A DNA stretch of 64,000 nucleotides from Sipunculus nudus (lineage: Eukaryota > Annelida > Sipuncula > Golfingiida > Sipunculidae). The notes beneath the pieces were generated by a model, which was not told where the DNA came from, ran no database searches, and saw only the letters and a program-made list of their open reading frames with translations. Both the position numbers and the translations under genes were made by a program. Where the stretch lies: positions 9,414,839 through 9,478,838 of the forward strand of contig CM049316.1 of assembly GCA_026874595.1 (NCBI GenBank). The letters run 5' to 3'. This document shows positions 1 to 64,000 of this stretch, piece after piece. The number at the start of each line of letters is the position of its first letter. The first letter of the stretch is position 1.

Positions 1-831
1 TGCTCAAAATCAAATATGGTTATAACAGAGTACAATCGATGATTTTCTATCGCACACATTATTTCAGAAATGTTTTCTACAATATTATTTAAACCAGTAG
101 GATTTTTAACCTCATGCATATGGATAAAAACCTGTTTCTGTTTGTCATAATTTTCAACTTTAACCTAAACTTTCCACCCACATGTAAACTGGTCAAGCAC
201 TACCAGAAATGCAGGCCCTCTGAGGACCACTGTCTGACCACATCTAGATATAATTATCTTGAATTCAAGATATCTTTTTACTTATAATTTAATATGCCAA
301 ATGAATGCCTCTCACAGAACATTTTTGAGTGATTGTAAGTTGCCTGTCTTTTTCAGTGAACTTCCAATAAAAACTAATTACATGGTACGTACCTGAATAA
401 TATCATGTGTCAGGGACTGTATTATTTTTCTATGGAATCATCTGCTGTGTAAAGAGGAGGAGATAGCTTTATTCAGATGTTATTTTGACACTTTTTTATG
501 ACCCATCAGGTCAGTCTTTTTAATTAAGCCATTTTTGTGAGTCAGATAAACTGTTTCGGATTGTTTTGCTGAGAAAACAACAGCTGATTTGTGTAACTTC
601 TTCTGAGGTTGAATGAAAATGGAGCTAAGTAAAGATAATTATTACATAACTTGACTTTATGTCAGAGTGGCAGAATTTTTAATCAAAACCTTTTCATTAA
701 CACAAGATAAAACTCAGGTAAACCACAGGAGAAAATTAAATGCTATTATGAGTGCAAGTAACTTCAAATACATGGTTTAAGTAAGAAATATAGGAATTTC
801 TTTTCATGTGGTGTTGATTTTTTTCTTTCAG
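1..831 (+). other. PIGN intron, 5' end of window
   Basis: AT-rich sequence ending in the acceptor TTTCTTTCAG at 822-831. I see no coding match to the N-terminal PIGN residues that must precede the first exon here, nor any recognisable repeat. The 5' exons and promoter therefore lie before the window. Confidence 0.75.
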
Positions 832-930
832 GTTGGAAGGAGAACCCTGTTGAGTTTGACTCTGTCTTTAACCAGAGTCGATCCACTTGGTCCTGGGGAA
901 GTCCAGATATTCTGCCAATGTTTGCTAAAG
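832..930 (+). CDS. PIGN: PIGN exon (first in window)
   Basis: Begins in split codon (2 bases) after TTTCAG, ends one base into a Gly codon before GTGAGC. Encodes [20 protein letters not shown] followed by [12 protein letters not shown], a near match to the vertebrate catalytic-domain segment. Confidence 0.95.
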
Positions 931-3900
931 GTGAGCTTATTAAGTACTGGCCTTTTTTTTTTATTTGTAGAGAAATTATGGGAAAAAAATATAAATATAG
1001 CAAACTGCGTGAACACTTGATTTTAATTGAGAGAGTTATACAGAGATGTGAAGTAAAACAAAGAGTGTCCAATTGACCAAATGAATTTCTTCAGTAAGAT
1101 ATTATGTTTTTGTAGGGGGTTAGAGTAACACCCAAGGAAAAATACATTAAATCTTGGAGGTTATCTTTTTAATTTAAAAGATTATATACCAAATTGACAC
1201 AAGATGATTCCTCTGTCCTCTGGTAGACACTGCTTGATTCGTTGGTAATTGAGACCACATTTTTTAGCAACTGACCAGGTGAACAATGAACTGTGACACT
1301 GTAGCACAACACATAAAAGCTTGATCAGGGGATCATGGTATGTTTATCCAGTTAGCGATACAACTACAACATCTATGGGTAGTTTTTATATCATTATATT
1401 ATCATATGGTTAAACCTTTATTGAGCAGGTGCGAGTGGTGACCATGTGTTTACTAAGATGTACCCGGCTGAGAGTGAAGACTTTGCTGGTGCTGACTCGT
1501 CCTTGTTAGACACCTGGGTGTTTGACAGTGTCAAGGTACTTCTTGTCATGAAAGACATAAACTCTTTCTTATTTACAATTAATTTAGATCTCTGACAAAT
1601 TCTGACACTCTTTATATTTACATTACTGGCAGTATCTTGTTCAGTTTATGTTTTATTTTTACAAAATTTTAAATAGTTTCAACGGAGAGTTTGCTTTAGG
1701 GTAAGGTGAATATTTAGTACTTAAAATAGATATAAATGATATCAGAGAATCTTGACATATGAGGGAATATCTAGGTGCCAATTTGGAATGGACTTCAGTG
1801 AGGCTATGAACAGTGAAGAGTTAATGTAATATCTCATGTTAAGATGAATATGTAAAGCAGTACAATTTTAAAGGATAAGATAACTGTGTTGGCCCATATC
1901 AGTATTACAGGAATAATATAAGCTTCAAACAGTAGATGATTACAGTTATAGGTTTCTTAAAATGAACTTATAAGAAATTTTATCTGTCCTCAATTCTTAA
2001 AGTTTTATGTACAGGACTTATATACTGTGATCTCACATGCTCCAATATGCTTTTGTTCTTCACAAAAATAAGAAACAAACACTTGAATTTCCCTATCAGA
2101 AACTTTAAACAAATCTATAAAATACAAATTTCGAGAATTTTATAAAATAAGAAACGGAAATTAAATGGGACACTAAGAGAAAGACAGGCCTGTATACTTA
2201 AGGAAATTTAGGAAATTTTTAATACTTCTCAAGCTGAATTAGTTAATTTTTTCCTTTTCTCTTATATCTGCACAAAGTATTTGAATTTACTTCAGCACGG
2301 GCAAGTATTGAGTTTACTTCAATCAATAAAGAGAATTTAGCATCAAGTCTCTGTCCTGTTTACAATTCAGTCCTTTTTTCCAGGAATTTTTGGCTGAAGC
2401 ATCCAGTAAGGACCAGACTGATAAGCTCCAGCAGGACAAGGTGGTCCTGTTCCTGCATCTGCTGGGTATTGACACCAATGGGCACGCACACAAGCCCTAC
2501 TCTGAGTAAGTGCTTTTCTTTCACAGACAAAGGAAAGACTAGTTACATAATGCAATAGTAATCATTACAATTGATAGTTAAAATATCTTTATGCAGCAGA
2601 GCAAATATAGAGGAAAAAATCATAGTATCACTTTTAATTATATAATTTTGTAAGTATTGAATTTAGGAAATGGAAAACTTTCAAAATATGGCACATTTCA
2701 TTAGTACATTGTTGCTTTAAATACTTACATTAAATATCAGGGAGTACCTGGAGAACATCCGTGTTGTTGATGAAGGAGTCAGAAACACCTGTGCCATCAT
2801 TGATGAGTTTTATAACCACGATGGTCAGACAGCCTTCATCCTCACCTCTGATCATGGCATGACAAACTGGGGTAAGTTTCATTACAGGTGTTTAAACTTG
2901 GATTTAGAGCATGGAAATATGGAGTATATTCTGTATAATAGGATTCTAAAACAACCATTATTTCATGCTGTTAGGTTTGTGTGTAATTTTTTATTACATT
3001 ATAATATTTAAGAATGATTATTTGAGGTTAACGTGTGCTCCAGTCTAGGCATGTACCATGCCTGAATCAGTAAAGTTGAGTAAACTGTGTCCTCATATTT
3101 CTGATACTTGTCTTGTACTGACCTAAGCATATTATGTCTCAATGCACTTTGGCAGTGAGTAAGGGAAAAACATTTGATTTTTTAAATAACATGCGCAAAT
3201 CACAATACTGCGGTCTCAAATAACTGTTGTTGAGTGTTTTATACATGTACCTTGACCTTGAAGGGTCACATGGTGCAGGTCATCCCAGTGAGACCTTGAC
3301 CCCGCTGGTTGCCTGGGGAGCAGGGGTCAGAGGTCCTCAACCTTCAGGATCATCTCAGGACTATGAAGATGGGTTTTCGAATGGTTTGTAATGGATTCAT
3401 GAGACTTTTAGTGGTAGATTTTAAAATTGAGTTATGGATAAACTGTATTTAAAAATAACAGCATATAATAGTAAGTTATCATCTGTTGTTGCCTGAATCA
3501 TTTCCAAAAGTGGTAAAACATCAGGAATTCAGAATAGCACTTATGAATAAACTATGAATTAACACAAATCAGACATAAAAAAGCATTGAACTCTTGATAA
3601 ATGATTTGATTGCCCTTGATTAGCACCTTTATAAGTCCAGTTTAAAAATAATATATTGAATCCTATTTATATGTCAGAATAGAATACATAAATAAGTGGC
3701 CTATGGACTGTGTCAATCTACCAGTGATATAGTTTATGTTCCAATACAATAATGATAATTTCTGTGTGTTGATTAAGGTGCAGTCACATACATGTTTTGT
3801 CACTGTGTTTTAAACTTTACAGCCTGGAAACTTGATCACTTGAAAAGGACAGATGTTATGCAGGTAGGGACAGGCCAGTAGTTTTATTCCTTCAACATGT

Positions 3901-6900
3901 ATATAAGGTACAAGGATAATCAAACCCTCCACGTCAATGGACAGGTTAAAATAAGGGGAGTGTACTACACTAGGAATTAAATAATGTTTATCATTTGAAT
4001 CAAATGGATCAAGGTCACACAAAATGTATTGCATGTTTGTTGTAGTATTACTAGGATAAAGACCTTTATGTGGCCTTTTTGTTGCAAATTATTTTAATGT
4101 TTGTCACAGAGTAAATGAATGAAATATTTGTTAAATTTTTCCATTTGCTCACACAAATCACACTTCTACCTGTATTTTTTATGAATATATATTATAAGGA
4201 CCATATTTATGTTTCTTTTATGGAAGCAGGCCAGTTTGGCATTATTTTCAACTCCAACAAAGATGCAGGAGGGGATATAATAATGCCTCCATTCTTGCAT
4301 GAGTGTGTCCGTCTGTCCATCAGGATTTTCTTGTTGACCAATTTCAAGCCAAACCGTTTGACCAAAAGCTTTTATCTTTCACATATAGCTCACCAACCAA
4401 TGAATGAAGAACCCTATTCATTTTGAGGTCACGGGGTCAAAGGTCACACTGTGTAATACACCAAGTATAATAATGCTCCCAGGTGAAGGGATGCTCCACT
4501 TTGCAGTGCCTTTGATTTATAAGTGTATGCATCAGGCATCTGTTTTTTCAGATTGCTAAATAATGACATCAGCTATTGCCATCATTTACATTTTTGTACT
4601 GTTGTGTATTTAATTTTTAATCTATGAACTCTGTTGTGTTTTAGACCTAATTATGCACTTCTGATGAATACAGATAAAAACATAATGGAAAATGCTACTT
4701 TTCAATCTTTAGTTGGTTAAACTTTATATCTCAGTCAGTGCACACAAACAAAGTGACAACCTGTGAAGCATATTTTGATGCATAAATGTGTCATTTCCTT
4801 TCACAGAAGTCAGTCCTGACTGGTGAGAATTCAGTTTGAATTTAAGAGATATGATTGTACATACAGAATGATCATTTAATTTTCATCATTCACTCCAGGG
4901 TCTAATCAATTTTCTATTTACCTCATGCCCACCCAATGTTCACTCAACTTTTTTGTACACAAACATTCAGCCATATAAATATACATAGGTATTATTGTAC
5001 AACCTCAGACAAATTTGGCAGGGGGTAAATATAATTTTTTTTTTCAAATATTTTAGTTCATTATACTTTATTTTAACCAAAATACTTTGCATTTCAGGCA
5101 GATATAGCCCCACTGATGGCAGCTCTGATTGGTATAGCTTATCCTCTCAACTCTGTGGTGAGTATTAATGTTTTACGGTAATGTTAATATTGGGAGGAAG
5201 GAGGGTTTGTAATGTAGCATTGAGGGATTGCTGTCAGGAGATATATATATTAGGATTCATTCTTAACCTGGACTCAGTGGTTAATTTTCAATAAATAATC
5301 CATATTTTGGACAAGAGAGTCTGATATATGATCTTGGAAGAAATATTACATTACCTTGATGTAGCTAACAAAAGGTTAGATGTTCAGTTGTACTTAAATC
5401 ATGCTTAAATTGAAACAGCATGATAGAATCAAGCTTTCTTAAATGGGCTACCTTCAGTGTGATACGGATCAAGAACAATTGTCCGCTCTGTTTTTTTGGT
5501 GAATGCAGTCATTTTTGTATTGATTCTTGTTGGAATCATCAGTCATTATATTGGTTATTGTCAAAATTGTTGATGATGACATCAGTTCTTGTCAGAGCTA
5601 TAAATAATCATGTTTTCCTATTCATTTATTTACTGATGTATAATTCCAGGATTAGTGAGTGTTTGAACTGATAATGACCTAACTGAAACAGCCCAATATT
5701 TATCTGTTAATAAATGACAGAATACACACTATATCTTTTGCTACCATAATTTTATGTTAATATGTCCTTGTTTTTTTTTTTCTTCTTCACAGGGGACACT
5801 GCCTGTTGACTACCTGGATACACCTGAGGCCCACAAGGCAGAAAGTCTGTTTGTCAACGCACGGCAGATTCTGGCTCAGTTTGAGGTACCTGCAGATTTA
5901 ATCAAATCAATAATAGGGCTGTTACGATCCACAGGTGCATCAGTACATGGGGATACAAAGTCAGATATCATATTTGTATCATCAGGTGTCCCAGAATAGA
6001 TTCATTGGTGATAAATGATCATTCAAAAGAAAATTTGACATTTAACTAGTGACCAAGTTAAGGGTCAGTTCATTATTTACTTTTCCTGAAGCATGGAGGC
6101 AAACTTTAAGAAAGAGAACTTATCAACAGGAATTCAAGTTTGATACAGGTCATATGTTTCATGTATCATATTATGAGTGAAGCATCACGATATGTATCGT
6201 ATTGTGAGAAGATATATCATTACAGTCGTAATCATAATAACCTGGCCTGAATACTTAATTGGTGATCTTATCAAGTAAAAATGGAAGACATCTGTGTATA
6301 ATTTGTAACCTCTGGTCAGAAAACATCAGTACTTTTTGTCAGACAGGGCAAGAATTTACCAGAACAAAAATACTGATATGGCCCCACATACCATCATACC
6401 TCTAAAGCAAAAGTCAAAACAATTGTTCTTTTATTGGAATAAATAAGGATGGGGTCTTTACTTAGACAGATAGTACATACTTTTATATTTTGTTATTAGC
6501 TCAGCTGACTATAAGTCATCTGAGCTATAGTCGTGGTCCATTGTCCGTCGTCCGTCCGTCCGTCCGTCTGTCCGTCCGTCCGTAGATGTGGCACGTTTTG
6601 AAACCGTAAGACTTAGGAATCCAAAATTCAGCATAATGTTAGATGTCCCCAAGATCTCCTACCAAGCCGAAAACTGGGTCTTTGCGACTTCGTTCCTTTG
6701 AGAAATTAAGGAAAAACCTCAAATTTTTATTAAAAACCTATTTTCACTCTTCAGGACTGCCTAATATCAAAACCACGCATCTGTTTTTCCTCATATTTAC
6801 CATAAATATTCTTCTATATAGTTCCTATATACATGCCAGAAATTAAGTCTGTTAAGTATAAATTCTTTAAGTTATGGGCCCGAACATAATAGACTTTGTA

Positions 6901-9900
6901 AAAAATCAGGAAAAATATTTACTCACTTAAAATGAAAAATTTTGAAACTAGAGTCTATTTTCCCAAGTATATAACTATGTTTAATTAAGATTTAATTGTT
7001 TACCCAAAATTAGATCTGAATTTTGTAAATTTTTTAAGTTATTAGCATAAAAATAAAATCAGTACCTTAAATTTAGCCCAACTTTGACCATGGCATGTTT
7101 TTCTCCTGTATGTACCAATGATTTAATTTTCACAGCATGTAAACATAAATATTTAATTTGTTTAAATCTGAAATTTGAAAATAAAAGCTTGAAAACTAAG
7201 CTAGTTATTGATTTTTTTTCATGAGGCTCTACTGTAGTCATTTGCTTTGATAACAGATTACAGATGCAGGGTCCCACACCAGGTCACTGGAAGTTGGGCT
7301 ATGCCAAGGTTTCTGATTTGTTACAGTCACTGGGGGAGACCCCCTGCTGTGACAGGTGTACAGTTATTCTAATATCACCACCCCAATCCCCCCCCCCCCC
7401 CCCCCCCCCCCCGCCAAACCCAACCCACTAAGTGTAATGCAGTAATTGTTATTGTTTTCACTGTATTTCCTTAATTGTAATGCTGTTTCCACTCCAATAT
7501 ACAAAAATTTCCTTAAAAAAGTAATTCAAGTGTAATCCAGAAGATGCCATGTTGTGTTAATGTAGCATTTTTAAAGAAATTAATTTTCTTTTAAATGATT
7601 TTAACAGATATAATTGAACCCATCAGTATGCTTAAATTTATAAAATATGAAGCACATTATGGATAAATAAAGACACAATTGAAAATTGTGAAATCTAAAT
7701 CAAGTATTATTTTTATATATTAATTGTTTTGCAGATTTAAAAGATATATTTTTGTGGTAAAAAATAAATAAACATTTGTATGCATGGTGTGGTGTTATAT
7801 GACAAGATTGAGATTTATGATGATGCAATTGAGAATTATGAATCAACTCTTATATTCAGATGTATCTGTTTTATTGGAAATGTATAGAAATATAAACTTA
7901 AATTAAAAAAAAATTGATGTGATAAAAAAATAAGGATTTAATACAAACATTTGTTCATTAGTTTCCTGCCACAGCAGAATTTGAGATCAGGCTTTGTTTG
8001 CCCTGTTTTATGTTGTTAATTAGTTATATTTCATCTGTATACATTTCATAAAAAAATACATATATATTTAATAATATATATTATACAAAAAAAAATAGAT
8101 TCAATTAAACAAATTTGTAAACTACTGAAATGTCAAAAGTCAATCAAAAGCCAACTAATGATCATGGTAATAGTACAGATCATTTGTTCATAAAACTGCT
8201 CACATACTTCAGTTTCAACATTAGGAAACACATGGTCAGGTCACAAAATATTATTTGCAACAATTTCTTGCTCATCAATACAAACCAATCATATAAACCA
8301 ACCATGGCCTTTATTACCTCTTCCTCTTACACTTGATCTCCATTTGATATTATTTTAGATTTTTACCTTCAAGGTCAACTTCAGCTGAGCACAGTGACCC
8401 ATAGGTCCCTTGTTTTTACTGTCATTTGATTGTAAACAATTCTACATGGTTTATATTTGATTTTCTTTTAAGGTGAAAATGACACAGAAACAGGAGACAA
8501 CATTGTCAGCCTTATTCACACCATATGAGTAAGTTTTAATCATTTAGAATTTTATTTCCTTACCTTTTGAAGTTTCATTTTTTTCATTTATCCTAAAATT
8601 TAGCCAAGTTTCTCTAGTATGGCTGAAATAATTTTTTTTAATGAAATGTACCTCCCATTTTGGTCATTAGAGTAAATCTCTGAGGTTCTTCAACAAATGA
8701 CACTATTATGCCATTGAGGCACCGGCAGGGATAAAACCAGGGACCTTCAGCTTAAAAGTCCAACACCTTAAGCACTAGGCTACATACTACCCCCAGTTAA
8801 CAATGAACTTAGCTTTTGCATTGGCAGATTAAGTTTCACTCATGCCCATCGGAACAAAGTTGGAATCATGAACAAACATGAGCTTTCCTTATTACCAGTA
8901 AACGAAATATTTTATTTTAATTTAAGCAAATATATACATACCCAGGATACCTTGAAATCCTGTGATCCTTGTGCAATTGTACATTGAAATTATTTTTTTA
9001 ATTTTCAGAAAACTGACACCTTCAAAACAGGTAATATAAAAATTTCATGTATTAATATAATTTTTATTTATATTTTTGAAAAATCTTGTGAGATAATGTC
9101 TTTACTTTGAAATATATGTTTCCATATTTTTTATGCCCCCGCCACAAAGTGGCCGGGGCATATAGTTTTACCCATGTCCGTCATTCCGTCCTTCCGTCCT
9201 TCCGAAATCAAACAGTTGTACGGACTTTTTTTTGCAATGCCTGCAGATATTGGCCTGATTTTTGGTGTGTGGGCAGATATAGACCAGTTACAGATCGAGT
9301 TCGCGTTTCGTCCCGGTTGACCTACTTTTGACTGTTTTACGGCTCCTAAACTTAGAAAATTTCATGAAAAATAGAAATATTCATGACAGATACACATGTA
9401 CGGACTTTTTCTAGCAATGCCTGCAGATATTGGCCTGATTTTTGGTGTGTGGGCAGATAATGACCAGTTACAGATCAAGTTCATGTTTTGTCCCGGTTGA
9501 CCTAATTTTGACCGTTTTACGGCTCCGAAACTTAGAAAAATTCATGAAAAATAGAAATTTTCATGACAAATACACATGTACAGCCGTTTTTAGCCCTCAG
9601 CTCATAGGCTGATGGGCTATTGTCGTCACCCAAGCTGTCCATCTGTCCATCTGTCTGTCCGGTGTCTGTCCGTCCGTCCGTCCGTTCCGCGTCTGTTAAC
9701 TTTTACCTTGTGAGCGGGATATCTCTAAAAGGATTCACCGTTGGAATTTTATTTCAGCAGTGAAGATGTATATCGATAAAATCTCAGTCAAGTTCGAAGA
9801 TGGGTGACCTTGACCCATTTTTCTACATTTTAGAGCTGATTATAGAAAAACACTCAGAAGTTTATATCTCAGGAACCATTGTGTGGATTTTCACAAAATT

Positions 9901-12900
9901 ACTATGATCATTGGGACTGATGGTCTGTATGTGCTGCACAATTTTGGTGGCACCACCTGCAATTTCTGATTTTTTAATGAAATTTTATCGGATTTTTTTA
10001 AATTTTGGCCTTTTGTGCAGGATATCTCCAAAGGTATTCAACACAGGAACTTCATTTCTTCAGTCCTATTGCATTATATTTACAAAATCTTGGTCAAGTT
10101 CAAAGATGGGTGATCTTGACCTACTTTTCAAGGTCACAGAGCTTTTTTATAGAAAAAAACTTAGGAGCTTATTTCTCAGGAAGCATTTGGTAGATTGTTA
10201 TGAAACATGGTATATACCTCTCCAATTTAAATTTATAAATGATTATCAACTTTTGCTAATATTCTAGTTTCGCAATGCAATGCTTACAGATACTGGCCTA
10301 ATGTTTGGTCTGTTGCGCATAATGATCACTTACAGATCAAGTTCGCGTTTCTTCCCAGTTGACTTATTTTTGACCATATGACAGATCCTGAACATAGAAA
10401 ATTTCATGAAAGACAGAAATTTTTATGAAAATGCACGTATGGACTTTTTTTCACAATGCCTGCAGATACTGGCCTGATTTTTGGTGTGTTGCTTGATAAT
10501 GACCCATTACAGATCGAGTTTGCATTTTGCCCTTGTTGACCTACTTTTGACCATACAACACTTCCTGAACTTAAAAAAAATTACAAAATTTAACAAATGT
10601 TTCTAATTTGCCCCAAGCGGGGGCATTCGTGTCGTTCCGACACATCTGGTCATCTTTTTACACCATCAAAATTCTGATACTTTCTTTCACAATTAATAAA
10701 TCACCATTCATGACTAAGTTATCACTAATCAGTCTGTTTGAGAATTTGTGGGAAACAGTACTTGCTCAGGATTAAGTTGTTATTCTGTATGATTTATAAA
10801 AGATAAGAACTAAACCAAGATTACCATGCATCCTGTTTTGAATAGATAACTTTACAACTTTTTTTTCAGGCTGACACCTTGAGAAAAATCAAAAGTCTGC
10901 TGAATGATAAGAAATACAGTGAAGTGGTAAGGAATTCACAAACTGTACCTATATCATCAGAAAACACCATACTTTAATTTGTATGACAGCAAAAGCTTAG
11001 TTAACAAATGACAATACTGAAAAACATCATTTTTGAAAAGTTTGATAATTCAGATAAAGGTTAATTCTCACAACATTTCTTAGACAATTAAGAAAAGAGC
11101 AAAAGAAGTAATAAGGCAGATTGTTTTTTGGTAGCCTATTTGTAACCCTTTTCTTAAATCATTGTGATCATTTTGAGTAATATCATGTTTGGTCCTATGG
11201 TTACAGATATCAAAATCTAATGAACTTATTGAGCTGGCTTTGGAAGGTCTCAACTACTACCATAACTATGACAGGTTCTTCCTGGGGTGAGTACACATCA
11301 TCATGAAATCAAACCTTCTGCTAAAATAGAAATACACTCAGTGAGAACATACAACAAAACTGTCAAACCTGATCTGCCCCTTTAAATAGCTCTGTGTAGT
11401 TGAAAGTTAAAGGTTTAAGCTCCATACATGTTAAGAAAACCATGGATACAAATTATTGTTTCTTTATAATTTTAGTGACAAAGATAATCCCCAGATTATG
11501 TAAAATATCTGAAATTTCTGTTGGATTCTGTACAACATAACATGGTTACCTCTTTTCATCTTCCATGGTACATAAACAAAAAAAATATGGGGCAATATCA
11601 GTATATCTTGTATGGCCAGTTACAGACTTTGGTAATATATTTTACTAAATTTGAAAAAAAATCATGGGATGCTAATATTTATTTTAAGGGAATCCCTAAA
11701 ACTGTCAAATCTGCATCAAAATTGTAATATTAATGTAGAGTTATCATTTGACATCAAAATAAATTTTAATACATATTTATGTTTATATAAACAGGACCAG
11801 TATAGCGACAGGTTACCTTGGCTGGATGACCTACATTCTGATCCTCATCCTCAGGGATCACACACATCTGATCCCTACGCAGACCAAGCTGGATCGCCTA
11901 GGAGCTGACACCAAGCTCTCAGACATGGTTGGCCAGATCATATTCCTCCTGATCGGAGCTTCAGCATTTATTCTTCTGACAGGTAAAAGATTTAATAATA
12001 CTTGAAATAAAATATATTAAATCTGATTAGAAATTTTAAGGATGTTTATTTGGACATAAATTAGAAATCAGAAGGAGCAATTAAACATTAAAGTGTCATT
12101 TTAAGATTAAAATGTAAGTTCATGAGATTCAGATTAATTTATTTATTAATATATATGTATTAAAGTTAATTACTCTGATGAAGATTATTAAAGAAATATC
12201 ATTTATAAACGATCAATTATATTAAAATTTAATTCTCTTCAGTAAACAACAATTGGTGGTAGTAGAAGTCCTGTCTTACTAGTGATATATTTTTAGCTCA
12301 GCTGACTTTCAGTCATGCTGGGCTAGAGCGATGGGTCTTTGTCCGGCGTCCTTCCGTCTGTCCGGCCGGCCGGCCGTCTGGCGGGCCATCCGTCTGTTAG
12401 CAGGGCACAAATCGTAACCATAGGGGCTAGGGCCATGAACTGCGACCTATATTCTCGAAGTTATGGGGTGTGTTTGCACCCCCCAGAAATAATTCTTTTA
12501 GCCAAAATTTTCATCCCAAACCTTTCATCTTTCACATACAGCTCACCTACCAACAGGGGAAGAACATAATTATTTTGAGGTCACAAGGTCAAAGGTCAAG
12601 GTCACAGAACCAACTTCTTTGAAAACTTCAGGATGCATTTTAAGCCAAACCTTTCATCCCAATTCTTTGATCTTTCACATATAGCTCACTTACTAAGTGG
12701 GAGAAGAATCCTATAGATGTTGAGGTCACAAGGTCAAAGGTCAGGGTCACAGGATCTACTTTTTTTAAAAGGTTGTGGACACATTTCAACCTAGACCTTT
12801 CATTCCAAACCTTTCAGCACTGATATCGCTTCTCTGCCAACAGGGGAAAAGACCTGTTGATTTTGAGGTCAAAGGTCAAGTTCACAGCACCCTCTTCTTG

Positions 12901-15900
12901 CGTGGAGTCATTTTCAGCAAACTTTTCAATCTGTACTTTCCATCTGTCATATATGGCTTACCTACCAATAGGAGAAGAAGCCTATTGATGTTGAGTTCAA
13001 AAGGTCAAAGGTCAAGGTCACAATATTGTTCTAAATGCTTGTGAACATATTTCAAGTGAAACTGTTCAACCCAAACCTTCAGTCTTTCACATATGCCTTA
13101 TCTATGCATCACTGAATTTGATTCAAACTTCATATTTATGGGTCTTTTTGCATGAAGAAATAACTAATTGATTTTGAGGTCAGCTGGTCAGGAGGTTAAA
13201 GGTTGCAGGTCTAAGTAATTCACTCATTGGTTGCCAAGTAATTACACCCGGCCAGATGTAAGTGGTTAGTAGTTACCCATCATTTAGAAAGAATCCAATT
13301 GATATGTTGGCAAAAGGCCAAGGTCATAGGTCAGGGATGTTCACAATAACTGATTTTGTAGACCATCTCTATTTTTCTTGTTTTCTTGTATATATAACCA
13401 TATGGCACTCACAACTGGTACATCTCACTATGTGCCCATAATTGTCAGTGACACTTGTGATATATGACTCCCTTTTGTATCAGCTCATGGAGTATTAAGG
13501 ATATATCATTAGTGCATAACAAAAACACTGTTGCTGGAATGCTTTGGCCAGGCATAAAGACTATGAGAGTTAAGTGTTAAGTTTAGCTACTGATTTATAA
13601 AATGATGGGAACATTTTGCAGTTTATATCATGGAATCATAGCAATACACTTAGTTTTCTAGATATCTGAATATTATTATACAAATCATCAGATAAACCAG
13701 CAAGTGTTTGTTCTGATAATATGTGGGTCTGTACCTGGATTTAGGATGGCTTTATTTGATTACAAGACTCTTAGTGATGCTTTCTGCATTTCTTTTCTTT
13801 TAGGTTTTGCAGTTTACCTACCCTGCTGACCCCATTGAATAGCAAGCTGATAATTAAAACAAATTGGACTTGCACTTTTTACATTTGCATGTTCATAAAT
13901 CTGATATGAGAGCTCTCCAACCTGATCATGCCTTTTGAATTGTTTTGGACATTCATAACTGTTACATTCTTTGAAGCAATTGCTACAAGTTTAGTGTCTT
14001 ATTGGAGGATGTGTGACTTGTCAGAAAACCATTATGTGTGCCAGGTAGGCATTTTAGAAATCCTTTTGCCAGGACAGTTTCTGTGATTTTTTTATGATGT
14101 TTGGTCCCTTTTAGAGGCTGTTTGTTGTTCAATTTCCGATCTGTCAGAAATCCAATATGGCCACCAGGACGCCATCTTTAAATTCCTTTAGAACATTATC
14201 TCAAGAACTGTGAATGCAGTGGGATGTATATTAATGAAATCTTGCATTGGGTCAAAGATTTCTTAATAAATATGACCATCATTTATGAAAGCTCAGTACA
14301 GTTGGCTTGTATTGAATAAAAATTAATATGGAAGCACCCTTTTCACAATAATTCTTGTTTGTACAAGTAACTGAAGAGAATCTACTTCCATGGTAATAAT
14401 GATTAATTCATATTACCTTTCATCTGTGAATCATTTGTGTTACTTCACTTAACTTTTGTTGTTGTTTGTTGAACAGTTCAGTCCCTGCCCTGGACACACT
14501 ACCTGTATGTGCTTGTCCCTGTTGCTTTGTGGTACAGAGTCTACAGCCAGTGAGTACCCCATTGTTACTGTAAAAGACCTTATATACTATGTAATGATAC
14601 TGCAACTATTTCTTCTTTTTTTTTTTGTATTAGGTACAACAACCCTATCAGTATTATTAATGTGAGCTTGTTCAGCTATAATAATCGTATTTCGCATGAT
14701 ATCAGAGCATTTGTACCGTTTACCACCTGATTACTTGAACAAGACATGTGATAGTTGTAATCTTAAAGTACCTTTATGCTTGTTTAACCAGCATATTTAA
14801 AATGTCATACCTTTGGATAACCAACTATTGAGAATTTTAATGGAATTTTTTTAATTCATGTTTTCCCGCATTATAATGTAGACATTTATGACCCCACATT
14901 TGTTCATTAAAACCACCACTAAAACCTACATGACATATATTTTATTTCAGGAGACATGTGCTGATATCTGTTGTTAAAGTCATTCAACAACAAAAGAAAC
15001 TTCTGATGGCCCTCTCTACAGTGGTATTATGGATAATTGGCATTGAGATTATGGTATGTGAACCTGTATTATACATGCTTATTTTACATTTATATTTATG
15101 TCTTCAGAAGCAGATCCAAGGGGGGGGGGTCCAGGGTTTTTTTTTCATTTGTCCTCCTGGGTTGGACCCCCCCTTTTCCTAAATCCTGGATCCTCCCCTG
15201 GTCTTTATGTAACTTGTAGCTTTAACTTAAAACGTTTTAATTTATTAAATTCATTCATTAATACTATAATATCTAAACAGAGGAAACATGCAGTGCAGCA
15301 GAACAAAGACTTAGAAATATATTTCTGATTTGGCCTAAATAAATAAGATTGTTTGAAAGCAGAAGATTAATTTTGTGTGTGTAAACCAGTAGATTCATAG
15401 ATAACATGGCATTTTTATCATTTAAACAAACAGTGCTCATTCAGTAGTTACTGGATCACTGTTTATAAATAATATTAATTATTATTATAATATATCAAGT
15501 TCTAATCTCACTGCATTTAATTTATAACCACATAAAAGATTCTGTCCCAGAGATTTTTCATGTTAAAACTAGTAACCTTATACGTTAGTAAAGTTACCAT
15601 ATTGTCTGTTCTGTGAAGCATTACTTCTGTTCATAATGTGTGCACAATTCAGTTCTACTATATAATATAATGGATGATTGTTCTACTTATTTCCAGGTGG
15701 CCAGTTTCTTCCACCGTGGGGTGCTGTCTGTAGGTCTGTTGATCGTAGCCTTTTGGCCTTGGTTAACAGCAGATACTTCCTCAAACAAGGTGGAGAGTTT
15801 TGCCTTTTTTTCTTGATGTATAAATTAGTGATCTTATACTACTTTTCAATATATCTGGAGGTTGAACAATCTTTTCAGAATGACAAAACTGGTTGTTGGA

Positions 15901-18900
15901 ATGGTTTAGCTTTGGAAATCTAGATATGAACAGTTATGCAAAAGCATTTCTGTTCAACACAGGCAAATGTTGTGTTATAATATTGTCCTGATTTCAGTAC
16001 ACAGTGTATAGCTGGATGTCATCATGTTGTCCTGATTTCAGAACATGGTGTATAGCTGGATGTTATCATTAAATGATGTCCTGATTTCTGAACATAGTGT
16101 ATAGCTGGATGTCATTATGTTGTCCTGATTTCAGAACATAATAGCTTGTTGTTATCATGTTGTCCTGATTTCAGAACACAGTGTATAGCAGGTTAGCATG
16201 TTGTCCTGATTTCAGAACACAGTGTATAGCTGGATGTTATCATGTTGACCTGATTTCAGAAGACAGTGTATAGCTTGTTGATATCATGTTGACCTGATTT
16301 CAGAACACGGTGTACAGCTGGATGTAATCATGTTGTCCTGATTTCAGAACACAGTAGCTGGATGTTGTCATGTTGTCCTGATTTCAGAACACACTGTATA
16401 GCTGGATGTTTTCATGTTGTCCTGATTTCAGAACAGTGTACAGCTTGATGTTTTCATGTTGTCCTGATTTCAGAACACATTGTACAGTTGGATGTTGTCA
16501 TGTTGTCCTGATTTTAGGACACACTGTATAGCTGGATGTTATGTTGTCCTGAATTCAGAACACAGTGTATAGCTTGATGTTTTCATGTTGTCCTGATTTC
16601 AAAATCATAGTGTTCAATTGGATGTTATCATGTTGTCCTGATTTCAGAACACAGTGTATAGCTGGATGTTTTCATGTTTTTCTGATTTCAGGACACAGTG
16701 TACAGCTGTATGATATCATGTTTTCCTGATTTTGGACATAGTATATACCTTGCTGTTATCATGTTCTTCTGATTTCAGAACACAGTGTACAGCTGGATGA
16801 TGTCTTGTTGTCCTGATTTCAGGACATAGTATATAGCTTGTTGTTATCGTGTTGTCCTGATTTCAGAACACAGTGTACAGCTGGATGATGTCATGTTTTT
16901 TCTGATTTCAGGACATAGTATATAGCTTGTTGTTATATCGTTGCCCTGATTTCAGAACACAATGTACAGCTGGATGTTGTCATGTTGCTGTTTAGCAGCG
17001 TTTCCCATGATGCCAGTGGTTGGGCGGCATGCCAACTATAGCCTGGTGTGAGTACAGAATAACATTCTTGCCTGTTTCTTATGCCAGGGGAAAGTCAGAG
17101 TCGCATTGTTAAAGTAGTTAATTATTAACAGTGCACAGAACTGAAAAATGTATTATTAACAATTAACATTAACTTTAGTTGTACAGTGTGATGATGTTTA
17201 TGGATTTCTTAGTTGTAAAACACAGAAGATAATCAATATCTTTTTATCATTCTGCATAAGATGTCTGACATTATTAAATTTTATGAATGATTTTTATAGG
17301 AATGTGTGTTATGAATGTCCTGAGTTAGAAGAAAAAGGTTAAAAAACTTTGTCTTTCTTTATTTCCAGGGTTCTGGCAGGAATCTGTGGCTTGATTATTT
17401 CTATTTATTGTTATCTCAGGTAGGTTTAGAATTGGCAGTTTATCTTGGATAAATTAATTTCTTGTCCCTGGACAACTTATATGTATACTTATTTTTATGT
17501 GCTAAGATTTCACCCACTAATCTAGAAAGGAAATGAGAAGCAAGGCACAAAGTTTTCTGCCGCTGGTGGCCAGTTAATATGTTCAGTAAAACTTTTTAAT
17601 TTAGGTTATCAAATGTTGTGACTTTAAAGTCAGTCAACCAAATGTTTCATTACAGTTCACAGGTTTGGGGCCGATTTAGATTATCTTGCTTTGTGAATGA
17701 TAAATGCTTCTGTAAAACTTTCTGAAAAATAAAACCTAAAGAATGGATTTCATAAGCATGTTATTTGTAGAATGATAAAAAAATATGAAGGAAATTGATT
17801 GATAAATATTAACAGAAGTAATGTCACAAAGATAACAAAATAAATATACAGAGTATCAGTCTTTGTTTTGTTTTATTCACAGACCAGAGTTGGGTATGAC
17901 AGGAGAAAATAAAACCAGAAAGAAGCGGGATCTCATTTTATTTGCTGTTCAGGTGGGTATTGCATTTTCTTCATGAATTATGCTGTTTGTGATATACATA
18001 ATTATAAGTTTTGTTTGTCAGACATTTGAGAGTACTGTTCTGTAGTATCAAGCTTGCCTCATCCAAGATCATGAAAACATTAGTGCATTATCAACAGGGG
18101 AATGGACAAGGGTGGATTGGGGTGGGGTGCGGATGCAGGAGGGGAATAATAATACATGCATACTAGAGAAAAACAGCAACACAATGCTCGGTATTGAAAA
18201 ACAGGTGTGGCTTCCAACTAAAAAACTTGTGTAATTGTTCTCATGAATGAAGTTTGTATATGGTAAGACAATTAAAGATTCACTATAAAGAAAGAGAGCT
18301 TGTTACCTCCAAGAAAATTTAAAAAAAGTAAAATCATACAGCAAAGGTACTTCCTTGACATCCTAAATTCTAAATTTTTTGGTAATGTATGATAAATATA
18401 CATGGATATGATAACATTGAATAAAATATTCTGTCATCATATTTATGTCTTACTTTAAAAAAATTGATCTCAATCATTATATTAATCCTTTGATTCAAAA
18501 ACTGACTTAGGATATTATAGGGCCATTTGCTTTTTTGCCTGTGTTGTTCTGCTTGTTCATTGTCATTCCCCATGAATTACATTTTACTTTGCAGGCTACT
18601 GCTCTATTTATTGCTATCAGTATTCTACGAACAACTGCCCATGGCATCAGCCAAAAATTAGGAGTACCATTTATCAGCAAAGCTGGAAGCTGGACCATTC
18701 TGGGTAACTTATTGATATTTAAGTTTTGAAATTGATCACACAACTTTATATTGGATTTTTTCTCCAGAGCTCTTCTTTTCATAATGAAAATCATAATTTT
18801 AATGGAAAAAGGAATTTTTAAATGTAAGAGAAGTCGCATAAGTTTTGATATTTGATATATAAGGATAAAAATTATTTGCAAAATCAGGCATAATTTCCGT

Positions 18901-21900
18901 ACCTGTTAACTTAAATAGTTTATGTTGCAAAAAGAAATGAATGTATAAATGAAAAGTATCAGATCATCTGTACAGTTCATCATACTTATAGTTAAGTTGT
19001 GAGTTAAACTAGAGATAAAATATTGATGCCATGTATTTATTTATTTATTATTGTATCCGCCAAAACAGAGTTTTGCGGATACTATGTTTTCAGCTGCACG
19101 CCGCCGCCGCCGCCGCCGCCGCGTAGGTGTCCGGAGAACTCCTCCGTAACCGCTGGGCGGAATTTTCCGAAACCCGGGATTATGTTCGGGTCACATGTGA
19201 ACTGCTGCGCCCCGATTTTGTTTTGACCTCTGACCTTTCCTCTGCGCTCTGCGTCCGTTTGTGCGTCTGTTTCCACACATAAACCCACATATCTCGGGAA
19301 CCGTTTGACCGATCAGGAAAATTTTTTTGCACAAATGTAGCCCTCGGAGAGCTTTATAACATACACCAAAAATGGTGGCGCCACCTACAACCATGTTTGC
19401 ACAGTGTCCATCTGTTCGTCTGCCTTGGGTTAAAATCACTCATATCTCTGAGGTGACTTGACTAATTCACCTGAAATTCCGCATGCGTAAACATCCTGGA
19501 TAGCTTTTCTGATTTTATGACAGGTGGCGCCACCTACATTCACGTTTACGCTGCAGACATCCAAGCTCATATCTCGGGAACCGTTTGACCGATCAGGAAA
19601 ATTCTTTTGCACAAATGTAGCCCTCGGAGAGCTTTATAACATACACCAAAAATGGTGGCGCCACCTGCAACCATGTTTGCACAGTGTCCATCTGTTCGTC
19701 TGCCTTGGGTTAAAATCACTCATATCTCTGCAGTGACTTGACTAATTCACCTGAAATTTGGCATGCGTATACATCCTGGATAGCTTTTCTGATTTAATGA
19801 CAGGTGGCGCCACCTACATTCACGTTTACGCTGCAGACATCCAAGCTCATATCTCGGGAACCGTTTGACCGATCAGGAAAATTCTTTTGCACAAATGAAG
19901 CCCTTGGAGAGCTTTATAACATACACCAAAAATGGTGGCGCTACCTGCAACCATGTTTGCACAGTGTCCATCTGTTTGTCTGCCTTGGGTTAAAATCACT
20001 CATATCTCTGCAGTGACTTGACTAATTCACCTGAAATTTGGCATGCGTATACATCCTGGATAGCTTTTCTGATTTTATGACAGGTGGCGCCACCTTCATT
20101 CATGTTTACGCTGCAGACATCCAAGCTCATATCTCAGGAACCGTTTGACCGATCAGGAAAATTTTTTTGCACAAATGTAGCCCTTGGAGAGCTTTATAAC
20201 ATACACAAAAAATGGTGGCGCCATCTGCAACCATGTTTGCACAGTGTCCATCTGTTCGACTGCCTTGGGTTAAAATCACTCATATCTCTGCAGTGGTTTG
20301 ACTAATTCACCTGAAATTCGGCATGCTTATACATCCTGGATAGCTTTTCTGATTTTATGACAGGTGGCGCCACCTACAATCAAGTTTACGCTGCAGACAT
20401 CCAAGCTCATATCTAGGGAACCGTTTGACTGATTGGGCCAAAATTTTGCATGTGTATAAATCTCACATAGCTCTTTATCATACGCAAAACTGGTGGCGCC
20501 ACCTGCAGCCATGTTTGCACAGCTCCCGTCTGTTTGTCTGCCATGGGATAAAATCACTCGTATCTCGGCAGTGGTTTGACATATCTGCCTTAAATTTGGC
20601 AAGTTTATACATCCCCGACAGCTCTCTTGATTTTATGACAGGTGGCGCCACCTGCATTCTAGTTTATGCAGCAGATATCCAAGCTCATATCTTGGGAACC
20701 GTTTGACCGATTGGGGCAAAGTTTTGCATGTGTATAGTTCTCACATAGCTCTTTATCATACTCTAAACTGGTGGCACCACCTGAAACCCTTTTTTGCACA
20801 GCGTCCATCTGTTTGTCTGCCAAGGGCAAAAATCACTCATATACATGTAGTGGTTTGACTTATCTGCCTTAAATTTTGCATATGTATACAACTTGGACGG
20901 CTTTCTGGATTTTTTTGGTAGGTAGCGCAACCTACATACACAATTTGGCTGCAGACATCCATGCTAATATGCAACACTTCACCCGTTCCACTCTGATTTA
21001 GGCGGATACAAGTAGTCGCTTGTCGACTACCCGTATTCTAGTTATTATTATTTTTATTATAATTATTATTGCACATTTATAAAGTGTTCATCCAGCAACT
21101 GCTTGCATGTGCTAATACAATAAAATTGTGATAATAAAAGTTAAACCTGTAAAAGTTAATTTTTGCAATTCCGAGATAAAAAACAATTAAAATATGACTA
21201 AATGGTGATAAAAATACCATTCAGGTAAGTTAAGAAACAAGTATAATGTGCTTATCAACACCATTTGGATCTATAACCACTGGTCCTGTTTAAAATTTAC
21301 AAGTCATAGCATAATAAAATCAAATTACGAGGAGAAATCATTAAAATATCCTTCAGTAACAGTTCTGATACATTATTAAATACCTGACTTCTTGATTCAA
21401 GCTATGACAGAAATCATCAGGCTTGTCTGTTTAACGGGTTACAGTTTGTTTTGTGTTTCAGGTCTGTCCTTCATTTTGCCTTTGATTGGCAACACCAGCG
21501 TGTATCGACGACTCCTTAGTATCGCAGTCTCGTTCCTGCCGTCATACCTGCTACTTAGCACAGCGTATCTTTTGTGAAATGGTCATAAAAAAATCAATAG
21601 TTTAGGTTGCTGACAGTGAGAACATCCAAAAATCACAAATTGTGCTCTTTCCAGAAATATGTCTATCATTTAGTAATTTAAAAAATGTGGCTTTGAAGAT
21701 TTCCAGGACTGATTTTGTAAAACAAGTTCATATAGCATCCTTGAGACACAGCTTTCTCATAACACATAACTTTTGCACTAGCAGACAGTAGCAGCAGTGA
21801 CATTGCTTAAATTATCACCTCAAACTTTTAATACTTTTTCATCTATGGAAACTTGCAGAATCCTGGCAAACTGACAGGTCAAGACCTTCTTTCATTTTTA

Positions 21901-24900
21901 AGCATTGACCATGAGCACATGCAGTGTATGAGGACCTTATTTATTAGTATCACTATTTTTTATTGGTTGTATTAATTATACAACTATCTGTTATAGTTTA
22001 GACTTTGGTTTAGTGATAAGGTCCATCAGCTTAATTCACGAGACAAAGAGACCAATCAACCTAGAACACAGACAAAGAAACAAAGTTACCAGTCAGTGTA
22101 AGATCATAACAAATGTTTCCATGTTTTAGTGTGTTTAGGTTAATTCCATAAATAGTATTTAAGTAGATATAAGAAACCTCAATATTGAACTGAATTACAA
22201 TGAAGAATAATGTTTGACTTCAGATCAAGAAGAAAGATATTTATATCATTTATAATTCTTAAAAGAAAACCTTAAGAAAACATTAAACTTTTCTCAACAC
22301 AAACCTGTGTCCTTGATTGAGAAATTATTTGACAAAGCTAGGTCTCTAATAAGATGTCCATATAATAAAATTCATTATTAAAGGGGCCCAGTCACCTACC
22401 TTTTGCAAAAGAATTTATATGGTTTCTTGGTTCCTCTGTGTATATATTAATGATCTAAGGGTAATTTTGGTTGTGAAAAGTTCTTATAAGGCCTTCATTA
22501 AGGACGTGTGAACTTTTTATCAGTGTGTGTGTAAATGCAGTAACGTTGACAAATGTGAAAAACATGTAACCTAAGGTGGAGGTTGCATATATGCAGACAT
22601 AGATAGGTCTCTTGTTGAAAAACTCTATTTGCAAAGCTCTGGCTTATCTGACTTGCTGCCAGATGCAGTTGTTGAATTTTTTTTTTTTTGGTGGGCAGCC
22701 ACATAATATAAACACACTGATATAAACAAAACAATCAGCCTGTGTGCAGTGATATCTACAGTTTCTGGCCTATTTTTATAACAGCTCTGAGGGATTACCT
22801 TTAGTTTATAAAGGTCAGATAGGTGATTGGGCCCCTTTAACATTTGTAAATTTACATTATGCAGTCTTTAGAAGTGGTTAAAAAACTAATGAATATTAGA
22901 TTACCTCAATGATTTTACATCTTTGATAAATTTTGTATGTGAGAAATCGAATGACCTTGACCTTTGTCAGCCATGAGGGCCTGTTTTACATCACTCTTTG
23001 TTACCTGTTGTTTTATTGGCTGAAAGTGGAACAGGCTGCAGCCCCCGCTGTTACCAGCAGAAAAGTAAGAATTTATTTGACAAATGTAAAATAACCTAAA
23101 GCATTCCAAACTTAATTTGATTGATCAGGTACATTTAAATATAGAACTAAGAAAAAGTATTTCTTCTATGTATTTTTGTATTCATTCCTTTCTTACAGAG
23201 AATTTATATTTAACCATTGCCAGGATTATAAATCCTGTCCTCTGTTCAGTAGAAAATGTTTATGATTATTTCACAGTAAATCAGTTTTTAATCAAAGTGT
23301 ATTAACAGTTTTTGTTTAATGCTGTATAATTTGCAAGTATTTATTGATTGAAGTGGATGATTAGAAACATATATATCAAACATTTAAGATAAGACATATA
23401 AAAACAATGAATTTGCTTATTTTTTTTTTTTTCAGATAGAAAATATGGACTTCACAGAGGAGACATCCATACTGGAGAGTAAAAGAAGCCTGATCATGGC
23501 TGATCTTAGATGCTCGTACATATTTGTATCCTTGACGGCCGTCTGAGTGACATAGTTTTAGCTCCTCTCACCAGGGGGCACTACTGAGCCATCTACATAA
23601 ACTGTTTAGTTTTCTTTAAATTAACATCATCACTGAGTCCTTCATCATGTCTCTAACAAATTGTTTAAAATACCTGCATATCATTATTTGTCTCCAGCGA
23701 GTGGTATTTAATTAAAAATTAATTAAAAATGTCATATTTATATAGGTGGCTACTTAAAATAATGTGCCTTTGAAGTTCATAATAAAAGGGAAATAACAGG
23801 GCACAAATTTGGTAATATATTTGACTGGACAGTGTGGTCTGGCAAGGCAATTTTGCCTTCATTTATTGAAAATCCCTGTTTTTAGTTGTATGTTTCAAAA
23901 TAGTAATGTATGACACAGCACTGTACACATTTTACGATTTTGCAATGTCTAGATTTATGAAGCCTTAATGAAATGAGAATAAAGAAGATTACACAATCAT
24001 TTTTTTTACCAGGAAAAAAATATTTGTTTAATTCTCACAAAAAAAAAGTATTCTTGGTCAGACCTTGTTAAAATGATACTAGATGGCATTAACCAATTTT
24101 TGTAGGGCTTCCTGTAAAATTATCAGCAAATTCCTTTGGTCTTGCATGAATTTCCAGCCCTGAGTATCATACAATTATGTCAACTAGTTTCTTTTTAACC
24201 ACCTAGAACATGCCTGTGTAATACTTAAAATCTTGTAACAGTAAAGGCCTGTATGAACTCATGGACGGACACTTTGCATTGGCATCAAATGGTATATGAA
24301 GGTTATTTGAACACAGCCATTGGGAACAATCATATCTGTTCAAACATGTAAATTTAAAATTTGGATGTTACAGCCATTGATTGATAATGTCCACGGGTCT
24401 GCATTGGGTATGATGTCATTTATATGGCTTACCTTATATAAACTGTTCAGAGGATTTTAACACACCAGTATAAAAGCTCCTTTTGGTTAGCATCCTAGCA
24501 TCATGAAGGGCCAGTGAACCTACTTGTGTAACCTGTTGTATGACTGCAAACATGTCACATATTTCATCGATAAGTGGTTCATCTTATGCTGGTACGTCTT
24601 TTGGTGAAAAAGACTTTTTCATAAGAACTGCTCATTTTATATTTATCTTCCTATTTTGAGGGGGGGGGGGTAATGGTATATCAACAGTAAATTTTTCTTC
24701 TTTTGCCAGTCAGTTTACAAGTGTTGTTCACTGTCAGACTTATCAATGACATGCTGATCGAGAATCTGTGTTAAAAGTCAAAGCACAGGCACCTGTTAAT
24801 ACCTGTGAGTTTGGTAAAACAATTGTTTGATTTCAGCAGCATGTTCTACAATAGCAGCCTGCCACCCCAAACGTCAATTTTTTATTAACTGAAGACAATG

Positions 24901-27430
24901 GCTGGCCCCTATCAGTTTATTTCAGAAGGCCTGAGTGTCATGTTGTCATGGCTAGTCCTACACAGAAAAGGCACAGAGCACCAATGTGATCTTGTTTTTT
25001 ATCTGAGTATGTCCTTAACTGTGGGCCAGATATTTCTATTACTTACAGCATTTTTTGGTACTGGAAACATTGCCAGTATCAACAGGTGAGACCAAATTAT
25101 TTTTCTTCTTCATCAGTGTCATCATCATTATCATCTTTTTTATCATTATTATAAGTCATCCTCATTATTATCATACTAATTAATATCATCATCAACATTA
25201 TTGTCATTGTCATTGTCATTATTATTGTGATAAACATCATCATCATTATCATCAGTGCACTTAATTAAAGTAAATAGTCATAAGGCTTAAGATCTGATAA
25301 AGTATTATTTTTAATTTAAAAAAAAACATAATCAGATGTCTAACCTGTAATCTTTTATTTTTCAGTTTTGATTTGTCCAGTGTGTACTGTTTCCTGACAG
25401 TTTTCAATCCCTTTGTTATGGGAGCTCTGATGTTATGGAAGGTATGTGCATTATATATCCAGTCAAAGATTGATGATATGATTAGATTAAACAGTAGACA
25501 GTTCTTTGACCAATGTTCACTATTGAATTTTTAAGTTCTTTGTTTAATCGATCTCAAGGCAAGAAGGCATTTGGAAAACAGCAAAATATGTTTGTCTCAC
25601 ATAACATAAAAAATGATTTAGCTATGTTGTCTGTGCCAGAAAAAGGTGTTTGGCAGTGCTGGCTTTACTTATAAGATCTGGTATGTATACCAGTAAGTGT
25701 GGTCCACTGTCCAGGTCTGTTGATAAATGCATGGGTAAAAGTTTTATATTCCAGCATGATACAGCTGATAATGCAGTCACCAGATAATCACCTCATAAGA
25801 CATGATATCTGTTTTGTTACATTATATTAATATTTTCCAGATTGTGATTCCGTTCGTCCTGGTGACCTGTACGTTCAGCGCCATTCATCTGGTCGTTAGC
25901 GTTCCAACGCAGAGCCTCTTTCTGATTGTGCTTCTAATGTCTGACTCCCTGGCTTTGGTGAGTGGCAGATCTGACAATTCTCTCTCATACGCTCTCAAAT
26001 CGTATACATATATTCCTTCATTGTGCAACTTGTAGTTGTTCATTGGTTCAAGTCTTTTTATTATACACCCGCCATATAATGGTATTATGGTATACCCACC
26101 GCCCGTCAGTTATATTTTAGTGTCGCTACAATAACTTACCAGGGCTTTGATGGATTTTTATGAAACTCACCATAACTACTTACCAACAGATTATCTTAGC
26201 TGAGTTTGAATCTGGGCAACATCCACACATATTTAATAAGGTCATTGGTCACTAGGCTACTTTGTGGTGTGGCCATGATAACTTATGAAGAATAACAAAC
26301 TCATCAGAAATGTTAATCAATAAAATATCTCGCCTGAGTTCGAATTTCAGCAAAATCCATGCATATTTAACCTCAGAGGCCACCACATTTTGGAGGCACC
26401 TTGGTGACCTACCAAAAATCCTGTGGATTTTCATGAAACTTGTTATACATATTTACCAACAGAGTTTCTTACCAAATTACCTTCTCAGCAAATGCTTGCA
26501 TATTTAATGAGGTCAGAGGTCACCAGATACACAGCGGGTGTATGATGCACGTTTGCGGTGCTCTTGTTTTATATTATTGTTACAGTAATGCCTTGATATT
26601 GTGAGCACCATCCAGACCTGGATAGAGTAGTCACATATGTGCAGTGGTCACCTAAGTGAGGCTTTATATAAAGAGCAAAAAAGAACTGGGAACCAAGAAA
26701 AGTGTTTTTTTAAGTGGTTGCTTAACTAAGGTGGCCGTTAGGTGAGATATGATTGTATTTAGACCTGTTGCACAGCTCACACATTCCTGACCAGACAGGA
26801 ATAGTGCTGTCAAAGTCTGAAACAGCCATAAGGGTACTCAACACACATGATTTTGACTGCATTTATTCAGCCACATTTGGTTATACTTCATATTTTCAGT
26901 TTAATTGAATATTTTTTGTCTTGTGTGGGATAAAATGACTGCAGTTTGATGAAACCATAAGATGTATGACTAAATGAGGAAGGGACGTTTGGTGATGTAC
27001 TGGTTTACAACAATTTTGTGTGATTTTGTTCATTATATTAGATGTAAAATGTTGCATTTAGGGCATAAACTTTAAATCCACAACAACAATGAAATTGGTA
27101 CCAGGGATTTATTTTTGATTATCATTTATCATAATTACCTGGGTCTTGAATGGAGGGCAGAGTTTGTGGTAAATTTAATCATACTGTTTTCATTTTAATT
27201 AAATCTTCAAATTATCTCTCTCATGCTGAATAAAATCCCTGTTTTTGTTACAGAATTTCTTCTTCCTAGTGAGGGATTATGGGAGCTGGCTGGAGATCGG
27301 GACCAGTATAAGCCATTACGTCATCGTCATGTGTCTCATCTTGTTTCTTTTGCTGCTACTAGGGTGCAGCACTGTATTGACTAAATACCAACTCTTTAGA
27401 ACCAAGTCTGACAAATCCCATGCACATTAA
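832..27430 (+). CDS. PIGN: GPI ethanolamine phosphate transferase 1 (PIG-N), partial, 27 exons
   Basis: PIG-N is the ER multi-pass enzyme that transfers ethanolamine phosphate from phosphatidylethanolamine to the first mannose of GPI-anchor precursors (yeast Mcd4 is its counterpart). The 27 exons join in frame into about 826 residues. Vertebrate proteins are about 930 residues, so roughly the first 115 (signal-anchor and start of the phosphatase-like fold) are missing upstream. Visible marks are [27 protein letters not shown] and [19 protein letters not shown], with the metal-binding Asp/His of the alkaline-phosphatase-like lumenal domain, then many hydrophobic segments and the family signatures [13 protein letters not shown] and [11 protein letters not shown]. 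All introns are GT-AG. No stop or frameshift was found, so the copy should be functional. Gene length is dominated by intronic repeats. Exon limits were set by reading frame plus similarity to the known protein. Confidence 0.96.
1429..1535 (+). CDS. PIGN: PIGN exon 2 of window
   Basis: After TTGAGCAG; ends AAG before GTACTT. Encodes [20 protein letters not shown] and, at its end, [10 protein letters not shown], matching LDTWVFDNVK of vertebrate PIG-N. Confidence 0.94.
2384..2505 (+). CDS. PIGN: PIGN exon 3 of window (metal-site His/Asp motif)
   Basis: After TTTTTTCCAG; ends two bases into a Glu codon before GTAAGT. Encodes [20 protein letters not shown]; the Asp and His residues of this motif are expected metal ligands of the phosphatase-like fold. 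Confidence 0.95.
2741..2871 (+). CDS. PIGN: PIGN exon 4 of window (SDHGMTNWG)
   Basis: After AATATCAG; ends one base into Gly before GTAAGT. Encodes [13 protein letters not shown] and [13 protein letters not shown]; the Asp-His pair is the second part of the metal site. Confidence 0.95.
3264..3383 (+). CDS. PIGN: PIGN exon 5 of window ([10 protein letters not shown])
   Basis: After CCTTGAAG; ends before GTTTGT. Encodes [20 protein letters not shown], the last conserved catalytic block. The acceptor has a poor pyrimidine tract, but the frame and protein match are unambiguous. Confidence 0.93.
3823..3863 (+). CDS. PIGN: PIGN exon 6 of window
   Basis: Short 41-base exon after ACTTTACAG, before GTAGGG. 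Encodes [13 protein letters not shown], aligned to WRLENWKRLDVNQ. Confidence 0.9.
4290..4455 (+). repeat. Fragment of dispersed repeat related to that at 12.3 kb
   Basis: Contains GTCCGTCTGTCCATCAGG, TCTTTCACATATAGCTCACC and GAGGTCACGGGGTCAAAGG in the same order as the larger element at 12,292. Left and right ends are not recognisable. Confidence 0.55.
5098..5157 (+). CDS. PIGN: PIGN exon 7 of window
   Basis: After ATTTCAG, before GTGAGT. Encodes [20 protein letters not shown], nearly identical to the vertebrate ADIAPLMTSLIG segment. Confidence 0.95.
5793..5885 (+). CDS. PIGN: PIGN exon 8 of window
   Basis: After CTTCACAG, before GTACCT. Encodes [10 protein letters not shown] at its start and ARQILAQFE at its end, matching GILPVDYL and QILEQF. 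Confidence 0.95.
6496..8413 (+). mobile_element. Non-autonomous Helentron/HINE-like element (GCTCAGCTGA family)
   Basis: Begins TTAGCTCAGCTGACTATAAG with a CCGTC-rich stretch just inside (6,538-6,585). Near the other end a perfect 10-bp inverted copy (TCAGCTGAGC, 8,381-8,390) is followed by a small hairpin GACC-CATA-GGTC and the terminal CTTGT. Subterminal inverted repeats, then a 3' hairpin, then a CTxxT-like end, is the layout described for Helentron-associated elements. No transposase frame is visible. A poly-C run lies at 7,389-7,412. It sits in a PIGN intron in sense orientation. Confidence 0.6.
8473..8528 (+). CDS. PIGN: PIGN exon 9 of window
   Basis: After TTCTTTTAAG, before GTAAGT. 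Encodes [19 protein letters not shown]. It starts only 60 bases after the 3' end of a transposable element. Confidence 0.93.
8660..8796 (-). mobile_element. tRNA-derived SINE
   Basis: On the minus strand TAGCCTAGTGC (A box, 8,782-8,772) is followed by GGTTTTATCCC (B box, 8,738-8,728) at tRNA-like spacing, with CTTTTAA in the anticodon-loop position. The cloverleaf is degraded and extra sequence follows, so this is a pol III retroelement, not a tRNA gene. Confidence 0.55.
9009..9030 (+). CDS. PIGN: PIGN microexon (22 bases)
   Basis: After ATTTTCAG, before GTAATA. Completes a Glu codon and adds KLTPSKQ, matching KLLSDSKQ. Its placement is required by phase on both sides. Confidence 0.87.
9132..10650 (+). 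mobile_element. Helentron/HINE-like element with ~185-bp tandem core (TGCCCCCGCC family)
   Basis: Opens TATGCCCCCGCCACAAAGTG with a GGCCGGGGC return arm. Ends with the inverted TGCCCCCGC (GCGGGGGCA, 10,617-10,625), hairpin GTGTCG-TTC-CGACAC and CTGGT. The core repeats units containing CAATGCCTGCAGATATTGGC and TCCCGGTTGACCTA about every 185 bases. A second element interrupts it at 9,594-10,266. No coding capacity. Confidence 0.62.
9594..10266 (+). mobile_element. Element nested inside the 9.1-kb repeat
   Basis: Opens TTAGCCCTCAGCTCATAGGC with a CCGTC-rich run (9,668-9,685) and ends ATTCTAG before the host element's tandem unit resumes (GCAATGCAATGCTTACAG). It splits a ~185-bp unit, so it inserted later. 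The end resembles that of the elements at 19.1 and 52.0 kb. Confidence 0.5.
10870..10926 (+). CDS. PIGN: PIGN exon 11 of window
   Basis: After TTTTTTCAG, before GTAAGG. Encodes [19 protein letters not shown], aligned to the helical linker before the membrane domain. Confidence 0.92.
11207..11286 (+). CDS. PIGN: PIGN exon 12 of window
   Basis: After GGTTACAG, before GTGAGT. Encodes [20 protein letters not shown], matching [20 protein letters not shown]. Confidence 0.95.
11795..11982 (+). CDS. PIGN: PIGN exon 13 of window (first membrane segments of this part)
   Basis: After TATAAACAG, before GTAAAA. Encodes [20 protein letters not shown], a basic loop and a second hydrophobic stretch [19 protein letters not shown]. 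Longest coding exon of the gene here (188 bases). Confidence 0.94.
12292..13380 (+). mobile_element. Dispersed element with GGTCAAAGGTCAAGGTCAC repeats
   Basis: Left end TTTTAGCTCAGCTGACTTTC pairs with GCTGGGCT in a hairpin, followed by CCGTC/CCGGC-rich sequence. Inside, 150-170 base units each contain CTTTCATCTTTCACATA-like and AGGTCAAAGGTCA-like blocks. The right end is unclear; CTTGT near 13,376 is the best guess. Lies in a PIGN intron, sense orientation. Confidence 0.5.
14477..14549 (+). CDS. PIGN: PIGN exon 14 of window
   Basis: After GTTGAACAG, before GTGAGT. Encodes [20 protein letters not shown], matching [20 protein letters not shown]. Confidence 0.93.
14951..15053 (+). CDS. PIGN: PIGN exon 15 of window
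   Basis: After TTATTTCAG, before GTATGT. Encodes [16 protein letters not shown] and a membrane segment ending LWIIGIEIM. Confidence 0.93.
15110..15205 (+). repeat. G/C-tract dispersed repeat fragment
   Basis: AGATCCAAGG, a G run (15,120-15,129), a T run and GGACCCCCCC then CCTGGATCC form a short imperfect inverted repeat inside a PIGN intron. It resembles a mobile-element remnant but I cannot assign a family. Confidence 0.3.
15697..15789 (+). CDS. PIGN: PIGN exon 16 of window
   Basis: After ATTTCCAG, before GTGGAG. Encodes [20 protein letters not shown], then [11 protein letters not shown]. Confidence 0.93.
15984..16990 (+). repeat. 44-45 bp tandem array derived from a PIGN 3' splice site
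   Basis: About 23 units of the type TCCTGATTTCAG + AACACAGTGTATAGCTGG + ATGTTATCATGTTG. The last unit is the genuine acceptor and first ~32 bases of the exon at 16,956. Units diverge at several positions, and some lost the AG (TTTCAAAA, TTTTGGAC, TTTCTGAA). The array thus consists of an intron-exon border repeated about 22 times ahead of the real one. Confidence 0.9.
16956..17047 (+). CDS. PIGN: PIGN exon 17 of window (parent of the upstream repeat array)
   Basis: After CCTGATTTCAG, before GTGAGT. Encodes [20 protein letters not shown] and [11 protein letters not shown], matching FPLMPVVGRKPDISLV. Its acceptor and first ~32 bases are one unit of the 44-45 bp tandem array that fills the preceding intron. 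The true exon is identified because only this unit continues in frame into conserved protein and a donor. Confidence 0.93.
17369..17419 (+). CDS. PIGN: PIGN exon 18 of window
   Basis: After TATTTCCAG, before GTAGGT. Encodes the membrane segment [16 protein letters not shown]. Confidence 0.92.
17883..17952 (+). CDS. PIGN: PIGN exon 19 of window
   Basis: After TATTCACAG, before GTGGGT. Encodes a hydrophilic loop [16 protein letters not shown], then LILFAVQ. Confidence 0.92.
18595..18703 (+). CDS. PIGN: PIGN exon 20 of window
   Basis: After ACTTTGCAG, before GTAACT. Encodes [20 protein letters not shown] and [14 protein letters not shown], aligned to GLPLMNQIISWATL. Confidence 0.93.
19051..21042 (+). 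mobile_element. Tandem-repeat-bearing Helentron/HINE ('pearl'-like) element, copy 1
   Basis: Starts TTGTATCCGCCAAAACAGAG with a GTATCCGC/GCGGATAC hairpin and a (CCG)n run at 19,098-19,124. The core has about five 280-bp units, each with two GGTGGCGCCACC palindromes about 140 bases apart. The right end has GGCGGATAC (inverse of the start), hairpin GTAGTCG-CTTG-CGACTAC-like, then CTAGT. Left microsatellite plus tandem core plus right hairpin is the layout reported for bivalve pearl-type elements. Located in a PIGN intron, sense. Confidence 0.7.
21462..21564 (+). CDS. PIGN: PIGN exon 21 of window
   Basis: After GTGTTTCAG, before GTATCT. Encodes [20 protein letters not shown] and [12 protein letters not shown], matching [22 protein letters not shown]. 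Confidence 0.93.
22382..22836 (+). mobile_element. 455-bp MITE with TTAA target duplication
   Basis: Ends AGGGGCCCAGTCACCTA and TAGGTGATTGGGCCCCT are near-perfect inverted repeats, flanked on both sides by TTAA (22,378-22,381 and 22,837-22,840). TTAA duplication is typical of piggyBac-type transposition. Internal sequence is non-coding. Related, more decayed copies lie at ~34.14 and ~57.68 kb. Confidence 0.75.
22971..23064 (+). CDS. PIGN: PIGN exon 22 of window
   Basis: After CTTTGTCAG, before GTAAGA. Encodes [20 protein letters not shown], then [11 protein letters not shown]. Confidence 0.92.
23436..23525 (+). CDS. PIGN: PIGN exon 23 of window
   Basis: After TTTTTTCAG, before GTATCC. Encodes an acidic loop [17 protein letters not shown], then [10 protein letters not shown], which aligns with the DDIRRAFFLV start of the next membrane segment. 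Confidence 0.88.
25030..25085 (+). CDS. PIGN: PIGN exon 24 of window ([13 protein letters not shown])
   Basis: Acceptor GTGGGCCAG, donor GTGAGA. Encodes [18 protein letters not shown]. An open frame runs further upstream from 24,898, but only this acceptor gives gap-free alignment with the family (preceding exon ends SYIF). Confidence 0.9.
25108..25257 (+). repeat. ATC/ATT trinucleotide-rich tract
   Basis: Imperfect CATCAT / TTATTA runs in the PIGN intron after the [13 protein letters not shown] exon. Simple repeat, no other signal. Confidence 0.7.
25366..25441 (+). CDS. PIGN: PIGN exon 25 of window
   Basis: After TTTTTCAG, before GTATGT. Encodes [20 protein letters not shown], then LMLWK; near identity with vertebrate PIG-N. 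Confidence 0.95.
25841..25957 (+). CDS. PIGN: PIGN exon 26 of window
   Basis: After TATTTTCCAG, before GTGAGT. Encodes [20 protein letters not shown] and [15 protein letters not shown]. Confidence 0.95.
26061..26567 (+). mobile_element. Short Helentron/HINE-like element (TACACCCGCC family)
   Basis: Starts TTATACACCCGCCATATAAT. Near the end GCGGGTGTA is the inverse of the start, then hairpin GCAC-GTTTGCG-GTGC and terminal CTTGT. Two or three ~120-base internal units contain TGGATTTTYATGAAACT-like blocks. Sense orientation in the last PIGN intron region. Confidence 0.55.
26581..26757 (+). mobile_element. Small TA-flanked MITE (Tigger/mariner-like ends)
   Basis: Left TACAGTAATGCCTTGATATT and right (inverse) TACAATCATATCTCACCTAA form an imperfect terminal inverted repeat. 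The interior is short and non-coding. Ends begin CAGT/CAAT after TA, as in Tc1/mariner-superfamily elements. Confidence 0.5.
27254..27430 (+). CDS. PIGN: PIGN terminal coding exon
   Basis: After TTGTTACAG. Encodes [37 protein letters not shown] and a short basic cytosolic tail ending KSHAH, then TAA at 27,428-27,430. Confidence 0.96.
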
Positions 27431-27518
27431 CTAAAGGACTATTGATAAAAATTACAATTTTGGGGGAATGAGTGCTAATATTGCCTAAGTTTATCATAGC
27501 AATACATAAGATATTTTA

Positions 27519-27524
27519 AATAAA
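27519..27524 (+). terminator. Candidate PIGN poly(A) signal
   Basis: AATAAA 89 bases after the PIGN stop, in AT-rich sequence followed by a T-rich run. It is the first canonical hexamer downstream. Other weaker candidates follow, so the actual 3' end is uncertain. Confidence 0.45.
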
Positions 27525-30500
27525 TTTAACAAATTTTTTTAAAGATTACACTTCTTAGTCTGAATTTACCATTATTTTATCATAATATTTAATTTAGAAT
27601 TCTTGTATTGTTGTAAGTAACCATAACAAGGTTTTCAATGCTGATAGAATTGCATAGTTTAAACAGGGGGTGCATTAAGTTATGGTAATAATATGCATGA
27701 TGTATGTATGTATGAATGTATGTATGCATGTGTTTAAACAGGTAGCCATTCAGTAGATAAAGGTGTGTTTCAATGTGCATGAAAAATAGCGTTTCCATGT
27801 GCGTGTATATGCATATATACATGAACTGGCAGAAGTATATATTTCTACAGTGGATCTAGCAGGTCTTCCACAAAAGATGGTGAAGTGATGTCATGAAAGT
27901 CACTCCTATGGCAATGTTCATGCATATACGCTGACAGACAAATGGAAACACCCCTGTAACGAAATCATATAATTGATTTTTCACACATTATATGCTTATA
28001 CAAACACATGGAAAAAACCCTTTATGAGATGAGAAAGGAATAAGGTAGACAGGAAACTAGAGGAAAGTTACAAATCTTTAAAGGCAGCAGTCATTTAATA
28101 AGAAACGTTTGAACATATCTGATTTAGCATGAAGGATAACCAAGAATGTGTGTAAATGAACATTCAGCTGCAGTAATAAAAATGACCATCTTTAAAGGAT
28201 TGAACTAACCAAGAAAGAGGCACCAGACCCCCCAAGGTGAGAGCTGGTGGAGAAACCGGGGGCACCACACCCACATGATCAGATTACATGTATTATCTTT
28301 GTCAAATGTGTTAAGGGGAGCAGAAACTCACAAGGGATGGAATATTCAAACCGGTTGTCACAGAATGTCTGGGAATGAGAAAAAATGAAACCGACAAGAG
28401 TTCTGCAGTATGGCATTCTATATATATATTTATGTATAAACATTGTCAAAAACACTTTTTCTCGTATCATTATAATATTGCTTCCCCAGGATATCGTTTT
28501 TAATGCATGTTTTTACACCGATATTAAAGAATAAAGAAAAAAAACTGAGCTTACTGATGATATCAGATGCCATTTCATTGCCTTACAGGCTCGCTTACAG
28601 TGATGTCCCATGCACATCTTTACCCCGTCACATATGCACATATACTGTATGTAATGTCAGTGCAGATTTTTTTTTTCAACATTAGATGGGCAGCACATCT
28701 GACTGTTACATTTCCCATTTGAATGATTGTAGATATCTTTAGTCATACGATACAAAACCTAATGGTAAGGGATTCTGACACAACTACGTAGATGTATATC
28801 GTAACAGAGAGCGAAGACCGAATAAAATATAACATCATTAACATTATCACTGTATAACCAGTTTCTGCATATTATTGTAAAAAGACAGATTTATTCTTTA
28901 GTAGAAGAAGTAAGCGTATAAAACTTCATGAAAATGTTATTGGTTCAAGCTTTCATATTTCAATAATATTGGCTATATTATTTGTGTTTCCAGAAACGTT
29001 ATTTCTGTAAATATTTTATAATATACCAAAAACCATGAACAATGTACCCGGTACCTCCATTTTGGAATTAATTGTATCCTCAGACCATGCGTTGTTTACA
29101 GGACCACAGTAAATTGTCAGATTTCTTTCAAATTTTGCATGTTAACAGAGATGAACCCGTTTTAGAGGAAACTCAAACAGGTAATCGCTTTCTGGGAAAT
29201 ATGTGTCTGTATTTTCTTGAAATTTGTTGTGCCTTTAGATTCTTGTTTGTTTAAAACCCCAAGTGTTATGACGACACCGATCCCCCATTTTGTACAGAGT
29301 TTCTCCACATAACTAAAACCAAAATTATCAACAGGTAAAATGTAAAAAGTAAAATTCGACTGATTTGTTTTCAGATTTCGCTTGTCCATAGATAAGGGTC
29401 ACAACTCAAAGCTTGTTCAAAGCTACATTATGATCGTAACCGATGCAGTAACGTAGTTCTTTCTATGATAGTTTAGCCAAATTTAATCAGAAAGAGGGAA
29501 TGCTTGATCTCCTAATCAAGACTCAAGAGTAGTTGATACCATTTACATTGTAGTTTAACGTCAGAAAAGAGATGTAAAAATAATCACATCAGCATCTGAT
29601 AGATAGAGCCAAATTTTATGTTTATTTCACACAATGAATATCCTTGCATTACCAAAGATTTATAACCGTTGTGTGTTGCTCTTATGTATAATCAAAGGTC
29701 TATTATATCTCAAATAAATATTTTATTTTCTTTAAATACCAAAAACATATTATTTTAGACAGAGTAGAAATATGATAAGTCGGTAAAGGGCAGGAATACC
29801 TAGAGCTGTTCGCGTTAAAGATGTTCATTTATGTGGATTAACCTACATAAAAGTACTCATAACTACTGCTTTTATCCACATTTAAACATCACCTTTCAGT
29901 GTCTTAAAACAAATTATTAATTCCGTGTTGCATCTAGTATTATTGTAAATTTCTGTTAGTTGCACTAGGTTTCCTTTTTGCACTGAATGATATATTGTCT
30001 GAAAATGTGATGTGATGCATACGTCCTATAAAGGCCAACTTCTAATAGTAATGTAAAGATATTATAGACATTACGGATATCGCATATTTATTCCATTTTA
30101 ATGATTTATATCATGTTGTATGTTATATCTTGGTCGATAAAATTTACCTTCAATTACATGTAAATCACTTAAGACTCTTAAGGCTTTTTTAATCAAGGTT
30201 TATGGTCAAGAATGCCAGGGTCGGCTTTGTGGATCGTTCTTAAATTTTAGATGCAGATTTATGATTCATTTCCTTAAATGTTACACAAGGCTAATGGCGC
30301 CATCTGTTGTTACCATTTTAATAGCTTAATATCGTAAAGAAAACCAGAGGCATGTTATTTTGCTGAAAGATATTTGTCAGAGCACAGCTGAAATTGAAAG
30401 GTGTCTTCGTCAGTGTCTTGGAATAATACGTCATCACCGATGCCAGGCGACCGCGCGCTCATTTTGTTTAGTATGTAGTATGTAGTACATGTATCGTGTT

Positions 30501-31865
30501 ACTGTTAACCCTCTAACCGTTATATGATTAGCATGAGGTACAAATGTTTTAAAGACATAAACAGTATATGAAATGGGTGAGGTCGGACAACTTAGAAATA
30601 CATCAGTTATAAAACAAAGAGGGGTTCATTCTGCATGGTTGTAAACCCAGAATCCTGTATGTTTGAATTCCCTGCAGACAATAGCATCTTTCACATGTAG
30701 ATGAAATTATTTTTGTACAACGGACTTCAGAATGTCCATTGAATTTCACGATGTAATTCCAGGAGCTATATATATATCTAACTGAACAAGAACTTGATTC
30801 TGAAAAAAATAACTGATAAAGATGCTTCGCTTTGATGTTATCTTTGCGGGGGAGGGTTTTTGTCAGAACCAATCCTTATCAAAATTATCTCTTGTTAATA
30901 TATATTTGAGGTTTTAATGTCTTTGTCTGCATGTTTAGAAAAATTTGTTGTTGTACAGCTGAAATAATAATTTAGAATAAATATTAAGTCTCTCTGGAAA
31001 AAAAATTATTTTACCTCTGTGTATGTGGTATTGGATAAAATGTGCATCAATTATGTATTGTTTCATTTGTGTTACTTATTAATGTTGATGATTACTGTAT
31101 TCAAATCAATGCTGCTGTATATGTGAACATACTTTTTGAATATCCTGATGGTTAATTGTCAGTATATAGATTTATACGCAATGAAACATCAGCTGCCATT
31201 TGTGTGTACAAATCACGCATTGTTTAATATATAAAACCCTGTCAATACATCATTGTGGTTATGAATTATATGAATCCATTTGATCATCACGTAATCTGTT
31301 ATGAAACTTGTTTATATAAGTTATTCCACAGACGTGCAACATCATTATATAATGCCTGTTTTTATCAATGCTTTCTCAGGTGAATTTAACTCATGCTGAA
31401 TAATTGCTGTTGGGCGTTTGGCCGTTTTTGCATCAGAAATATAATATAAATGACGAGGAAAGGCCCAAGCAAATTCTGGCTGCAAGATGGAAGCTTTGTC
31501 AACATGACGTATTGTTTGCAAGCAACGGTGCGATTTGTAAGGGTCTTTTTTCAATGTTGTTTTGCATACGCCCATCATCAACGTGTTTGAGCAAATTTCT
31601 CGGACTGATTTCCTTATCATTAACCTTTAATATAGAACCTGCATGGAACTCACATCAAAGTTTCCTTATGGCCTGCAGGGAGTGTTCTCATTTTGATCTT
31701 AAGACATGACGTAGAACCTTGTTTATTCGACATTCAATGTTCAGCGTTATTCGATGGATCCTTTCGTCATCCTGCCGGCCAACGGGGATCATTTTGTTGT
31801 GTTTTATTCGAATATGCCGTTCACCTACTTTCCAAGTTCGCAGTCTCATATGCGTGTATGTATAT
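27525..31865. other. Intergenic region, no gene recognised
   Basis: AT-rich, with scattered short frames that show no conserved motif or paired splice signals. Contains runs of ATGTATGT-type repeats near 27,695-27,735. I see no RNA gene. Regulatory sequence for either flank cannot be excluded. Confidence 0.6.
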
Positions 31866-31866
31866 G

Positions 31867-31868
<2 letters not shown>

Positions 31869-31918
<50 letters not shown>
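31869..31918 (+). repeat. (TA)n microsatellite
   Basis: Uninterrupted TA dinucleotide run of about 25 units; open frames across it are artefacts. Confidence 0.95.
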
Positions 31919-31924
<6 letters not shown>

Positions 31925-32304
31925 TGCACGAGATAAGTGCTGCACGCTGATTTACTGGTGAATAAGTCCTCGTAATTTTGCACGCGTTGAATTCTCCCTG
32001 TGATAATATCGTGTTATTATTTGGACGTTTAGGACTAATCCTCGACATAGATTTACCCAGCTCTACCTGCATGATTGTTACTTTTTGGACTGCCAGTTCC
32101 AGGACATCAGTAATAAGTCCTCGAGGTATTATACCAGAAGGATAGACACTCTTGCGCGTTAAGATACCTTGTACCCTGAGAGTTCTTGTCTTGAAATTGA
32201 TATACTTCTGTTGTAAATACGTCTCTTACCATATCGAATTATGAACTCAGTTCTTCCCGTTTTGCATATACTGATTTCGACAGTTTTTAACTCAAGTGGA
32301 TTAA

Positions 32305-32510
32305 ATTTGTAGATTTTGAGGTTACCTTGTTAGAGGTCAGGGTCACTTGACCAAATTTAAATTTGTTACGATAATTTAAATGCTGTACGTTCAAAGATAG
32401 TAAGTTCTCAGATTTTTTTGGTTACAAGGTCATTGGTTAAGGTCACAGAACCAACATTTTTAAAAAAGAAAAAAAAATATCCTGATAGACAACTCAGCGG
32501 AGCGTCGAGA
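32305..32510 (+). repeat. Fragment of GGTCAAAGGTCA-type dispersed repeat
   Basis: TTTTGAGGTTACCTTGTTAG, AGGTCAGGGTCACTTGACC and TTACAAGGTCATTGGTTAAGG echo the tandem units of the 12.3-kb element. Both ends are missing. Confidence 0.4.
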
Positions 32511-32773
32511 CCTATGGGTTCCTAGTTAATACATGTATAGGTATACACGATCGGCATCCTCGCTCATTGAACAATGGGCTCCGACCTCTGAAATGAGCGT
32601 TAGCCGAGAACACGACATTATCCATTGATTCTGTGACCTTAGACCCGAAGTGTGTAAACATGACACGCTTACTCAGGAATGTCACTGTTTCCTCACAACA
32701 GGCAAATAATATCCCTACCATTTGACATGCATTTAACTGATCGCCCGCACTTTTCCGCCATATCGATACGTCA

Positions 32774-32863
<90 letters not shown>
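32774..32863 (+). repeat. Compound (CA)n(TA)n(GA)n microsatellite
   Basis: Successive CA, TA and GA runs with no spacer between them. Confidence 0.95.
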
Positions 32864-32865
<2 letters not shown>

Positions 32866-33447
32866 TAAATAAAAGAGATGAAAGTTTGACTTAGCAAAAT
32901 GCTTGTCTCTGTTCACGTTAAAGATAACGTTATCCCGGACCCACTTGCTACTTATCAGCAGGATTCACCGGAAGTACCGGCAGGATGCGCCTTGACCTTA
33001 TGTAAAGCTGCTATTTGTCGGTGAGAATAAACGAAGTCATGGCTGGTGAAAGTGAATCAAATTGTTTTAAAACTATATTTAAACACACCAGTAACTTTTC
33101 GGGTCAAAGTATCAAGTACAATAGATATTGTAAATATAGAAACATAGAGAAGTTTAATTAAATAATTAGTTCATATGATTTTTCTTCATGCGTTGAAAAG
33201 TTGCTAATCTTGCCACACCAAACTCAGAAAACAAAAAATTCTGCATCTGGACTGACCAGTGTAAAATGATGATGCGCAATACTTCTGCGACTTGCATGAT
33301 GTTTTATTCAGTAACAACCTATATGTATTATGTTTAAATGCAGTAAAAGAAAATCAAACAATACGAAAAAAAAAACCGTTGCATGTGATTCAAAATTAAT
33401 ATCTTTGCTGTCAAGAAATCTTATCATCGTGATGATACAGGTTTAAC

Positions 33448-33675
33448 GTGCGTTGTTTTTACATTGACACGCAATGCTCATATCCCGTTTTATACGTTGT
33501 AATAGCTCAGTGTAACAAATCCCCATTCGGTTTTATCAAACGTACCCCCGCAAAGGATGGAACGGATGGTGACATTTTTTTATCTGTCCACACAAACCGC
33601 CTGCTTGTTTACAGTCAGGAGCTTGATACATTCAACGTATCTGGTCCGTATAACGAGCCTGCGGAAGACCTACGG
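33448..33675 (+). other. Orphan exon-like open stretch with a donor
   Basis: A 76-codon frame ends exactly at a consensus donor (CTACG|GTAAGT, 33,676). The translated part (AKDGTDGDIFLSVHTNRLLV, then YSQELDTFNVSGPYNEPAED) is not low-complexity but matches no family I know. It could be a 5' exon, possibly non-coding, of the copy 1 gene whose first known acceptor is at 35,452. It could also be chance. Confidence 0.25.
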
Positions 33676-34139
33676 TAAGTGTGCAAATAATGCATATATT
33701 TATATTTTCAGGGGAGTACATATACCTATATCTATATCTTACTTAATGATACAGTAGCCGCCGGAACCTTTTTTTAAAGGGATACAAATCTTTTTTTAGG
33801 CCTTGACCCTCCCCTTTTCAAGACCTGAGGACCTTCTGTGTTTTCTATCATTATTCTTCCTTTCTGACCCTTTCCTTTCCAAAATAAATCTTGATCTACA
33901 CCTGTGATATCAATATCTTTGCATATAATGGGACGGACCGGTTGAGAGTTATTGTGCTTGATTTCCACTGCCAGCTTGCGGTTTTAGTATCCATGCAGCA
34001 GCGTGCAATCAAGGATAGCTATACACACTTTTATTTTCTATAGAATATATGTGATTTCAAGCTTTCTTTAAGAATATATCCCGATGGACTGTAGGTCGTC
34101 CTAATAAAGCCTCTGTGATGGATGTATGGACTTATTTAT

Positions 34140-34461
34140 TTACAAGCTGTTAGTAAACACAGCAATGTTGACAAACAGATAAACAATGTGACTTTAGGTG
34201 GTTGGTTGCATTTTTGCGGAAGCTTAAAGGTCACTTTTGTTGCAAGACAGCCTTTGCAACAATCTGGTTCGTCTGATTCCCGCCAGATGTCTCTGTCGAA
34301 TGTGTGTTGATTATTTTGGCGTGCCCCCGCATATGTTATAAACATGTTGATATTAACAAAGCGAACAGCCTATGTGCGGCGTTTTCTGGTCTATTTTTAT
34401 CAAAGGTTCAAGGGATTATTTATAGGTAACAGACGTCAGATATCGGGATAAGCCCGTTAAA
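34140..34461 (+). mobile_element. Decayed copy of the TTAA MITE
   Basis: GCAATGTTGACAAACAG, a GTGGTTGGTTGCAT block, ATATGTTATAAACATG and TTTCTGGTCTATTTTTATC align in order with the interior of the 22.4-kb MITE. Terminal repeats are eroded (AAGCCCGTTAAA at right). Confidence 0.55.
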
Positions 34462-34522
34462 TATTCCGGTTCAGCATATTTTCTCTGTATAGAAATAATG
34501 TTGGAAAATGCATGTAGATATA

Positions 34523-35230
34523 CAGTCTAACCCCTTTCATTCGCCCACCTTGGGACCGGACGAATTTTAGCGGTAAGCGAGGGTGAGGGTTGATTGAGGG
34601 TCCAGATGGGATTGGATGGTTAGCTTAAATCGGGCCATGCATTTATTATGCTCGGCTTTAGCCACTAGCTAACTAACCACATTAAATAACTTTTTAAAAC
34701 TGTTTACAAAAAGATTTTCTTTATTAACATTGAAAGAAAAAATAACAAATAACAACAGAAATATAGTGTGTAAAATTTGTTTACATACATAAACATGTAA
34801 ATATAAAAAACATCAAAATATAAAATTCTCCATTTTCTTCCTTGTGCCGTTTCACTTTCATCCGTGTCTACCCCTAAAGCATTCCGTAATGGAGCATTGT
34901 TTGTCATCTTGTGACAGAAGAGCTATTATTCTTTGGTCCATCCTGTAAATACGTCAATATAGGACTGTAAGATGTTGTTGGAGCTCTTGAAATATCGCAA
35001 GACGGTCTTCATGGCCTGCCGGACTTCGGCGGATGTGGGCGGAGGTTGGGGAACTATTTCTTCAGGTTCACAGGTCGGACTGGCTGTATCATCGCTGCCT
35101 GTCACTGTTTTTCGCGATATCCTGATCGCTCAAGGGCTGTGCCGTTCCGATGTTCTGGTCTGCATTGGATACTTTTTGCTTCTGGACCGTCTTGCCGATT
35201 TGTTTCATTTGGTCACCCCTGGATATAACA
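34523..35230 (-). pseudogene. Tigger/pogo-type DNA transposon relic, transposase C-terminus
   Basis: On the minus strand, SDDTASPTCEPEEIVPQPPP then VRQAMKTVLRYFKSSN (about 35,085-34,960), and after a frameshift MDQRIIALLSQDDKQCSITE followed by CFRG. This matches the proline-rich, 'xxLRxYFxSS ... KQ-S-ITDFF' C-terminal layout of Tigger-like transposases. An upstream piece in another frame (QMKQIGKTVQKQKVSNADQN) ends at TGA. The plus-strand sequence from 34,525 (ACAGTCTAACCCCTTTCATT, then TTGGGACCGGACGAA) resembles a Tigger terminal repeat. The catalytic domain is absent, so the element is dead. Confidence 0.55.
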
Positions 35231-35452
35231 CCCCCCACACACACATACACATATAATGTTCATATTAATGCTATGATTTATTGTATGGACAGGATTGCTG
35301 TATTCGATGATATTTTATTAACATTTTATGTTCAGAGTGTGTACACGTGTGTGTGATGGTGTGTGTGTATCGTTGCTGGTAATAAACGTGATGGTGTGTG
35401 TGTGTATCGTTGCTGATAATTAGTAATAATGCATGCCTTAATTTTATTACAG

Positions 35453-35464
35453 GTACAGCAAATC
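35453..35464 (+). other. 5' UTR remainder and splice acceptor of copy 1
   Basis: TTTTATTACAG (ending 35,452) precedes GTACAGCAAATC and the ATG. Copies 2 and 3 have TGTTACAG and 11 bases (GAGTCATC-type) before their ATG, so all members have a 5' UTR intron ending just before the start codon. Confidence 0.65.
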
Positions 35465-35665
35465 ATGAAAGCTGCTGTATATCTCTTAGCCGCCGTCTTT
35501 CTTGTGGCGTTGCTGCTCGTTGACGAGGGACGCAGCTGGCGCGTTCGTATGTACCGCCCTAACAGGTGGTTGTGGTGCCCTCGCTACTGTCCGCGCGTGT
35601 GTTCCGGCCAGAGCTACTGTGGCTCTCTCTGTAGGAGACTGTGCAAGAGAGAGATCCGTTTACAA
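35465..35665 (+). CDS. Copy 1 exon 1: signal peptide and six-Cys domain
   Basis: 67 codons ending at CAA|GTGAGT, phase 0. Core WCPRYCPRVCSGQSYCGSLC then RRLCKREIRLQ. Shorter than copies 2 and 3 between signal and core. Confidence 0.85.
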
Positions 35666-37680
35666 GTGAGTTCTTCACCAAGGTCATCGACTGACAAACA
35701 TTTACGTCCCATTCCAAATAAACACAAAACGACATATTATGATTATTCCTGGTGTTTACAGCCGACCAGTAGCGTCTCCGTCACCCTTCCGCCAGAGGTC
35801 ATTAATTTCTTCTCGAAACAAATCCACCAGTTAGGAACTGTGGGACGGCCGGACTGCTTGTCTCAACTGTCAAACTTTAAAATCAAAATTTGTTACATTT
35901 CAAGGTAATTTTTTACATACTCAGGTTAAGAATTAGATAAGTCAGCATTAAAAAAAGAGGAGGCGGTTACCTCCACACAAAAAAAACTACGTAAATGTAC
36001 ATCTGCAGAATTCCATTCGGGCATAACACACTTTCTCTCATTTTATATCCTAGCGTCAACCAGGCCCGGTGACGACAACTCATTTGGTGGGTCATACCAC
36101 CCAGGAACCCCCGAAAGGCGCAGTCGTTTTTGAGGGAAACACGGCCGTGGTGCACGACCTTCCCTTTCTTTCCCAAACGGGAAATATTCAACTGCCTCGG
36201 CTGAGATCCGTACTCACGATCTCCCGGCTTTGTATTCTGTGCGTCACCTCTGAGCCACAGAAACCGGTCTTCTGTTTATATTTCACATGCGTGTGATTAC
36301 AAAAAAAAATTGTTATTGCATGAAGTCCTCGAGCACAAAAACACCCATGCTTATCTAATATGTCTTGAAACAATTATAATCCAACATATTAGAACGAACT
36401 ACATTGTCACCACATTTTTACCTACACCGCCGATTTATGTAGAAGACGCGGTGCATTGTGGGGTCAGACTTTGACGCCCATAAACCCTAAACAGCAGAGT
36501 CGTGCTTTTGGGAGTCGTGCAGTGTCAGCGTGTCTCCGTATATACCCGGGGCAGATACGGTTTGTTAAATGACTCGCATCAGGGACATAACTGATAAACG
36601 GTTTCCTAGGTTTCCAGGGCTGGAAACAACAAACTACAGGAATATCTCCTGTTTCAATATCCAATGCACTATTCACTCAGAAATTTAATATTAATACTGA
36701 AAATTAATTCAGCAGTTTAATATTTATGAATCTTCAAAAATTTGCGTTTTTTGTTTTTATGAGATTAAGAGACTGCCTATTATAAAAATCCCAAATACCA
36801 ACTTCGTGTGACATATATTTGGAAACAAGAACACAACAAGTCACTTTAAACTCGGGATAACTGTATAACTGGGCACCTAATACATTTTATAATACCCTTA
36901 TATAACAACTTTTCATCTTAAGCCTGCTACCCGCTATTTATAGAGTATTTACAGAATTGTCCCTAAATATTAGGACAACCGTCTTTCATATCACAAAGGC
37001 GCGCCTGGTATGAAATACAATAGTTACTTCGATCATTTTCAGGATAATGAGCCATTCCCGTCAGAGTTTGAGGAATATGACACTGACAAGGATGGTCACA
37101 TCAGCCCGGGAGAATTCACTAAACCCATCCGTGACGGTTTCGAGGACACTAACCTGGTCTCTGATCTCGTTGACAAGCATGGTAAATATGATACTGAACG
37201 TGTGTTTACACCATATCCATGCTCCTCCCGGAATCGACCTTCTAAAACTCTTTCTTTTGTCGGAAATTTTTAAGGATTAATGAGCATATTCTATATTAAA
37301 ATATGGGTCGACAGGTTTGTGAGGGGAGTTTTTTTTAGCTTCCTGCAAGTACAAACCATAGACCAGATTCCCTTTCCCCAGTTTTTTCTTCTTTGCGTTT
37401 GCACTGTATTTCCAATGTAGTAATTAAAAAAAATCTTTTGGTCAGAGTAATAGTCTTACGTGAGAAATGCGAACCTAATATTATTTATTTTACCTTGACT
37501 CTAAAGGTATTCCTATGTAATCACTTAGTAGCGGGCTCAGTCACTTACTTAAGAAAATAAGTTTAATTTACAAAAAAAAAACATAAATCAATATAGATAA
37601 TGTATATAATTTCAGCCGAAGAACAACAGGACCAAGAAGAGTTTGATGACGCCGCATTCATAAAGATGACAGACGAATGA
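35465..37680 (+). CDS. Secreted Cys-rich/EF-hand protein, copy 1 (mytimycin-like architecture)
   Basis: Three coding exons (35,465-35,665; 37,043-37,181; 37,616-37,680) give 134 residues. Residues 1-~24 are a signal peptide (MKAAVYLLAAVFLVALLLVD). Residues ~25-67 are a basic domain with cysteines 38, 42, 46, 52, 56 and 60. Residues 68-134 are an acidic tail with EF-hand loop 1 DTDKDGHISPGE (canonical) and a degenerate second loop (H, E, E at positions 3, 5, 6 and Q at 8). The layout recalls mussel mytimycin precursors, in which an antifungal Cys-rich peptide precedes an EF-hand extension. The six-Cys core differs from the 12-Cys mytimycin core, so an antimicrobial role is inference only. The start is the ATG after the conserved acceptor; a longer in-frame ATG at 35,429 lies in the intron. 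A donor follows the stop by 12 bases. Confidence 0.82.
36064..36262 (-). mobile_element. tRNA-derived SINE in intron 1 of copy 1
   Basis: Minus strand GTGGCTCAGAGGTGACGC (A-box region, from 36,256) then GCCGGGAGATCGTGAGTACG and GATCTCAGCCGAGG (B-box region) follow the tRNA head of mollusc SINEs, then a ~130-base body ending near GGTGGTATGACCCACC. Not a functional tRNA. Confidence 0.5.
37043..37181 (+). CDS. Copy 1 exon 2: EF-hand 1
   Basis: Acceptor ATTTTCAG, donor G|GTAAAT, 139 bases as in all copies. Encodes FPSEFEEYDTDKDGHISPGE and ends at the first residues of the second loop (LVDKH). Confidence 0.87.
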
Positions 37681-37692
37681 GTATCGTTGTAG
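37616..37692 (+). CDS. Copy 1 exon 3: end of EF-hand 2, stop, 3' UTR donor
   Basis: Coding to TGA at 37,678-37,680 (EEFDDAAFIKMTDE). The exon then continues 12 bases to a consensus donor TGTAG|GTGAGT at 37,693, so a 3' UTR intron is likely. Confidence 0.75.
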
Positions 37693-37960
37693 GTGAGTTA
37701 CTTAGGTCATAGCGGTAAAAATATAGATTTCAAATAATATGCCCCTTTGTTTAGAAAAATACTCACCTGCGTTACATGTGTCACAGGTAGACGCATACTC
37801 TTCACACGTAACTTTTAACTGTATATATATTGGTTTAATCAACATATAATTCAGTAAAACATTTTGTCGTTCTGTTGAATTTATGTTCCCTGGCGGTGTT
37901 AACATTCATGTATACATGCCGACGTCACCTCATATAATGCTGTCTTCTATGATTTTGCAG

Positions 37961-38140
37961 GATCTACTCGGCATGTTATCGGAAGGAGACAAGATGGACT
38001 CCATACTCTTTGTGTTCCTGACAGGGGTCTTCTGTATTTGTGTAACCAACAAACTCTTCGATTTCCCGAAATGAAAATTTCCCATGCCAAATATAACCAA
38101 CAGAAATCATTTGTCCATGAAACATGCTTTATATATTGAT
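37961..38140 (+). other. Candidate 3' UTR (or alternative terminal) exon of copy 1
   Basis: Follows a good acceptor (ATTTTGCAG). If spliced to exon 3 it is non-coding. If exon 3 is skipped, exon 2 joins it in phase and a frame of about 59 codons stays open to TGA at 38,137. A relic of the same segment lies at 44,310. The true 3' end is unknown; AATAAA occurs at 38,534 beyond a TA tract. Confidence 0.45.
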
Positions 38141-38204
38141 AAACCTGTGGATCTATTTTGCGGTGTAATATCAGTGACGCGGTACTGTATATATAAACAG
38201 AAAC

Positions 38205-38207
<3 letters not shown>

Positions 38208-38263
<56 letters not shown>
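38208..38263 (+). repeat. (TA)n microsatellite
   Basis: About 27 TA units, at the same relative position as the tract at 57,352 in the duplicate block. Confidence 0.95.
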
Positions 38264-38264
<1 letters not shown>

Positions 38265-39325
38265 CTTTCGTTTCGCCATGCAGTCTGATTTATTCTCAGT
38301 ATGGCCACGGACACACAAAATATTTACGGAACCGCTGTTCTTATTTTTCAGGGATCAATATGTGAAGAGCAACAAATCTTCTGTATTTATGCATGTATTA
38401 AAATACATATTACATTCATGAAGTTAAACTGACAATGGTTTAATTTTGTGTTATTCGTAATTACAAATCATTTTAAGAATTCTCACATATTTTTCAGACA
38501 TGATTTTTAAACCCTTTGCATCTGTTCATACCAAATAAAATTCCACAAGTGATAGTTAGAGTACTTTAATAGAATACGCCCCTTTAACAGGTAGTTATAA
38601 CTTGTGGACAAGGTCTTTCTGATTTTGTCCTTATCAGGGCGCGGTTAACATAGTGTTATATGAAAAGAAACACGAAACAAGTTCTTCAATACTCCTTTCA
38701 GCCAAAGGGCTTAGGTGGACTGGTTACCATAATGGTGAAGAAGAGATTCCTGTGATTTAACACTGATATGAAGGAACAGGTATACGTGCATTAACGTAAG
38801 ACATAAAACAAGTATACATTGCCCTTTTTTATTAGAAAATAGAAGGAAAACAGCCACTCACATCTGTTGGATGATTCTGACTGTTGTAACGCATATCATA
38901 TGTACAACATACAACAAACACTTATTTGCGTATTAATGTTAACGAAGTCCCCTCTCATGATAATGATAAACTGATTATGATCATCTTATAGTCAGATATA
39001 AACTGGGAGTATCTATGTTTTATTTTTCATCTAATTTTATACCTGATTATTTGTTACTCAAAACACAAAGACTGAAAAAATAATACATTATCGTTAAATG
39101 GCCATGTGAATAAATTAATATGCTAGATTTTGCAATTATAAGTACAAGCACCTAGAAGAAAACTTTGTCAACCGTATGCGGATCGTTGTACCAGCAGAAC
39201 AAACATGCATACTGTGAATACAGTCACAGAAAGATCTGCAGTAGCGTCCACTTCGTGTCACAGTGGTGTGTCAGTGTGTTTGTGCATTTAAAAACGTCAC
39301 TGGACTGGCTCAATTAATTGAAACA

Positions 39326-39331
39326 TTTATT
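39326..39331 (-). terminator. Candidate poly(A) signal of copy 2
   Basis: AATAAA on the minus strand inside CTCAATAAATGTTTC, about 350 bases past the stop. The same signal is at 58,708-58,713 for copy 3, while the pseudogene block has ATTAAA there. Confidence 0.5.
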
Positions 39332-39680
39332 GAGTGTTTTGTCATTGTCCTAGAGAAATGGTGCATTCCTGGATATTATAGAATTTATTGATAAACATAC
39401 ATCCGGTACAAGAATCTAAACATGAAGTGTAGATTCAGAAAAGATTATAAAATTAATATATGCTCACTCGATTACACACAAAAAGGGGACTAGAATATAA
39501 CAGAACGTTATCTTTTTTTTCAAGTATATTCGGTGCGTTTCAACTAATGGACGATTGCCTAATAAGTAAATAAAAACGGTAAAGCTTTCAAGGAATATAT
39601 GGAGAACTGGAGAGTATTAAAAATGGACGATTTAACGGGTTCATGTTATCTAATAAGCAGCTCACATGCACACGTTTTGT

Positions 39681-39745
39681 TTATTCGTCTTTCGTCTTTA
39701 TGAATGGAGCGGCATCAAACTCTTTCTGGTCCAGCTGTCCATCAT
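39681..39745 (-). CDS. Copy 2 exon 3: EF-hand 2 end and stop
   Basis: After ATTTCAG. Encodes DDGQLDQKEFDAAPFIKTKD, then E and TAA. The stop overlaps an AATAAA hexamer, too early to be the likely polyadenylation signal. Confidence 0.86.
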
Positions 39746-39944
39746 CTGAAATTATAAACATTGCATTCACAGTATATCTATATTAAAACCTCGTCGATTT
39801 GAACTTTCACATATCGAACATGCAGGCCTACCCCTTTACGTAAAAGTCAAAGATGTATTCCCACTCCAGTGAATTAATTCACTGCCAAGTACAACATGCA
39901 TATGTGGAATCTAGGATTTGGAAATATGGAATCTAGGATACAAG

Positions 39945-39999
<55 letters not shown>

Positions 40000-42453
40000 T
40001 AGATAAAGATAAAGTGTGACGCCTTTTAGATGGATTTTTTAACGTATACGTTGAACTTTTTAACTTCTTTCTCTGTTCTTTTATTTTTGAATCTTATTAT
40101 TCTCTCTTGTCTATTCGAAAGATTTTAAATCGCTAAGTATTTTTAATGTTTAATCAGTTCATACTGCATAATTTTCGTCATTGTTTAATTTGTATTTTGA
40201 AAATCATCTCCATATGGTTCATATTAATCATTATATGAGGAATGTACATTTTACGTACTTTTCAACACTCCTGGAGTAAAAAGAGTGTTATATAAATGTA
40301 GTAAAATTATAATAATTAACAACTTCGCCTCCGTTATGACCATTTTGCGGGGTATCTGAAGTACGATGCAATACGTGAACAATACTGGTATAATTACCGT
40401 CCTGGTCGACGAGATCAAAGATCGGGTCACTGTGTTCAATGTTTGAGCTGATGTGTTTGGTGAATTCTCCCGGGCTGATGTGGCCGTCCTTGTCGTTATC
40501 ATATTCCTGGAATTTAGACGGGAAAGACTCCACATCCTGAAAATGAACACAACGACAGTTATATTTTATCTTAGATAGAGCAGAGTCTTCACTATATTTG
40601 CATCTGTTGTATACAATATTGAGTATACTTGCACACAACGCAGGGTTCTGTCGATGACCAAAACACAGAGAAAATTCGCCGGCCCACCATAGGGCTAACT
40701 GGGGTTATAGCACGATACGATCTGGTACTCTTAGAAAGGAAATTAAATAAAAATATTTCCTATGGTTTTAGTAAACCAATGTTCACATAATGCTTTATGT
40801 CGAAAGGCCTGTAATAAAAAATAACCATTCTGGGAAGCATGAAGCACCTGTAACATCAGCAACTGAGAATTGTCCTGAGAGAATTGAAGCATTTACAGCC
40901 CCGTAGACATCTTGCATTTGGTGGCAGTCCTGTATAAGGCTTTAGGCCTGTGTACTATTATGTTCATATTTTAACATTCTTGGTGCAAAATAGGGCTGAG
41001 AACAGAACAGTAATGTTTTCCAGTGGTCAAAAAAATACACATAGATGTACTGAACATTAATCAATGGATATATGTTAAATCTCACAGCTGTGTATGGAGT
41101 GTTATGATCACAGTTAACTGCAGGTGCAATCTATGGACTCCACAATGCGTCAGTCATTGAAAAAAAGCAGTTGAGAAGTTCATTCTTATGGGCTACGCCC
41201 CGTGTAATTGGCCACAGAGCTTCCCAAAGGAGTGGCAGTTGGTGCGTTTCGGTTTAATCAAAGCTTGATATAATTTCCAAATTTGAACAGATCTTTCAGC
41301 CATTATGTGACTAAAACTAATTTGCTGTGTTTATTTTTATTCCATTCCTGGGAGAAATCCTACACTATTGCCAATCAGCAATGTTGTTACAGCCAAAAAC
41401 ATTTTAAAAGTGCTGGAACTGTTGAAAATATGTCATGCTTTAACGATCTCAGGTGGTCAATAACTTTAAAAATGCCATTTCAATAGGCTGCAGTTAATTA
41501 TTTTGATTGACCAAGTCTAATGAATACTCAATTTGTACCTTTTTTCTGATAGAACATTTACAAGAATGTATGAATATAAAATGAAAAAAGAGGGCAGACA
41601 AGGTAAACCTGGTCAGTGTTTGGATATAAATCACGGTTTTTGATATAAGTAGAAGCCTGTTGTCAACAAACTAGCCTACAAAAAAAGGGGGGAGGGGGCT
41701 CAATACTCTGGCCTTGGTAAACAAGTGGGCGTGCTAGATATGCTAGAAGACTTTATACACAACTCTCGCATAAAGTCGTATATTGGGAAGAAAATTATGA
41801 GATCCGGCACTACTTTTCGGTATTAATTATTTTAAGAAGTGTATATATATTTTTTCTATTTGCCAGATTTTTAAGTTATGAAAAGGAGGGCCGCGCAACT
41901 ATATATAGGCCCTGGGTACAGCCATCTTTTTATTTACACTCATTACACCTATAGGCCATCTATATAAGACATTCAGTAATTAATATCATTCATTAACATA
42001 ATTTTTCTATCAATTCGCAAAAGATCACAGCATTAGCTTGTATTAACCATCAGTCGGCCACGCAAACAGTCTCATACCCTCCCCCCCCCCCCAAGCTCAG
42101 GGCAATTGGAGAAACCCACTGGGGCCTGATGGACTGCTGGTCAAAACTCCGTGTTAATATAAGGTATTCTTTTTCGCGTTACTGGCCTGTACAGGCAAAA
42201 ATGCAAGAAGTAGTCATTTGTTTACCTGAAGACGGATCTCTCTCTTGCACAGTCTATGACAGAGCGAACGGCAATACCTCCCGCCGGAACACACGCGTGG
42301 GCAGTAGTGAGGACACAACAGAAACCTGTTGGGACGGTAAGCCTTCCGCCAGAAACCAATTCGGCGGCTCCTCTTTCCGAACCGGATCGTTTGTCCGTCA
42401 TCAACACACAGCGACGCCACAAGAAAAACGAAGAGAACAGCAACAGCTCTCAT
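39681..42453 (-). CDS. Secreted Cys-rich/EF-hand protein, copy 2
   Basis: Exons 42,453-42,226, 40,536-40,398 and 39,745-39,681 give 143 residues. The signal peptide is about residues 1-19 (MRAVAVLFVFLVASLCVDDG). A basic stretch (FGKRSRRIGFWRKAYRPNR) leads into the core with cysteines 47, 51, 55, 61, 65 and 69, spaced as in copy 1. The tail carries two canonical EF-hand loops, DNDKDGHISPGE and DQDDDGQLDQKE, the second split by the exon 2/3 junction. This is the only copy with both loops fully canonical. Convergent (tail-to-tail) with copy 1. Signal plus cationic core plus acidic calcium-binding tail suggests a stored or secreted defence peptide whose tail is removed, but no function is demonstrated here. 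Confidence 0.84.
39949..39997 (+). repeat. (TA)n microsatellite in intron 2 of copy 2
   Basis: About 24 TA units; copy 3 has a tract at the same place in its intron 2 (59,319). Confidence 0.95.
40398..40536 (-). CDS. Copy 2 exon 2: EF-hand 1
   Basis: 139 bases between CATTTTCAG and G|GTAATT. Encodes FPSKFQEYDNDKDGHISPGE and FDLVDQD, the start of loop 2. Confidence 0.88.
42226..42453 (-). CDS. Copy 2 exon 1
   Basis: 76 codons from ATG (42,453-42,451) to CTTCAG|GTAAAC. Contains LLCPHYCPRVCSGGRYCRSL and CHRLCKREIRLQ. The exon starts upstream at 42,461 after TGTTACAG. Confidence 0.87.
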
Positions 42454-42689
42454 GATGACTCCTGTAACACGTTATAGCTAGTACACACTGGCTAAACAGT
42501 ATACGGTCTTGTCTCTGACTTCCATCCCCCCCCCCACCCCCCACCCCCACCATGCATGTTGTTTTATACTTTTCCGAAATTTTGGTGCTAAGTGTCAGAG
42601 AAATTAAGGATTCAATGAGATACAGAATTTCTTGGGACGGGAGGTTTTCACTGAGAGTTACAAACGCGCAAACAAGCCTTTGAACTTAC

Positions 42690-42770
42690 GCTCTCTGAAT
42701 CATTATATGTCGAAATTTACAGAAATATGATAAACACACCTTTCAGAACTTCCTCAGCTGCCGTCGGGCC
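42690..42770 (-). promoter_or_regulatory. Candidate 5' UTR exon end of copy 2
   Basis: Minus-strand donor AGAGC|GTAAGT (GT at 42,689-42,688) aligns with AAAGT|GTAAGA of copy 3. The upstream boundary is unknown. The position matching copy 3's TATA box reads ATTCAAATC here. Confidence 0.35.
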
Positions 42771-43153
42771 TCAAGTTTTTGATTTGAATATCAACAGGCA
42801 GGTGATTCAATGAATTAAAACGGGTCTGTGTGATATAATCAGCAGTTCTTCCGATACGTTAGATAAATCCGAATGTGTTTTGGGGGCCGTGTAAAAAATT
42901 TAAAATGTTCTTGTCACTAGCAAATTATCAATCCTTGCCTAGTTCACGGAATTCCTGGTAGACTTCGCTCCTGGTGACTCCTGCTAGGCCACACTTGGCA
43001 TCTTTCCCGACGGTTCAAGACCAAAACAGATTTCTGGAATTTTATTTTATTTTATTTTTTTAGGGCCCCCCCCCCCGGCCCTGCTGGGAGATACAGATCT
43101 AATCTGATTACGGTGTATCCAACCGTGTGCAGATGTTAGGAGATGGTGGATCC

Positions 43154-43240
43154 GGGATCACGTGGTTCAGATCTCACGGGAACAAAGGCATGCTGTGTTA
43201 CTACTTAAGAGCATTCTGTATATTACGGACTATAAATAGC
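43154..43240. promoter_or_regulatory. Conserved CACGTG and CTATAAATAG block
   Basis: GGGATCACGTGGTTCAG (43,154-43,170) and CTATAAATAG (43,230-43,239) recur with the same spacing order at 62,432-62,511, and the CACGTG part recurs at 54,720. CACGTG is an E-box; CTATAAATAG fits both a TATA box and a MEF2 site. It lies ~700 bases upstream of copy 2 exon 1, so an enhancer role is possible. Confidence 0.4.
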
Positions 43241-44309
43241 CTTAACAGGTAGATTACATGGAAAATGTATTTGATGACCAGACAGTAAAACCCAAAGCCA
43301 AACCACCCTTTGAAAGGGACATGTATAAAATGTGTTCTCCGTTTTTAGGATTTCAATTAAAAGCGAATTTAGGCCATACGTTTGCCATTCAGTTACTGAC
43401 AAGTTTTATTTGTAAATTGAAATTTACTGATTTTCAGCAGTGTCATGTTTAAACCCTCCCTCTCTTGCTGTTTCTCTTTCTACCTCTCTCTCTCTCCCTC
43501 TCTCTCTCTCTCATACACACACATATATACATATATGTTGGTATATGTTGATCACCGCTTCATAAAGACGAGAAATGAATTAAAGTATCCTCGTGTGTGA
43601 GTTGCTTATAGATCTTTTCTGGAAAATTTACCTAGAAAGACGTTTAGATAAATACCCATCTTCGTGCCACGTGCCACATACAAACATAATCACGTCTCCT
43701 TTCTCCTCCCATAAACTTTACTCTTATTTGTAATCTTTACTTGGGTATTTTTCCCCCATAAACTTAAACCCGTGCAACTTACACTGATATTTCTATAAGT
43801 AGGTCCATTCCACCGTCGTGATATAATTGCCTGCTGTGTCATGAATTTTAAACAATCTGCCACGTGACGGGACAAAAATCATAAAGACCAATTTACTCAA
43901 ACCTGAAAAAAAGTAAAAACAGTACACAATATTGAAGATTACTCACACAGTCAGAAAGAACATGTACCAGGAACCGGACAGGTTTACAAGCCTTTATTGA
44001 TGATTGACCAGATGTTTTGCAAAACCAGTGACTTTAATATAGAAACAGCTTTGTTTTGGAGGGCAAGTAGAGGGATTGTGCGCGAGTCACTTGAAAGGTC
44101 CCAATTGTTTTGTAATCAATGCATGATATAGTAGGTCCAGCGGCTTGTTGAAGCAAGGTCTTGTCATGACGGAGCGGTAGGGCTGCTTATAAAGGAAGAT
44201 GCTTAAAACATATTGACGTTCTGTTGTATTCATGGTTCACTGGCTGTCTTAATACGTAAATGTGGTGACATTAGCTCGTATATTGCTATCTTCTATATTT
44301 GTGTAGGAT

Positions 44310-44395
44310 CTATTCGGCATGTAATCGGAGGGTGACAGTGGTCTTCTGTATATTTATAATTAAAAAACTTAACGATTTCCAGAGATGAATTAATC
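44310..44395 (+). pseudogene. Relic of the copy 1 terminal exon
   Basis: TTTGTGTAG then GATCTATTCGGCATGTAATC, then GGTCTTCTGTAT, TTTCCAGAGATG match 37,952-38,075 with an internal deletion. No other exon of a plus-strand copy is found nearby, so this marks a lost copy. Confidence 0.6.
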
Positions 44396-44399
44396 CCTT

Positions 44400-45500
44400 A
44401 ACTCAGTGACAGATCCTGGATGAGTACTTTCTGCAATGGCAATATTCTGCACTGTGTTCTTTAAATTTATCCAAGCCCCATTAAATTTTAAATGCAAACT
44501 TATAAATATTCAGGATAATTCCCAGGGGCAGATCCGTTATTTAGTTAAGGAAGGGGATTACCGTTTATTCCGAGCGACTAATATCTTATCAAGAGGTTCC
44601 ACATACCAAGTATGGCGGATGTGGTGGTGGTGGTGGGGGGGGGGGGGGGGGAGGTAAGAGTAGAAGTGGTCGACCCGTCAATTTCCGTCTTTGTTCTCTT
44701 ATATATTTCACTCTTGTCCGCTACTCAGAATTGTTCTCCGTGAGTCCAGGCACACGCAAATAAATAATCGTTCTACGTACGTTCTACGTTCGAGCGATAA
44801 GAGCTCGGTATTCATGCATGCTGCTAATTGCTGCCGTTTTCTCTGCCCACTAACTATAAAGTCATTTCCTTCGTGTATTGAAATACAAATTATATTCATA
44901 AAGATAAAACTGAAAATGGATTCAACTCTGTGTTGTTCTTGCTTTACATTTAAAGAATTGTCATATTTTTTCTCCTTCTTCAAGTTGATAAAAGTTCACC
45001 GATCGAAATGATAAATTAAAAAAAAATCACCTGTCCTCAATATTTGCTCCATAAATTCGTTTGACAAATTATTTTGTTGTGTGTGTGGCCTTAACTCAGC
45101 TTCTTTCTATTGACCTCTTATTTGTATATTCTCTCCTTTCTACTAAATTATTTTATAAATGCATGCGTTGTGTCCCTAGTTAAATGATTTAGATATCTCT
45201 TTCAAATTCACTATGTAAAAGTGAATGCATGGAAGGTTATGACATTAAGATAATTATCGGATATTATTTCCTTTATAAAACACTGTTAACACCTTTAAAT
45301 ATTCTTATTTTATACAGGTTTTTTCTTTGCATATTCGCGACGTAGAAACCATTTTCTCTTGTTTGGTTGTACAAAAATTACGTTAAAAATCGTTTAAAAT
45401 GACGTTAAAGATTATTAACGTAATAAATTATTGTTTTGCATTGTTGACATGCTGAGGCATGCACAGACCCGGAAAAAATCTGGAAAATGGAAAAATATAC
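44400..45500. other. Start of duplicate block B, no gene
   Basis: Includes a G run (44,636-44,651). The stretch near 44,875-44,935 matches that after the (TA)n tract in blocks A and C (GTATTGAAATAC / GTATTAAAATAC). No coding signal. Confidence 0.5.
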
Positions 45501-46400
45501 ACTCAATAACGAAAAGCGGCGTCCAATTTTACAAGAATACAACATAAATAACACTTATGTAGGCATATATATTAACGAAGTCCCCTCTCATGATAATGCA
45601 CAATGTTATAAGAATAATTCAAATGGTCAGATATAAAGGAAAGGATAGATGCATGTTGTTTATTTCCCATCTGATTTTATACAAATTATATAGCATTCAA
45701 AACATCATGATTCAAAGGAATGAATATTACAATATCTTGGGATGAATTAATATAATGAACCTGAGGATGAATTAATTCGATATAATTTGCATTCTTGAAA
45801 CAAGCATCTAATATGAAAAGTTACTAAACGCATGAGGATGGCTGAACCAGCAGGACAAATATGAGTACTTAGCCAGTTACATACAGTGTGCTAATAATAT
45901 CCATGCATCTTATACGTCACGGGACTGGTTCTGGTCTAGGGAAACATTTAATGAGTGTTAATGTGACTCTCTGTGTACATGAAATACCCCAAGACGTTTA
46001 CTTGAAATGGAAAAACTGTTCTTTCTTGGATGTTTTAAAAGATTTGTTAATGAAAGTACACGAGACCGCTCTCGAGAAAACGGTATACAGAGTTCAAATC
46101 CAGTATATGAGCCTTCATCAGGACGGAGTGTAGACCCTGAATATATACAACAATAAAAGCTAACTGAAGAATACACAAGGAGAACACCTGGATATAAGTT
46201 TTTAAGAATGTTATGTGGTTGATTATATAATAAAACAGAGTTTAATATATGTAGAATTCACAATGTATGCTTACAAAAATTATCAATTTAACGGTTATGA
46301 TTTTTTTTCGATATTAATGTCCTATCTATGAGGTAAAGCACGGTGTGATGCGGGCGGGCCGGGCCTGTGTGATCTTATAATCAGCTCTCACATGTGTTGT

Positions 46401-46465
46401 TTATTCGTCTTCCTCCCTTATGAATGGAGCGGCATCAAACTCTTCCTGGTCCAGTTGTCAATCAT
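46401..46465 (-). pseudogene. Copy 4 exon 3 with TGA
   Basis: ATTTCAG acceptor. Codons DD, then TGA in place of Gly, then QLDQEEFDAAPFIREEDE-like frame and TAA. Confidence 0.82.
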
Positions 46466-46849
46466 CTGAAATAAATTATAAACATTGCATTCACAGTATC
46501 TTCTATAATATAATATTATTAATACGGAGTTGGTTTTATTCTAGCTGCTTCCGTTCTGTTTTGACTCTCCAAATTCGGCAGACGTATGGGTGGTGTGCTC
46601 TTCTAGGACAAGTTTGTTTTACTTTTCGGGATTATGCCCTATTAAGCTGAATAATTAATAATTTTAATAATTCACCCTTAGGTGCCCCTATTTCTTTTGT
46701 GCTGCAAGGTCCTCGAGGCCTGTGAGGCTTTTTTAGGAGGTGCCTCGGGGATTTTCACTGGCCTGTTAAGACCGTGGCCTGCCAATAAGGCACGGGGATC
46801 CACTATAATCCCCATTGATCCCCCATATCCATTGTAACGCCTATAAAGG

Positions 46850-48215
46850 AATTTTCTCTCTTAAAGGAAGTAAAGGTTTTTAATCCAAAGACCAGGTGAC
46901 TCCGCTTTCAACGCGATGGCTTTTCAGTTTGGTCAACACTGGCCACCGAGTCCAGTGATGTGACAAGTGTTTTTTTTTTATTGGATACAGGTATGTTGAT
47001 TTTTAAACATAAGAAATATCTTTCCATGATAATCATGGTTTCAAAAGTTCGGCCAAGTCATTTGTTTCATGAATTTTTAATTTTTTTTTTAAATAAGCCC
47101 AACAACTTACTTATCATTCGGGTGAGGTGGGGTCGGGGGGGGGTCACATATATTTGTTAAGATCCGTTGTCTGTAGGGACGGTGAAACATGAAAAATATT
47201 ACCAGTAGATCTTTAAATTGATAACAAACTAGAATTTGAAGTCAGGGCGTACAGACCTCCACAAGAATCTCCTTAAATATCAGTCATGTGTTTACGTATA
47301 CGCGTTTCATCTGTGAACACTGTCATGCGTCAGTAACACAAGTTCACCTTGCGAGCGGCAGAACAAATAAATATTACGAAAGGTTGCCTTCATCACGGGG
47401 ACAAAGGAATGGTCCTTTATCATAGTGGTTTATAAGAAAATGTATATTGTGGTAATTCTTATTACCTCCGAAATGAAATAGGCTTTTGATATGTCTTTAC
47501 CCTAACCCTCTACAAATGTTCAGTAAAACATTTTTCGCCTGTCACGCTTTTTCAGGAGGCGACCTGCAATCGCCACTGAGCCCCATTTTCATTATTTCGC
47601 CTGTTTTAGAATTTTACTCTGTTAAAAGGAAGTAAAGATTTAAATTCAACGTGGAACACATGTTCACATGAATCTTTCAATAGGGAGCACTTTTCCGTTG
47701 AGTGGAAACAAAGAGCTGAGACTCTTTACACGATCACCGTTTTATATGTTTACAGGTATGTTGATTTTTATATATTCAGATGTATCCTTCCATGATAACC
47801 ATAGTTTTAATAGTTCGGCCGATTTATGGGTTGTTTGAAGAAAGTTTTTTTTTTCAAAAGGAACCCCTGTGGGTGGGGTGGTTGCACATACTTCTAAGCG
47901 TCCTGTTAGGGGCTTTGAAACACCCGCCAGAATCTACTAAACAGTCGTCCATTCATACGTGCACGTTTCATGTAAAACATTGTCATGGTTCAGAATCACG
48001 GGTTCACCAGGCGAGTGGCAGAACAACTGCATACATATGGGCGGCTTCTACTTGGGGACAAAGGAAAAGCTGCTTATAATTATTCCTTTGTGGAATTGTT
48101 TTTATGCACTTAAGAAAAAAATATATTATGGTGATTCCAATTACCTCCAAAAATGTAATGGATTACGGATGAAGTTTTACTCTACCCCTCTACAAATTTT
48201 TCAGCAAAATCTACA
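46850..48215 (+). repeat. Tandem duplication of ~770 bp in intron 2 of copy 4
   Basis: AAAGGAAGTAAAG, GGTATGTTGATTTTT, TTCCATGATAA and AGTTCGGCC blocks occur in order twice (about 46,865-47,430 and 47,635-48,210). Absent from the matching intron of copies 2 and 3, so it arose or inserted in block B. Origin unknown. Confidence 0.6.
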
Positions 48216-49202
48216 TTTTGCCTTAATTTGCTGAGAGATAATACAATGATCCAGGGCTGTAGTGGTTTCTTTGCTAAATGCTTTCATCGAAATATATCAA
48301 CTTGCTTTCTTTTTATGTGGGAGATTTGTCAATTTTGCATCAGACCTGCTAATTCAATGACAATTTACAGTAAACATTTAATACTGTTGGAATATATTTT
48401 TCTGGGCCTATCTTTATCACATTGGCAGCAATACGTTTCGCGTACAAGGGACTTCAACGACATATGCACGTCTATTAAAAAAACGCATGTGTCTGGTAAC
48501 ATGCCCTAGACTATACCCACAACAGACTACACTGAATAAACAACGTGTTTCAAGATATCACATGAGCTTCAAATAATAAACGCATCTTTCATATAATTTC
48601 ACGGTAGAATGTTTCTTTATACAATCGTTAAATCTACGATATTTCCCAAGCAATGAAGCTGTCGGACCTTTTTTGTTTATCGGGCGAAACATTTCTCGCT
48701 TAAAGATTCGTCCACCTTGAATATGCCTCACGTCTCTTTCCAAAATTTGTTTGTTTTTTTGTGAGATTTCTGGAATAGAATAATTTTTCTTTCTATGTTG
48801 ATTTTACTGGGAGGGTGTTCCTGAAGAATTCTAGCAGAAGCAATCTGTATATCATATAAGTGAAACACATGAAAAAAAATCCTGCAAAAACCTTAGGATT
48901 AAAATATGCGTCGTTTAGTTCCTATCAGCTCATTACAAAAATATCCATCAGATAGAGCCGTGGTTTTCATCGGGTGCAGCTAGCATTTCTATTAATACCT
49001 CGTCGACTCGAACTTCCACATATCGAACAGACCTACTCCCTTACATAAAAGTCAAGTTGTATAGTTCCTATCCCAGTTAATAAACTCATTGCCTAGTCCA
49101 GCCTTCATGTGTGGAATCTAGGATATACACTTCAGTCTGGGCTGATGGCTGTTTGGGGTCCCCAAAAACGGTGTAATACGTTAAAAATGCTTCTATAATT
49201 AC

Positions 49203-49341
49203 CGTCCTGGTCGACGAGATCAAAGATCGGTTCACTGTGTTCAATGTTTGAGCTGATGAGTTTGGTGTATTCTCACGGGCTGATATGACCGTCCTTGTCG
49301 TTATCATATTCCTGGAACTTTGATGGGAAAGACTCAACATC
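49203..49341 (-). pseudogene. Copy 4 exon 2 with TGA
   Basis: Acceptor CATTTACAG and donor G|GTAATT are intact; YDNDKDGHISP then TGA at the Gly codon of loop position 11, after which the frame resumes as EYTKLISSN. Confidence 0.87.
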
Positions 49342-50211
49342 CTGTAAATGAACACAACAGCGCTTATATTTGACCGTAGATAGAGCAGAGTATTCAATAT
49401 ACATGTATTTTAATGCTTGCACCACATTGAGTATACATGTACACAGCAGAGGACTTTGTCGATGCCCCAGGCATATTAAAGGGATTGGATATACGACCGC
49501 TTAGTGAACATACATAACACGGCCAATCCTATCCGTTTTTCATTTCCATATAGAGCCCCAGGAGGCCTAGGGTCGGGATTGCAACTTCTTAGAAGCTCAG
49601 ACCATATGGCATTTAGGCAAATCGATGATTCCTGTCATTAAAAAAGGAGAGGGGTGACGTTTAGCGTCGATGGAGCTTAGTTGTTACAGCAACGCAAAGT
49701 TCCTTTGGCTAATGAGCTTACCAAATGACTGGCAGTATGGTGCGTTTCGGCTTAATTATAACGATTTTTGCAAACGTTGACAGATCTTTAATCAATTTTC
49801 GTGATTTAAACCTACTTTGAAATTACATTGTTTTATTTTATTTTATTTTCTGAGAAATCCTACAATATAGTCAATCAGCATTGGCGTTATAGCCTAAAAC
49901 GAAACTAGGTCAGTAACTTAATTCAAAATGCCACTTCCACTAGCCGCTGTTCATCATTTTAATTGACCAATACTAATGAATACTCAAGTTGTACTTTTTC
50001 CTTTTGAAATTTACCAGAATGTATGAATATGATAAAATGAATGTATAGAATGTAAAAAAATTAAAAGAAAAAAAGGGGGCTCAACACCATGTCCCTTGTA
50101 AATAAATGTGCCGGAAAAGCAGAAGACTCTATACATAACTCTTGCATAAAGAATTTTAGCGATGAAAATGATGAGATCCGTCACTATTTTTTTCTAGTTC
50201 CTAGATTTTAA

Positions 50212-51875
50212 GTAAACAAGGCCTACATGCCACAGCTATAAATAGTTCAAGACTGAACTTGGGTGCCAAATCTGATGCAGTGGGCTGTCTGCCAAAGCTA
50301 TAAATAGAATGCAGCTACTGTATTTAGTGAATTCTTGACCTATACCTAGCTTCACTGAGTGAACTCTTGACCTGTTGTCTATTGTGATACAGTTGGCAAT
50401 CTAGCAAAGCTATAAATAGACCCAGGCAGAGCTTTGGTCTGTTGCAAAATCTGAAATAATTAGGAAGATGCTAAGCTATTTATAGTTAAAGATACAATCT
50501 TGTTCTGTTTGTAAATCTGTTTACACACACTGAACTTTGGCTAAATTGCTTTTTTTTAAGCTGATGCAAGCATAAGATTTTTTAATAAAAATGTTTAGAA
50601 TAATAAAAGATGCAGTCCTTTCATTTTAAAGGTCTAATAATTTGCCAAAAATCATTTAAGTAAACTTGAACGAAGGCCACCTAATAATTATTTTTGTGCA
50701 GTGTTACTTAAATTGAAACAACATTTTTATGAAGGAGCCCTTAATTTGAAATAGGTTACTAATGGCCTCAAGACCTACTGAAACTTTCTATTACCAAAAA
50801 TCAATGAACCCAACTTATTCTTATACAATTAAAAAAACCTATCGTAGAATATTCTTTTAAACATTAAACAATTCAGCTTGACAGTTTCATCATAAAACAT
50901 TTTAAAGCTAAAAGTGGCTAAAATTAAAAGGTTTCTGAACGTAAAAACAGGTCGATATAGGTGGCGCCACAAAAACTGCAATTTCAAATATGAGTCACGT
51001 GACCAACATTTGCACAAAACTTAGTGATCCTAGATCCTATTGTTTCTTAGATGATTATGTTAGTATGCTCACTTGCCAAATGACTAATTTCAAATTCCTG
51101 TTAATCGGCCGGAACCATCAAACCAAAACCATTTGAACAATTTTGAGAGAGCTGGTCTCTGGGATCATTTCTGTGAAATATTGAACCATTTGGCCGATTT
51201 TTTTTTTTTTGTGAAGAAGTTTTTCAAAGTTTTTTTAAAACTTTTCCCCCATAAAATGTAAGCTAATACAGTTTGCGCCAAAAACACTCAACCCACATCA
51301 TTTGATATGTGACAGATTGTTGCATAAAATTTGGGGATGCAAGCTCCTGCTATTTCTGAGATATTATGGATTAATGTACTGATGACTGATGACCCCTGTA
51401 CAGAAAAGGTTGGTGCAGGTGGCGCCACCAATCCCTGAATTTCAAATATGACTCATGTGACCAACATTGGCATAAAATTTGGTGATGATAGCTCCAGCCG
51501 TTTCTGAGATAGTAATTTTTAGCAAGCTATTTAGGACAGATGAATAAGTTCAACTTCCTGTTACTCGTCCAAAATCACCGAACTTGAACCATTCGGACAA
51601 ACTTGAGAAAGAATGTTCCAGGGATCATTTTTTTTTTAACATTGGACAATTTGGTCGAACAGTTTCGGAGAAAAACATTTTAAACTTTTTCCCTATAAAA
51701 TCTACCAAAATGCAGTTAGTCAAAAATAAACAAAATCCGATAGAGTTATTTAGATGACTAATGATTTGCATAAAAATTGGTGATGCTAGCTCCTGTCGTT
51801 TTCGAGATAGTATGGGTTAACGCACAGACGACGGAAGACGCCACCGTACCGCATAAGCTCAGGTTCGCTTGTTAA
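50212..51875 (+). mobile_element. Insertion in intron 1 of copy 4 (AACAAG...CTTGTT element)
   Basis: Copies 2 and 3 read straight through ...CCAGATTTTTAAGT then the GCGC-rich segment. Copy 4 has 1.66 kb here, starting AAACAAGGCCTACATGCC and ending AGCTCAGGTTCGCTTGTT. Its right half has units with GGTGGCGCCAC palindromes (50,960 and 51,418) and AATATGASTCAYGTGACCAA blocks. Its left part has four CTATAAATAG motifs. No coding capacity. Confidence 0.6.
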
Positions 51876-51967
51876 AAAAAGTCGAGCGCGCCCTATAGAC
51901 CCTTGGTGCAGCTATCACATAACACCTAGGCCGACAATATAATATATTCAGTAATTAATATCTTTTA

Positions 51968-52014
51968 TTGTATCCGCCAAAACAGAGTTTTGCGGATACT
52001 ATGTTTTCAGCTGG

Positions 52015-52057
<43 letters not shown>

Positions 52058-53574
52058 GTAGGTGTCCGGAGAACTCCTCCGTAACCGCTGGGCGGAATTT
52101 TCCGAAACCCGGGATTATGTTCGGGTCACATGTGAACTGCTGCGCCCCGATTTTGTTTTGACCTCTGACCTTTCCTTTGCGCTCTGCGTCCGTTTGTGCG
52201 TCTGTTTCCACACATAAACCCACATATCTCGGGAACCGTTTGACCGATCAGGAAAATTTTTTTGCACAAATGTAGCCCTCGGAGAGCTTTATTACATACA
52301 CCAAAAATGGTGGCGCCACCTGCAACCATGTTTGCACAGTGTCCATCTGTTCGTCTGCCTTGGGTTAAAATCACTCATATCTCTGCAGTGACTTGACTAA
52401 TTCACCTGAAATTGGGCATGCGTAAACATCCTGGATAGCTTTTCTGATTTTATGACAGGTGGCGCCACCTACATTCACGTTTACGCTGCAGACATCCAAG
52501 CTCATATCTCGGGAACCGTTTGACCGATCAGGAAAATTCTTTTGCACAAATGTAGCCCTTGGACAGCTTTATAACATACACCAAAAATGGTGGCGCCACC
52601 TGCAACCATGTTTGCACAGTGTCCATCTGTTCGTCTGCCTTGGGTTAAAATCACTCATATCTCTGCAGTGACTTGACTAATTCACCTGAAATTGGGCATG
52701 CGTATACATCCTGGATAGCTTTTCTGATTTTATGACAGGTGGCGCCACCTACATTCACGTTTACGCTGCAGACATCAAAAGTCATATCTCAGGAACCGTT
52801 TGACCGATCAGGAAAATTCTTTTGCACAAATGTAGCCCTTGGAGAGCTTTATAACATACACCAAAAATGGTGGCGCTACCTGCAACCATGTTTGCACAGT
52901 GTCCATCTGTTTGTCTGCCTTGGGTTAAAATCACTCATATCTCTGCAGTGACTTGACTTATTCACCTGAAATTTAGCATGCGTATACATCCTGGATAGCT
53001 TTTCTGATTTTATGACAGGTGGCGCCACCTACATTCACGTTTACGCTGCAGACATCTAAGCTCATATCTCAGGAACCGTTTGACCGATCAGGAAAATTTT
53101 TTTGCACAAATGTAGCCCTTGGAGAGCTTTATAACATACACCGAAAATGGTGGCACCACCTGCAACCATGTTTGCACAGTGTCCATCTGTTCGTCTGCCT
53201 TGGATTAAAATCACTCATATTTCTGCAGTGGTTTGACTAATTCACCTGAAATTTGGCATGCTTATACATCCTGGATAGCTTTTCTGATTTTATGACAGGT
53301 GGCGCCACCTACAATCAAGTTTACGCTGCGACATCCAAGCTCATATCTAGGAAACCGTTTGACCGATTGGGCCAAAATTTTGCATGTGTATAAATCTCAC
53401 ATAGCTCTTTATCATACGCAAAACTGGTGGCGCCACCTGCAGCCATGTTTGCACAGCTCCCATCTGTTTGTCTGCCATGGGATAAAATATCCATGCTAAT
53501 ATGCAACACTTCACCCGTTCCACTCTGATTTAGGCGGATACAAGTAGTCGCTTGTCGACTACCCGTATTCTAGT
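51968..53574 (+). mobile_element. Tandem-repeat-bearing Helentron/HINE ('pearl'-like) element, copy 2
   Basis: Same termini as the 19.1-kb element (TTGTATCCGCCAAAACAGAG at left; GGCGGATAC, GTAGTCG hairpin, ATTCTAGT at right). A longer (CCG)n lies at 52,014-52,058, with about four 280-bp units. The paralogous stretch in copy 2 (AATATCATTCATTAACATAA, near 41,983-42,002) lacks it and serves as an empty site; the junction is consistent with insertion between two T bases. Confidence 0.72.
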
Positions 53575-55180
53575 TAACATTACTTTTCTTTCAATTCACA
53601 TAAGATGACAGTATCGGCTCTATCCACCAGGAGCCCGCCCCGCTAAGAGTCCGAATCATCGGATTCTTAAACATCACACTTATAAGCAGATACATGAAGG
53701 AACAAGCCTTTAATCTTGCACTTTGTGAATCCATATGTATGTGTAAAATCTACAAAAAATATGATTAACACGTCTTTGAGATCTTCCGCAGCTTCCTTCG
53801 GGTCTCTTCCACACTTTAAATGTACCAGATTTTGATTTGTCTGTCAACAGGAAGGTGATTCGTTCGAGAAAAAAGGGGCTGTGTGATATAATCATCAGTT
53901 CCATCTGATACGTCAGATAAATCATTTGCTTTAGGGGCGGTGTAGAAAATTAATTTATAATTGTCACGTAGCATAAAACCCATTCTTGCGCAGTTAACGT
54001 AGTTCAAGAAGGATTCCATAGTAATAGCCCCATCGGGAAATAAAATTTTAAATTTCTCACGATTTAAAGGAGAATTTGGGAATGGCCCCTCTTAGGACAC
54101 ACTTGGCATCGTTCTCAAAGCGTACCTAAAGAGCAATTGCATAAAAATGATAAAGTGTAGCAATCATCAATTTAAATATATATTTTTTAAATTCATTTGG
54201 ATAAAAACCTAAATCACCTGACAAAGATAAATTAACGAGAAAAATGCATTTTTTTTAAAGTCCTTGATGATTATAGAATCATCGAATCTTTTTTTTTTCC
54301 AAACATTTCAACCTTAAAGACCATCAGTATATTTTTTATTACTGCTTGGATCATTATGGCATTCTTTGATTTGTGTTAACAGTGTAAAACAAGAGCGTAC
54401 ACAAGCGTTTATTTATATGTAATTTATCAATATTAGGTCAGATATTAAAAGGTCCGATAGTTATAATGATACGACGTTCATTCATCGAAATTATTACAAT
54501 CTAAATGGATTTCTTTATTCATAAAATACAGTGTCCACTTTAAGATCATGACGCTAACAAAATCATTTCAAGATCCATCTAAAATAGAAATAACATTACT
54601 TTTTTTCAACCTGTCCTCTCATATTTTTTGCGCACACCGACCCCCCTACAAAGGAGATCAAGATCTAGAATGTTCACGGTGAATCCTGCCGTGTACTGAT
54701 ATCAGGAGATGGCGGGTCAGGGATCACGTGGTTCAGACATCACCAGAACAAAGGCAAGCTTTGCAACTAAAGAGCAATCTCTTTATCACGAACATTAAAA
54801 AGCTTAAATAAAGCGATTCCATAGAAAATATATAGGATGACCTGATAAGTGATGATGCTTAAATTTGCAAACCGGAATGGGACGCGAGGGCATTCAGATG
54901 TATAAGTTAGATGTATAAATGATAGGAATATATGAAATATGAATTTAGGGTTTGTTAAAGGCATGCAAGGAAGCTGTTCCTGAAGAAAGAAACGGATATA
55001 TGCATACCTCGTTAGTAGGCCTATCCATCCTCCTCACATTGTGCGGTGATAGGCCTGTGACACACTTCGATTGAAATTTCTAAATAATGTGTTTGAGCGG
55101 CTAAATGATGTATTAAAGGAAAGGAAAATTGTTTTTTGAAGGGACTATAAATGATGTTTTTAAATTGGAAAATCACTTGA
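53575..55180. other. Upstream flank of copy 4, no gene
   Basis: Collinear with 61,280-62,700 and parts of 42,650-43,450. The minus-strand 5' UTR donor is changed to GCAAGAT (around 53,720). The CACGTG block is at 54,720-54,736. No open gene. Confidence 0.55.
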
Positions 55181-55248
55181 AGTGAGGAAACAGAGTTCAA
55201 TTATCTTAATGGAAATCTTGATGAAAGCCTGCGTGTCGGGGCCCTGTT

Positions 55249-57076
55249 TCTCCCTAGTTATGTCCTTGTTGACATTTTGTCACATCCCTGTGTTCATTCT
55301 TCTCACAGAAGGTCTCCCTAGTTATCGGCCGGGTTATGTCCTTGTTGACATTGTGTCACATCCCTGTGTTCATTCTTCTCACAGAAGGTCTCCCCAGTTA
55401 TCGACCGGGTTATGTCCTTGTTGACATTGTGTCACATCCCTGTGTTCATTCTTCTCACAGAAGGTCTCCCCAGTTATCGACCGGGTTATGTCCTTGTTGA
55501 CATTGTGTCACATCCCTTTGTTCCTTCTTCTCACAGAAGGTCTCCCCAGTTATCGGCCGGGTTATGTCCTTGTTGACATTTAGTCACACCCCTGTATTCA
55601 TTCTTCTCACAGAAGGTCTCCCTAGTTATCGACCGGGTTATGTCCTTGTTGACATTGTGTCACATCCCTCTGTTCCTTCTTCTCACAGAAGGTCTCCCCA
55701 GTTATCGGCCGGGTTATGTCCTTGTTGACATTGTGTCACATCCCTGTGTTCATTCTTCTCACAGAAGGTCTCCCCAGTTATCGGCCGGGTTATGTCCTTA
55801 TTGACATTGTGTCACATCCCTCTGTTCCTTCTTCTCACAGAAGGTCTCCCCAGTTATCAGCCGGGTTATGTCCTTGTTGACATTGTGTCACACCCCTGTG
55901 TTCATTCTTCTCACAGAAGGTCTCCCCAGTTATCGCCCGGGTTATGTCCTTGTTGACATTGTGTCACATCCCTGTGTTCATTCTTCTCACAGAAGGTCTC
56001 CCCAGTTATCGACCGGGTTATTTCCTTGTTGACATTTTGTCACACCCCTGTGTTCATTCTCCTCACAGAAAGTCTCCCCAGTTATCGACCGGGTTATGTC
56101 CTTGTTGACATTGTGTCACATCCCTCTGTTCCTTCTTCTCACAGAAGGTCTCCCCAGTTATCGGCCGGGTTAAGTCCTTGTTGACATTGTGTCACATCCC
56201 TCTGTTCATTCTTCTCACAGAAGGTCTCCCCAGTTATCGACCGGGTTATGTCCTTGTTGACATTGTGTCACATCCCTCTGTTCCTTCTTCTCACAGAAGG
56301 TCTCCCCAGTTATCGGCCGGGTTATGTCCTTGTTGACATTGTGTCACACCCCTGTGTTCATTCTTCTCACAGAAAGGTCTCCCCAGTTATCGGCCGGGTC
56401 ATGTCCTTGTTGACATTGTGTCACATCTCTGTGTTCATTCTTCTCACAGAAGGTCTCCCTAGTTATCGGCCGGGTTATGTCCTTGTTGACATTGTGTCAC
56501 ATCCCTGTGTTCATTCTTCTCACAGAAGGTCTCCCCAGTTATCGGCCGGGTTATGTCCTTGTTGACATTGTGACACTTCCCTGTGTTCATTCTTCTCACA
56601 GAAGGTCTCCCCAGTTATCGGCCGGGTTATGTCCTTGTTGACATTGTGCCACATCCCTCTGTTCATCCTTCTCACGTACAGAATGTCTCCCCAGTTATCG
56701 TCCGGGTTATGTCCTTGTTGACATTGTGTCACATCCCTGTGTTCATTCTTCTCACAGAAGGTCTACCCAGATATCGGCCGGGTTATGTCCTTGTTGATAT
56801 TGTGACACATCCCTGTGTTCATTCTCCTCACAGAAGGTCTCCCTAGTTATCGGCCGGGTTATGTCCTTGTTGACATTGTGACACACCCCTGTGTTCATTC
56901 TCCTCACAGAAGGTCTCCCTAGTTATCGGCTGGGTTATGTCTTGTTGACATTGTGACACATCCCTGTGTTCATTCTTCTCACAGTAGGTCTCCCCAGTTA
57001 TCGGCCGGGTTATGTCCTTGTTGACATTGTGTCCCCCCCCCCCCCCCCCCCCTTGTGCGTTCTTCTCACAGAAGGT
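55249..57076 (+). repeat. 76-bp minisatellite, ~24 units
   Basis: Unit: CCAGTTATCGGCCGGGTTAT, GTCCTTGTTGACATTGTG, TCACATCCCTGTGTTCATTC, TTCTCACAGAAGGTCTCC. Units are nearly identical, with a few point changes and one-base indels. As 76 is not a multiple of 3, the long open frames across it are artefacts. Every unit carries the acceptor-like motif TTCTTCTCACAG. A C run (57,032-57,052) interrupts the last unit. Confidence 0.93.
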
Positions 57077-57348
57077 CTATATCAATGAATGTCAAGAATA
57101 AAGTACCTGACATAATTTAATCGCACAGCACGCTTTCACGCCGAAACCGATCTATTTCGCCTGAGAAGTGTATATTTCCACAATCAAGTAAATGGAGCAA
57201 ATAAAGAGTTTGGATCGTCAACGACCATGCAAAACAGAACCAACAGAAATCATTTTTCCGTGAAACATGCTTTATATATTGATAAACCTGTGGATCTATT
57301 TTGCGGTGTAATATCAGTTACGCGGTACTGTATATATAAACAAAAACT

Positions 57349-57351
<3 letters not shown>

Positions 57352-57422
<71 letters not shown>
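57352..57422 (+). repeat. (TA)n microsatellite
   Basis: About 35 TA units, homologous in position to 38,208. Confidence 0.95.
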
Positions 57423-57426
<4 letters not shown>

Positions 57427-57684
57427 CTTCGTTTCGCCATGCACTCTGATTTATTCTCAGTATGGCCACGGACACAAAAAATATTTTCTGGAAGCGCTGT
57501 TCTTATTTTTTAGGGATCAATATGTGAAGAGCAACACATATTACATTCATGACAATAGTTTAATTTTGTGTTATTCGTAATTACAAATCATTTTAAGAAT
57601 TCCCACATATTTTTCAGACATGATTTTTAAACCATTTGCATCTGTTCATACCAAATAAAATTCCTCCAGTTATAATTAGACTGC

Positions 57685-57957
57685 TTTAATAGACAACCTT
57701 TGAGCAGGACAGATTTCCGGAAAAATCCTGTAACATGAGGATGTTGGTTCTTTATGTACTGAAGTTGAAAGGTCTGACTTACCACAAGATGTCCTTTTTA
57801 AATGTGGTTAGGTTATTTTGGCGGGCCCTAACAAGTTTTAAACACGCGGATATAAACAAACTTAACAGTCTGTAGCATTTGCATTTTTCGGCCTGTTTTT
57901 AAAGTTTAACGGTTATCTTTAGTTAAAAGACGTAGGATATATCTGAATAGGCCCCTT
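57685..57957 (+). mobile_element. Decayed copy of the TTAA MITE
   Basis: TTATTTTGGCGGGCCCTAAC, ATATAAACAAACTTAACAG, TTTTCGGCCTGTTTTTA and the end GAATAGGCCCCTTA align with the interior and right end of the 22.4-kb and 34.1-kb copies. Confidence 0.5.
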
Positions 57958-58707
57958 ATGGTCTTTCTGATTTTTCCCTTATCAGGGCGCTGGTAACAGA
58001 GTGTCATATAAAAAGAAACACAAACAGTTTTTCAACACTCCTTTCAGCAAGAGTTTAGCTCCTTAAGTGGTTTGACTGGTAACCATATCAGTGAAGAAGA
58101 GATTCCTATAATTCAATACTGATAAATGTTACGTTTGGATATGAAGGAACAGGTACGTGCATTAAGTTAAACATAAAACAAGTATAAATTGCCTTTATTT
58201 ACCAGAAAATAGCGGGAAAACAGCCAGACACATCTGAGGAATGTTTCTGTGAGTTGTAACGCATATCATACAACATGCAACAAACACTAATTTGCGCATT
58301 TACATTAATGAAGTCCTCTCTCATGATAATTGTAAACTGATTATGATCATCCTATGGTCAGATATAAAGTGGGAGTATCTATGTTGCATTTTCCATTCAA
58401 TTTTATACCTGATTATTTGTTTCTCAACACACAAAGACTAAAAATTACTACAATATCTGGCGATGCATCATTAAATGGCCATGTGAATAAATTAATTCGC
58501 TAGATTTTGCCAATTTAATTGCAAGCACCTACAAGAAAACTTTGTCAACCGTATGCGGATGGTTGCACCAGCAGAACAAACATGAATACTGTGATTACAG
58601 TCACAGAAAGATCTGCCTGATAAGTAGCGTCCACTTCGTGTCACAGTGGTGTGTCAGCGTGTCCGTGCATTTAAAACGTCACTGGACTGGCTCAATTCAT
58701 TGAAACA

Positions 58708-58713
58708 TTTATT
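58708..58713 (-). terminator. Candidate poly(A) signal of copy 3
   Basis: Minus-strand AATAAA about 370 bases after the stop, conserved with copy 2. Confidence 0.5.
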
Positions 58714-59081
58714 GAGTATTTAATCCGGCCCTTACTGTATATCGAATTTCCCAAGACCAGTCATTGTCGCTGAGAAATGGTTCATTCCTGGATATTATAG
58801 AATTTGTTGATAAACATACATCCAGTAGAAGGATCTCAACATGGATTGTAGAGTCTAAAAAGATAAGATAAATTTAAGCTCAATGAAGTACACACAAAAA
58901 GGGGCCTTGAATATTACTGCACGTCAACAAGTATTCGGTGCGTTTCAACTAATGGACGATTTCCTAATAATTAAATAAATACGGTAAAGCTGTTAAGGTA
59001 TATATGGAGAACTGAAGAGTATTAAAAATGGACGATTTAACGGGTACATTTTATCTTATGAGCAGCTCACATACGTGTTGT

Positions 59082-59146
59082 TTATTCGTCTTCCGTCTTT
59101 ATGAATTTGGCGGCATCAAACTTTTCCTGGTCCAGCCGTCCATCAT
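59082..59146 (-). CDS. Copy 3 exon 3: EF-hand 2 end and stop
   Basis: After ATTTCAG. Encodes DDGRLDQEKFDAAKFIKTED, then E and TAA. Confidence 0.86.
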
Positions 59147-59316
59147 CTGAAATTATAAACATTATTTTTATTAATACCTCGTCGACTTGAACATGTCGAA
59201 CAGGACTATTCCCATACGTAATAATCAAAGATGTATTCCCACTCAAATAAATAACCTCAGTTCCAAGTCCAAATGCATGTCTGGAATCTATGATATGAAT
59301 TTATATGAAGTGAATT

Positions 59317-59378
<62 letters not shown>

Positions 59379-61096
59379 CGTATACGTTTATCTTTTTAAC
59401 TTTTATTTCAGTTGTTTTACCTCTTAATTAGATTAAATCGCTTAGTATTTTTAATGTTTTATCAGTTCATACTGCATAAGATTTAGTTACTGTATAATTT
59501 GTATTTTAAAATCACTTATATATGGTTCATATTTATCATTATATGAAGAATGGACATTTTACGTACTTTTGAACAATCTTTGAGTGAAAAGAGTGCTATA
59601 TAAATATGATAAAATAATAATAATAAACAACTTCGCCTCCGTTAATGACCATTTGCGGGGTACCCGAAGTACGATGCAATACGTGAAATATACTGGTATA
59701 ATTACCGTCCTCGTCGACGGGATCAAAGATTGGGTCACTCTGTTCAATGTTTGAGCTGATGAGTTTGGTGTATTCTCCCGGGCTGATGTGGCCATCCTTG
59801 TCGTTATCATATTCCTGGGACTTAGACGGGAAAGACTCCACATCCTGAAAATGAACACAACAACGTTTATATTACTTAACACTTGTACCACATTAAGTAT
59901 ACATGTACACAGCAGAGGACTTTGTCGATGCCCCAGACACATCGACGGGAGAAGATTCATGGCACGGTCAATCCTATCCTTTTTTCCCTTCTGCAGCCCT
60001 AGTAGGCCTATGGTCGTGATTTTAGCCCCTGTTCAACATTGGCTAGCCTCTACCATATGGCATTTATAGGCAAGTCGATTAGCAGCTTGAGTCCTGTCGT
60101 AATAATGAGACGACGTTTAGTGGCCACAGTAACGCCCCCTGTCTTTAGGCATGCCGGAAGTGTTTAAAAAAAGTCATGCTTTAACGATGTCAGGAGGTCA
60201 ATAACTTAAATTCAAGATGCAATTTCAATAAGCTGCGGTTCATCATTTTAATTGACCGATACTAATGAATACTCTAGTTGTACTATTTCTGATCGAAAAT
60301 ATACCAGAATGTATGAATATAAAATAAAAAAAGAGAGCTTACCTGGTAAATCTGGTCAGTCGTTTGATATAAATCACGTTTTTCTTTTAATATAAGTAGA
60401 AGACTGCTGTCTACAAAGTTAGTCACATAAAAGGGGGGGGGGGGGGGAGATTGGGGCTCAACACCCTGGCCTTGGTAAACATATGTGCTAAAATGCTAGA
60501 AGATTTTATACATAATTCTCGCATAAAAATTAATTTTGGAGAAAATGACGAGATCCGGTATTGCTTTTCGGTGTGAATTATTTTAAGAAATGTGTTTTTT
60601 TTTCTATTTCCCAGATTTTTAAGTCGAGAAAAAGGGCGCCGCTCAACTCTCGGCCCTGGGTACAGCTATCTGTTTTAGCTTATATTAACCATTAGCCGGC
60701 CATGCAAACAGTCTCAAGCATACCCCCCCCCCAGCTCAGGACCATTGGAGAAACCAACTTAGGCCTAATGGACTGCTGGTCAAAACTCCGTGTTAATTTA
60801 AGATATTTTTTCACGTTACAGGCCTGTTCAGGCAAAAATGCAAGAAGTAGTCATTAGTTTACCTGAAGACGGATCCCTCTCTTGCACAGTCTATGACAGA
60901 AGAAAGGACAATACCTCCGGCCGGAACACACGCGAGGACAGTAGTGAGGGCACAACAGAAATTTGTTGGGACGGTAGACTCGCCAGTGAACATTTCGGCG
61001 GCGGCTCATCTTAAATTTTTTTAACCGGATCGTTTGTCCGTCATCAACAAACAGCGACGCCACAAGGAAAACGAAGAGAACAACAACAGCTCTCAT
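59082..61096 (-). CDS. Secreted Cys-rich/EF-hand protein, copy 3
   Basis: Exons 61,096-60,863, 59,844-59,706 and 59,146-59,082 give 145 residues. Signal peptide about residues 1-19 (MRAVVVLFVFLVASLFVDDG). Basic linker LKKFKMSRRRNVHWRVYRPN. Core cysteines 49, 53, 57, 63, 67 and 71 with the family spacing; PFF replaces RSL between cysteines 4 and 5. EF loop 1 is canonical (DNDKDGHISPGE). Loop 2 reads DEDDDGRLDQEK, so the bidentate Glu at position 12 is Lys, which should weaken calcium binding. It has the best candidate promoter of the cluster. No coding defect seen. Confidence 0.84.
59319..59375 (+). repeat. (TA)n microsatellite in intron 2 of copy 3
   Basis: About 28 TA units, at the same intronic site as in copy 2. 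Confidence 0.95.
59706..59844 (-). CDS. Copy 3 exon 2: EF-hand 1
   Basis: 139 bases between CATTTTCAG and G|GTAATT. Encodes FPSKSQEYDNDKDGHISPGE, then YTKLISSNIEQSDPIFDPVD. Confidence 0.88.
60863..61096 (-). CDS. Copy 3 exon 1
   Basis: 78 codons from ATG to CTTCAG|GTAAAC; exon begins at 61,104 after TGTTACAG. Core LLCPHYCPRVCSGRRYCPFF then CHRLCKRGIRLQ. Confidence 0.87.
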
Positions 61097-61325
61097 GATG
61101 ACTCCTGTAACACGTTATAGTACACCCTGGCTGAACAGTATACGGTCTGGTCTCTGACTCTCCCCCCCCCCTCATGTTATTTTTATACTTTTCCGGTATT
61201 TTGGCGCTGAATCTCAGAGTAAATTTTGTCGTGGAATGTTTTCACAGAGATTTACAAATAAGTACGGAAGTTCTTAAAAAACACACTAATACACAGATAC
61301 ATGAAGGATAAGCCTTTGATCTTAC

Positions 61326-61431
61326 ACTTTGTGAATCAATATGTGTGTCACATTTTTTACAGAAACATGATAAACACACCTTTGAGATCTTCCGCAGCTG
61401 CCTTCGGGCCTCAAGTCTTCACTTTATATAC
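61326..61431 (-). promoter_or_regulatory. Candidate TATA box and 5' UTR exon of copy 3
   Basis: Minus strand GTATATAAAG at 61,431-61,422 would place the start near 61,395. A donor AAAGT|GTAAGA follows at 61,326/61,325, giving a ~70-base non-coding exon that can join the acceptor at 61,105. The pseudogene block has CATTTAAAG and GCAAGA at the matching sites. Confidence 0.5.
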
Positions 61432-62431
61432 ACCAGGTTCGACTGTCACCGGGCAGGTGATTTGTAGGAGAAAAATTGGGGCTGTGTGATACAATCATCA
61501 GTTCCATCTGATGCATCGGATAAATCCACATGTGCTTTGGGGGCCGTGTAAAAAAAATAAGTTGTTATTTTTAAGTGATTATTGTCACTAGCCTATTATC
61601 CATTCTTGAGTAGTTTATACAGAATTCCTTGTAGACTTCGATAATTTAACAATGTCGGATATCTCACGATTTAGGGGTAATGTGGAAATTAATCCCTCCA
61701 ATAGGCCACACTTAGCATCGTTCCCGACGGTTCAAGACCAAAACAGATTTCTGAGGCGTGATCATAGATGAATTGCATGACAGAGCTTCTGTGCCTCCAC
61801 CGTCCGTCAATGACATCACGGATTTCTATCAAATTTAGTAACTGAGAAAACTCAAATGAAAGAAATTTATGAGAAATGCATTCAAACCGACCTGTGTAGA
61901 ATATTTAATGTACAATCCAAGTCTTTGATGTAGGCAATTGATAATGCCTTCATTGAATCTTTATGTTTAAAAAACATTAAAGCATGAGACACTTTCTTAC
62001 TCATTTTCTTAGTATTGTTGGTGTCATCATGGTATTTTTTCAATTGTGTAAACCCGTGTAAAACAACAACGCACACTAGCGCTTATTCTTAAGTATTTTA
62101 TACATATCAGGAAGAAAGTCCCATATAAAGTTGTAATGACACGACGTAACCCCCAATATTCATTGCATTTAATTACAATATGAGTGTATTTTTCTTTTAT
62201 AAAATACAACGTCCACTTTAAGTTCATGACGTTAACAGTCAAACAAGCTCCATCTTAAATAGCAAAAAAAAAATGACAACAATCAATGAAAGCAGCACGC
62301 GTGTCATTTGTAACCTCTGTCCTCTCATGTTTTTGCGAACACCAACCCCCTTGCACGGGAGATCAATATCTTTAAAATGATTACAGTGAATCCTGCCATG
62401 TATAAAACATATGTGAGGAGATGGTTGGTCC

Positions 62432-62511
62432 GGGATCACGTGGTTCAAATCTCACGTGAACTAAGTGTATTACTGTTAACGAGAATCCTCTATATGACGA
62501 ACTATAAATAG
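62432..62511. promoter_or_regulatory. Conserved CACGTG and CTATAAATAG block
   Basis: GGGATCACGTGGTTCA (62,432-62,447) and CTATAAATAG (62,502-62,511) as in block A. Retained while neighbouring sequence has diverged, ~1.3 kb upstream of copy 3 exon 1. Confidence 0.4.
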
Positions 62512-62749
62512 CCTTAACAATTAAGACGATTACATGGAAAATATATTTGATGACATGACCAGACGGTAAAAAAACACAGAGCAAAACCACCCTTTGAACG
62601 GGGCATGTAAAAAAGGTTCTCCTTTTTTAGGATTTGATTTAAAAAGGCAAAACATATGGCATTCAATTACTGAAAAGTTTCATTTGTGAAATAAAATTTA
62701 ATGATTTTCAGTTTTGTCATGCATATCTCCTCTTTCCTTCTCTCTCACT

Positions 62750-62796
<47 letters not shown>
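62750..62796 (+). repeat. (CA)n(TA)n microsatellite
   Basis: CA run followed by TA run; block A has a related CT/CA/TA stretch at 43,470-43,535. Confidence 0.93.
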
Positions 62797-62799
<3 letters not shown>

Positions 62800-64000
62800 C
62801 TTTTGTATATGTCCCACATGCTTACACTACTTAAATGAGCCTTGACGAGAAATCCAGTGACATTTTCATTATTTTTTGCATGATGAAGTGGAAATGTGAT
62901 TATGCTGCAAATTTGGCTTTACTTTTCTGTAGGAATGTGTATTGGTCTTTGGCACCCTTTAATGGCTGTTTATGAGCATATCAAAGTGCTGTAAAACAAA
63001 TTTTAAAAATAAATAACTTGGAGACAACAACGAAGTAAGAAAGTGAATAAATGCAATATTTATGGCATCAAATATGCCGTAGTGTCGCACGACTGGCCAT
63101 TACCCCTCTAAATTAGGCCCTCTTCTTCTGAAACATATATTGGAGACATTTATATTGAAACATTTCGTGTTTCAAATTAAAATATGCAGATTAATAATAA
63201 AGTATGTAGAATTTCAAAAGTTATGGGGTTTAAACAATCCTAAATATTTACAGATATGACCTCGAAGACCAACGTCAACGTCAAAAGTTTACAACATGTC
63301 AGACAACTTGGTTGAAGCAACTTGTGTGCAAAATTTGAATACAAAATATGCAATACCTGTGTAATAGGGTTCACCATTATCAGGCTGTTTGGCTGATTTG
63401 AACTTGAACGTGAAGGTCACTGGTTTTCGAATTCATTCGACAACTTACCACCTGACATCATTCAAATTGGTTTTCAGAAAAAAAGTCCATCCAGTTGAGA
63501 AATTATCAAGTATAAAGTTGTGGGTTTGTTTTTCACCAAATATGGAAAGAAGAAAGCTAATATGAAAGAAATATGTCGGTCAGTGTGTGTCGGTCACTGA
63601 CATGTGTACATAAATTCCACGTCCACACGAAAATAACAAGTGACCAAGGGGTCATGACGCTCAGCCGACTAGGATGACTTTCACAAAAGGAATTTTATCA
63701 TCTGAATGGCCAATTTTGGTAGATGGTATCCCCTAGGGATATGGGTAACAGAGACCTAAGGTGATTTTTCATGGACCTCCCTGGATGTCAAGTTAAAAGA
63801 TTCTAGGTGCAATTCTAGGACCATCTGTGATGGTCTAAAAAAAAATAAAAAGTCTGCAGGAACTAATGAAACACTCCATGATGAATGTGCATGCAAAGAA
63901 TCATAACGATGAATGCATTAGTTGTTCAGAAACTGGAGGTTTTGTATAAATTTTTCATTACACTGAGGGGTACTTACAAGCCCTATAGCTCAAAGGATTT
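62797..64000. other. No gene recognised at right end
   Basis: AT-rich with no splice-bounded frame or family match. AAGGTCACTGG-type and AAGTTGTGGG-type fragments suggest further degraded dispersed repeat. Confidence 0.5.

Follow-up and report, generated by a model that had tools for sequence, protein, structure and literature searches.

Three genes in the window, by which we mean the whole 64,000-nucleotide stretch of Sipunculus nudus DNA analysed here, appear to encode secreted peptide precursors belonging to a large, probably immune, multigene family in which an EF-hand chassis would release cationic defence peptides (probability roughly 0.6). These genes are one corner of a large and fast-changing animal family whose small secreted products, probably defensive peptides, all have the same calcium-binding tail as their carrier, and the gene family appears to be new.

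As the preliminary description of this stretch had stated, three intact genes (g1, g2, and g4) join a signal peptide, called here by eye, to a basic six-cysteine (six-Cys) core and an EF-hand tail. In the six frames of the window, C-x3-C-x3-C-x5-C-x3-C-x3-C is found at three places, 35576-35644 (+), 42247-42315 (-), and 60884-60952 (-), each time within an open core exon that starts at a signal-like ATG and ends in ..IRLQ at a phase-0 GT donor. An EF-hand exon with a CAG acceptor follows downstream on the same strand, and then the last exon, the second border being of phase 1 and lying within EF loop 2; both borders are the same in all three genes, as had been described. The spliced products of the three genes are 134, 143, and 145 amino acids long, Lys-Arg stands immediately after Cys6 in each, and the net charge of the EF-hand tail (-13 to -18) contrasts with that of the basic part (+11 to +17). 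The core exon is numbered exon 2, exon 1 being apparently non-coding in the window genes. Rfam and tRNA scans of the window returned no matches. The features are as follows:

35465..35665 (+): g1 exon 2, with signal peptide, basic segment, six-Cys module, KR, and ..IRLQ; phase 0 out
35576..35644 (+): g1 six-Cys module, CPRYCPRVCSGQSYCGSLCRRLC, spacing 3-3-5-3-3
37043..37181 (+): g1 exon 3, with EF-hand 1 (DTDKDGHISPGE) and the start of loop 2; phase 1 out
37616..37680 (+): g1 exon 4, with a degenerate EF-hand 2 and the stop
42226..42453 (-): g2 exon 2, with signal peptide, basic segment containing KRSRR, six-Cys module (42247-42315), and KR
40398..40536 (-): g2 exon 3, with EF-hand 1; phase 0 in, phase 1 out
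39681..39745 (-): g2 exon 4, with EF-hand 2 (loop DQDDDGQLDQKE) and the stop
49203..49341 (-): exon 3 (EF) of the pseudogene g3, with one in-frame stop; upstream signal/core exon not found
46401..46465 (-): exon 4 (EF) of g3, with another in-frame stop
60863..61096 (-): g4 exon 2, with signal peptide, basic segment, six-Cys module (60884-60952), and KR
59706..59844 (-): g4 exon 3, with EF-hand 1
59082..59146 (-): g4 exon 4, with EF-hand 2, Lys at loop position 12, and the stop

The pseudogene g3 had been credited with the same signal peptide and core, and this part of the description has to be withdrawn. A tblastn search of the window and a sensitive blastn search of 48501-57500 for its signal/core exon returned only short, chance-level matches; g3 therefore does not share the core and retains the EF exons alone.

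Searches of the animal's own genome placed exon 2 at 48 sites on four chromosomes, broken ones included. An EF-exon match lies downstream on the same strand at 41 of these 48 sites (193-3402 bp away, hit to hit), which upholds the earlier pairing of Cys and EF exons, and a 42nd (L030) was recovered by direct fetch. The pairing is found again on other chromosomes, and the family is not a product of chance. At the six exon-2 sites besides L030 where no EF match was found within 6 kb, exon 2 contains stops in L046, L058, and L063 and is open in L042, L051, and L073. Five of six further tails that were examined proved to have other payload exons. In the 244 kb made up of the window, the 80 kb before it, and the 100 kb after it, tblastn found no further credible family exon. 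Of the 48 sites, 45 were read (C10:22877891, C10:22893442, and C10:22499225 were unread), which together with the simple repeat L056 makes 46 loci; the four weakest rows (L035-L038), the simple repeat C3:19657333, C6:69112239, and C3:76042140 were dropped. The spacing 3-3-n-3-3 was found in 41 of the 46 loci by a regular expression that itself fixes the outer spacings, the five non-matches being L043, which ends early, L046, L058, and L063, which contain stops, and L056. A phase-0 GT[AG]A donor follows Cys6 in 33 of the 41 matching exons; no in-frame donor of this form was found in the other eight, of which L034 shows gcaagt at the aligned place. Both exon-3 borders match in L031-L034, L059-L061, L082, and L083.

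The predicted cleavage site does not stand in the same place throughout the family. Among the 32 C10 exons, 21 have a variable segment ending in Gly and two basic residues ahead of the Cys module (regular expression G[KR][KR]; some of these sites are doubtful, such as GRK in L076); the expression also matches RGRRFF (L031-L033) and FGKRS (L027), which were not counted as amidation sites. The C10 segments ahead of the module are Arg/Trp-rich, Pro/Arg-rich, or very short, and in most C10 exons the near-neutral module follows the probable cut, and so looks there like a carrier part. In nine copies (g1, g2, g4, L030-L034, and L041) KR or GKR is found after Cys6: KR directly adjoins it in all four members of subfamily A (g1, g2, g4, and L030), whereas in subfamily B a GKR comes a few residues further on. 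In the C2 copy L083 nothing but the module, GCNWGCWVVCYWGRCYVRCGVRCTW-GKR, separates the signal from the tail, and L087 is similar. Because KR or GKR follows Cys6 in the nine copies and in L083 and L087, the module must there belong to the released peptide, if cleavage takes place. In a tree built without the columns of the site itself, a branch (99/99) separates the nine copies from the rest; all copies lacking a post-Cys6 site were labelled there as one group regardless of any Gly-dibasic site ahead of the module. The trees and column counts cover 38 of the 41 exons, the other three having no readable start.

Estimates of dN and dS, which rest on few codons, were made for 14 close pairs: dN in the Cys module is below dS in 11 of them (two of the remaining three have a dS of 0 and one was not computable), and the dN of the N-terminal segment is above that of the module in 10 of the 13 close pairs with a value. 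This difference, together with the Gly-dibasic sites ahead of the module in C10, would suit an account in which the six-Cys module belongs mainly to the constant carrier, serving folding or sorting alongside the EF pair, and activity resides in the N-terminal segment that runs from the signal peptide to the dibasic site. Against it stand the post-Cys6 sites of the window copies, L030-L034, and L041, the C2 modules that stand alone before GKR, and the N-terminal segment of the C3/C8 subfamily (L031-L033), which is conserved rather than variable, and we regard this account as unlikely. The payloads borne by the tail look like a Gly-dibasic segment ahead of the module in C10, a basic segment joined to the module in the window, C3, and C8, the module alone in C2, and a four-Cys form. 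We tentatively propose, as a possibility short of even odds, that a two-exon EF-hand chassis serving about 50 diverse payload exons, broken ones among them, constitutes a modular delivery system for linear Arg/Pro/Trp-rich peptides, short amidated peptides, and hairpins with four or six Cys. In this system the dibasic site would have changed sides of the module, making part of the effector out of what had been a carrier hairpin, or the other way round.

That the products are signalling or venom-like peptides, with short amidated N-termini resembling hormones, seems to us distinctly unlikely. The short W...F/V/I segments that precede GKR or GRR (WISVNF in L068, WLTISF in L078, and WFNFVNI in L077) and the clustering of genes with fast-changing segments would agree with such a role; however, many copies have basic payloads, the genes form a large tandem cluster, the myticalin antimicrobial peptides have a similar, EF-free layout, and the antifungal mytimycin has an EF-hand tail, all of which fit defence better.

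The tails themselves are uneven in quality. Four Pfam EF-hand models exceed their curated cut-offs in g2 (EF-hand_1 at 35.7 bits against a cut-off of 25.4), and in g1 and g4 all EF-hand matches fall below them; loop 2 is degenerate in g1 (DKHAEEQQDQEE) and in g4, with Lys at position 12. The paired EF-hands described for all three genes are thus complete in g2 only. Of the 13 tabulated copies, 12 have a canonical loop 1, that of L030 being degenerate, and loop 2 is canonical in five of the seven copies in which it is readable (13 tabulated; three have one unread residue). Not every copy can depend on calcium binding, given the degenerate loop 2 of g1 and g4 and loop 1 of L030. For the g2/g4 tail, dN (0.077) is close to dS (0.116). 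A precursor that stays uncut, as a secreted two-domain protein whose EF-hands act as a calcium sensor or sink and whose basic domain attaches it to surfaces, in metal withholding or mineral control, would agree with the prevalence of canonical loop 1; with loop 2 decayed in g1 and g4 and a KR adjoining Cys6 in subfamily A or a GKR a few residues beyond it in subfamily B, we give this little credence.

The Cys module probably forms a hairpin stapled by disulfides, and its six-Cys fold is probably not new. The x5 middle loop given for the core holds for the three window genes and is a subfamily trait only, with x4 found in 24 of the 41 pattern-matching exons; two paralogs are spaced 3-3-3-3-3. 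If the inner four Cys of a 23-mer are placed at random, a frequency of 0.000175 is expected for exactly this 3-3-n-3-3 spacing. The paralog L085 has a four-Cys form, C-x3-C-x8-C-x3-C, which looks like a joint loss of Cys1 and Cys6 or a stage before the two were gained. The nested disulfides 1-6, 2-5, and 3-4 proposed earlier are plausible in view of this form and of the connectivity of turgencins (PMC7024374). Pro, which had been raised as an objection to a regular first helix, does follow Cys2 in the subfamily of the window, and the objection lapses for most of the family. An AlphaFold2 model of the core from a three-sequence input (mean pLDDT 57.7, pTM 0.31) was too poor to use; it had two 3-residue strands, a helix at 41-53, and a first arm without helix. 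The view that the cysteines cross-link between molecules, as in the Cys-rich domains of minicollagens, whose pattern CX3CX3CX3CX3CC and cross-linking by disulfide reshuffling are given in PMC4863159, draws on the similar spacing (compared by Cys alone) of the two 3-3-3-3-3 paralogs, but we consider it very improbable, as the modules that were read lack a CC end and vary in the middle loop and L085 fits nested pairing within one chain.

Database searches found no credible relative of the core: Pfam gave no match up to E 10 for the three window core exons, a profile search of the PDB with the core gave eight matches up to E 10, none credible and PDB 2NB2 not among them, and literature text searches for the peptide strings found no paper. 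Five paralog exons gave just two Pfam matches between them, to Conotoxin_I2 (E 0.22) and a beta-propeller (E 0.073), both below the cut-off and taken as chance. The earlier claim of an undescribed fold is not supported, because the spacing is that of the 6C alpha-hairpinins of plants, whose published motif is C-X3-C-X3-C-X4-20-C-X3-C-X3-C and among which the helix-loop-helix Nigellin-1.1 (PDB 2NB2) has been solved (PMC11591084).

On the precursor reading favoured here, a proprotein convertase would cut at KR or GKR, a carboxypeptidase would trim the end, and an amidating enzyme would act as well where Gly is present, giving a cationic six-Cys peptide that may often be amidated. Cys pairs 1-6, 2-5, and 3-4 would staple two short antiparallel arms, probably largely helical in the manner of alpha-hairpinins and turgencins, and the basic N-terminal arm may bind microbial surfaces. 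Until cleavage the acidic EF-hand tail could mask the payload and assist granule packing, and it may aid folding in the calcium-rich secretory pathway; genome-wide, the tail would be the constant chassis and the payload the varying part. The role of the mytimycin EF-hand tail is stated to be unknown (PMC8004829), and one kind of tail with very different payloads would point to a general job such as folding, masking, or storage rather than to the function of one peptide, which can be tested by tail removal or exchange. A further value of the family lies in its many natural versions of an animal peptide with plant alpha-hairpinin Cys spacing, with which to ask whether the staple arose independently, and in an apparent evolutionary case of a cleavage site changing sides.

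As tests of the taxon, haemocyanin, myticin, and big-defensin families were searched for and had no match in the genome, which says little because the controls matched nowhere either; C1q had 141 matches in the genome and its control none. Among known systems, CRP-I knottins (PMC10138031) are likewise clustered six-Cys secreted peptides, of mussels, but have a C-C-CC-C-C array and a predicted knottin fold; by spacing, the window modules have no adjacent Cys, an absence that is built into the regular expression used for the other copies. The plant pollen protein Ole e 6 (PDB 1ss3) aligns with the core through all six Cys at a non-significant E of 0.48, its own spacing being 3-3-9-3-3. Alpha-hairpinins (PMC11591084) share the 6C spacing with the three window cores and 39 of the 41 pattern-matching exons (the other two have n = 3, outside 4-20) and have a 4C form, C-X3-C-Xn-C-X3-C, as found here; they are plant peptides, whereas ours are animal peptides with an EF-hand-tailed precursor, no detected sequence similarity, and a putative hairpin fold. 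Turgencins A and B, from the ascidian Synoicum turgens (disulfides 1-6/2-5/3-4; PMC7024374), are also cationic, with six Cys, a helix-loop-helix-like structure of their own, and the C-terminal amide that GKR predicts for some paralogs. Compared by Cys spacing only, turgencins are 3-4-8-2-3 and 3-4-7-2-3 (counted from the printed sequences) and the window modules 3-3-5-3-3, and the window genes have KR without Gly. Myticalins and modiocalins (PMC5577615, PMC12294457) share a conserved signal, a hypervariable cationic segment, a dibasic site often with Gly, an acidic extension, and multigene organisation, and resemble the N-terminal part of many C10 copies, but myticalins are Cys-free, with a low-complexity extension and a phase-1 intron after the payload exon in place of a Cys module, EF-hands, and phase 0. 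The mytimycins, which occur in Mytilida only (PMC8004829), have the layout of the window genes, namely a signal, a cationic Cys-rich part, a dibasic site, and an acidic EF-hand extension, are multigene, and have a non-coding exon 1, as apparently here. Their core has 10 invariant and up to six accessory Cys (10-14 in total by the family definition), against six in the window cores and four or six in other copies that keep the module, in 3-3-n-3-3 spacing; the payloads here take in linear and short segments as well, and the tails are likened by layout rather than by sequence. The earlier characterisation of a mytimycin-like layout around a core of another type is thus borne out.

Three genes in the window (g1, g2 and g4) carry a signal peptide, a basic segment and a six-cysteine module on exon 2 and an EF-hand tail on exons 3 and 4. 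The cysteine spacing put forward in the preliminary description, C-x3-C-x3-C-x5-C-x3-C-x3-C, was recovered three times in six-frame translation of the window, whose features are as follows:

2721-3008, + strand: type I phosphodiesterase-like exon (Pfam E 9.7e-4, under the cut-off), presumably reminiscent of GPI ethanolamine phosphate transferase
9217-9581: 180-bp repeat, 2.0 copies
15973-16987: 44-bp array, 23.3 copies
19288-20970 and 52223-53488: near-identical 280-bp unit, 6.0 copies in the first array and 4.5 in the second
35576-35644, + strand: six-cysteine pattern of g1
42247-42315, - strand: six-cysteine pattern of g2
49341-49203 and 46465-46401: EF exons of the pseudogene g3, one in-frame stop per exon, intron remnants kept
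55257-57033: 76-bp tandem repeat, 23.3 copies
60884-60952, - strand: six-cysteine pattern of g4

Each pattern-bearing exon begins with a signal-like ATG (signal peptides were called by eye) and ends in ..IRLQ and a GT donor. Aligning the window loci against one another showed that an EF-hand exon (acceptor CAG) and a last exon are also conserved, and this comparison bore out the claim of fixed exon borders, at phase 0 after exon 2 and at phase 1 within EF-hand loop 2, between the EF-hand exon and the last exon. The spliced products are 134 (g1), 143 (g2) and 145 (g4) aa long, and the sequence leading into the start codon of g2 and g4 (..ttacag gagtcatcATG) fits a putative non-coding first exon. 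The claim that a pseudogene shares all parts with the three intact genes holds for the latter only, as g3 has EF exons alone and a signal/core exon was looked for nearby and not found. The paired EF-hand tail likewise stands for g2, the only window gene with EF-hands over the Pfam curated cut-off and with a canonical loop 2, but not for g1, in which loop 2 is DKHAEEQQDQEE, or g4, in which position 12 is Lys. Net charge in the window genes is +11 to +17 for exon 2 past residue 22 and -13 to -18 for the tail.

Searches of the assembly (1.43 Gb, 153 contigs) using exon-2 proteins returned 12, 27 and 41 rows, and 48 exon-2 places, broken copies counted, were found on contigs C3, C8, C10 and C11, leaving out L035-L038, C3:19657333 (a simple repeat), C6:69112239 and C3:76042140. 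A one-EF-exon query returned 52 rows at E <= 0.01. A same-strand EF match lies downstream of 41 of the 48 places (193-3402 bp, hit to hit), and L030 (C3), whose degenerate tail was identified from the fetched flank, makes a 42nd; at the level of sequence this pairing is strong evidence that the cysteine and EF exons form one gene. Of the six remaining places, L046, L058 and L063 carry stops, and L042, L051 and L073 are open but have no EF match in the list. No further credible copies were found in 244 kb around the window, and 37 of the 48 places lie in a cluster on C10 (22.13-23.02 Mb), where very different payloads precede one kind of tail. Two copy pairs there (C10:22850328/22877891 and C10:22865849/22893442), each about 27.6 kb apart, have identical scores, as do their EF matches, which suggests recent duplication of a block. 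EF-hand-pair matches are also densely clustered at C1:107.83-108.06 Mb and C5:7.72-7.76 Mb, where the tail search returned no rows, and C1q-domain matches, often clustered, number at least 141 genome-wide (150 of 203 candidates scored). A number of this size would suit a bivalve, a group with such expansions, but is no proof of one; searches for haemocyanin, myticin and big-defensin gave no matches, in runs where the controls gave none either.

Among the 46 loci read (45 of the 48 exon-2 places and one simple repeat), 41 matched the spacing 3-3-n-3-3, with n = 4 (24), 5 (14), 3 (2) or 7 (1), a count that by itself does not prove the outer spacings invariant because the regex sets them; the five failures were broken copies, a cut-short copy and the repeat. 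A phase-0 GT[AG]A donor follows Cys6 in 33 of the 41 matching exons, and L034 has gcaagt at the aligned place. By regex, Gly and two basic residues stand between signal peptide and module in 21 of 32 matching C10 exons. Ahead of this site, L048 and L052 are rich in Arg and Trp, L062 and L064 are rich in Pro and Arg, L054 and L057 have a short Cys-looped segment, and L068, L073 and L078 have a few residues only. Where very few residues separate the signal from GKR/GRR (L068, L073, L077, L078, L080, L081; e.g. WISVNF, WLTISF, WFNFVNI), the predicted products would be amidated peptides of hormone size. Other copies have the site beyond the module, as KR immediately after Cys6 (g1, g2, g4, L030) or GKR a few residues past it (L031-L034, L041), and a single branch (99/99) set these nine apart from the other copies in a tree of 38 rows and 45 columns, built from signal and module with the site's own columns excluded; the tree is unrooted with many unresolved forks and implies no order of site states.

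Eleven EF matches, one being the window pseudogene, had no listed cysteine exon. Sequence upstream of six of the remaining ten was examined, and five had a payload exon: a 3-3-6-3-3 module (L082), a 3-3-5-3-3 module (L084), a stand-alone module followed by GKR (L083 and L087, on C2) and a four-cysteine C-x3-C-x8-C-x3-C module with an Arg-rich arm (L085); at L086 none was seen within 1.7 kb. L085 apparently lacks the outer two cysteines together, a single case that fits the predicted 1-6 pairing.

In close pairs the cysteine module had dN < dS in 11 of 14 (two of the rest had dS 0 and one was not computable), with g2/g4 at dN 0.089 vs dS 0.367, and dN of the signal-to-module segment exceeded that of the module in 10 of the 13 pairs that gave a value, all from small codon numbers. 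In the C3 subfamily this segment had no amino-acid change in L032/L033 or L031/L033. Constraint on the g2/g4 tail (dN 0.077, dS 0.116) is only weak.

An AlphaFold2 model of the core from three sequences was of low reliability (pLDDT 57.7), with two 3-residue strands and one helix, in the second arm. The residue just after Cys1, a place at which a helix can begin, is Pro in 37 of 38 modules. Pro after Cys2 occurs in the window's subfamily, and at Cys2 the earlier objection to a regular first helix holds for that subfamily rather than for most of the family. A PDB search with a profile of 21 modules gave 8 rows and no credible relative; all six cysteines of Ole e 6 (1ss3) align with the profile, at E 0.48.

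A basic exon-2 part and an acidic tail with a dibasic site between them follow the arrangement typical of precursors that mask a cationic peptide. Given the opposite charges around the site and the mytimycin parallel, we propose that a proprotein convertase would cut there and release the cationic peptide, that Gly ahead of the site would lead to amidation of its end, and that the tail may be an acidic, calcium-dependent domain for folding and storage, roles that we infer past the level of sequence. The EF loops of g1, g4 and L030 have decayed, which suggests that in some copies calcium counts for less than acidity.

Literature full-text searches, covering few subscription papers or preprints, gave no title or abstract start describing a Cys-module/EF-tail family among the matches listed. 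In published work, plant 6C alpha-hairpinins are defined by 3-3-n-3-3 spacing with a loop of 4-20, Nigellin-1.1 (PDB 2NB2) being a helix-loop-helix example (PMC11591084, 2024), and turgencins are amidated, with six cysteines paired 1-6/2-5/3-4 (PMC7024374). Mytimycin has the same order of parts as the window precursors, and its published description reports a dibasic site and gives the EF-hand role as unknown (PMC8004829).
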